From assembly GCA_017553785.1 (NCBI GenBank), contig JAFZKD010000106.1, positions 1 through 40,849 of the forward strand: DNA of 40,849 nucleotides, given 5' to 3'. This DNA is from Muribaculaceae bacterium (GTDB lineage: Bacteria > Bacteroidota > Bacteroidia > Bacteroidales > Muribaculaceae). Shown in pieces: positions 1 through 40,849 of this stretch. The notes beneath the pieces were generated by a model. It worked only from the letters and a program-made list of their open reading frames with translations, was not told the DNA's origin and made no database searches. Each line of letters begins with the position of its first letter. Position 1 is the stretch's first letter. A program made the translations under genes and the position numbers.

Positions 1-109
1 CCTCATTGCAAACATTTCAATGATCTCGTGCCCCCGGCCCGCAACGCCCCGATAAGGCGTCAAAAAAACCGCTCACGCAATTTAACATATTGTGAGCCGA
101 AAAGCGTTG

Positions 110-140
110 CAAAATTACAACCGACCGGCAAACCGACAAA
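110..140 (-). promoter_or_regulatory. Bacteroidetes-type promoter for a gene off the left edge
   Basis: Read on the minus strand, TTTG (140-137), a 19-base spacer and TAATTTTG (117-110) match the Bacteroidetes primary-sigma consensus TTTG-N19/21-TAnnTTTG. It points left, so the gene it serves should begin outside the window. No coding sequence is recognisable in 1-248. Confidence 0.55.
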
Positions 141-231
141 ATATTCTTCAAAAAAAATCTGAAAAATAACATATTTTAAGAATAAAAGAGGAGTAATTAC
201 CCCTCTACGCTCCCGGCCCTCTCAAACAATA

Positions 232-271
232 AAATAATATAAATAAAAGGGACGCCCAAAAAGAGCATCCC
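232..271 (-). terminator. Rho-independent terminator after the coiled-coil gene
   Basis: On the minus strand GGGATGC (271-265) pairs with GCGTCCC (255-249), with one G-U wobble. A T-rich tract (TTTTATTTATATT) follows. It lies about 27 bases past the stop codon at 298 and should end that transcript. Confidence 0.75.
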
Positions 272-297
272 TGTTACTCGTTCACAAAATCAGAGAA

Positions 298-1737
298 TCA
301 GAAAAGTGTGAGTTGACGCGGGTCTTCACCTGGATGGGGCGGCATGGAACCATCATCGGCCCAGTCGATATCGTCGATAGCGGCGCCCATAGCGGGATCA
401 ACCTGTGCGCGTCCTGCTTCAGCAAAATCGCCACCAAACCGGGTGTCTTCCTGGCGAGCAGCCGGTTGAGCCTCACGCGCCTTTTCCATTTCTTCGATCT
501 GCTGAGTCAGCATAGCTATGCGGCGATCCTTCTCGGCAATGGCGTCGATCATAGCCTGCGCCTCGTGCTGTTTCTTTTGCAAGGTGACCTGGGTGCGCTT
601 CAGCTCTGCCTTAACGTCATCACGCTCAGCAGTGATTTTGGCGAAGTTGGCCGCCTTCTCGTTGCCGTCAACGCTCAAGGAGTTATATTTCCTCTTGAAA
701 TCCTCGGCCACCGCCGACACCGATGCCAGTTGTTGCTTCAGTCCATCAATCAGGTTACCTGTCTCAATGCTGCGTCTGTTCTGCACCTCAGCTGCCTGCT
801 TAGCTGACTGCTCGAGCTGCTCAATGGTTTTGTTCAAGCCCTCATTTTCCTCCTTCAATACGATATGCGCTTTACGCAACTCGTCGAAATCAGAAGAGCG
901 CTTTTGCAAGTCAATGATCTGCTGACGCAAGGAAGAAATCTCGGAATTCTTCTTGTCCTTGAACTCTTCTACCTGCTCCACGGCCTTGCGCAGCTCCTCG
1001 GCCTCCTTAAGTTCCTCGTCGGCCGCATTGATGCGCTCCTCAAGTTCGCTGACATTGCTACGCAAACGCTCAATCAGCTCATCGCGTTGCTCAATCTGCT
1101 GATTCAACTGTTCCAGAGTGGGAGCATCATCGGCAGGCATCGGCATACTGTTCCAACGCTCGATTTCGGCATCCTTTTCTTCCACCTGTTTCTGCAGATT
1201 CTGGATGGTCGCATTGAGCTCCTCGATCTGTTTGTTCAGCTCGTCATTGCCCTCGCTACGCACCTCCATGGCTTTGAGACGGCTCTCAAGGCTTTTCTTT
1301 TCAATATCAAGTTTCTCATGTTCGGCCTCCAGCTCGGCTAATTTGGCCGACAGGTCATTGGCTCGGCTCTGCGCCTGACGGCGGTTAGCCTCATTGGCCT
1401 GCATCTTCTCCTTGGATTCATCCACGCTCTTGTTGGCCTCTTCGACTCTCTTCATCAGCTCCTCACGTTCGGCCTTCCAAGTACCCTTTATCATATTGAT
1501 GACCGCCTGGGTATGCTCATTCATCAGACGCGCGGCCTTGTCGGCAAACTCGGCATCGATGGCATACTCCTCACGCTTATCCAGCTCGATGTGCACGTCA
1601 TTATCCTCATGCTCTCGCCCAGGGACATTCTTATCTTTACTGAAGGGGTTCACAAACGTGGTGGGCTGACCAAAAACATCATAATCCTCGTTATCGGAGC
1701 CACCAAAGGCGTGCTTGATTGATTTTATGAAAGACAT
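298..1737 (-). CDS. Coiled-coil protein with C-terminal clamp-binding-like motif
   Basis: Function not recognised. The 479-residue product has no signal peptide or membrane segment and is probably cytoplasmic. Residues about 1-60 are a short head (MSFIKSIKHAFGG) rich in Asp/Asn/Phe. About 60-420 is almost continuous charged heptad-like sequence rich in Glu, Lys, Gln and Leu, typical of a long coiled coil. About 420-479 is an acidic, Pro-containing tail. The last residues read DPRQLTLF, and QLTLF fits the QLxLF pentapeptide by which bacterial proteins such as MutS bind the DNA polymerase sliding clamp. The ATG at 1737 opens the conserved-looking head and is the only sensible start. The gene is followed by its own terminator, and topA lies upstream on the same strand with a separate terminator, so it is probably monocistronic. 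A link to replication is inference from the motif only. Confidence 0.8.
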   Translation of the reverse strand: MSFIKSIKHAFGGSDNEDYDVFGQPTTFVNPFSKDKNVPGREHEDNDVHIELDKREEYAIDAEFADKAARLMNEHTQAVINMIKGTWKAEREELMKRVEEANKSVDESKEKMQANEANRRQAQSRANDLSAKLAELEAEHEKLDIEKKSLESRLKAMEVRSEGNDELNKQIEELNATIQNLQKQVEEKDAEIERWNSMPMPADDAPTLEQLNQQIEQRDELIERLRSNVSELEERINAADEELKEAEELRKAVEQVEEFKDKKNSEISSLRQQIIDLQKRSSDFDELRKAHIVLKEENEGLNKTIEQLEQSAKQAAEVQNRRSIETGNLIDGLKQQLASVSAVAEDFKRKYNSLSVDGNEKAANFAKITAERDDVKAELKRTQVTLQKKQHEAQAMIDAIAEKDRRIAMLTQQIEEMEKAREAQPAARQEDTRFGGDFAEAGRAQVDPAMGAAIDDIDWADDGSMPPHPGEDPRQLTLF

Positions 1738-2086
1738 AATTCTTAAACTTTTTTTAGTTTTGGTTTGTTTTTGTTGTTATCAATTCGTGTTTGTTGCGGA
1801 ATGACTGATGAAAACATCAATTTTGCTTTAAGATCCATATTGTAATTGGTTTCATATCAAGCAAGTGAGTCACTCCTTTTTACTGAAAAAGGAAAGAGCG
1901 TAAAGGCGTTTTCCCCATCCAGTCGGTAAAATTACGATGATTTTTTTTAATACAGACTTAAAAATAGAATTATTTTCCTTATTTGGACTGATTTTTCCTA
2001 CACATGTCGAAATAACACATAAAACAAAAGGCTATATATGAAATAATTGTCATACATAGCCTAAACTGATACTTAAAAAATCAAAC
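1738..2086. other. Spacer between topA and the coiled-coil gene
   Basis: This AT-rich 349-base spacer holds the topA terminator (2021-2061) and a perfect 8-bp hairpin with a 4-base loop at 1874-1893 (TCCTTTTT/AAAAAGGA). A weak -7-like element TAATTTTA lies on the minus strand at 1934-1927 with no matching -33 box. I see no coding sequence or RNA gene. The promoter of the coiled-coil gene should be here, but no site fits the consensus well. Confidence 0.5.
2021..2061 (-). terminator. Rho-independent terminator after topA
   Basis: On the minus strand GGCTATGTATG (2061-2051) pairs with CATATATAGCC (2040-2030), an 11-bp stem with one wobble. TTTTGTTTT follows. It sits 26 bases beyond the topA stop. 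Confidence 0.8.
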
Positions 2087-4441
2087 TTATTTTGATGCTT
2101 TCTTTGCCCTTGAACGTCCCTTTGCGGCCCGTTTGCTGGCCGCGCCTTTAGATACATTAGATTCATCGGAAACAATTGCACGGCAATCCTCTAAAGTCAG
2201 GGACTCGGCATCCATTCCCTTGGGAATCTTCACGTTCTGCTTCTTATAGACGATATAAGGTCCATAACGGCCATTCATCACCTTGAGATCAGGCTCTTCA
2301 TCAAAGGTCTTGAGCACTTTCTTGGCCTCGGCCTCGCGCTGTTCCAAGATGAGACTTACCGCCTCATCGAATGTGATGGAATTGGGGGAAATCCCCTCAG
2401 GTATCGAAGCATATTTTCCATTATGCTTCACATAAGGGCCATAATGTCCTACACCGATAGAGACCTCAGAGCCTTCGAAACTTCCCAAACTGCGCGGCAA
2501 CTCAAACAGCTTCAACGCATCCTCCAGAGTCAGGGTCTCAATGCTTTGTCCCTTTTGCAAAGAGGCGAATCGGGGCTTATTCTCGTTGTCAGCGGTACCC
2601 ATCTGCACCAGAGGCCCATATCGTCCAATCTTAACCATCACAGGAAGACCGGTCTTGGGGTCAATGCCAAGGGTCCGTTCTCCCACTTTGTGCTCCAACC
2701 TGAGAGAAGACACGTCACTGATGCTGGGATGGAAACCCTCATAGAAATCCTCAATCTCCTTGTTCCATACCACATTGCCCTTAGCAACCTCGTCAAACTC
2801 GTTCTCCACCTTAGCGGTGAAGTTATAATCCATGATTGAAGGAAAATACTTGACAAGGAAGTCATTCACGACCATTCCGACGTCAGTGGGAATCAGTTTG
2901 CCCTTCTCAACGCCAAACAGCTCGCTCTTTTTGCCCTTGGTGATTTTGCCATCCTTGAGTGTGATGATTTCATAGTCACGCTTTTTACCCTTGTCCTCAC
3001 CCTTTTCAACATAGTTGCGGTCTTGAATGGTTGAGATGATGGGGGCATAAGTTGACGGGCGTCCTATACCCAACTCCTCGAGACGACGCACCAATGAAGC
3101 CTCAGTATATCGGTTGGGCTGTTGCGTATATCGCTGATAGGCCGTGATTGAATCAGCTTTGAGCACATCATCACATGCAAGAGCCGGCAAGACACGCACC
3201 TCGTGAGCCTGGGCTTTCTCGTCATCAGTACTCTCGAAGTACACCTTTAAGAAGCCGTCAAACTTGATGACCTCACCCTCGGCAACAAACATCTCGTCAC
3301 GTCCAGAAATTGAGATGTTCGCCGTGGTCTTCTCCAATTCAGCATCCGCCATCTGGGAAGCGATGGTACGTTTCCAAATGAGGTCGTAGAGCTTTTTCTC
3401 TTGGGGCGTTCCAGAAATGGTGTAATTGCTGATATAGGTGGGGCGGATGGCCTCGTGTGCCTCCTGGGCTCCTTTACTGGTAGTACGATAATGGCGAACC
3501 TTAAGATACTGCTCACCGATATTCTCCTTGATTTCCTTGCTGATGGTACCCAAGGCCAGGTTACTGAGGTTGACCGAATCAGTTCGCATATAGGTAATCA
3601 AACCCTCTTCATAGAGGCGCTGCGCCAACCGCATTGTCTGCTTTACCGACAAGCCCAGTTTGCGCGCGGCTTCCTGTTGCAACGTGCTCGTGGTGAAAGG
3701 AGGCGCCGGCGCGCGTTTAACCGGCTTTACCGATACGTCGGCCACGCGGCATGTCGCCTGCTTGCAATCCTCAAGAAAAGCCATCGCGTCGTCATGATCG
3801 GCCAGATGCCTATTCAATTCGGCGGGGAACGCCGAGCCATCCTTGCACGAGAACTGAGCACCGATGCGATAGTAAGGCTCAGACTTGAATGCCTTGATCT
3901 CCTTCTCACGCTCAGCGACAAGTCTCACGGCGACACTCTGAACACGTCCTGCCGACAGTCCGGGCATGATCTTGCGCCACAACACCGGCGATAACTCAAA
4001 GCCCACAATACGATCCAACACCCGTCGCGCCTGTTGCGCATCCACCAGGTTCAAGTCGATGTTTCGAGGATGCTTAATGGCTTCGAGAATGGCGGGTTCG
4101 GTGATTTCGTGGAAGACAATACGACGTGTTTTCTCCTGTGAAAGCCCCAACACCTCGAACAAGTGCCAAGCGATAGCTTCTCCCTCGCGGTCTTCATCAC
4201 TTGCGAGCCACACCAGGTCGGCCTTTCCTGCCTCTTCTTTCAGTTTCTTTACCTGATCCTCTTTATCCTCAGGAATTTCATATAACGGTTTAAAACCATT
4301 CTCAACATCGATACTAAAGTCTTTCTTGTGCAAATCCCGGATGTGACCGAAACTTGACATCACTTTATACTCATTGCCAAGAAACTTCTGAATAGTTTTT
4401 GCCTTGGCAGGAGACTCGACGATTACTAAATTCTTTGCCAT
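2087..4441 (-). CDS. topA: DNA topoisomerase I (type IA)
   Basis: Relaxes negative supercoils by cutting and passing one DNA strand. The 784-residue protein opens with the Toprim domain (KNLVIVESPAKAKTI at 3-17, then the acidic DEDREGEAIAWHL motif). The catalytic Tyr284 lies in GLITYMRTDS. The C-terminus lacks the Cys4 zinc ribbons of the E. coli enzyme. Instead it has repeated GxYGPYVK/GRYGPYI units (Topo_C_Rpt type), as in other Bacteroidetes, and then a basic tail rich in Lys, Arg and Ala. The frame is open 30 codons further upstream, but ATG at 4441 is preferred because the family begins at MAKNLVIVESPAKAK and a -7 promoter element lies at 4477-4470, inside the longer reading. It is followed by a terminator and is probably transcribed alone. 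Confidence 0.97.
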   Translation of the reverse strand: MAKNLVIVESPAKAKTIQKFLGNEYKVMSSFGHIRDLHKKDFSIDVENGFKPLYEIPEDKEDQVKKLKEEAGKADLVWLASDEDREGEAIAWHLFEVLGLSQEKTRRIVFHEITEPAILEAIKHPRNIDLNLVDAQQARRVLDRIVGFELSPVLWRKIMPGLSAGRVQSVAVRLVAEREKEIKAFKSEPYYRIGAQFSCKDGSAFPAELNRHLADHDDAMAFLEDCKQATCRVADVSVKPVKRAPAPPFTTSTLQQEAARKLGLSVKQTMRLAQRLYEEGLITYMRTDSVNLSNLALGTISKEIKENIGEQYLKVRHYRTTSKGAQEAHEAIRPTYISNYTISGTPQEKKLYDLIWKRTIASQMADAELEKTTANISISGRDEMFVAEGEVIKFDGFLKVYFESTDDEKAQAHEVRVLPALACDDVLKADSITAYQRYTQQPNRYTEASLVRRLEELGIGRPSTYAPIISTIQDRNYVEKGEDKGKKRDYEIITLKDGKITKGKKSELFGVEKGKLIPTDVGMVVNDFLVKYFPSIMDYNFTAKVENEFDEVAKGNVVWNKEIEDFYEGFHPSISDVSSLRLEHKVGERTLGIDPKTGLPVMVKIGRYGPLVQMGTADNENKPRFASLQKGQSIETLTLEDALKLFELPRSLGSFEGSEVSIGVGHYGPYVKHNGKYASIPEGISPNSITFDEAVSLILEQREAEAKKVLKTFDEEPDLKVMNGRYGPYIVYKKQNVKIPKGMDAESLTLEDCRAIVSDESNVSKGAASKRAAKGRSRAKKASK

Positions 4442-4469
4442 ATACTGTGGTTTTCTTAAAAATCGGGTG

Positions 4470-4477
4470 CAAAGGTA
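4470..4477 (-). promoter_or_regulatory. topA promoter -7 element
   Basis: TACCTTTG on the minus strand matches the Bacteroidetes -7 consensus TAnnTTTG and lies 28 bases upstream of the topA ATG. No TTTG is found 19-21 bases further upstream, so the -33 half is weak or absent. Confidence 0.5.
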
Positions 4478-4646
4478 TATCAATAATTTGAAAAACGAGG
4501 TGCATCGAGACAAGATTTTTCTACGTACCACATCTTTTAATAATATATTATTAAGGTGGGAAACAAACTATTGTTTTCAATAGGAGCGTCATATCGATAG
4601 CAGGTCCATGGAAGGAGGTCTCAAATACAGAATTGGAAGAGATGAT

Positions 4647-4684
4647 AAAAAGTACGTCCCTGCGACATCGCTGCCGTCGGGACG
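4647..4684 (-). terminator. Probable terminator of the first B12 unit
   Basis: On the minus strand CGTCCC (4684-4679) pairs with GGGACG (4660-4655), with an inner CGAC/GTCG helix across a small bulge. TACTTTTT follows. It lies about 140 bases after the stop of the DUF4465 gene. Confidence 0.55.
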
Positions 4685-4822
4685 CACACACATCAGGTTA
4701 CTATATACTATATATTTTTCTACTGTTCACTTGATTGGCAAGTTATCACATTTGACAGCCTCGATGGTGCTTGTCGTGCATCGGTGGAGGTGGTCACAAC
4801 GTCATTCTCACCATCAACAGGC

Positions 4823-6406
4823 TTACTCGGGCCAAAGACCAGTCAACAGATAGTCGATCAGAGCGGTCACGTCTCCGATATTTACGGCATCATCAAGGTT
4901 CACGTTAGCCTCGACGGGAGCACCGCTCGGGTCGGTCAGCAGATAATCGATCAGAGCGGTCACGTCGGCGATGTTTACATCGCCATCATGGTTCACGTCA
5001 CCAATCTTATACTGGGGCTGAGGAGTTTCGCCACCATTAATAGTGAAAGTCACCTTGGGCAAAAGGTTTTGACCCTTCTTGGTACCAGCATAACCATAAG
5101 TGGCCATTACATAGTAAGCATCCATCGGCTTACCACAGAAATAGGTATACTTCCAGTTACCAGCCTCAACGGTCTGAATGTCCACCAACAGAGTACCGCC
5201 AGCATAGGTAAAGGGAGCATCAAAGGTGATGGTCCAAACGCCATTCTCATCGGCGGAAGGAGCTACTGTAGCAGCAACGGTAGTTACATCATAGTCGAGC
5301 AAGTCACCAGAGATATAGCCATAGCCGTCAAGGCTCCAAGGATATTCACCTTCCAGATTAGCCAGTGAAACCTTTACGGAACCTCCCAGAGCGTTCACTT
5401 CATCGGGAGTACTGGTATAGAACTTCATAGCAGTGATTTCGGTGCCTGCGGCCATACCAGACATCTCAGCAGCAGGATACTGCATTTGGTTGTGCTGAGG
5501 TGTTTCAAAGTTGTAGCCATAGACGGGAGCATACTCACCTGTTACATTACCGTCGGCAACGGTCAATTCGCTGGTCTGAGCACTAGAAGCATCTTTCACT
5601 TGGAACTTATCCATGCAGAAGTAGGCAGCTGTATTCATGCCATAATCTCCAACATCGGTGGAATTCAATGTGAAGTAAACCGAAACCACCTCGCCCAGAC
5701 TTGACAGGTCAAAGAAAGTCCAGTCGTTGGCAGCCTTGAGTTCGCCATCGGTGAATTCAACGAGATTCATCGAAACGGTTGTCTCATTACCATCCACATC
5801 AACACCATGGGCAATGAGCTCAAAGTAATCACCCTCTTCAAAGGCACGGCCAAAACCGTCACCATGCAAGCAACCGTAATAGGGCCAAGGATGATTGCAG
5901 ACATAAACGCCAACAGGCTCAAAAGTCATGTTGCCATCCTTATCCACAAACATCACCTGGTTGCTGGGACCTTCCATTGCCCATGAGCTGTAGTAAGCCA
6001 CCAAATAAGGCTGATTGGGGTCAGCGCTCACGGTGCCGTCAGCATTGATGACACAACCACCACCGGCCATGCAGCCGCCAAAGCGGGTTGTCCACGTTCC
6101 ACTGCTGCCAGGCTGGCCATAATCAGTCATGTCGCCACCCTTCGCGATGGTGAAGCCATCCCAGTAATAGCCGCCCCATGAAGCGCCCTCACCGTCAATG
6201 AGGTGTGAAATCATGAACTCACCATAGTTACCGCCAAACTCCAGCCATGTGTAGTCAACGTCATTGTAAGTGCCAGTCCACACACCAGTTGAATCATACT
6301 CGATGGTAGCAGGATTGATCGCATCGTTCAATTCCAGGTTAATCACACCAGCCCATGTGGCCGAAGCCATCAGGACACATGTTGCAATAGTAAATAATTT
6401 CTTCAT
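4823..6406 (-). CDS. Secreted DUF4465 - TVxDG module - dockerin protein
   Basis: A 527-residue secreted protein. Residues 1-19 are a signal peptide (MKKLFTIATCVLMASATWA) without a lipobox. About 20-275 match DUF4465: the WGGYYWDGFTIA segment, GVYVCNHPWPYYGCLHGDGF, and the closing DLSSLGEVVSVYFTLNSTD and YFCMDKFQV. About 281-455 are one TVxDG module, as in the proteins at 18625-24644. Residues 469-527 are a dockerin-like pair (GDVNHDGDVNIADVTALIDY and ANVNLDDAVNIGDVTALIDY) ending in GLWPE. The gene begins 38 bases after the fused B12-locus gene with no terminator or promoter between, so it should share its cobalamin riboswitch. DUF4465 proteins are common in Bacteroidetes B12 loci. A cobalamin-binding, BtuH-like role is likely by context but not shown by the sequence. 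Confidence 0.88.
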   Translation of the reverse strand: MKKLFTIATCVLMASATWAGVINLELNDAINPATIEYDSTGVWTGTYNDVDYTWLEFGGNYGEFMISHLIDGEGASWGGYYWDGFTIAKGGDMTDYGQPGSSGTWTTRFGGCMAGGGCVINADGTVSADPNQPYLVAYYSSWAMEGPSNQVMFVDKDGNMTFEPVGVYVCNHPWPYYGCLHGDGFGRAFEEGDYFELIAHGVDVDGNETTVSMNLVEFTDGELKAANDWTFFDLSSLGEVVSVYFTLNSTDVGDYGMNTAAYFCMDKFQVKDASSAQTSELTVADGNVTGEYAPVYGYNFETPQHNQMQYPAAEMSGMAAGTEITAMKFYTSTPDEVNALGGSVKVSLANLEGEYPWSLDGYGYISGDLLDYDVTTVAATVAPSADENGVWTITFDAPFTYAGGTLLVDIQTVEAGNWKYTYFCGKPMDAYYVMATYGYAGTKKGQNLLPKVTFTINGGETPQPQYKIGDVNHDGDVNIADVTALIDYLLTDPSGAPVEANVNLDDAVNIGDVTALIDYLLTGLWPE

Positions 6407-6444
6407 GATTTTTAAAAATTTAAAGGTTAAACATATGTAGATAA

Positions 6445-9024
6445 TTAATTATTTCCTCTTAAAAGCATGTCAATCAGTTCGGTCACATCACTAATACCGA
6501 TTCGGCCATCCCTGTCCACATCGGCAGCAGCCATGTCATACACCGTGAGCACCGATCCCAGCAGGATATCAATAAGGTCAGTCACATCATCAATACTGAT
6601 CCTGCCGTCCATATTCACATCGCCCACCATAGAGCCACCTGTCACGGTTACCACAAATTCGGTTTCAGCCATTTGGCCGTTACTGTCGGTAGTCACTTTA
6701 ACCGTAGTCCGACCCGCAGCCATCGCTTTAACAACCAGCTTAAGACCAATGACTTGAGCCTGTACTATGGACTCGTCAGTGCTCACAGCCGTCGTCACCG
6801 CAAGCGCTGCCATGTTATCGGGATCGTTAACGGCATGGAGCAAATCGACTTCACTGCTCGTCCCTCTCGATAACGTCATGTCACTGACTCTTATACTGGG
6901 AGCGAACAAGTCAGGGTAAACCGCCAAGGCTGGAAACCAATAGGCGTCCTGCAAGCGCACCTGGCGTTTGAGTTCACCAGTTGCCGCGTTATAGAACAAC
7001 ACCCAGTTGTGGTTGAAGTTCTGATAGGCATACATCGGTGCCGCCTCGGTCGTCTGCACCACCATATCGCCCGTGTGCGGATCAAAGCTCAACGCCGAGG
7101 CATACAGGCCCTGACGTTCGATAGTTCCGTCCCAATTGGTCTCTACCCCATCAGGTAAGAGAATGAGCGTATCGGTAAACTCACGCGAGGTGAAATCATA
7201 ACTACTGATAAAGTTCTGATATTCCTCATGACTGAAATAAACACGCTCGGTCTGGGGATCCACACACAACATGCGGGCATGCCATGCACCCCAAGCACAC
7301 ACCGCCCCCTTGTCACCAGGCAGGTTATGCACAGCGAGAATATCAAAGGTCACAGGGTCCACTTGAGTGAAATCGGCTTCAAAAGGACCGGTGCCAAAGT
7401 CATAGACCTCACGGCTGTTGTTAGCCACATACAGGTTTGCGCCAGCCGTGACAAAGACCGTGACGATATCGGGGAACGGCAGGGTGGCAATAACCACGTC
7501 GGCCTCGGGGTCAATCACATGCAACCCCTTGCCCTGCTGCACGGCAAAGACATACTGCCCAAAGCGCACCATATCACCGCACTGGTCATAATACAAGCTG
7601 TTGTAGTCTCCCCTGGCACTGGATTGGGTGCCGTCGATGGGGCCGGTGACCGTCATGCCGGCAACATCCAGCACAAATATGCCAGCATTTGTCGAGACGT
7701 AGCCCTTGGCGTTATTGACCGCGCAATAGGCGCGTCCGTCATAGACGCTGTCCATCGTCGCACCAAACCTCAGGATGCCGGCCTGCTGCCTGAGCGTCGC
7801 GCCATCCAGCACGGCCAGACGTGAGCCCACGGTGCTACCGCCAGACTCGCTACTGTTAGCCTGCTTGCTCACGACAAATAGCTTATCGCCAAAGAGTTGT
7901 CCGTGTTGCGATGTCACACCCAACTTCACGCCAGGGTTGACAAACGCGAACACGTTGTACTCCATTTCATCATAATCATAATTATAGTAGTTGATCGAGC
8001 CCTGATTGGCGCCATAGCGATCCTCATTAATGAAAATGATGCCATTAGTGAACGTGAAATCGTCAGGACCGGGATCAGGCTCATCGGCCTCGGCATCAGG
8101 ATGCAGGTCCTCGGCACCGCAAACCTCGGTCGACACCTCACCCAACCATCCACAATAGTCAAGTTGAGCGCTATATACTTTAATAAAGTCAATGTGGTCG
8201 AGTGTAACGGGATTGCCGTCCTCATCAACCGCCCAGTCAATCATGAAACCAGGCTCATCTCCGTTGGGCACGTTGTCCACATAACCCTCTCCAAAGAAAG
8301 GCTGGAACCAATTATTACCCTTGCCACCGCTCATGTCGATGGAGGAGTTGGGCAACTTGGTGCCACGGAAGGTGAGCACCGTGTCCTCAATCCACAATGG
8401 CCAATAAGGTTGGTTGCGGAATGTATTGCGCCACACATAGCCACTGGTGCTGTCGGGGTTCTCATCGTTACTGGTCCAATAGACATACTCGACATCGTTG
8501 ATGAACCGCCAGCTATCGTGTGGCACCCGTTCCTTGTTCTCGTCGGGCTTATAATAAGTGACCTCAAAACCATGCTGGCAACGGTCATAGTCGGCGCCCT
8601 TGATTTCATACCACAAGTCTCCGTCGCTTGGCACACCGTCACCATCCATATCCACGCCCACCATGATAATGCCCGGCTCACAACTGCCTCCTGCCTGATC
8701 GGGTACAGCATTGCTCTGCATGGCGTTGCCATAGATTTTCACGTCATAGCCATGCTTGTTGATCACGGGATGGTCAAAGCCAAAGATGATATATCCACCA
8801 TAACTGCCCAAACTCACCGTACCGCCCAGTTTTCCGCACAAAGCGGTTTCCAACTGAGCATTGATACTGTCCTGGGTATAACCTGGCGAATAAGCCGGAA
8901 ACACGTTCACGAACTGACCAGGAGCAGGCAGATAGTCATACACATGGGCAATGTAAGGCGAATTGCCGGCAAAAGCCACTGTTGCAGCCGTCAAGGCCAT
9001 TGCGATAAGTAACGATTTCTTCAT
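6445..9024 (-). CDS. B12-locus surface protein fused to BtuG-like propeller, with dockerin tail
   Basis: An 859-residue secreted protein, first gene of a cobalamin-riboswitch unit. Residues 1-19 are a type I signal peptide with no lipobox Cys. About 20-315 closely match the separate protein at 27225-28436 (PAPGQFVN, GFDHPVIN, GGSCEPGI, MVGVD.DGDGVPS.GDLWYE, PYWPLW, HIDFIK). About 325-705 are a YncE/DUF5074-type beta-propeller like BtuG, the surface B12-capture lipoprotein of Bacteroides, although this copy has no lipid anchor. About 706-799 resemble a Big-like beta-sandwich. About 800-859 are a dockerin-like pair (GDVNMDGRISIDDV and ADVDRDGRIGISDV). The domain order joins two products that the second B12 unit makes separately. 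Cobalamin or cobinamide capture at the surface is inferred from family and riboswitch. How the protein stays on the cell is unknown; the dockerin tail is the obvious candidate. Confidence 0.88.
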   Translation of the reverse strand: MKKSLLIAMALTAATVAFAGNSPYIAHVYDYLPAPGQFVNVFPAYSPGYTQDSINAQLETALCGKLGGTVSLGSYGGYIIFGFDHPVINKHGYDVKIYGNAMQSNAVPDQAGGSCEPGIIMVGVDMDGDGVPSDGDLWYEIKGADYDRCQHGFEVTYYKPDENKERVPHDSWRFINDVEYVYWTSNDENPDSTSGYVWRNTFRNQPYWPLWIEDTVLTFRGTKLPNSSIDMSGGKGNNWFQPFFGEGYVDNVPNGDEPGFMIDWAVDEDGNPVTLDHIDFIKVYSAQLDYCGWLGEVSTEVCGAEDLHPDAEADEPDPGPDDFTFTNGIIFINEDRYGANQGSINYYNYDYDEMEYNVFAFVNPGVKLGVTSQHGQLFGDKLFVVSKQANSSESGGSTVGSRLAVLDGATLRQQAGILRFGATMDSVYDGRAYCAVNNAKGYVSTNAGIFVLDVAGMTVTGPIDGTQSSARGDYNSLYYDQCGDMVRFGQYVFAVQQGKGLHVIDPEADVVIATLPFPDIVTVFVTAGANLYVANNSREVYDFGTGPFEADFTQVDPVTFDILAVHNLPGDKGAVCAWGAWHARMLCVDPQTERVYFSHEEYQNFISSYDFTSREFTDTLILLPDGVETNWDGTIERQGLYASALSFDPHTGDMVVQTTEAAPMYAYQNFNHNWVLFYNAATGELKRQVRLQDAYWFPALAVYPDLFAPSIRVSDMTLSRGTSSEVDLLHAVNDPDNMAALAVTTAVSTDESIVQAQVIGLKLVVKAMAAGRTTVKVTTDSNGQMAETEFVVTVTGGSMVGDVNMDGRISIDDVTDLIDILLGSVLTVYDMAAADVDRDGRIGISDVTELIDMLLRGNN

Positions 9025-9044
9025 GTCACATAGCGTTTAAACGT

Positions 9045-9062
9045 TCCACATCCTATTGTGGA
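9045..9062 (-). repeat. Small hairpin before the fused B12-protein start codon
   Basis: TCCACA (9062-9057) and TGTGGA (9050-9045) form a 6-bp stem with a 6-base loop, about 21 bases upstream of the ATG at 9024. The palindrome CGTTTAAACG lies at 9034-9043. Both fall in the ~160-base leader that follows the riboswitch and could affect ribosome access. Confidence 0.4.
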
Positions 9063-9182
9063 TCAAGTGACAAGAAGTGCTGACTATAGATTGCTGATGA
9101 CTTCAAAAAAGCATTGATTGCTCTGCATCATCTCACTTCGCCAGGGTCCAAATGCCACGTGAACCACGATAGATTGGCCGTG

Positions 9183-9385
9183 TAAAGGCAGGTCTTCTGA
9201 CTTCTCCCCCATCGCGACGGCGCCTTCCCGGTGATGATGCAGACCATGTTTTGCAACCAGTGGCGTGAATGCCGCACGATGTGTTGTCAGGGAGTTACAG
9301 CAGCGGGTACTGTCCAGGATTCTCACCTGATTCCCTTTTCATCCCCATTGCCGCCCAAGCGACACAGGGAACCTCAACACGTTCA
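9183..9385 (-). ncRNA. Cobalamin riboswitch of the first B12 unit
   Basis: The minus strand carries the B12-box core (GGTGAGAATCCTGGACAGT, about 9328-9310), followed by CCGCTGCTGTAAC. It closes with the diagnostic 3' segment GTCAGAAGACCTGCC (9201-9187). A 5' segment (GAGGTTCCC) begins near 9380. These are hallmarks of the class I cobalamin riboswitch. It lies between a promoter at 9397-9428 and the fused B12-locus gene at 9024, so B12 should repress that gene and the DUF4465 gene behind it. The leader after the aptamer is unusually long, about 160 bases, so the expression platform is not obvious. Confidence 0.93.
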
Positions 9386-9396
9386 AATAATTGTTG

Positions 9397-9428
9397 CAAA
9401 GATATCCCAAATTTCTGAATTCAGCAAG
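9397..9428 (-). promoter_or_regulatory. Promoter of the first B12 unit
   Basis: On the minus strand CTTG (9428-9425; consensus TTTG), a 20-base spacer and TATCTTTG (9404-9397) fit the Bacteroidetes promoter. The spacer contains the palindrome CTGAATTCAG (9415-9424). It sits just after the C10 peptidase stop codon and fires into the riboswitch. Confidence 0.65.
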
Positions 9429-9444
9429 AGAGTTCATGTTTTTT

Positions 9445-11757
9445 TTACATCATCAGCTTGTCGATAAGGGAGGTAATGTCGGCCAAATCAACCTGCCCAT
9501 CCCCATTCACGTCACTATACTCAGTAATATCTGCAGCGAGAATCTGGTCAATGAGTTCAGTGACATCGTCAATGTTGGTGCGACCGTCATGGTTCACATC
9601 GCCCTCGGTCGGGTCAATGCCGATGATGGAAGCGAACTGGTTCCACGGCGATGCCGCCTTGTAAGCCTCTACAGCAGCCATAGGCACACGGAGTGTGGCA
9701 TGCTCATAAACATTCTTGAACACGTTGGAATTGATGGAAATAGGCTCGGGAACAAGGCAGGTAACAACCCGCAAGCTATCACAGCCATTGAACGCGTTAG
9801 AACTAATTGAAGCGACAGAATTGCCGATGAGCAAGTTCCTCAACTTTGAGCACTTATAAAACGCAGACATGCCGATTTTTGTGACTGAGTTTGGTATAGA
9901 CACACTCATCAAACCCGAACACAAGTCAAACGCCCTGTCACCTATCTCAGTAAGGGATTTGCCCAAAGTCAACTCCTCAAGCCCTGAATTCTCATAGAAT
10001 GCCGACTGGTTGATAGTGATGACGGAATTAGGAACCACCAACCGTTTCAACCCTAAACATTTATAAAAAGCATTGGCACTGATCTTTTCGACAGACTCAC
10101 CTATGACCAGTTCCTTGATCTTAGTATTCTTGGCGAAATTGTTAGGTATCACCTCGACGCTATTGCCGATTGTCACCTTCACCGTATGATTAGGGACGAT
10201 GGACAATACGGTGGGTGGACAATTCCTGGGGTTCCAGATAAAATGTTTCAAGTTGGCACAGCCCGCAAAGGCCTGATCCCCGACCGAACCAACCAATGAA
10301 GGAATCGTCAATTCCATCATATTGGTGCAATAATCGAACACGTTATTGCCTATGGTTGTCACCGATTCCGGCAGTTTTACGCTGGTCAGATTTTCACAAC
10401 CCAAAAACAGCTTTGAAGGGATGTCCGTGATTCCAGTAAAATGCTGGAACTCGTCAAACGAGTACATTCTAGACCAGTCAAACAGTTTCAAATCCGTTAC
10501 GGCAGCTGCTTCCTCCATGGTGAGCACGCCATCATCATTCTCATCAGCTATATGCAGGCAAGAGGCCCTGGCTAAGGGGTCAGCAAACTGGATGCCCATA
10601 CCGGCTGGAGGCAGTGCCGGTCTGGGCTCCGCATAGAAAACGGCTTGTTGATAATTGTTGTAGTTCAAGAGACTGGTACCAATCGAGTCGATAGCCGTGA
10701 GCCGAAAATAGCCATGTGTATTTCCCCACCCCCAGACGATGTGGAAGAACCCATCACCATCATAACCATCGCACACAAAGGCATGACCAATCATGTTTGG
10801 ACGCCAACCAGCATATAAAACCGGGCGCGAGTTGTTCAGTTCATTATAGACCAGGTACTCCCATTCCTCATCCGAGAAGCCACAATAGTCCCTATCCAAA
10901 CATTCCGCTTTAGAGCCATAGTTAAAATAGGCAATCAGCGCTTGTGGCACATTTGGCGTCCTGGCGCTCGAAGAGCCTCGCTTGTAATTCATCTGCACCG
11001 ATGCGCCGCAATATTTCATCAGGTTAGCGACTGCTGCTATCTGCTCTTCGGTCCTTTCCCCGTCGCCCCAGTAAGAACTCATCATGTTGTCCCAATCGAT
11101 AAATGATCCCGCAGGAACCTCTTCAACGTTCTCGCCTATACTGGTAGTGTAGGCTGGAATCTCGTGGGTAGTCCTATCCACCGAATTAGCATGGTGGTAA
11201 TACATCACTTGAGCCATTGCCGTTGCCACGCAACCGGTCGCATAGTGGTTCCCGTTGGTGTCAACCGGACAAGAGATATTATAAGGGTCTACTTGGTCCC
11301 ATCTGGTTGTCAATAATGGAGACACTGGTGGCAACTCAGGAGATTTCATGCCCATGCGCGAAGCGGACAACCCGTTTTCCTGCATGAACTGAATCTGACG
11401 GGCATACTCATCAAGCCACCACCGCATGTTATCAGGCAATTTGTTGATGTCAACCGAACCCGTATAGGAGTAGCCCAAGATAGCGGGCGCGCGATCGTCT
11501 CCGCTGGCAATGACATAGCCTTCATTGTCACCGATGTTGAACACATAGTAAAGTTGTAACCCATCGTTTTGGGTAGCACGCAACGGCACATGTTGAAACG
11601 AGGCGACAGCGATGTCCTCGCCCCGTTCCAGCATAAAGGCCCGGGCATGCTGTTGCGCCTGCTGACGCGTGATGGGGTTTGCCATGATCCGTAACGTGGA
11701 GGCCACGCAGAGCATCAGTGACAGCGTGAATAACGGTTTCAGCCTTAGAGAGGTCAT
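9445..11757 (-). CDS. Secreted C10 (streptopain-like) cysteine peptidase with LRRs and dockerin tail
   Basis: A 770-residue secreted cysteine peptidase of family C10, the family of streptococcal SpeB. Residues 1-26 are a signal peptide. About 27-150 are a Spi/propeptide-like region (ITRQQAQQHARAFM, YVIASGDDRAPAILGYS) expected to hold the enzyme inactive. The catalytic domain has Cys176 in YATGCVATAMAQVMYYH, His325 in IGHAFVCDGYDGDG, and FFHIVWGWG. About 410-450 contain an EF-hand-like ADENDDGVLTMEEA segment. About 470-690 are BspA-type leucine-rich repeats. About 712-770 are a dockerin-like pair (GDVNHDGRTNIDDV, SDVNGDGQVDLADI). The frame opens ten codons earlier at 11787, but the Met at 11757 starts the signal peptide directly. 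The intact catalytic pair suggests an active enzyme. The LRRs may hold protein or host ligands; this is inference. Confidence 0.9.
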   Translation of the reverse strand: MTSLRLKPLFTLSLMLCVASTLRIMANPITRQQAQQHARAFMLERGEDIAVASFQHVPLRATQNDGLQLYYVFNIGDNEGYVIASGDDRAPAILGYSYTGSVDINKLPDNMRWWLDEYARQIQFMQENGLSASRMGMKSPELPPVSPLLTTRWDQVDPYNISCPVDTNGNHYATGCVATAMAQVMYYHHANSVDRTTHEIPAYTTSIGENVEEVPAGSFIDWDNMMSSYWGDGERTEEQIAAVANLMKYCGASVQMNYKRGSSSARTPNVPQALIAYFNYGSKAECLDRDYCGFSDEEWEYLVYNELNNSRPVLYAGWRPNMIGHAFVCDGYDGDGFFHIVWGWGNTHGYFRLTAIDSIGTSLLNYNNYQQAVFYAEPRPALPPAGMGIQFADPLARASCLHIADENDDGVLTMEEAAAVTDLKLFDWSRMYSFDEFQHFTGITDIPSKLFLGCENLTSVKLPESVTTIGNNVFDYCTNMMELTIPSLVGSVGDQAFAGCANLKHFIWNPRNCPPTVLSIVPNHTVKVTIGNSVEVIPNNFAKNTKIKELVIGESVEKISANAFYKCLGLKRLVVPNSVITINQSAFYENSGLEELTLGKSLTEIGDRAFDLCSGLMSVSIPNSVTKIGMSAFYKCSKLRNLLIGNSVASISSNAFNGCDSLRVVTCLVPEPISINSNVFKNVYEHATLRVPMAAVEAYKAASPWNQFASIIGIDPTEGDVNHDGRTNIDDVTELIDQILAADITEYSDVNGDGQVDLADITSLIDKLMM

Positions 11758-11865
11758 TTCTATTTCTTTTTTAAGGTGATTAATCATGACAAAAAGAAGG
11801 ATGGTCCATTCAATACAATTGCCCGAAACATCGCTCTATTGGCCTTTGGTACGGTGACTCGACTC

Positions 11866-13803
11866 TTATTGGACAGATGTCTGCAGGATGATATCGATGA
11901 TTTCATTGACGTCGGCAAGATTGATCTCGCCGTCGTTGTTCACATCAGCGCCATCAGGAACGGGTGTGGCACCCAACACCACAGCAATGACGCTGTTGAT
12001 GTCGCTGACGGTAATCTCCTTATCCCCGTTCACGTCACCCTGAACATAATCAAAGTCAACTTCAATCATTGTCTCAAACAAAGACCAGGGATATGTGCTC
12101 GCGTAAAGCGCAGTGGTGCCCAGAGGGATATACAACGGAACTTTACAGCTGTCAAAGCAACCACTAAACATTTCGGGGGGAGTAGGTGCCTTGCAAACAA
12201 CTTTGGTCAGCTCCTTGCATTTGGCAAAGGCCATCCTCCCGATAGAGATTACCGAGGAGGGCAGATCGGGCACCTCCAGCGAATCACATTTCCAGAAAGA
12301 ACTACCCCCGATGTGTAGCAAAGAACCAGACAACACAATAGTCCGCAAATCCCTGCGATCATAAAAGGCATAATCAGCGATTCCTTTTGTATCATGCCTC
12401 AGCACTATTTTGCCATTATCGGGCATGTTCCCTTTATAACCGATAGCTACCTGTCCAGCATACACGACACCATTGGGCTGACGGCTATACCACGGAGTGT
12501 CTCTAAACACCGTGCGGCCCATGTCACACAACGATTCCGGGAGGGATACATCGGTCAACGATTTGCAGAAAGCAAAAGCCCCATCATTGATACGTGTCAC
12601 CGACTCAGGCACCACGACAGAGTTCAACCGACAGCCATAGAATGCGTCCTCTCCAATAGACGTCGCTGTTTCAGGAATACTCACGCTCGCAAGGTTTGAG
12701 CAGGCATAAAACAGTTCATCGCTGATGTTGATCAGCTGTTCAGGGAGTTTAGCCGTGGTCAGACCTGTACAAACCCTAAAAACCCCAGTTCCCAGTGTTT
12801 TCACACCATCAGGAACCTGTACATCTGTAAGCCCACTACACCCCGCAAAAGCAAAATCATCAATTACTGAGAGCGAATCGGGCAATGCCAAACTTGTCAA
12901 GCTTTTGCATCCAGCAAAAGCACTCATGCCAACCCGTTTCACACTCTTGCCCAGCGTCAGTTTTATCATAGCCCGGCAATCCTCGAACGACCCAGAGCCA
13001 ATATCGGTTACAGAATTGGGAATAATTACACTGGTTAATTTACTACAGTTCTTGAAAGCACTCGATTGTATTTTCCTCAATGATTCCGGCAAATCAATCG
13101 AAATCAGGCCCATGCCCTCAAAAGCTCCGTAACCAATAACCTTTACCGATTTTGGAATAACAGTATTGATACAGCCTAACAACAAATAGTCATTCTTAAT
13201 CCCAATAATCGCATTGCAATTCTCTCGAGAATCATAGCATGGGTTACCTTCTGCTACCTGAATACTGGTTAGATTTCTGCAATACCAGAACGCATGGTTT
13301 CCGATTGAGGTCACTGATTTGCCTATGGTCAGACTTGATAATGCATCACATAAAGCAAACGCATCATCCCCTATGGTGGTCACATTGTCAGGGATAAGAA
13401 CAGATTCCAAAGCAGATGATTCAAATGCTTCTTGTTCAATATCGGTAACGGTGTTCGGTATGGACACACTTGTGACATTGGCACCATAAAAAGCGAGAAA
13501 TCCTATCTTGGTCACCCGATAGGTTCGCCCGTCATAAGTGACTTCGGGCGGAATAACCACATCACCTTCGTAATCATGCTCCGATCCATTCCTCTTGATG
13601 GGAGATATCCTGGGAATTACGGGAGACGTTGGCTCCGGCCCTGCGTAGTATCTATAGGTAACACTGACCGTTGTAGAATCTTCAGAGTTGATGTCATAAT
13701 ATATGCTGTTAACGCTGAAGTCATAGGCGCTTGAGGTCACTGAACAGCAACACAAGGCAACAAGCGTTAATGCAAACCAGAGAGTACGTTGTTGATGTTT
13801 CAT
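11866..13803 (-). CDS. Secreted BspA-like leucine-rich repeat protein with dockerin tail
   Basis: A 645-residue secreted protein. An N-terminal signal peptide (to about residue 26) contains a CCC run but no clean lipobox. About 80-570 are many ~23-residue LRR_5/BspA repeats of the form LTSVxIPxSVTxIGxxAFxxC, e.g. LTSVIIPNSVTDIGSGSFEDC-like units. About 588-645 are a dockerin-like pair (GDVNGDKEITVSDI, ADVNNDGEINLADV). BspA-type LRRs in oral and gut Bacteroidetes bind host matrix proteins or other cells; a binding role here is by family only. The gene lies 108 bases upstream of the C10 peptidase gene on the same strand, with no clear terminator between, so the two may be cotranscribed. They also share the LRR type, suggesting a common ancestor for the repeat block. 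Confidence 0.9.
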   Translation of the reverse strand: MKHQQRTLWFALTLVALCCCSVTSSAYDFSVNSIYYDINSEDSTTVSVTYRYYAGPEPTSPVIPRISPIKRNGSEHDYEGDVVIPPEVTYDGRTYRVTKIGFLAFYGANVTSVSIPNTVTDIEQEAFESSALESVLIPDNVTTIGDDAFALCDALSSLTIGKSVTSIGNHAFWYCRNLTSIQVAEGNPCYDSRENCNAIIGIKNDYLLLGCINTVIPKSVKVIGYGAFEGMGLISIDLPESLRKIQSSAFKNCSKLTSVIIPNSVTDIGSGSFEDCRAMIKLTLGKSVKRVGMSAFAGCKSLTSLALPDSLSVIDDFAFAGCSGLTDVQVPDGVKTLGTGVFRVCTGLTTAKLPEQLINISDELFYACSNLASVSIPETATSIGEDAFYGCRLNSVVVPESVTRINDGAFAFCKSLTDVSLPESLCDMGRTVFRDTPWYSRQPNGVVYAGQVAIGYKGNMPDNGKIVLRHDTKGIADYAFYDRRDLRTIVLSGSLLHIGGSSFWKCDSLEVPDLPSSVISIGRMAFAKCKELTKVVCKAPTPPEMFSGCFDSCKVPLYIPLGTTALYASTYPWSLFETMIEVDFDYVQGDVNGDKEITVSDINSVIAVVLGATPVPDGADVNNDGEINLADVNEIIDIILQTSVQ

Positions 13804-13857
13804 AGTGCAAAAAATATGACGAGTCCAAGACGTGAATAATCATCCTACACAAGGCTA

Positions 13858-13888
13858 CAAAATTAACAAAAAAAACGATGAAATGAAA
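13858..13888 (-). promoter_or_regulatory. Promoter of the BspA-like gene
   Basis: On the minus strand TTTC (13888-13885; consensus TTTG), a 19-base spacer and TAATTTTG (13865-13858) lie 55 bases upstream of the ATG at 13803. The -7 box is a full match and the -33 box has one mismatch. Confidence 0.5.
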
Positions 13889-13981
13889 CCCACCAAGAAA
13901 AAAACGTCATTTGCAATGGTCAACACCACCGAAAACTACTCATCCATGTGCGAATCACCCAAAGATTCCGGCTTGGTTGAG

Positions 13982-14494
13982 TCAACTATGATTTAAGGCA
14001 AAATCTACTGGTTTCCATAGGACTATAACACCATCAGCGAGAGTACGGCGAACATCGATGAGGCGTTGGTTGCGGCTGCCACGGAAGCGCAGGGTGGTGT
14101 CTCGCTCGGCCTGGACGAAAGGTCCATCCACGAGCACGTCCAGTTCACGCACGACATCGAGCAGAGCGGGATCTGCCAAGATTTCCTCCCAAGTGTAGCC
14201 AGTGTAGCACCACACGTTGTAACCGAGTTCCTGTTTAATCCGGTGGATGAGGGCGCAAGTGCCCACGGGTTGTAGCAGGGGGTCTCCACCACTCAAAGTG
14301 ACGGGCGCCTCGTTATAGGCAATGACCTCCATCAGTTCATCAAGGGTGCGTTCTTCCCCGCCCATGAAGTCCCATGAGGCAGGATTGTGACAGCCTGGGC
14401 AACGATGGTTGCAGCCCGCCAAGTAGATTGACGTGCGCAGGCCCGGTCCATCGACGCTGGTACCCTCAACGATATGGAGAACGCGGATTCTCAT
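13982..14494 (-). CDS. nrdG: Anaerobic ribonucleotide reductase activating protein
   Basis: A 170-residue radical-SAM enzyme that creates the glycyl radical on NrdD. The 4Fe-4S ligands are Cys28, Cys32 and Cys35 in AGCNHRCPGCHNP, the CxxxCxxC signature. The segments MRIRVLHIVEGTSVDGPGLR and VTLSGGDPLLQP are also typical of the family. The frame is open five codons further upstream (14509), but ATG at 14494 gives the standard start. It follows nrdD on the same strand after 93 bases that contain a long inverted repeat (14504-14569), whose 3' arm ends only about 10 bases before this ATG. The length is normal for NrdG. Confidence 0.95.
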   Translation of the reverse strand: MRIRVLHIVEGTSVDGPGLRTSIYLAGCNHRCPGCHNPASWDFMGGEERTLDELMEVIAYNEAPVTLSGGDPLLQPVGTCALIHRIKQELGYNVWCYTGYTWEEILADPALLDVVRELDVLVDGPFVQAERDTTLRFRGSRNQRLIDVRRTLADGVIVLWKPVDFALNHS

Positions 14495-14503
14495 ACACAG
14501 GAA

Positions 14504-14569
14504 CCTCACGCTAAGGTACTAAGAATAAATAGTTTAAAAAACTTTGCGTCTTAGTGACTTAGCGTGGGG
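14504..14569 (-). repeat. Long inverted repeat between nrdD and nrdG
   Basis: Two 20-base arms, 14504-14523 and 14550-14569, are inverted copies with 17 of 20 identical positions. Allowing G-U wobble, 19 of 20 pair in RNA. The 26-base centre contains AGTTTAAAAAACT, itself partly self-complementary. It resembles an intergenic palindromic (REP-like) element. In the transcript the arm nearest nrdG includes GTGAGG, just before the nrdG start. Confidence 0.8.
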
Positions 14570-14587
14570 TCACAAATCAAACATAGC

Positions 14588-16795
14588 TTATTTGTGGACG
14601 ACTCGGTCCTTAAGTTCAGCTAGTTTTCCGCTGTTCCAACGGTCGGTTGTGCCGACGAGGTAGCCGGTAATGCGCTGCAGGCGGTCAATATTGTGACCAT
14701 GACAGCTTGGGCATTCCTCCAGACCGTCGGTAGCATCCTCATATCCGCAATCCATGCAACGGTTTCGGTTGTGGTTGACCGAGCAGTAACCGATGTTGTA
14801 CTTGTCCATCAGGTCAACGACATAGGCAATGGCTTCGGGGTTGTGGGTGGCGTCGCCGTCAATCTCGACATAGAAGATGTGGCCGCCTCGAGTCAACTCA
14901 TGGTAAGGCGCCTCGACCTCGGCCTTATGCTTGGGCGAACATTTGTAATACACGGGTACGTGGTTGCTGTTGGTATAGTAAATCTTGTCGGTCACGCCTG
15001 GAATCTCGCCGAAATCCTTTCGGTCACGGCGGGTGAACTTGCCACTGAGGCCCTCGGCAGGAGTGGCCAACACACTATAGTTGTGCTGATAGCGTTCACT
15101 GAATTCATTGACACGGTCACGCATATAGGTGATAATCTTCAGACCCAACTGCTGAGCCTCGTCACTCTCACCATGATGATGGCCCACAAGAGCGATCAGA
15201 CACTCAGCAAGGCCAATAAAGCCGATACCTAAGGTGCCCTGGTTGATGACACTCTCTACCTTGTCATTAGGTCCTAAGTCGCTGGCACCGTTCCACAACT
15301 GCGACATGAGCAGCGGGAACTGCTTGGCCATGGCGGTCTTTTGGTATTGGAAACGGGCATCGAGTTGACGGGCCGTCACCTCTAGCATGTTGTCAAGTTT
15401 GGCGAAGAAGCGGTCGATGCGCTCCTGCTTGTTCTTGATGTCCATGCACTCGATAGCCAGGCGCACGATATTGATGGTCGAGAACGACAGGTTGCCACGT
15501 CCAATGGACGTCTTCTCACCAAAGCGGTTCTCAAACACGCGCGTGCGGCAGCCCATTGTCGCCACTTCATGCTTGTAGCGCTCGGGGTCGTCGGCACGCC
15601 ACAGCTCGTGATGGTTATAGGTGGCGTCCAAATTGACGAAATTGGGGAAGAAACGTCTTGCCGTCACCTTGCAGGCGAGCTGATACAGATCATAGTTGGG
15701 GTCTCCAGGCTTGTAGCTCACGCCTGTTTTCTTCTTCCAAATCTGAATGGGGAAAATTGCCGTTGAGCCATTGCCCACACCCTCGTAGGTCGAATTGAGC
15801 AGTTCACGGATGATGCAACGCCCCTCGGCGCTGGTGTCAGTGCCGTAGTTGATGGAGCTGAACACCACCTGGTTGCCGCCACGCGAATGGATGGTGTTCA
15901 TGTTGTGAATGAACGCCTCCATCGCCTGGTGAACGCGGCGCACGGTGTTGTTTATAGCATGTTGCAGAATGCGCTCGTCGCCCTGCAGGAAGTCCAGTTC
16001 ACGATCGATATAGTCCTTGAACTCCACGTCATAGAGGCGGCTATAATCCTGTCCCATGAGAGATTCCAGGTTCTTCACCTCCTCGATGAACGAGCGGCGC
16101 ACGTAAGGAGCCAGATAAAAGTCAAAGGCAGGAATCGCCTGGCCGCCGTGCATCTCGTTTTGGGCGGTCTCCATGGTGATACAGGCAATCACGCCTGCAG
16201 TCTCAATACGTTTAGCTGGGCGCGACTCGCCATGTCCAGCCATGTAGCCCTGCTTGAGCACCCTGTCGAGCGGATGCTGCACACAGGTGAGGCTCTTGGT
16301 GGGATAGTAGTCCTTATCGTGGATGTGCAGGTAGTTGCCACGCACCGCCTCACGCGCTTCTTCGCTCAGGAGGTAGTCATCGACAAAGGGCTTGGTCGTC
16401 TCGCTGGCGAACTTCATCATCATTCCGGCAGGCGTGTCGGCATTCATGTTGGCATTCTCGCGTGTGACATCATTATTCTTGGCATTGATGATTTCCAGGA
16501 ACAGATCGCGGGTTTTTGCCTTGCGTGCCACGCTTCGTTTTTGGCGATAATTGATATAGACGCGAGCAACCTCCTTGCGGGGACTCTTCATCAGCTCCAG
16601 CTCCACTTGGTCCTGAATATCCTCCACGCTCATCTGGCTGCGGCCACGATGACCGATATTGTCAGCGATGCGCTGGATCATAGCCTCATCGGCGCCAGCC
16701 TCGGTAGTGAGCATCGCCTTGCGTATTGCCGCCTTTATCTTTTCCTCATTATAGCCGACGACGCGGCCATCACGCTTCAGTACTGTCTGAATCAT
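14588..16795 (-). CDS. nrdD: Anaerobic (class III) ribonucleoside-triphosphate reductase
   Basis: Reduces ribonucleoside triphosphates to deoxy forms without oxygen, using a glycyl radical made by NrdG. In this 735-residue protein the first ~95 residues are an ATP-cone (VLKRDGRVVGYNEEKIKAAI), the allosteric nucleotide domain. The barrel follows, with GVIACITMETAQNEMHGG and NTIHSRGGNQVVFSSINYG. The C-terminal zinc site is Cys680, Cys683, Cys695 and Cys698 (CMDCGYE...CPSCHG). The glycyl-radical segment is QRITGYL with Gly711, and the usual RWNSGKLAELKDR end follows. The length is normal. A full promoter lies 73-103 bases upstream, overlapping a repeated TTTTGGAAAACTTTTT-like motif that may be an operator. 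nrdG follows 93 bases downstream. Confidence 0.97.
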   Translation of the reverse strand: MIQTVLKRDGRVVGYNEEKIKAAIRKAMLTTEAGADEAMIQRIADNIGHRGRSQMSVEDIQDQVELELMKSPRKEVARVYINYRQKRSVARKAKTRDLFLEIINAKNNDVTRENANMNADTPAGMMMKFASETTKPFVDDYLLSEEAREAVRGNYLHIHDKDYYPTKSLTCVQHPLDRVLKQGYMAGHGESRPAKRIETAGVIACITMETAQNEMHGGQAIPAFDFYLAPYVRRSFIEEVKNLESLMGQDYSRLYDVEFKDYIDRELDFLQGDERILQHAINNTVRRVHQAMEAFIHNMNTIHSRGGNQVVFSSINYGTDTSAEGRCIIRELLNSTYEGVGNGSTAIFPIQIWKKKTGVSYKPGDPNYDLYQLACKVTARRFFPNFVNLDATYNHHELWRADDPERYKHEVATMGCRTRVFENRFGEKTSIGRGNLSFSTINIVRLAIECMDIKNKQERIDRFFAKLDNMLEVTARQLDARFQYQKTAMAKQFPLLMSQLWNGASDLGPNDKVESVINQGTLGIGFIGLAECLIALVGHHHGESDEAQQLGLKIITYMRDRVNEFSERYQHNYSVLATPAEGLSGKFTRRDRKDFGEIPGVTDKIYYTNSNHVPVYYKCSPKHKAEVEAPYHELTRGGHIFYVEIDGDATHNPEAIAYVVDLMDKYNIGYCSVNHNRNRCMDCGYEDATDGLEECPSCHGHNIDRLQRITGYLVGTTDRWNSGKLAELKDRVVHK

Positions 16796-16867
16796 ATCTT
16801 GGGGGTTTAAAAAAGAAAAAAACCATTGCTATCTATTAAGAAAACCGGCTCTGCCGATTTGCGTTTG

Positions 16868-16898
16868 CAAAGGTAATATAGTCCACTGAAACGACAAA
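16868..16898 (-). promoter_or_regulatory. nrdD promoter
   Basis: On the minus strand TTTG (16898-16895), a 19-base spacer and TACCTTTG (16875-16868) match the Bacteroidetes consensus at every fixed position. The -33 box overlaps the first copy of the GGAAAAC repeat (16896-16910). Confidence 0.8.
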
Positions 16899-17010
16899 AA
16901 GTTTTCCAAATAAAATTATAAAAATTTTTGTTTTGGAAAACTTTTTAGACTTAGTTGAAATTTATTTATCTGTTATTCAGTATATTAAAAAATATTTTGG
17001 AAAACTTTTT
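16896..17010. repeat. Three copies of a GGAAAAC motif upstream of nrdD
   Basis: The 16-base sequence TTTTGGAAAACTTTTT occurs at 16931-16946 and 16995-17010. Its inverse, AAAAAGTTTTCCAAA (15 of 16 bases), is at 16896-16910. The inverse copy touches the nrdD -33 box. The third copy is flanked by AATATT arms, so it could also act as a weak terminator hairpin for the DUF5723 gene on the minus strand (U-rich run TTTTTTAATATA at 16992-16981). Copies near a promoter in both orientations suggest binding sites of a regulator. Confidence 0.75.
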
Positions 17011-17091
17011 GAAAAATATTGATGATAAAATTGTATCAATAAGTGGGTTAGTGGCATTTTCCACATCAAGACACCATGAACTGCCATACAA

Positions 17092-18534
17092 TCAAATGTC
17101 GCTGTTGCTCTTCCTGCCCAAAGGTATCGAGAGGCCAACGAGCACGTTACTGCACCTGTTGTTCTTGCCCAAGTACATATAATCGGTACCCACAAACAGC
17201 GGACCCAATTTCAACGCCACACCGAACGACTTGCCGCCACACATGATTGGGGAATAGCTCAAGGCAAGATCCAAGAGGCTCACCGGATGATAGTTTGCCG
17301 AGAACGTAAGGTCGTATTCGTTCTCAAACTCGCTGAAACGGTTAGTGTAGAGGACACCCAACTTGAGTTTATCGTCAGCCAGTTTGAAATCGCCGCCAAC
17401 GGCAAGCGTCGATGCCAGCGAGGTGCGCCTTGACTTATCGGCCGTCTCATCAATATCAAACCGCAGCAAGTCATAATTGAGCACCTGGGCCGAACCAACC
17501 GCGTCCACGAATTCGCCCATCCCTGCGGGATTATCAGAGCTGAAAGTCATGCCTTCCGTATTGGAGTGCGCAATGGTGGTACTTTTCCGTGACCAGTTGA
17601 TGAATCCCAAGTCGGTCATCGCTGCCGACAACGAGAAAGCATCAGTCACTTGCACTGCCACGCCCAGGTCAACAGCAGCACCGTAGCCTGCCACACCCAT
17701 CTTCTTGCTGTCAAAATCTATGTCATCAATATACCCCGATGCATTGGTCGGCAGTTCCAACCCCTGGAAAGAACATTCCATGTCGGCATGCACATCAAAA
17801 GAAGCCGTGCCCTGGGCCGACGCCAACTGTGCCGGGTCAGGATCGGTCCAGCAGAAATCAGGACTGAGTCCCTCGACATTGGTCTTGATGACAGCATCAT
17901 GCATCTTCACCCGCAGGTTACCAAGTCCAAACAAGGCCTTCACGCGGCCACCCACATTCACCCTGTCACCAATACATCTGGAATAGCCAAATCCCACCTC
18001 GGTGTAGGCATTGATGTTCAGTTCCTGATTGCGGATATCACGCACATAATTGGAATAATCATTGCTCTCCAAGCCTTTCATATCACGCAAGAAGGCGAAA
18101 TACTCCTTAGGCACCCTTGCATCACCATTGACTTTGAAACCAAAATTAATCGACATGAAAGATTTGCCATGCCACCATCCCACAGCCAAAGCATCGGTTC
18201 CCATATTGATCGTCGCTGTGTTCACTTCATTCAACTTATCCATGAAGTCTACGCTAGTGAAATAATCAGCATCGGTGGTGTTCTCCACCATGTCAACCAC
18301 ATCGTTGAAGCCAAGCGAATTGGTATGCAACGACGCGTTCACATGCCCGACCGCCGGCAACAGCACAAAGCCCCTGTCGGGCGGCAACGCGGGGTTGAGT
18401 TGAAGCCGATAGGGTGAAGAATCCATAAAATAGGAGGTGCGCAGATATTGTGCGCCAGCACTACCTGCCCACATTGCCATAGCCAATACCATGGCCAGGC
18501 GCATTGAGTTGCTAAATAACCGATTCGTTTTCAT
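17092..18534 (-). CDS. DUF5723 family outer-membrane protein
   Basis: A 480-residue protein with a signal peptide ending near GSAGAQYL (about residue 29). The mature part begins SYFMDSSPYRLQLNPALPPDRGF, the start typical of DUF5723 proteins, which are predicted outer-membrane beta-barrels of Bacteroidetes related to PorV/FadL-like proteins. Alternating hydrophobic strands run through the whole length, and the end is LVGLSIPLGRK. Function is unknown; a channel or surface-assembly role would be inference. The frame also opens at a TTG (18540), but ATG at 18534 is the natural start. It has no dockerin tail, unlike most of its neighbours, and appears to have its own promoter. Confidence 0.85.
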   Translation of the reverse strand: MKTNRLFSNSMRLAMVLAMAMWAGSAGAQYLRTSYFMDSSPYRLQLNPALPPDRGFVLLPAVGHVNASLHTNSLGFNDVVDMVENTTDADYFTSVDFMDKLNEVNTATINMGTDALAVGWWHGKSFMSINFGFKVNGDARVPKEYFAFLRDMKGLESNDYSNYVRDIRNQELNINAYTEVGFGYSRCIGDRVNVGGRVKALFGLGNLRVKMHDAVIKTNVEGLSPDFCWTDPDPAQLASAQGTASFDVHADMECSFQGLELPTNASGYIDDIDFDSKKMGVAGYGAAVDLGVAVQVTDAFSLSAAMTDLGFINWSRKSTTIAHSNTEGMTFSSDNPAGMGEFVDAVGSAQVLNYDLLRFDIDETADKSRRTSLASTLAVGGDFKLADDKLKLGVLYTNRFSEFENEYDLTFSANYHPVSLLDLALSYSPIMCGGKSFGVALKLGPLFVGTDYMYLGKNNRCSNVLVGLSIPLGRKSNSDI

Positions 18535-18569
18535 ATTCAAGTCATATTAATTCTCTACTGATTATTGTG

Positions 18570-18601
18570 CAAATATCGTCAATTATTTTGAGACATGCAA
18601 A
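18570..18601 (-). promoter_or_regulatory. Possible promoter of the DUF5723 gene
   Basis: On the minus strand TTTG (18601-18598), a 20-base spacer and GATATTTG (18577-18570) fit the consensus except for the first base of the -7 box. It lies 36 bases upstream of the ATG at 18534. Confidence 0.45.
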
Positions 18602-18624
18602 TGAACCCCCCAATGATTGGGGAA

Positions 18625-20214
18625 TCATTCAGGCCAAACGCCGGTCAACAGATAATCAATCAGAACCGTCACGTCGCCGATCGATACCTCATTGTCCTGA
18701 TTGCAGTCGGCCCCTGCAGGAGCCTGTACCCCACCCAGCAAAATGTCAATGAGCGCGGTCACATCCGAGATGCTCACTGTACCATCCATGTTCACGTCAC
18801 CACGAATGACTGACGGCTCACTGCCACCTTGATAAAGGAATGTTGCTTTGGGCAGGAATTTGTAACGATCTTTCTTATCACCGCTCCAACTCGTGTAACA
18901 TGACAAGCTGGCGTAATTGTCGGTCTGTTCACCTTGGAAATAGGTGGTAGCCGTCCAACCGGTACCAACCACCTTAGTCTCGATGGCAAGATTGCCTCCG
19001 GTATATTCAAACGGGCTGTCAAACTCAAAAGTGATCTCCGTCTCACCCTTGACAACGTTGGCCGTTGCCACTGCCGTCAGACCCGTTATCGGGGTCGCTT
19101 GGTCAAACTCCTCCTTGTCGGTGTTCATCATCGAGAGTTCAAGCACCACATTTTTCATGTTGATGATTGAGGTGGTATAGAAAGTGAGGGCGAAAATTTT
19201 TCCACCCTTCAAAGCCGTGAGCTTTTCGGCAGGATATATCATTTGTCCCAAAGTGTTGACATCATCGGCATATATACCGTTGAACGGCACATACTGATTG
19301 GTCGCAGCGCCATCACACACAGTGACGTTCTCGCCGTTCTCAAGGGCGATACCCGTCAATGGCACCTCCAGCACCCCAGCCTCGCCACAATCTATCGCCA
19401 GCACATCTTCAAAAGTGCCCGCTGCCGTGGGATCAAATGACACTGCTATCTCAACCGATGACCCAGGTTGCAAAGACGCACTATTGGCCAACATAGCGCT
19501 GAAAGGAGCGTTTACTGCCACCGTAGGCACAAAAGCGTTATGACCCCTGTTCTTGAGAGACACCGTAGCCTCCTCGTGCTCCCCGGCGCGAATAGTGGCA
19601 AAGTTCAAATAGCGCGGGCTGGTCTTTGCATAATACTGTGCAGGTTCACCATATTCAAAAGTGGTTTTTGGGATGAACTCACGATACTCACCTCCCGATA
19701 AAGCTGTGTGTCCCTGCTGGAACAGACCATAGAAATAGGTGAAATTATACTGTCCCGACTCTCCTGCCACCTGAACATAGAACTCAATGACTAGGTTGCC
19801 GCCATTATAGACATAAGGAGTAGCAAAATCAATATCTATCTCGACCTCTCCTGCCTTCATCTCGGCAACAGCGACTTGAGTAAGCCCCGTGAAATAGGTC
19901 TCGCTGGTGAACACTGTAGTGTCGGCGACCTCTCCCATCGACACACGCATAGCACCGCCATTCATCTTACAGCCCTCATCATTGACATATAATGTCATGC
20001 CGTTGATCGGCTGACCCACCAAAGGGGTAAGCGCATCGGCAGGATAAATAACCTGTCCCCTGGTGCCCGATTCATTATATTCCGCCGTCGGCAGCGGAAC
20101 ATATACCGACACTTGAGTTCCGTCAAATACGGTTAAATTCTCGGCATAAGCCGTAAACAGGCCTGATGCAAACGCAATCAGAGTGACAAACGTGATTGTC
20201 AAGGTTTTTTTCAT
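18625..20214 (-). CDS. Secreted two-module TVxDG protein with dockerin tail (paralogue 1)
   Basis: Function not recognised. A 529-residue protein with a signal peptide to about residue 25 (GLFTAYA). Module A runs about 27-190 (LTVFDGTQVSVYVPL, QVIYPADAL, PYVYNGGNLVIEF, FIPKTTFEY). About 195-295 are an ASH/choice-of-anchor-D-like immunoglobulin fold (YLNFATIRAGEHEEATVSL, VSFDPTAAGTFEDVLAIDC). Module B runs about 302-462 (VTVCDGAATNQYVPF, QMIYPAEKLTALKGG, FEYTGGNLAIET, FLPKATFLY). A dockerin-like pair (GDVNMDGTVSISDV, ADCNQDNEVSIGDV) ends in GVWPE. It is the first of four tandem paralogues and has its own promoter-like sequence. The beta-rich modules look like non-catalytic binding or structural domains; no catalytic motif is visible. 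Confidence 0.85.
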   Translation of the reverse strand: MKKTLTITFVTLIAFASGLFTAYAENLTVFDGTQVSVYVPLPTAEYNESGTRGQVIYPADALTPLVGQPINGMTLYVNDEGCKMNGGAMRVSMGEVADTTVFTSETYFTGLTQVAVAEMKAGEVEIDIDFATPYVYNGGNLVIEFYVQVAGESGQYNFTYFYGLFQQGHTALSGGEYREFIPKTTFEYGEPAQYYAKTSPRYLNFATIRAGEHEEATVSLKNRGHNAFVPTVAVNAPFSAMLANSASLQPGSSVEIAVSFDPTAAGTFEDVLAIDCGEAGVLEVPLTGIALENGENVTVCDGAATNQYVPFNGIYADDVNTLGQMIYPAEKLTALKGGKIFALTFYTTSIINMKNVVLELSMMNTDKEEFDQATPITGLTAVATANVVKGETEITFEFDSPFEYTGGNLAIETKVVGTGWTATTYFQGEQTDNYASLSCYTSWSGDKKDRYKFLPKATFLYQGGSEPSVIRGDVNMDGTVSISDVTALIDILLGGVQAPAGADCNQDNEVSIGDVTVLIDYLLTGVWPE

Positions 20215-20262
20215 AAATTACAAGTGTTAATGATGATAGTAGTGTTTTGAATAAATGAATGG

Positions 20263-20293
20263 CAAAATTAACTAAAAAAATCGATTTCGCAAC
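20263..20293 (-). promoter_or_regulatory. Promoter of TVxDG paralogue 1
   Basis: On the minus strand GTTG (20293-20290; consensus TTTG), a 19-base spacer and TAATTTTG (20270-20263) lie 49 bases upstream of the ATG at 20214. Confidence 0.5.
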
Positions 20294-20350
20294 AATCATC
20301 CACCATTCACAGAACAAATCAAGTGCCAAATAACCAGATGAAAAGCTAAC

Positions 20351-20380
20351 CAGGCGGCCTCCTTAACAGGAAACCGCCTG
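20351..20380 (-). terminator. CAGGCGG-stem terminator after TVxDG paralogue 2
   Basis: On the minus strand CAGGCGG (20380-20374) pairs exactly with CCGCCTG (20357-20351). The following tract (GTTAGCTTTTC) is only moderately T-rich. A perfect palindrome, ACCTCAATTGAGGT, lies at 20391-20404, between the stop codon and the hairpin. Confidence 0.6.
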
Positions 20381-20420
20381 ATCTTGTGCTACCTCAATTG
20401 AGGTGTTGTTCATGTCCTTA

Positions 20421-21998
20421 TTACTCAGCCCAAACGCCAGTCAGCAGGAAGTCAATCAGAGTAGTTACGTCACCGATGGTCATTTCACCATCGAGGTTGC
20501 AGTCAGCCTCGGTGATCATCTCAGCACCAGAGAGCAACATATCGATCAGAGCGGTCACGTCGCCGATGGTCACCTGTCCACTCTTGTCAACATCACCACG
20601 AATTACCTCTTGCTCTGCGCCCTTCTCAAATGCGAAGGTGGCCTTGGGCAAGAAGTTAGAAGTCTTATAAGTGCTGGAGTAGTGATAGAAGGAAGGTGAA
20701 TAATCAAAGCTTTGGCCATAGAACTCGGTTGACTTGTAACCGCTGGAGACTGTAACGTAAGCCTCGACAGCGAGGTTACCACCGGTATACTCAAACGGCT
20801 CATCAAGCGTGAAGACGAGCTCCGTCTCACCAGCAACGGGGCTGCCGGTAGCCACAGCAGTCATCTCGGTGATAGCAGTAGCCGAAGCAAACTCATCCTG
20901 CTCAACCACCTTGAATGACAAGCGAACCTCACCACCATTAAGCTGAAGAGCTGCCGAAGGATAGAAAGTCACCTCGGTGATCTTGTTGCCCTTCAGATAG
21001 GTGAGCATATCCTCGGGATAAATCATTTGACCCATGGTGCCTACCTCATCATAATACAGACCGTAGAAAGGCAAGTACTTGAAGGTGCCGATACCATCAC
21101 AAACCGTTACTTCGAAAACCGGATCGGAAGCGACAGCAGTGATAGGAATTTCAAAGATACCTGCATCACCACAGTTGATGGTCAGAGTGGTATTGAACTC
21201 ACCAGCCTCGGTGGGGGCGAACTTGACGGGAATCTGCAAGCTCTGACCTGAAGTCAGCTCGACTGCCTCAACATCAATGCTAAAGGGAGCAGCCAGAGTG
21301 CTAATCGCAGGAGTAAAGGCGTTCAGACCCTTGTTCAGCACCGTGATGGTCTGCACCTCTTCACGCTCGGCGGGAACATTAAAGGTGAGCGCATCGGGGG
21401 TCACCTTAGCAGCCCAATCCTGGGGAACACCATAATCAAAGGTAGCCATGGGCAGGAATGTAGCCATTGAACCGTCGGAACCAATAGCGCTGAAGTTCGA
21501 AGTGCCAACACCGGTCCAAGAGTTCCAACCATAGTAATTGGTATCACCAGTCTCGGGGTTAGTAAAATCTATCACGAGATTACCACCATTGTACATATAG
21601 GGAGTTGAGAAATCAATCACCAATTCGGTAACACCCTCAGTCAAAGAGATAGCGGCGACCTGGGTCAAGCCCTCGCGGAAATCGCGTGCAGTGGAATAAG
21701 TAGCATTGTCGGTCTCACCCATCTTGACAACGAGCAAACCACCCTGGGCATACATACCATTATTCCTTAGGTAGAACACAACAGAGTTAATCGACTGGCC
21801 ACTCATTGCGGTAATCATCTCGGCTGGATAAATCAGCTGAGTATGCATACCATCGTCCTGGAAGTCGATGTTCCTGAAGGGAACATAGCTCGAAGAATTG
21901 GTACCTTCACAAATTGTCAATACATCGTTGGCTTGAGCAGGCACAAACATTGCGAGCACCATGAGTGCCGCGGCAAAGAGTTTAAAACTTTTCTTCAT
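20421..21998 (-). CDS. Secreted two-module TVxDG protein with dockerin tail (paralogue 2)
   Basis: Function not recognised. The 525-residue protein has the same plan as its neighbour at 18625: signal peptide (to about residue 23), module A (LTICEGTNSSSYVPF, QLIYPAEMITAMSGQ, PYMYNGGNLVIDF, FLPMATFDY), ASH-like domain (LTFNVPAEREEVQTITVL, VKFAPTEAGEFNTTLTINC), module B (VTVCDGIGTFKYLPF, QMIYPEDMLTYLKGN, FEYTGGNLAVEA, FLPKATFAF), then a dockerin-like pair (GDVDKSGQVTIGDV, ADCNLDGEMTIGDV) ending in GVWAE. In the first dockerin loop Ser replaces the usual Gly-preceding Asp. Its dockerin DNA is visibly close to that of paralogue 3, pointing to recent duplication or gene conversion. No catalytic motif is seen. 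Confidence 0.85.
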   Translation of the reverse strand: MKKSFKLFAAALMVLAMFVPAQANDVLTICEGTNSSSYVPFRNIDFQDDGMHTQLIYPAEMITAMSGQSINSVVFYLRNNGMYAQGGLLVVKMGETDNATYSTARDFREGLTQVAAISLTEGVTELVIDFSTPYMYNGGNLVIDFTNPETGDTNYYGWNSWTGVGTSNFSAIGSDGSMATFLPMATFDYGVPQDWAAKVTPDALTFNVPAEREEVQTITVLNKGLNAFTPAISTLAAPFSIDVEAVELTSGQSLQIPVKFAPTEAGEFNTTLTINCGDAGIFEIPITAVASDPVFEVTVCDGIGTFKYLPFYGLYYDEVGTMGQMIYPEDMLTYLKGNKITEVTFYPSAALQLNGGEVRLSFKVVEQDEFASATAITEMTAVATGSPVAGETELVFTLDEPFEYTGGNLAVEAYVTVSSGYKSTEFYGQSFDYSPSFYHYSSTYKTSNFLPKATFAFEKGAEQEVIRGDVDKSGQVTIGDVTALIDMLLSGAEMITEADCNLDGEMTIGDVTTLIDFLLTGVWAE

Positions 21999-22064
21999 AA
22001 AAGTCAGTTGTTAATTAAATAATTGATAAATAAAAAAATATCGTTTACTATTTTCATAAACATA

Positions 22065-22126
22065 GTCAGGAGACAGCTAACAAAAATGTCTCCTGACCAT
22101 AATTCGTCACACTTTCAACGAAAGTG
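22065..22126 (-). terminator. Two adjacent hairpins after TVxDG paralogue 3
   Basis: GTCAGGAGACA (22065-22075) and TGTCTCCTGAC (22087-22097) form a perfect 11-bp stem. CACTTTC (22110-22116) and GAAAGTG (22120-22126) form a perfect 7-bp stem with a 3-base loop. Neither has a strong T-run on the minus strand, but their position 12-73 bases past the stop codon suggests termination or 3'-end protection. Confidence 0.55.
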
Positions 22127-22137
22127 AGTCACATTGA

Positions 22138-22890
22138 TCACCAATTACCATTCAACAGGTAGTCGATCAAGGTGGTCACGTCACCGATAGTCATCTGATT
22201 GTCGAGATTGCAGTCAGCTTCGGGAATCATATCAGCACCAGCGAGCAACATATCAATCAGAGCAGTCACATCGGCGATGGTCACTTGACCATTCTTGTCA
22301 ACATCACCACGGATAACCTCGGGCTCTTCGCCACCGGCAAAGGTGAAAGTGGTCTTGGGATAGAAAGCGTCAACAGATGTTGCATAGCGCTTGTGAAGCA
22401 CATTATACACACTGGCATCAACACCATAGAAATACAGATTAGCCCAGTTTCCAGCTTCAACAACCTTGGTTTCAATCACAAGATTGCCACCTTCGTAAAC
22501 AAAGGGGGTGTCAAAAGTAACCTCGATTTCAGTTTCACCAGACGTCATCGTGATGTCTGCCACATGGGTCAATCCCTCAATAGCAGAGGGGCTCCATGAT
22601 GGATAGGAAGTCTGAGTAGTCGTGCCGATGGAGACAGCCAATTTACCACCATTCAAGGTATTTCCTTCTTCGCCGGCAACATAGAACTTCATCGCAGTAA
22701 TGGTCTGACCCTGCAAAGCCATCAGTTCAGCTTCGGGCAGGATCGTCTGCGTAATATAATCCTCACTGTCGAAGTTATAACCATAGATGGGTGTGCCATC
22801 ATTTATTGCAGTACCATCAAACACAGTCAAACTGCCGGCTGAAGCTGAAAGCATCATCAAGGCAGCCACTAAAGTAAATAATTTTCTCAT
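22138..22890 (-). CDS. Secreted single-module TVxDG protein with dockerin tail (paralogue 3)
   Basis: Function not recognised. This 250-residue protein is the minimal member of the family: signal peptide (MRKLFTLVAALMMLSASAG), one TVxDG module (about 22-185: LTVFDGTAINDGTPIYGYNF, QTILPEAELMALQGQ, PFVYEGGNLVIET, FYPKTTFTF), and a dockerin-like pair (GDVDKNGQVTIADV, ADCNLDNQMTIGDV) ending in GNW. The ASH-like domain and second module of its neighbours are missing. This could reflect an ancestral form or a clean internal loss. The frame is open 27 codons further upstream, but a full promoter sits inside that stretch and ATG at 22890 starts the signal peptide, so the shorter reading is chosen. 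It most resembles the single module of the DUF4465 protein at 4823-6406 (YGYNF). Confidence 0.88.
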   Translation of the reverse strand: MRKLFTLVAALMMLSASAGSLTVFDGTAINDGTPIYGYNFDSEDYITQTILPEAELMALQGQTITAMKFYVAGEEGNTLNGGKLAVSIGTTTQTSYPSWSPSAIEGLTHVADITMTSGETEIEVTFDTPFVYEGGNLVIETKVVEAGNWANLYFYGVDASVYNVLHKRYATSVDAFYPKTTFTFAGGEEPEVIRGDVDKNGQVTIADVTALIDMLLAGADMIPEADCNLDNQMTIGDVTTLIDYLLNGNW

Positions 22891-22941
22891 AATGTTAATT
22901 AATGATTTAGTTAAATGAAAAACGAGTAATTGTATCCGCTG

Positions 22942-22972
22942 CAAAGATAAATCTAATTTTAATAACTGCAAA
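22942..22972 (-). promoter_or_regulatory. Promoter of TVxDG paralogue 3
   Basis: On the minus strand TTTG (22972-22969), a 19-base spacer and TATCTTTG (22949-22942) match the consensus fully. The site is 52 bases upstream of the ATG at 22890 and supports that start. Confidence 0.8.
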
Positions 22973-22991
22973 ATTATTCAACTATAAAATA

Positions 22992-23030
22992 CAAAAAATC
23001 AGGCGGATTCCTCTAGGACTCCACCTGATT
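22992..23030 (-). terminator. Rho-independent terminator after TVxDG paralogue 4
   Basis: On the minus strand AATCAGGTGG (23030-23021) pairs with CCGCCTGATT (23007-22998), with one G-U wobble, followed by TTTTTTG. The stem core CAGGYGG matches those at 20351-20380 and, in part, 27169-27201. Confidence 0.85.
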
Positions 23031-23072
23031 ACATATCTACTGAGCCTGAAAAATCAGGAGCTCATATACAAA

Positions 23073-24644
23073 TTAAATTGCCCAGTTGCCACTCAACAAG
23101 AAATCGATAAGTGCTGTAACATCGCTGATGTCAACCCGTGTGTCAAGATTGCAGTCAGCCTCATCGTTAGTCTCGGCTCCACTCAGCAACATGTCAATGA
23201 GTTCAGTGACATCCGAGATGTTCACCACTTTATCGCGGTTCACATCACCACGCAACACCTGGGGCTGCTCTTGCTTGGTGCAAGTGAAAGTCACCTTGGG
23301 TAAGAACTTATCGGTATTGCTGTAATTACCGAAGTTCGAGCTGTAGGTAAAGTAGGAGGTCACTCCTGGGGTTTTCTCGCCATAGAATTTCTTGTTAGAG
23401 AACTGGCCAGCCTCGGTAACCACTGTTCCGATGGCAAGATTACCTCCAGTGTAGGTAAACGGCTCATCAAAAAAGATCTCGAACAATTCAGTTCCAGCCA
23501 CGGGAACCACAGTAGCGACAAGTGTCATTCCGGTAATAGGAACTGAGCTTTCAAATACCTCCTGGTCCGTCATTTTGAGTGATACCTGAATCTTTCCGCC
23601 CGAGATGCCCACATTATCGGTAGGATAGAATGTGAGGGCAAAGATTTCCCTGCCCATAAGGTCGGTGAGCTTCTCGGCAGGATAGATCATCTGGCTCACG
23701 CCACCGGGAAGATCATAGTAGAAGCTGTAAACGGGCAGTGACGAACTGGAATAGGTATCATCGCAAACGGTAAACTCATCGGCCTCGGGGAGCCCCTTAC
23801 CCTCAAGTTCAACGACATAAGTGCCAGCGGCCCCACAATCAACTGTCATCGAGCCATTGAAGTCTCCTTCGGTTGTAGGAGAGAACTTCACAGGAACCTC
23901 AATGGATTCTCCATTCTGCAATGCAGCAGGCACTACCGAAACGCTGAAGGGTGCATCGACAGAAATCACAGGAGTAATGGGATTTTGGCCGGCATTCTTA
24001 ATCACAACCGAAAGTTCCTCCTCGTTGCCGACACGAATGGGCTTGAAGACAAGATTGCCGGGTGATACTGCTGCAGCATACTCGGCCGGGACGTAATCAA
24101 AGGTCGTCTTGGGGATAAATGACACTTGCTGCGAACGTGACTTTGCAGCAGGGTAATAGGGATTCACGCCCAGGAAAGGCGCATTGCCATAAGTGCCCAC
24201 CTCGGTCACACGAGTGTCGAGCAAAAGATTGCCGCCTTGGTAAACAAAAGGCTCATTAAAAGTGATCAACACCTCACTCACACCTGCCGACAGAGTTACA
24301 GTTGCCACTTGGGTCAAGCCAGTCTCGACAAACTCATTACTCGAGAAGTTAACTTGCTCGACAGTTCCTAACGATACTGTCACCAAGCCCCCCTGATAGT
24401 CGGAAGTGCCGCTGACATAAAACTTCATCGAGTTGATGGGACGGCCAATCATCTCGGTCAGTTGATCGGCAGGGTAAATCACTTGGGTTTGGGTGGCATC
24501 ATCGTCCAGCCAATACACATTGATAGGCACCGTGTTCTGAGTGGCAGTGCCATCAAATACCGTCAATTGGGCGCCCTGGGCCACAGGAACAAACATGCAG
24601 CAGGAGAATACCGCAGCAAAGATTAGTCTAAAAACATGTTTCAT
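23073..24644 (-). CDS. Secreted two-module TVxDG protein with dockerin tail (paralogue 4)
   Basis: Function not recognised. A 523-residue protein with a signal peptide to about residue 24 (FVPVAQGAQ). Module A is about 26-190 (LTVFDGTATQNTVPINVYWL, QVIYPADQLTEMIGR, PFVYQGGNLLLDT, FIPKTTFDY). An ASH-like domain follows (LVFKPIRVGNEEELSVVI, VKFSPTTEGDFNGSMTVDC). Module B has FTVCDDTYSSSSLPVYSFYY, QMIYPAEKLTDLMGR, FTYTGGNLAIGT and FLPKVTFTC. The dockerin-like pair (GDVNRDKVVNISDV, ADCNLDTRVDISDV) ends in GNWAI. It is the outermost of the four paralogues and has its own promoter-like site and a strong terminator, so each member seems to be a separate unit rather than one operon. No catalytic motif is seen. 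Confidence 0.85.
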   Translation of the reverse strand: MKHVFRLIFAAVFSCCMFVPVAQGAQLTVFDGTATQNTVPINVYWLDDDATQTQVIYPADQLTEMIGRPINSMKFYVSGTSDYQGGLVTVSLGTVEQVNFSSNEFVETGLTQVATVTLSAGVSEVLITFNEPFVYQGGNLLLDTRVTEVGTYGNAPFLGVNPYYPAAKSRSQQVSFIPKTTFDYVPAEYAAAVSPGNLVFKPIRVGNEEELSVVIKNAGQNPITPVISVDAPFSVSVVPAALQNGESIEVPVKFSPTTEGDFNGSMTVDCGAAGTYVVELEGKGLPEADEFTVCDDTYSSSSLPVYSFYYDLPGGVSQMIYPAEKLTDLMGREIFALTFYPTDNVGISGGKIQVSLKMTDQEVFESSVPITGMTLVATVVPVAGTELFEIFFDEPFTYTGGNLAIGTVVTEAGQFSNKKFYGEKTPGVTSYFTYSSNFGNYSNTDKFLPKVTFTCTKQEQPQVLRGDVNRDKVVNISDVTELIDMLLSGAETNDEADCNLDTRVDISDVTALIDFLLSGNWAI

Positions 24645-25062
24645 AACGTAGTTAAAAGATTTTTAGTTAAGTGATTAGAAATTATAATAAGTCAATAGTG
24701 AACCATATCAGTTACATTTCTCAACTAAACGACAAATATACAACCTTTTTCTCTTTGCCACAATATTATTCTGATAAAAAAGGCGCTTGGCAGGTTATCA
24801 CAACGAGAATTGCACGAGTACTGGCCATCCCAGTTAGCTAAAAGTGTTAATAATAATGCACTTTGCAGCAAATAAAGGGCAAAAGGTTTGTGGTATTGGA
24901 TTTTTTGTGCGTAATTTGCAAGTGAATTCAGTGGTATAGAAGTCCAACTGCGAGTTACTTTTACCCGCAGTTTTATATTTGCCGTCATATAACGGCACTG
25001 AACCCATACTACCATCACAATATTAAACAATTTGAACACTTAGAATACTATAATTGGGAAAA
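24645..25062. other. Divergent spacer between the 23073 and 25063 genes
   Basis: A 418-base non-coding stretch. On the minus strand ATTG (24764-24761), a 20-base spacer and TATATTTG (24740-24733) form a possible promoter for the gene at 23073-24644. On the plus strand TATATTTG (24974-24981) is a -7 match for the gene at 25063, immediately preceded by an inverted repeat AACTGCG/CGCAGTT (24946-24972). GCCGT/ACGGC (24981-24996) then forms a small hairpin at the expected start of the leader. A 104-codon open frame on the minus strand here lacks any family signal and is not called. Confidence 0.5.
24946..24981 (+). promoter_or_regulatory. Possible promoter/operator of the plus-strand dockerin gene
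   Basis: TATATTTG (24974-24981) matches the Bacteroidetes -7 box. The 7-bp inverted repeat AACTGCG (24946-24952) / CGCAGTT (24966-24972) occupies where the spacer and -33 box should be. No TTTG is found at the right distance, so an activator might substitute. The leader would be about 75 bases. Confidence 0.4.
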
Positions 25063-27144
25063 ATGAGAAAATTTTACAAACTTATGGTTGCGGCAGGGTT
25101 GTTCTTTGTCGCCATGAGCGCGTCAGCGCAAAAAACAGCGTACGGCTACACCATGATGCCGTGCACATCACCGGCAATGGTCCGGTTCACCACCGATGAT
25201 CTGTCATCGGCCACCCAAATGGGTACATATTCCAAGGCTGAGCCCCGCTCAGGTGCCCTTGTCGGCAGCACGTTGTACATGATGGGCATCGACGATGACT
25301 TCAATGTGTGGTTCTACAGCATGGACACCAACACCGGTGAGAGCCAAACGATCAAGAAACTGGGTGATGAGACCATCCCTGGCGACATGAGCTACGACTA
25401 CACGACCAATACCATGTACTTTATCGCCAACAGTCCTGATGTGGATGGCGTGTCGGCGATAGGCACCGTGAACCTGGAGAACGGGAAAATGACTTTCACC
25501 CACAATCTTCCCAGGTACTGCAAAGCCATCGCTATCAATGCCCGTGGAGAAATGTACATTCTTGCCAATAGCGGTCACCTTTACAAAGCGAACAAAGGCA
25601 ATGGTGACCTCTCACTGGTTGGTCCCACTGGGGTGCAGTTCGCTTCCTGGTGGAACTTCCAGAGCATGGAATTTGACCGTGAGAAAGGTATCCTCTACCT
25701 TGCGGCATGGACGAGTGACGAAAAGAGCGTGCTGTATACCCTCGACACCAAGACCGGCAATGCCACCCAATTGGGAATCATTGGTGACGGCACCCACACC
25801 ATCGCCTTGTCTATCCCCTTTGAGCCGACGAGTGGTAGCGCACCTGAACGAGTGACCGATGCCACAATAGTCGCCAACCCTGATGGCGAACTTCAAGCTA
25901 CAATCAGCTGGACTAATCCCATCAATGACTATGACGGCAATGCCCTTGAAGGCAATATCAGCATCGAAATCATGAACTCGGTGACAGGCGAAAAAACCAC
26001 TATCGAGAACTGTCAACCCGGTGCCGCAATGGAACAGGTTGTTGAGGTTGCTGAGGCCGGCATGTACACCTATACCTTGACCGCTGTCAACGAGGCAGGA
26101 GCAAGTCTGGAGCAGCCTGTGGAGGCGTGGATCGGCCACGACATCCCCTCTGTCGTAGGCAATCCTAAAGCCGTGCTGAACCGCACCAGCCTCTTGGTGA
26201 ATGACCTCCTTTGGGATGCTCCCGTGACAGGTGCTCACGGCGGATTCCTGGACCTGAAATCTCTCGAATATGACATCATTCGCTTGAATGACAACCGTGT
26301 GATTGCCGAAGGCATCACCGCCACCTCGTTCAGTGACGAGAATCTGTTGGAAGACCTGACCCGCTACAGCTACATGATTATCGCCAAGAGCACCGATGGC
26401 ATCGGAGAAGGCATCAAGACCAATGACATTGTGAACGGTCCTGCCGTGAAATGCCCCTATGTTGCCCCCTTCAACTCATGGGAAGAAAGCGGCCAGTACT
26501 GGACCATTCTTGACGCTAACGGCGACGGCTACCCCTTCGTGTGGTATAAGGACTTCATGAATATGTTCGGCCAAGGCGGTGACAAGTGTTTCTATATCTA
26601 CCAGAAGAATGACGTATTTTATGCCTATGATTTCATCATCTCTCCTCCCATCGAATTCCAGGAGGGCCACGAATACAAAATCACCGCTAACGTGAGCAAT
26701 GACGACATTGCCGGATATCGTGAGGAACGTTTCCGCTTCTATACCTTCGCAGGTTATGATATGGCAGGCGCTGTGCCCCTGGGCAACGAGGCTTTCACCG
26801 TCAAACATCACGGTGAGTTCCGTGACTACAGTTTCACTTTCACTGTAGAAGACGACGGACAGGGGGCCGACAATGAGCGATTCGTCAGCTTCATCGCCCT
26901 GTGCTGCTGCTCACAGTACGATATGGGTATGCTTCTCGTGAACAGCATGGCCATCGAGGATATCACGCCGTCGACCACAGTGAGAGGTGACGTTAATGGT
27001 GACGGTGAGGTGAATATCGCTGACATCAATGCCGTGATTGATGCCATCATTTCGGGAAAATTCAACAAGAACGCCGACATCAATGGGGATAACGAAGTCA
27101 ACATTGCAGACATCAGCGAATTGATTGACATTCTGCTTCAGTAA
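25063..27144 (+). CDS. Secreted propeller/Fn3-like/jelly-roll protein with dockerin tail
   Basis: Function not recognised. The 693-residue protein is the only plus-strand gene. Residues 1-22 are a signal peptide (FFVAMSASAQ). About 25-260 look like a beta-propeller of short repeated strands (ALVGSTLYMMGID, YDYTTNTMYFIAN, EFDREKGILYLAAW, VLYTLDTKTGNATQLG). About 265-455 are two Fn3-like segments (ERVTDATIVANPDGELQATI, VVGNPKAVLN). About 460-630 resemble a choice-of-anchor-J-like jelly roll (APFNSWEESGQYWTILDANG, FDIIS-type PPIEFQEGHEYKITANV). The end is a dockerin-like pair (GDVNGDGEVNIADI, ADINGDNEVNIADI). The frame opens at a TTG (25054), but ATG at 25063 is the better start. It has no TVxDG module and no Trp-capped tail. 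It converges on the second B12 unit, and the two share a two-way terminator. Confidence 0.85.
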   Translation: MRKFYKLMVAAGLFFVAMSASAQKTAYGYTMMPCTSPAMVRFTTDDLSSATQMGTYSKAEPRSGALVGSTLYMMGIDDDFNVWFYSMDTNTGESQTIKKLGDETIPGDMSYDYTTNTMYFIANSPDVDGVSAIGTVNLENGKMTFTHNLPRYCKAIAINARGEMYILANSGHLYKANKGNGDLSLVGPTGVQFASWWNFQSMEFDREKGILYLAAWTSDEKSVLYTLDTKTGNATQLGIIGDGTHTIALSIPFEPTSGSAPERVTDATIVANPDGELQATISWTNPINDYDGNALEGNISIEIMNSVTGEKTTIENCQPGAAMEQVVEVAEAGMYTYTLTAVNEAGASLEQPVEAWIGHDIPSVVGNPKAVLNRTSLLVNDLLWDAPVTGAHGGFLDLKSLEYDIIRLNDNRVIAEGITATSFSDENLLEDLTRYSYMIIAKSTDGIGEGIKTNDIVNGPAVKCPYVAPFNSWEESGQYWTILDANGDGYPFVWYKDFMNMFGQGGDKCFYIYQKNDVFYAYDFIISPPIEFQEGHEYKITANVSNDDIAGYREERFRFYTFAGYDMAGAVPLGNEAFTVKHHGEFRDYSFTFTVEDDGQGADNERFVSFIALCCCSQYDMGMLLVNSMAIEDITPSTTVRGDVNGDGEVNIADINAVIDAIISGKFNKNADINGDNEVNIADISELIDILLQ

Positions 27145-27168
27145 CAGGAATCAGTTCCACATCTGAAC

Positions 27169-27201
27169 AAAACAGGCGGCCAGCAACGGGTCGCCTGTTT
27201 T
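27169..27201. terminator. Bidirectional terminator between convergent genes
   Basis: AAAACAGGCG (27169-27178) and CGCCTGTTTT (27192-27201) form a perfect 10-bp stem with A/T runs on both sides. It ends both the plus-strand gene at 25063-27144 and the second B12 unit, whose last stop codon is at 27225. Confidence 0.9.
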
Positions 27202-27224
27202 AATTCCTAATATGGGAAAGCAGG

Positions 27225-28436
27225 TTACATGAGAATAGCCCCAATAATCACACTCACATCACTGATGTTCACTTCCTTATCACCATTGACATCGCCGTCA
27301 AGCATCGTTCCGCCCGATAAAATCATGTCAATCACGGCATTCACGTCGCCAATATTCACCTCGTAGTCACGATTGACATCCGCAGGAAGGATTTGTGACA
27401 TCTCTGCGTCAGGATGGAAATCCACCCCACCGGCGACCTCGGTTGATGTCTCACCAATCCATCCGCAATATTGGTTCACGGCATTATAAATCTTGATGAA
27501 GTCGATATGGGTGAGATTAACGTGATTCCCCTGTCCATCAACAGCCCAATCAATCTTGAATCCAGGATTATATCCCTCTACACCAGGCAAATGAGCCGGA
27601 TGGTTGGGCAAGTTATCGGCATATCCCCAATCAAAACAATACTGCACGAAATAGGCGTTGCCATCATTATTGCCCAAATCCACCGCGTTGCAACGCAACT
27701 TGGCACCCGAGTAGGTCAATGTCTCCTGATCTTGCAGCCACAGCGGCCAATAGGGTTGCAGGTGATACTGGTTGCGGCTCATGTAGCCCTCGATGCTATC
27801 GGGATTAACATCGTTACTCGTCCAACGGATATAAGTCGTGTCAATCAGAAACGGGTCGGTGACGCTGGGCGTCCGCTGCTTATTCTCGTCAGGACGATAA
27901 TAGGTGACACTATAGTCATGTTGGGTCTTGGGGTTGTTGTACTCGCTACCTGCAAGCTCATACCACAGGTCTCCCTCGCTGGGCACACCGTCACCATCCT
28001 TGTCCACGCCCACCATGACGATGCCAGGCTCACAACTGCCGCCCGCTTCCATGCGATCGCTGTAGAATGCGTTTCCGAGGATGTCAAAATCCCATGTGTG
28101 CATATTGATCACAGGGTGGTCAAAGCCTACAATCACATAGCCACCAAATCCTCCAAGCGTAATCATCCCCTCGGACCAGACCGTATCGATTTGAGTAATC
28201 GTCTGACCGTGCCAGGTCTGAGTGACGGTGTCAATGCGTCCACAAATGCTTGCCTGACAACGGGACAGGACGCTATCCAGCGGTTCCCCTACCCTGGCTG
28301 TCGGCAATGTATTGACAAACTGCCCTGGAGCAGGGCGATATTCATATACCCGATTGAGCCAAGGATGATTGGCCCACAACGTCAATGCCGAGATCACGGC
28401 CATGACGACCAAAACTAATTGCTTTGAATTCTTCAT
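27225..28436 (-). CDS. B12-locus surface protein with dockerin tail
   Basis: A 403-residue secreted protein, third gene of the second B12 unit, starting 16 bases after the btuG-like gene. The signal peptide ends near residue 22 (ALTLWA) and has no lipobox. About 23-345 form one domain strongly similar to the N-terminal third of the fused protein at 6445-9024: RPAPGQFVN, GGFGGYVIVGFDHPVIN, GGSCEPGIVMVGVDKDGDG, SEGDLWYEL, QPYWPLW, HIDFIKIYNA, STEVAGGVDFHPDAEM. The tail is a dockerin-like pair (ADVNRDYEVNIGDV, GDVNGDKEVNISDV). Homologues sit beside BtuB/BtuG genes in Bacteroidales, but I know no proven activity. Its fusion to a BtuG-like propeller in the other unit argues that it works directly with BtuG. 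The first gap-containing segment (WHGQTITQIDTVW) is an insertion relative to the fused copy. Confidence 0.87.
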   Translation of the reverse strand: MKNSKQLVLVVMAVISALTLWANHPWLNRVYEYRPAPGQFVNTLPTARVGEPLDSVLSRCQASICGRIDTVTQTWHGQTITQIDTVWSEGMITLGGFGGYVIVGFDHPVINMHTWDFDILGNAFYSDRMEAGGSCEPGIVMVGVDKDGDGVPSEGDLWYELAGSEYNNPKTQHDYSVTYYRPDENKQRTPSVTDPFLIDTTYIRWTSNDVNPDSIEGYMSRNQYHLQPYWPLWLQDQETLTYSGAKLRCNAVDLGNNDGNAYFVQYCFDWGYADNLPNHPAHLPGVEGYNPGFKIDWAVDGQGNHVNLTHIDFIKIYNAVNQYCGWIGETSTEVAGGVDFHPDAEMSQILPADVNRDYEVNIGDVNAVIDMILSGGTMLDGDVNGDKEVNISDVSVIIGAILM

Positions 28437-28452
28437 ATCTCTATTTGTTTAA

Positions 28453-29598
28453 TTATAGTTCATTGATATTATTTCCCAAAAAGGCGAAATGGGCCGGGAT
28501 GTCGCCCGTGCGCACATCCCACTTCTTTACACCATAGCGGTCGAAACAATAAAGACGCCCTGGTGAAACGTAGTCCTTGGCATCGGTCACATAGATGTCC
28601 TTGGTGATCGGATTAACAGCGACGGAATAAGGGATGACAATCTCCTGGTCTGAGCCATCGGAGATGAAGTTGTCGCACACCTTCTCGCGTGTACGGGTGT
28701 TAATGACAGCGTAAGAAAAGGTATTACTCATCGACACATAGCTCCACTGGGTGCCCACAATGTAGAGCGAGTCACCGTCTAGCCACATGTTACTCACGCG
28801 GCAATCGATACTGTCCACCAGCTGCTGCTTGCGCGTGTCATATGCGTATATCTTGCTGGGGCGCGTGTAGTAGTCTCCACGAGAGGCTATCCACAGTACA
28901 CCGTGGCGGTCACTCTTGACCCACGACAAATTGATGGCGATGGGAATGCGGCGCTCCTCCTTGAAGGTTTGCAAGTCAATAACCGACACGGTATTCTCGT
29001 AGTTGGGCACCATGTAGCCACCCGAATTAGCAACATAGATCTTTCCCTCGACAATCTCCAGTTCATCAGGCTGAAAACCCACTAAACAGGTATCCACAAT
29101 CTGCATGGTTACCGTATCGATCTTGGCGACATAACCGCGTTGCTCATAATTGGGATTGATCTGCACAGGACCGGCATAGCTGGTCACATAGGCATAGCCG
29201 CCACAGAAGCGGATGAAACGGCAATTGGGAATATCTATCTGATACTTTTTCTTGCAGCTGTACTTATCCAACACGTCCACCTTGTTAGAGCAGTTTATGA
29301 CACAATACATGTTACTACCATAGATGCCGATATCGTTCCCCACGTCTCCCATTTCCTTGGGAACGGTGGGATTGGCATAGGAGAACACATTGCGGATGTA
29401 GTCACCACTCGCATAGTCATAGTAGTCGAGCGTCGCCTTGTTCCAGCCCATATTGCCCTCGCACAAGAGGTAGAAACCTTCGATATCGGTGAACTCGGGC
29501 TGAGCGACCGACACGTGCTCGGGGAGGAAGATGGTCACCTCCTCGCGGCAAGAAGCGAGCGTCATGAGCAACAATATGAAATATGCTAACTTTTTCAT
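28453..29598 (-). CDS. btuG: BtuG-like surface lipoprotein for vitamin B12 capture
   Basis: A 381-residue lipoprotein with a YncE/DUF5074-type beta-propeller. The signal peptide ends in the lipobox LASC (Cys17), followed by Arg-Glu-Glu, close to the acidic export signal that sends Bacteroidetes lipoproteins to the cell surface. The propeller starts FYLLCEGNMGWNKATLDYYD and runs through repeats such as NDIGIYGSNMYCVINCSNKV, FCGGYAYVTSYAGPV and ELEIVEGKIYVANSGG. In Bacteroides, BtuG sits on BtuB and binds cobalamin very tightly before passing it in. The start ATG overlaps the stop of the receptor gene (TGATG, 29600-29596), which implies translational coupling and equal supply of partners. Identity as BtuG rests on fold, lipobox, gene order and riboswitch. 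Confidence 0.88.
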   Translation of the reverse strand: MKKLAYFILLLMTLASCREEVTIFLPEHVSVAQPEFTDIEGFYLLCEGNMGWNKATLDYYDYASGDYIRNVFSYANPTVPKEMGDVGNDIGIYGSNMYCVINCSNKVDVLDKYSCKKKYQIDIPNCRFIRFCGGYAYVTSYAGPVQINPNYEQRGYVAKIDTVTMQIVDTCLVGFQPDELEIVEGKIYVANSGGYMVPNYENTVSVIDLQTFKEERRIPIAINLSWVKSDRHGVLWIASRGDYYTRPSKIYAYDTRKQQLVDSIDCRVSNMWLDGDSLYIVGTQWSYVSMSNTFSYAVINTRTREKVCDNFISDGSDQEIVIPYSVAVNPITKDIYVTDAKDYVSPGRLYCFDRYGVKKWDVRTGDIPAHFAFLGNNINEL

Positions 29599-31682
29599 CA
29601 GATATCGAATTTGAGGATGAATTTGTAGTTGCGGCCAGGCATGGGATAATTCATGATGACGTCATAGTACTGGTTGAAGAGGTTGTTCACCTCGGCCGAT
29701 ACCTTTAATGACATCTTTCCTACATGGAATAGATAGCCCGCAGACAGGTCATGGGTATACCATGGCTGCTCATGGTTCTCGCGGGTATTTGCGCTGGTGT
29801 GATAGCGTTCGCCCACATAGATGAAACTGTAGTTCACATCCAGGTCACGCCAGCTGGCATGTCCCACGACCGAACCACTATGCCACGGGATATAGGCCAG
29901 TTGTCCCTTGTAGGTGCCACCGTCCTCACAATCGTCTGGATTGGTGTAATCTTGGGCCTTCTGGTAGGTGTAGCTCAGATTGATGTCGAGAATCACATCG
30001 GCCAGCAAGCGCAATGTGGTTCGCGCACTGACATCAAGACCGCGAATCTTAACGATACCCACATTCATCATCATCCACCGGTACTGTCCCGTACCTTTAG
30101 GAACAGCAATGATCTTATCGGTGATGTAATTATAGTAGGCGTCTGCACTCAATTTGACGCCCTCAAGCAACCCTCGATCGGCAAGCAAGCGGTAAAGGAA
30201 ACCCACATTGTACTGGGTCGCAAACTCCGGATCAAGGGTGATGTTACCCATATCAGTATAATACAGGTCGTTGAACGTGGGTAGCCTGAAAATGCGCTTA
30301 TAATAGGCCCTGATGTTGAAATCACGTTCCAGCCACGGTTGCCAACTGAGGAAAACGGCAGGAGTCACCTTGTTCTCATACTTGCTCATCTTTCCTATCA
30401 CCTCACCATTGAACCTTGCCGACGAGCGGTCATTGACCATTGTGTAGAGCAGACTGCCCTGAGCCTTGAAACCATGCCAGGTATAGGCTGACGCCAACGC
30501 TGTCAACACCGTGTGGCGGATAGGATAACCGAATCCCGTCAAGGTGGCGTCAAGGCTATTCAACTGATAGTCCACCGAGAGATTCACATCCCAGTCGGAG
30601 ATGATGGTATATTTATTGGCTGTTGATAGATAAATCTCGTCTTGCCAAAACTTGTTGTCGATATACATCAACGTGGTGTCGGGATTGAGATAATGCAGGT
30701 AGTCACGCGAGTATTTGGCGTTGAACATCATCTCGTAGCGGTCCGAAAACTTGCGCTGATAGGCACCCTGGGCAAAGAAATTGCGGTCCCACTGCTTTTG
30801 GGCATGTTTCCACACGTTGTTGACGATGGCACCTGGAATGCCCTTGCTGCTATCATAGTAATAGGCCTTGGCATGCCATTTGCCGCTGGACATGACACCG
30901 AACACGGCACCTTCAAGCCTGTAGGAACGGACTTCGCCGTTCTGGCGCACGGCTGTTGTATCCCATGCCAGAGAACCGTCACTGTAATGACGCATGTAGC
31001 GGAAGCGGTACTTGCCAGTGGCATAAGTGAACTCGCTGTTGAAAGACAGACTCACCGAATTGCTCAACTTGTGTTCCCAGCGCACACTGGGATTGACCAG
31101 ACCAAAGGAACCGGTCTTGAACGACACATTGAGATTATCGCGTTTGCCGACTTGAAACTTTGGACGGCGGGTGCGCAGGTAGATGGTTCCTGCTGAGCCG
31201 TAGTCCTTGGCACTCTGAAAGATGTTGCTGCGCTGTCCGTTGTAGAGGGATATCGCCTCAATATTGTCAAGCGAGAATTTTCCCAAGTCAACTTGACCGT
31301 TTTGGGCATTACCTATCTGAATGCCGTCATAGAACACCCCCATGTGATTAGTGCCCATCGAGCGGATATCCACTGTCTTGAGGCCACCCACACCACCATA
31401 GTCCTTGAGCTGGACGCCAGCGAAATAGCGCACGGCATCGGCCACCGAATGGCTATTCAGACCTTCCAACCGCTTGCCGGTGAGTTCCTGGGCAGGAATC
31501 ACATCCTCATAGGGTCGCCTGCCATAGATAATGACGTTCTGGATATATTCCATGGAGTCCAGCCTGCCGTGTCCCACGGCTGCCATGACCGAGTCGGCCT
31601 GATGCGCAAGAAGACCCTCTTGGGCATTAGCGCCCAAGAGACACACCAAAACATAAAAAGCTATGACTAACGCTCTTTGCAT
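29598..31682 (-). CDS. btuB: TonB-dependent vitamin B12 receptor, BtuB-like
   Basis: A 694-residue outer-membrane receptor that takes up cobalamins using TonB energy. The signal peptide ends near residue 20 (LLGANAQ). About 45-165 are the plug, with IQNVIIYGRRP as the likely TonB-box region and then VADAVRYFAGVQLKDYGG, GGLKTVDIRSMGTNHMGVFY, DGIQIGNAQNGQVDLG and IEAISLYNGQ. The rest is a 22-strand-type barrel ending in the aromatic-rich NYKFILKFDI. It has no N-terminal carboxypeptidase-like extension, so it is a BtuB-type rather than SusC-type receptor. It lies about 30 bases after a cobalamin riboswitch, and the BtuG-like gene is coupled to its stop codon. Both fix its substrate class as corrinoids. 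Confidence 0.93.
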   Translation of the reverse strand: MQRALVIAFYVLVCLLGANAQEGLLAHQADSVMAAVGHGRLDSMEYIQNVIIYGRRPYEDVIPAQELTGKRLEGLNSHSVADAVRYFAGVQLKDYGGVGGLKTVDIRSMGTNHMGVFYDGIQIGNAQNGQVDLGKFSLDNIEAISLYNGQRSNIFQSAKDYGSAGTIYLRTRRPKFQVGKRDNLNVSFKTGSFGLVNPSVRWEHKLSNSVSLSFNSEFTYATGKYRFRYMRHYSDGSLAWDTTAVRQNGEVRSYRLEGAVFGVMSSGKWHAKAYYYDSSKGIPGAIVNNVWKHAQKQWDRNFFAQGAYQRKFSDRYEMMFNAKYSRDYLHYLNPDTTLMYIDNKFWQDEIYLSTANKYTIISDWDVNLSVDYQLNSLDATLTGFGYPIRHTVLTALASAYTWHGFKAQGSLLYTMVNDRSSARFNGEVIGKMSKYENKVTPAVFLSWQPWLERDFNIRAYYKRIFRLPTFNDLYYTDMGNITLDPEFATQYNVGFLYRLLADRGLLEGVKLSADAYYNYITDKIIAVPKGTGQYRWMMMNVGIVKIRGLDVSARTTLRLLADVILDINLSYTYQKAQDYTNPDDCEDGGTYKGQLAYIPWHSGSVVGHASWRDLDVNYSFIYVGERYHTSANTRENHEQPWYTHDLSAGYLFHVGKMSLKVSAEVNNLFNQYYDVIMNYPMPGRNYKFILKFDI

Positions 31683-31707
31683 CTCAGTTCCGGGTTTCTA
31701 TATCAGT

Positions 31708-31890
31708 GATTTGGCAGGTCTTCTGACTCGCCCCAACCCTCGTGCAACCAGACCTTCCCATGCCGGGCATTTCCTAAAAAGCCTTAACACAGTGTTCTGG
31801 CGCGGGTTTTACTACAGGGGGCACACAGCAGCGCCGTCTGTCCAGGATTCTCACCTAGTTCCCTTTTCACCCTGAGGCCAACACCCCAAA
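31708..31890 (-). ncRNA. Cobalamin riboswitch of the btuB unit
   Basis: The minus strand carries GGTGAGAATCCTGGACAG (about 31856-31839), the B12-box core, and closes with GTCAGAAGACCTGCC (31727-31713), the conserved 3' segment. Only about 30 bases separate the aptamer from the btuB ATG at 31682, so control of translation start by the closing helix is plausible. B12 should shut down btuB, the btuG-like gene and the 27225-28436 gene together. Confidence 0.95.
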
Positions 31891-31906
31891 GCACCAAATC
31901 AGACTG

Positions 31907-31938
31907 CAAAGATAGTGCAAGACCCACAGAGTGCCAAA
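31907..31938 (-). promoter_or_regulatory. Promoter of the btuB unit
   Basis: On the minus strand TTTG (31938-31935), a 20-base spacer and TATCTTTG (31914-31907) match the consensus fully. It lies between the rpoC terminator and the riboswitch. Confidence 0.8.
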
Positions 31939-31956
31939 TTTATTTCACCTATATAT

Positions 31957-31994
31957 CAAAAAAACTCTGGTGCACTTCACAGCGAACCAGAGTC
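31957..31994 (-). terminator. Rho-independent terminator after rpoC
   Basis: On the minus strand ACTCTGGT (31993-31986) pairs exactly with ACCAGAGT (31971-31964), followed by a run of seven T residues. It ends the rpoBC transcript 86 bases after the rpoC stop. Confidence 0.92.
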
Positions 31995-32079
31995 TCAATA
32001 AACAAATTAACTATGGAAAATATACGATTAATTACATTCTCAAGTTATTATCATTCAATGACTGATTGGCCCGATGGGG

Positions 32080-35000
32080 TCAATCGTCCATTTCTTCGAG
32101 TTCACGCTCTTTACGGGCCTGCTCGGCCAGCGCCATCTCATTCTTGTCGCCAACAACAAGAGTCTGGTACTCACGCAGACCCGTACCAGCAGGAATGAGG
32201 TGACCGCAAATCACGTTCTCCTTCATACCCTCGAGGGTGTCAACGCGTCCGTTGATAGCGGCCTCGTTAAGCACCTTAGTGGTCTCCTGGAACGATGCAG
32301 CCGACATAAAGCTGCTGGTCTGCAGAGCGGCACGGGTGATACCAAGCAGAATCTGCTCACTGGTAGCAGGCACCGCATCGCGCACGACGACGAGTTTCAT
32401 ATCTCGGCGTTTCAAAGACGAGTTGATATCACGCAGTTTGCGTGCAGTGATGATCTGGCCATTCTGGACCTCGTCGCTGTCGCCATTGTTGGTGACAATC
32501 TTCTTGCCCCAGATGCGGTCGTTCTCTTCCATGAAGTCACGCTTGTCAACAGTCTGCTCCTCAAGGAAACGGGTATCGCCCGGATCGATAATGCGCACCT
32601 TGCGCATCATCTGGCGCACGATTACCTCGAAGTGCTTATCGTTGATCTTCACACCCTGGGTGCGGTAAACGTCTTGGACCTCATTAACAATGTAGTCCTG
32701 AACCGCCGTGGGACCCTTGATGCGCAGAATGTCGGCGGGAGTGACAGCACCGTCGGACAACGGAGTGCCGGCACGTACGAAGTCATTCTCTTGAACCAGA
32801 ATCTGCTTGGACAGAGGCACCAAGTACTTCTTTTCCTCACCAATTCGGTTCTTGACTGTAATCTCACGGTTACCACGCTTGATGCGGCCAAAGGTCACCT
32901 CACCGTCAATTTCGCTGACGATAGCGGGATTAGACGGGTTGCGTGCCTCGAACAGCTCGGTCACACGAGGCAGACCACCAGTGATATCACCAGCGCCACC
33001 CGAGAACGAACGCGGAATCTTGACGAATACCTCACCTGCGGTGATTTCCTCGTTATCTTTCTTCATGAGGTGAGCACGAACAGGCAGTGAATAGGACTTC
33101 ACCACGTTGCCCTCGGCGTCAATCACCTCGGCCTCAGGAATACGGTTGTGGTCCTTGGTCTCGATGATAAAGATTTCGGCATTACCCGAGATTTCATCAT
33201 ACTCCTCGCGATAGGTCACACCCTCGATGAGATTCTTAAATCTCAAGGTACCCTCAACTTCACTGACGATGACAGCATTGAAAGCGTCCCACTCACAGAT
33301 CTTGTCACCTGCCGACACCATGTCGCCAGACTTGAAGAACAGCTTGGAGCCATACTCAATGGGAGCATGGGTGAGCACCATATTGGTGTTGGGATCCTTG
33401 ATTTGCATCTCGGCCATACGACCAACAACGATGTCAACGCCATCTTTATCCCTAACGGTGCGCAAGTCTTCAATCTCGATGCGACCGTTATACTTCGAAG
33501 TGATGTTAGAAACAGCCGATGCGTTGCTTGCCACACCACCAGCGTGGAAGGTACGCAGGGTCAACTGGGTACCAGGCTCACCAATGGACTGGGCGGCAAT
33601 CACACCGACAGCCTCGCCCTTCTGCACCATGCGGTGCGATGCCAGGTTGCGGCCATAGCACTTGGCGCAAACGCCACGTTTAGCCTCACAAGTGAGGACT
33701 GAACGGATCTCGACTGACTCAATAGGCGAGTTATCGATGCGCGCTGCTGCGGCATCAGTGATTTCCTCACCACTCTCGACAATCACCTCACCGGTTGTGG
33801 GATCAATCACATCATGGACCGAAACACGTCCCAGAATGCGCTCGCCCAGCGTAGCGACAACTCGGTCACCATTGCGCACCTCGCGGCATACGAGACCACG
33901 TAGCGTACCACAGTCCTCCTCGTTGATAATCACATCGTGAGCGACATCAACCAGACGACGGGTCAAGTAACCTGCGTCGGCGGTCTTCAATGCAGTATCG
34001 GCTAGACCCTTGCGGGCACCGTGAGTCGAAATGAAGTACTCGAGCACCGACAGACCCTCCTTGAAGTTCGCGAGGATCGGGTTCTCGATAATCTGATGAC
34101 CACCTTCAACACCCGACTTCTGGGGCTTGGCCATCAGACCACGCATACCAGACAACTGACGGATCTGGTCCTTAGAACCACGAGCGCCGGAGTCAAGCAT
34201 CATGAATACTGAGTTGAAGCCCTGCTTGTCTGCAGTAATCTGCTTCATCAACTCATTGGTGAGCTCGGTATTGACATTAGTCCAGATATCAATCACCTGG
34301 TTGTAACGCTCGTTGTCGGTGATGGCACCCATGTCGTAGTCCATCTTGATCTGCTCGGCCTTGGCATCGCCATCGGCGATAATCTCAGCCTTGCGATCGG
34401 GAATGAGCACATCGTTCAGGTTGAACGACAAACCACCCTTGAATGCCATATAGTAACCCATGTTCTTGACATCGTCAAGGAACTGTGCCGAACGGGGCAC
34501 ACCGCAGTTGCGGATCACACGGGTAATGATGTTTCGCAGTGACTTCTTAGAAATCAGCTCATTCACATAACCAATCTCATAGGGTACTGTGTTGTTGAAG
34601 ATGATACGTCCGACAGATGTTTCTTCAACGAGTTTCTGCTCATGTTCGCCTTTCTCGTTCACCACGTCAACAACGACGCTGATGATGGCGTGCATGGCCA
34701 CCTTGCCCTCGTTATAAGCCACCAAGGCCTCTTCGGGACCATAGAACTTCAGACCTTCACCCTTGTCACCCTTGCGTAGCTTGGTGATGTAATACAGACC
34801 GAGTACCATGTCCTGAGAAGGAACGGTAACGGGATCACCATTGGCAGGGTTCAAGATGTTGTGAGGCTCAAGCATCAGCATCTGGGCTTCAACGACGGCC
34901 TCGTTGCCCAGCGGCAGGTGAACAGCCATCTGGTCACCGTCGAAGTCGGCGTTGAATGCCGTACATGCCAGCGGGTGCAACTGAATGGCCTTACCCTCGA

Positions 35001-36378
35001 TGAGTTTAGGCTGGAAAGCCTGAATACCCAAGCGGTGCAGTGTCGGTGCACGGTTCAAGAGCACGGGATGACCCTTCATCACGTTCTCGAGGATGTCCCA
35101 AACAACGGGTTCCTTGCGGTCCACAATCTTCTTGGCGCTCTTCACCGTCTTGACGATGCCGCGCTCGATGAGCTTGCGGATAACGAAAGGTTTATACAAC
35201 TCGGCTGCCATATCCTTGGGGATACCACACTCGCCCATCTTGAGCTCAGGACCCACGACGATAACTGAACGTGCCGAATAGTCAACACGCTTACCGAGCA
35301 GGTTCTGACGGAAACGGCCCTGCTTACCCTTGAGGCTATCGCTCAAGGACTTGAGAGGACGGTTTGAGTCGCTCTTGACGGCACTCGACTTGCGCGAGTT
35401 GTCAAGCAACGAGTCCACAGCCTCCTGCAGCATACGCTTCTCGTTGCGCATGATGACTTCGGGGGCCTTGATCTCGATGAGTCGTTTCAGACGGGTGTTG
35501 CGAATGATAACGCGACGATACAAATCGTTCACATCGCTGGTGGCGAAGCGGCCACCATCCAGCGGGATAAGCGGACGCAGCTCGGGCGGAATTACGGGAA
35601 TCACCTTGAGAATCATCCACTCAGGACGGTTCATGCCCTTGCTTGCACGGAATGATTCAACAACCTGCAGACGCTTGAGCGCCTCGGTCTTGCGCTGCTG
35701 TGAGTTCTCCTTATAGGCACGGTCGCGCAAAGTGTTGGCCAGAGAGTCCAAGTCGAGGTCGGCAAGGAGGTCATAGATAGCCTCGGCACCCATCTTGGCG
35801 ATGAATTTGTCGGGATTATCATTCTCGAGTGCCTGGTTGTCCTTGGGCAGTTTTTCCATGATTGCAACGTATTCGTCCTCAGTGAGGAGATCATACTTCT
35901 GCAATTCACGGCTCTCAGTACCGTTGTCATACTTCACACCAGCAGGATTAATCACGACATAACGCTCATAATAGATGATCATGTCGAGCTTCTTGGTGGG
36001 GATGCCCAGCAGATAACCAATCTTGTTGGGCTGTGAGCGGAAGTACCAGATGTGAGCCACCGGCACCACCAACTCGATGTGTCCGCTGCGCTCGCGACGC
36101 ACTTTCTTCTCGGTCACCTCGACACCACAGTGATCGCACACGATACCCTTGTAACGGATGCGCTTGTACTTACCGCAATGGCACTCATAATCCTTTACAG
36201 GACCAAAAATGCGCTCGCAAAACAAGCCATCACGTTCGGGTTTGTAGGTGCGGTAGTTGATGGTCTCGGGCTTGAGAACCTCACCATGTGAATTCTCCAA
36301 AATCTCGTCGGGCGATGCCAGACTGATGGTGATCTTGGTGAAATTGTTCTTTATCTTTGAATCTTTCTTGAAAGCCAT
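32080..36378 (-). CDS. rpoC: RNA polymerase beta' subunit
   Basis: Catalytic core subunit of RNA polymerase, 1432 residues, complete. The N-terminal zinc site is Cys66, Cys68, Cys81 and Cys84 (ECHCGKY...CDHCG). The magnesium-binding NADFDGD motif is at 476-482. A second zinc cluster is formed by EDCGTLRG and [17 protein letters not shown], followed by [21 protein letters not shown] of the trigger-loop region. The frame opens 13 codons earlier (36417), but ATG at 36378 gives the family start [10 protein letters not shown] and leaves 14 bases after rpoB. Cotranscribed with rpoB. Its terminator is at 31957-31994. The C-terminus ends in a short charged tail ([11 protein letters not shown]). Confidence 0.99.
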
Positions 36379-36392
36379 AGTAGAAAGCGGAT

Positions 36393-39300
36393 TTAATCGA
36401 GTTTCACATTCAGACACAGACCACGCAGCTCGTGCAACAGCACATTGAGCGATTCGGGAATACCAGGAGTGGGCATGGGATCACCCTTGACGATAGCCTC
36501 ATAGGCTTTGCTGCGGCCCACAACATCGTCACTTTTGACTGTAAGGATCTCTTGCAGCACATGGCTAGCGCCAAAGGCCTCGAGAGCCCAAACCTCCATC
36601 TCACCAAAGCGCTGACCACCAAACTGGGCCTTACCGCCAAGCGGCTGCTGGGTAATGAGGCTATACGGGCCAATGGAACGGGCATGCATCTTATCCTCTA
36701 CCATGTGACCGAGCTTGAGGAAGTAGGTCACACCAACTGTAGCCTTCTGGTCAAACGGCTCACCGGTCGCACCATCATAGAGCTGTGTCGTACCGGCACG
36801 CGGCAGTCCAGCCTTATCGGTCCAAGCATTCAAGTCATCGAGGCTGCATCCGTCGAAGATAGGAGTAGCGAACTTGACATTCAGCTCCCTACCGGCCCAA
36901 CCCAGGACGGCTTCGAAGATCTGACCCAGGTTCATACGCGAGGGCACACCCAGCGGGTTAAGAACCAGGTCAACAGGAGTACCATCGTCAAGGAATGGCA
37001 TATCCTCCTGGCGAACAACACGCGACACGATACCCTTGTTACCGTGGCGACCTGCCATCTTGTCACCGACACTGATTTTGCGCTTCTTAGCGATATAAAC
37101 CTTTGCCAACTGCATGATGCCAGAGGGAAGTTCGTCACCAATGCTGATATCCAGCTTCTTGCGCTTGAGTTCGGCCTCAAATGCCTTGCTCTTGTGCAGA
37201 TAGTTCATGACGGTGGAACGGATGAGTTCGTTGCGATGGGTATCTGAAGTCCAACGGCTCAAGTTGATGCTGTCGAAATTCTCGATACGCATGATGAGCT
37301 CACGGGAGAATTTTTCACCCTTGGGCACAACATCCTCGTCCATATAGTTCTTCACACCCTGTGAGATTCGGCCCTCGGTCAAGGTGTTGAGCTTCTCGAT
37401 GAGAATAGCGCGCAACTCCTCCTGTCTTGCGCTATACTCCTTGTCCAGCGCTTCGATTTCGGGATCGACGCCACGGGTGCGTTTCTTCACGGCGCGCGCG
37501 AACAGGCGGGTACCGATAATCACACCCTTGAGTGAGGGATTAGCCTTCAGCGAAGCGTCTTTCACGTCACCTGCCTTGTCACCAAAGATGGCGCGCAACA
37601 GTTTCTCCTCGGGAGTGGGATCGCTCTCACCCTTAGGAGTGATCTTACCGATCAGGATATCGCCAGGAATGACATGGGCACCAATGCGAATGATGCCACG
37701 CTCGTCCAGATCCTTGGTCGCATCCTCGCTCACGTTGGGGATATCGTTGGTCAATTCCTCCATTCCGCGCTTGGTCTCGCGCACCTCGAGGGTGTATTCG
37801 TCAACATGGACACTGGTAAGGATATCTTCACGTACAAGACGCTCGTTGATCACAATAGCATCCTCGTAGTTATAACCCTTCCAAGGCATGTAAGCCACCT
37901 TGAGGTTGCGGCCCAGGGCAAGCTCGCCATCCTGGGTGGAATAACCCTCGGTAAGAATCTGTCCCTTGGTCACACGGTCGCCAGCGTCACAAATGGGGCG
38001 CAGGTCAATCGTCGTGCTCTGGTTGGTCTTGCGGAACTTGGGCAACTTATACTCCTTGACGGCACTGTCGAAGGAAACGAACTCTTCGTCCTCGGTGCGG
38101 TCATAACGGATGCGGATAACGCTGGCGTCGACAAACTCGACAACGCCATCGCCCTCGGCCTGCAGCTGCGTACGGCTATCGTAAGCCATGCGCTGCTCAA
38201 TGCCGGTTCCCACGATAGGAGCCTCGCTGCGCAACAGAGGCACAGCCTGGCGCATCATGTTTGCGCCCATCAACGCACGGTTAGCGTCGTCGTGCTCCAG
38301 GAACGGAATGAGCGCTGCAGCGATCGAAGCGATCTGCTGGGGAGACACATCCATGAGTTCAACGTCCTCGGGTGCTACAACAGGGAAGTCGGCATTCTTG
38401 CGGGCCTTTACACGGTCACGAACGAACGTGCCATCCTCATTTAAGGGCGCGTTACCCTGAGCGATGATGCGGTCTTCCTCGTCCTCGGCTGTCAAGTAAA
38501 CGATATTGTCATTGTTCAAGTCCACCTTGCTGTCCTCGACCTTGCGGTAGGGTGTTTCGATGAAGCCCAGATTGTTGATCTTTGCGTACACACATAGTGA
38601 CGAGATCAGACCAATGTTGGGACCTTCAGGGGTCTCAATAGGACACAAGCGGCCATAATGGGTATAGTGAACGTCACGTACCTCGAAGCCGGCACGCTCA
38701 CGCGACAGACCACCAGGACCGAGGGCGCTCATACGGCGTTTATGGGTAATCTCGGCCAGCGGGTTGGTCTGATCCATGAACTGCGACAAAGCATTGGTGC
38801 CGAAGAACGTGTTGATAACGCTCGAGATGGTCTTAGCGTTGATCAGGTCAATGGGAGCGAACTGCTCAGTATCACGGACATTCATGCGCTCGCGGATGGT
38901 ACGTGCCATGCGGGCCAAACCCACACCAAACTGGTTATACAACTGCTCACCGACGGTGCGTACACGACGGTTGCTCAGGTGGTCGATGTCATCAACATCC
39001 TGCTTGCTGTTGATCAGTCCAATGAGGTACTTAATAATCTCAATGATGTCCTCCTTGGTGAGCACTCGCTTGTCGGCATCGGTATCCAAGCCCAACTTGG
39101 TGTTGATGCGGAAACGGCCCACCTCACCCAAGTCATAACGCTTCTCGCTGAAGAAGAGGTTGGTGATCACCTCACGGGCGCTATTGTCATCGGGCGGCTC
39201 AGCATTGCGCAATTGGCGGTAGATGAAGTTCACCGCCTCCTTGCCGCTGTTACAGGTATCCTTGTTCAGGGTGTTGAAAATGATCTGGTAGTCACCAGTG

Positions 39301-40196
39301 TTCACATCCTCGCGATGCAGCAGGATAGTGGCAACGCCCGAGTCAAGGACCTCGGTGATATCCTCCTCTTTCAGCTCAGTGTCACGGTCGATAATCACAT
39401 CGTTACGCTCGATGCTTACTACCTCGCCGGTATCCTCGTCGACGAAGTCTTCACTCCATGAGCGCAGTACGCGTGCAGCCAGCTTGCGGCCCACAGCCTT
39501 CTTGAGGTTGGTCTTGTTCACCTTGATCTCTTCGGCAAGACCAAACACCTGGATAATGTCATTGTCCGTTTCCAGGCCGATGGCACGCAGCAACGTGGTC
39601 ACCGGTAATTTCTTTTTACGGTCGATGTAGGCATACATCACATTGTTGATGTCGGTAGCGAACTCGATCCAAGACCCGCGGAACGGGATAATGCGCGCCG
39701 AATACAGCTTGGTGCCGTTAGCGTGCAGACTCTGGCCGAAGAACACACCGGGTGAACGGTGCAGCTGCGACACGACAACACGCTCCGCTCCGTTGATGAC
39801 GAAGGTGCCCTTGTCGGTCATATATGGAATAGAGCCAAGATACACATCTTGTACCTCGGTCGGGAAGTTGTGGTCAGGGTCGGTGCAATAGAGTTTTAGT
39901 TTGGCTTTGAGCGGCACACTATAGGTCAGGCCGATATCCAAACACTCATCGATGGTATAACGCGGCGGGTCGATGTAATAATCAAGGAATTCAAGTTTAA
40001 AGTTATTGCGGGTGTCCTCGATGGGGAAATTCTCGGCAAAAACCTTGTAGAGTCCCTCGTTTTTTCTTTTCTCAGTCGGTGTATCCAGTTGCAGGAAATC
40101 ACGGAATGACTGTAACTGCACGTCGAGGAAATCGGGATAGGGATACGGATTTCTTACTCGCGCGAAATTGACTCGTTCTTTTTTTGAAACTGACAT
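36393..40196 (-). CDS. rpoB: RNA polymerase beta subunit
   Basis: RNA polymerase core subunit, 1267 residues, complete. The rifampicin-binding region reads [18 protein letters not shown] followed by [17 protein letters not shown]. The residues equivalent to E. coli Asp516, His526 and Ser531 are the sensitive-type Asp475, His485 and Ser490. The downstream [31 protein letters not shown] and [15 protein letters not shown] segments are all present. The track-length reading begins at a TTG (40202); ATG at 40196 is chosen. The gene follows rplL after a 270-base spacer with a terminator-like attenuator and a long hairpin. rpoC follows 14 bases after its stop. Confidence 0.99.
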
Positions 40197-40312
40197 TGAC
40201 AATGAAGTTTTGTGAACTCAATAAAATGCTGAAATGAGAAATAATAGGACCTCACGCACGCGTATTAGTGCAGTAAAAACCGCGGTCAGGGCGGCGTGGG
40301 TAGAGTATCAAC

Positions 40313-40376
40313 ATTCATCGGGAGAGTCGCCGCGACACGGAGTAAAAACGCCGTGTCGCGGCCAACTCCGATGAAT
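40313..40376 (-). repeat. Large hairpin in the rplL-rpoB spacer
   Basis: CCGCGACACGG (40330-40340) and CCGTGTCGCGG (40351-40361) form a perfect GC-rich 11-bp stem around a 10-base loop. Outside it, ATTCATCGG (40313-40321) and CCGATGAAT (40368-40376) form a second perfect 9-bp stem, with a small internal loop between. No T-run follows on the minus strand, so it looks more like an RNA processing or stabilising element than a terminator. Confidence 0.85.
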
Positions 40377-40403
40377 CATCTTGTGTTCAGGTCAAATTTG
40401 ACA

Positions 40404-40444
40404 CAAAAAGGTTAAGAACCCACTCGCGTTGGGGATTCTTAACC
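40404..40444 (-). terminator. Terminator-like attenuator after rplL
   Basis: On the minus strand GGTTAAGAA (40444-40436) pairs exactly with TTCTTAACC (40418-40410), with further pairing inside (CCCCAA/TTGGG-like), followed by TTTTT (40409-40405). The palindrome GTCAAATTTGAC lies just beyond (40391-40402). It sits 23 bases after the rplL stop, before rpoB, and should reduce read-through into rpoBC. Confidence 0.8.
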
Positions 40445-40466
40445 CTAACACCCGATACAGGTGCTA

Positions 40467-40844
40467 TTATTTCAGTTCAACCTCGGCACCCAGGCCCTCG
40501 AGCTCTGCCTTGAGAGCATCGGCCTCGTCCTTAGAAGCACCCTCCTTGAGGGTTGCGGGAGCCTTGTCGACCATGTCCTTAGCATCCTTCAGACCGAGGC
40601 TCAGGAGTTCCTTCACCTTCTTGATCACCTGGAGCTTCTGGGCACCAGCGGCCTTGAGGACAACGTCAAAGGAGGTCTTCTCCTCGGCCTCGGCGGCTGC
40701 ACCGGCAGCGGGACCAGCGGCAACAGCAACAGCTGCAGCGGCGGGCTCAATGCCATATTCGTCTTTCAAAATCTGAGCGAGTTCGTTAACTTCCTTTACG
40801 GTAAGGTTCACTAACTGTTCTGCAAAAGCTTTCAAATCTGCCAT
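40467..40844 (-). CDS. rplL: Large ribosomal subunit protein bL12 (L7/L12)
   Basis: The 125-residue stalk protein that recruits translation factors to the ribosome. The N-terminal dimerisation helices ([20 protein letters not shown]), the Ala/Gly-rich hinge (about 35-54) and the C-terminal factor-binding domain ([39 protein letters not shown]) are all present and of normal length. Its ATG is at 40844, five bases from the window edge, so the upstream rplJ expected by synteny is not seen. Confidence 0.98.
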
Positions 40845-40849
40845 AATAG

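Follow-up and report, generated by a model that had tools for sequence, protein, structure and literature searches.

The 859-residue protein encoded at 6445-9024 of the window (the whole 40,849-nucleotide stretch of Muribaculaceae DNA analysed here) is made of a BtuH domain, a BtuK-type propeller, an Ig-like domain and a dockerin tail. Since its two halves belong to the BtuH and BtuK families, the protein is a BtuH-BtuK fusion, uniting two families with known B12 binders. These domains were already known, and it is the presence of dockerins on B12 proteins that is unusual. We consider it rather probable that the window encodes a two-unit corrinoid scavenging system under riboswitches, in which dockerin-tailed BtuH, BtuK and BtuJ-type (DUF4465) proteins, hereafter H, K and J, would capture corrinoids, BtuG would receive them and cohesins would tether the capture proteins.

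Two cobalamin riboswitch units of the window

Both riboswitch units lie on the minus strand. The open reading frames described in the original prediction, with their coordinates, were borne out, and so were its two cobalamin riboswitches, each matched by the Rfam family. The first unit runs from the riboswitch through BtuB and the BtuG lipoprotein to a free BtuH protein, and the second from the riboswitch through the fused protein to a DUF4465 protein; within the units, neighbouring genes overlap by 1 base or are separated by 16 to 38 bases. The features are as follows.

31696..31913, minus strand: cobalamin riboswitch of the btuB unit (RF00174, 81.4 bits)
29598..31682, minus strand: BtuB-type TonB-dependent receptor, 694 aa (PF07715 Plug)
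28453..29598, minus strand: BtuG surface lipoprotein, 381 aa (lipobox ..LASC; 8blw_B match)
27225..28436, minus strand: free BtuH protein, 403 aa, Sec-type signal (8blw_B and 7biz_A matches)
27231-27383, minus strand: dockerin tail of the free BtuH protein, residues 352-402 (PF00404, 24.6 bits, cut-off 22.9)
9170..9391, minus strand: cobalamin riboswitch of the fused unit (full-length match to RF00174, 105.3 bits)
6445..9024, minus strand: fused BtuH-BtuK-Ig-dockerin protein, 859 aa (Sec-type signal, no lipobox)
8080..8967, minus strand: BtuH domain of the fused protein, residues 20-315 (8blw_B and 7biz_A matches)
6907..8052, minus strand: BtuK-type DUF5074 propeller, residues 325-706 (Pfam DUF5074, 237 bits; 9s6c_A match)
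6631..6906, minus strand: Ig-like domain, residues 707-798 (named by look; no Pfam match)
6460..6624, minus strand: dockerin tail of the fused protein, residues 801-855 (PF00404, Dockerin_1)
4823..6406, minus strand: DUF4465 (BtuJ-type) protein, next gene in the fused unit (PF14717, 116.7 bits)
4844-5002, minus strand: dockerin tail of the DUF4465 protein (PF00404, 27.7 bits)

The receptor scores 106 bits against TIGR01779, under the cut-off of 599.7. The second unit lacks btuB and encodes no transporter. Scans for sigma-70 promoters and terminators returned sites that were about as frequent as in shuffled sequences, few, or in modest excess over the shuffles.

Identity of the BtuH domain

The N-terminal domain of the fused protein, which the original prediction had left unnamed, can be identified by homology: it is the characterised B12-binding domain of BtuH. 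Its proposed likeness to the product of 27225-28436 is strong, with fused residues 2-318 showing 49% identity to that protein over 350 positions (E 6e-110). Within BtuG1 (8BLW), the BtuH portion is matched by residues 23-308 of the fused protein (E 2e-53) and residues 26-341 of the free one (E 3e-55), and both proteins also match the C-terminal domain of BtuH2 (7BIZ; E 4e-32 and E 1e-36, respectively).

BtuH2 binds B12 through this domain, which contacts the ligand with Gln333, Asn399, His476, Tyr510, Trp511 and Trp577 (PMC8941943). When the equivalents of these residues were read from pairwise alignments and then counted, those of Gln333, Asn399, Trp511 and Trp577 were invariant in all 37 H domains of the second-unit type. 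The His476 equivalent is kept in 34 of the 37 (it is Arg203 in the window copy), and that of Tyr510 in none. The six aligned free BtuH copies keep the equivalents of Gln333, Asn399, His476 and Trp577, with Tyr in place of Trp511. The BtuH copies of the window are predicted to bind B12.

The propellers of the two units

The propeller of the fused protein had been predicted to be of the same, BtuG-like type as the product of 28453-29598. This holds in so far as both match Pfam DUF5074 (237 bits for the fused propeller and 41 bits for the free one), but they share only 23% identity over 98 residues (E 9e-6), and their closest structural relatives differ. The free propeller matches BtuG structures (8blw_B at 46-359, E 7e-35, and also 8ptf and 8bmy) and belongs to a lipoprotein adjoining btuB. 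The fused propeller, searched as a single sequence, retrieved 9s6c_A (E 1e-12) as the sole structure below E 1e-3, and no BtuG structure up to E 1. As a six-row profile (A3), it scored 76.9 bits (E 1.2e-20) against 9S6C, identified from its entry title "B12 Binding protein - BtuK1", versus 21.8 bits against BtuG. The fused propeller also lacks the other traits of BtuG, having no lipobox and no btuB in its unit. We therefore assign it to the BtuK type, with BtuK1 as its nearest solved relative, and the product of 28453-29598 to BtuG; on sequence grounds, we reject a BtuG identity for the fused propeller.

In an AlphaFold model of the full-length fused protein, the propeller was supported and the H domain was too poor for use; the Ig-like domain had pLDDT values of 46-85 in blocks of ten. 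The two DUF5074 propellers are alike in fold, and the model supports no more than a propeller in general. BtuK1 is reported to bind cobalamin tightly, and its paralogue BtuK2 gave no binding (PMC12751083); cobalamin binding by the fused K copy is thus likely but not certain.

Fused and split genes in related loci

Apart from the window, which has the fused gene, we compared 36 related loci. The gene is fused in 23 of them, and in the other 13 its place is taken by neighbouring BtuH-dockerin and BtuK-Ig-dockerin genes. A cobalamin riboswitch lies upstream of the unit in 36/36, with a DUF4465 gene downstream of the fused or split ones in 35/36, the remaining locus (L021) ending before that position. 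The true unfused counterparts of the fused protein are these adjoining genes and not the btuB-linked genes of the window. Thus, of the earlier argument that the fusion ties the N-terminal domain to a propeller in corrinoid capture, the capture role and the fusion link stand, but the propeller is BtuK, and its separate counterparts are the split genes of those 13 loci.

The Ig-like domain is retained in both the split and the full-length fused versions. An inner dockerin and an inner signal peptide are both missing from the fused chain, so that each chain keeps a single tail, and the linker is alike across all fused copies. A ruminant host (goat, buffalo, roe deer or sheep) is given in 6 of the 36 related-locus records, and the RUG bins are rumen genomes. 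In a wider sample of 61 genomes of the genus, 58 had an H match, and 27 had a unit of the second type, 17 of fused length and 10 of split length, these calls being a reading of scores and frame lengths.

A single clean fusion event was rejected: the joint H and K tree does not accept the fused copies as one clade (p 0.0004). Taken separately, the H half does not reject this clade (p 0.29), whereas the K half does (p 0.0002). In a separate comparison of the half trees, one row (L026_H1) is a truncated free BtuH and the outgroup does not fall on one side of a branch. In the tests that gave these p values, neither constraining the H domain of the window to group with those of L022, L024 and L033 (p 0.17) nor constraining its K domain to group with that of L001 alone (p 0.26) was rejected. 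As the H and K half trees differ, the state may have changed several times, or one fusion may have been moved among these genomes by recombination.

Dockerin tails of the B12-capture proteins

The fused protein was predicted to have a dockerin tail and no lipobox, which we confirmed. It was also correct that the lipid anchor of the free set sits on BtuG only, but the free BtuH protein likewise ends in a dockerin, so the fused version is not alone in having this tail. Counting over the window and the 36 related loci, a dockerin terminates 23 of the 24 fused proteins (the 24th is cut by a contig end), all 13 split H and all 13 split K proteins, and all eight free BtuH proteins, two of which (L011 and L026) are 5'-truncated. 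None of six BtuG proteins has a dockerin; five, including the window copy, have a lipobox and the sixth is truncated. Lipobox calls rest on a crude pattern, complemented by inspection by eye for the BtuG of the window; by this pattern, no H, K or J protein of the window is flagged, leaving BtuG as the only lipobox protein among them.

The dockerin type I domain scores above its curated cut-off in window proteins, where it is also found on C10 peptidase and LRR proteins. All 134 dockerin-bearing frames of the window and the 36 loci have a single dockerin at the end of the chain (at most 7 aa from the C-terminus); a crude rule assigns a Sec-type signal to 126 of them, and none has a lipobox. No NCBIfam match at E 0.01 to TIGR04183 or another tail of the type IX secretion system (T9SS) was found on proteins P0001 or P0002.

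The DUF4465 protein of the fused unit, also dockerin-tailed, had gone unmentioned in the original prediction. It matches 9fct and 9i2l, which are BtuJ1 and BtuJ2 (PMC13398666), and its alignment shows an MNTxxY stretch as in BtuJ, whose motif this is (PMC12751083). Among the 37 J proteins of the window and the related loci, a dockerin is found in two, that of the window among them, and another short tail in 31; three are cut by contig ends and one ends early. By eye, this short tail was suspected to be a T9SS tail, but neither Pfam nor NCBIfam named one in the eight that were scanned.

Dockerins, cohesins and T9SS tails across genomes

Of 148 order genomes, the window's included, 8 gave a strong match to K (at least 194 bits) and 32 a match to H, all eight strong-K genomes being H carriers. 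In all seven other strong-K genomes (of the 147 besides that of the window), K lies within 5 kb of H, although one of them, G027, was first found via H and contributed to the K profile. These seven loci from outside the genus include btuB in 7/7, btuG in 6/7 and a cobalamin riboswitch in 6/7.

Our order-wide survey of tails covered 30 H loci, 29 besides that of the window. Among the 29, the H protein has a lipobox in 15 (crude rule) and a dockerin match in none. From the 14 without a lipobox flag, nine were chosen for their T9SS-like ends, and eight of these had the T9SS tail TIGR04183 above cut-off; such tails were likewise above cut-off in four of six K and both J proteins scanned from other genera. 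Among the loci examined, dockerins on these proteins were thus confined to this genus, the other Bacteroidales having a lipobox or a T9SS tail instead. The spread of tails resembles that published for DUF4465, in which a census of 824 members gave C-terminal targeting motifs (IPR026444, IPR013424), lipoprotein signals and periplasmic signals, with no dockerin in the published categories (PMC12751083).

Dockerins are abundant in the genus. In the genome of the window (2.54 Mb; completeness 80%, contamination 5%), scoring of 150 of 270 candidates puts the number of dockerin matches at 149 or more, and all 21 genus genomes carry from 29 to at least 150, 15 of them exceeding 100. Across the order, 30 of 148 genomes, the window's included, have any dockerin at E 1e-6; three others hold more than 30, and occurrence outside the genus is patchy. 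Few cohesins were found, with matches in 14 of 25 genus genomes, one to four in each and some under cut-off. The window's genome, about 80% complete, has a single, partial one, on a 613-residue protein with an internal dockerin; this candidate is above the Pfam cut-off as a protein (30.6 bits versus 24.1), below it in the genome search, and has a C-terminal DUF6383 match just under cut-off. An anchor formed by a cohesin on a T9SS-tailed protein is weakened as an idea, because the tails of the candidates score below their cut-offs. SprA, the T9SS translocon, is found in 23 of 26 genus genomes, including all 12 good ones, and recognised T9SS tails at E 1e-6 number eight in the window's genome, compared with 36 or more in 94 of the 148 order genomes.

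Dockerins of rumen Bacteroidetes have been reported before: a camel-rumen survey linked dockerins, those of Bacteroidetes bins among them, to cellulosomes (PMC6071333). We put forward, tentatively and while still leaning against it, a different and broader proposal: dockerins might be a general C-terminal localisation tag in this genus, borne by secreted proteins, those of B12 capture included, in place of both lipid anchor and T9SS tail, as part of a cohesin-poor sorting or anchoring route in a Gram-negative lineage that would be unrelated to cellulosomes.

A possible dockerin-based corrinoid capture system

In Bacteroides thetaiotaomicron, each of the families involved (BtuH, BtuK1, BtuG and DUF4465) binds B12. 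BtuG acts as the lid of BtuB, and slow release from BtuH2 has been described in one report (PMC10404256). In the scavenging system that we favour for the window, the btuB unit, with its riboswitch, BtuB, the BtuG lipoprotein and BtuH-dockerin, would be the uptake gate, and the second unit would supply binding proteins only, each of which has a Sec-type signal and a single C-terminal dockerin in place of a lipid or T9SS tail. Under B12 scarcity, the riboswitches would permit expression of both units, assuming that B12 represses them. The exported H, K and J domains would then trap corrinoids outside the cell, and the trapped corrinoid could be handed to BtuG, the sole lipid-anchored member and presumptive lid of BtuB. 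With H and K fused, a single tail would serve a chain that has two capture sites. The dockerin would most likely tether these proteins to the surface through a cohesin-bearing protein, of which the genus has few, in the manner proposed for a single cohesin in Ruminococcus albus; the cohesins of the genus themselves lend weak support to surface anchoring.

An unlikely alternative is that the T9SS of the genus reads the dockerin as a sorting tag in place of the T9SS C-terminal domain, with cohesin binding secondary or lost. It would suit the T9SS tails borne by the same families elsewhere, the terminal position of the dockerins in the window and the 36 loci, one per chain and never with a lipobox, and a genus in which SprA is common yet recognised T9SS tails are scarce in the window's genome; the J proteins, with a dockerin in two of 37 copies and another short tail in 31, are in keeping with it too. 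Nevertheless, the beta-sandwich T9SS tail and the helical, calcium-binding dockerin differ in fold. Internal dockerins exist as well: one protein (L077:1872-3878) has a dockerin followed by a T9SS tail above cut-off, and proteins from L037, L070, L074 and L076 have internal dockerins with unrecognised or sub-threshold tails. Family mates without dockerin matches are, moreover, also poor in T9SS tails (one in G022 and six in G131).

Release of the tailed proteins as soluble or vesicle-borne B12 traps, whose dockerins would bind one another, vesicles or fibre and not the producing cell, seems to us similarly improbable. A freely shed trap would presumably feed competitors too, and the large numbers of dockerins (over 100 in 15 of 21 genus genomes), together with their varied carriers in the window such as the C10 peptidase and LRR proteins, suggest a general retention device. 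The missing lipobox flags on the H, K and J proteins and the scarcity of cohesins are nonetheless compatible with release; BtuJ is reported to work through vesicles in B. thetaiotaomicron (PMC12751083), and BtuG2 can act in trans from outside, although the protein produced in E. coli failed to do so (PMC6143338). Far less credible is that the fused propeller is a BtuG-type one joined to its BtuH partner and serving as a second BtuG for a BtuB. The shared DUF5074 fold and the existence of a BtuG-BtuH fusion (8BLW) speak for it, but the propeller scores much higher against BtuK1 than against BtuG, its unit has no btuB, and the lipid anchor and linker that tie BtuG to BtuB (PMC10404256) are absent from the fused protein.

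With the unnamed domain now named and the propeller corrected to BtuK, the H, K and J domains of Bacteroidota B12 capture are seen to serve as interchangeable modules, split or fused, and combined with different localisation devices (lipid, T9SS tail or dockerin). Because their cargo function is B12 binding and not that of a fibre enzyme, dockerin-tailed B12 proteins would offer a direct test of the purpose of dockerin tails in these Bacteroidales, and this dockerin question is the part worth following.

Comparison with known systems

The word dockerin is absent from the main text of five papers on B12 uptake (PMC10404256, PMC6143338, PMC12751083, PMC8941943 and PMC13398666). Among the listed papers that name dockerin together with vitamin B12, no title or opening abstract text mentioned a dockerin-tailed B12 binder, and no paper was found pairing BtuH with type IX secretion.

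BtuG1 (BtuGH; BT1490 of B. thetaiotaomicron, 8BLW), encoded in a B12 uptake locus, is an established example of BtuH naturally fused to a B12-binding propeller of the DUF5074/YncE type. It has two B12 sites (PMC10404256, PMC12751083), and each half is reported to bind cobalamin alone (PMC12751083). In BtuG1, however, the BtuG propeller comes first and is followed by BtuH, in a lipoprotein seated on BtuB, whereas the fusion of the window has BtuH followed by BtuK, no lipobox, an Ig-like domain and a dockerin tail, and no btuB in its unit. Therefore, the fusion of BtuH to a B12 propeller is not new, and the reversed order, the BtuK partner and the dockerin tails are.

The same domain families as the fused halves are found in BtuH1, BtuH2 (7BIZ) and BtuK1 (9S6C) of B. 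thetaiotaomicron, where btuK1, btuK2 and btuH1 bear neighbouring locus numbers within operon 1 (BT_1486 to BT_1488) and, in contrast to the fused protein, encode separate proteins with lipidation signals (PMC12751083). Similarly, the product of 4823-6406 resembles the DUF4465/BtuJ family in its PF14717 domain and MNTxxY motif but is dockerin-tailed, unlike the tails given in the main text of PMC12751083. As for the dockerins themselves, the closest parallel is Ruminococcus albus, which also has a high ratio of dockerins to cohesins and for which a role in surface anchoring has been proposed (PMC6118326); the host of the window differs from it in being a Gram-negative bacterium with an outer membrane, whose dockerin cargo includes B12 capture proteins.

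Dockerins and a candidate receptor

A whole-genome profile search of the 2.5-Mb genome of the window (G000) retrieved at least 149 dockerin matches and, at the same scope, only one cohesin, a weak one; in the 21 genus genomes searched, dockerin matches ranged from 29 to at least 150 per genome. Examples in the window include:

Dockerin matches: 4844-5002, 6460-6624, 9454-9603, 11887-12039, 18646-18801, 20442-20597, 22153-22308, 23094-23249 and 26986-27138

9445-11787 (-), C10 peptidase that also contains a Spi inhibitor domain and LRR_5 repeats and ends in a dockerin (domain scan)

18625-24644 (-), three mutually similar ASH/HYDIN-type Ig-fold proteins (523-529 aa) and a shorter protein (22138-22971)

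The C10 peptidase gene is the first upstream of the unit-2 riboswitch. All four products encoded at 18625-24644 end in a dockerin, and this region looks like a local expansion of a gene family.

The best candidate for a dockerin receptor is the following putative one, whose C-terminal stretch scores slightly under the DUF6383 cut-off:

L037:4005-5846 (contig C9 of G000) (-), 613 residues, partial cohesin and internal dockerin (domain scan)

At another locus, L070, a giant protein of 2510 aa (4050-11582, +) has a weak, sub-threshold cohesin-like N-terminal stretch, and the adjoining gene (955-4047) encodes a product of ~1000 residues with an internal dockerin; similar pairs occur in L072 and L078.

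In some genus genomes, full-length sprA is accompanied by a second, partial SprA-like match (G000:C112:56203-56565, G174:C35, G168:C6 and G153:C66).

Tail exchange and domain order

The DUF4465 proteins of two close relatives (window 4823-6406 and L022:12837-14420) carry a C-terminal dockerin, whereas 31 of the 37 copies have another short C-terminal tail (..VVVTTYTDGTTxxAKVIK) at this position; the tail is swapped in place.

BtuG-then-BtuH fusions are found in other genera:

L051:1489-3444 (-), 651 aa

L140:12390-14429 (-), 679 aa

These resemble B. theta BtuG1, in which BtuG likewise precedes BtuH, unlike the window fusion, where the BtuH domain precedes the BtuK-type propeller.
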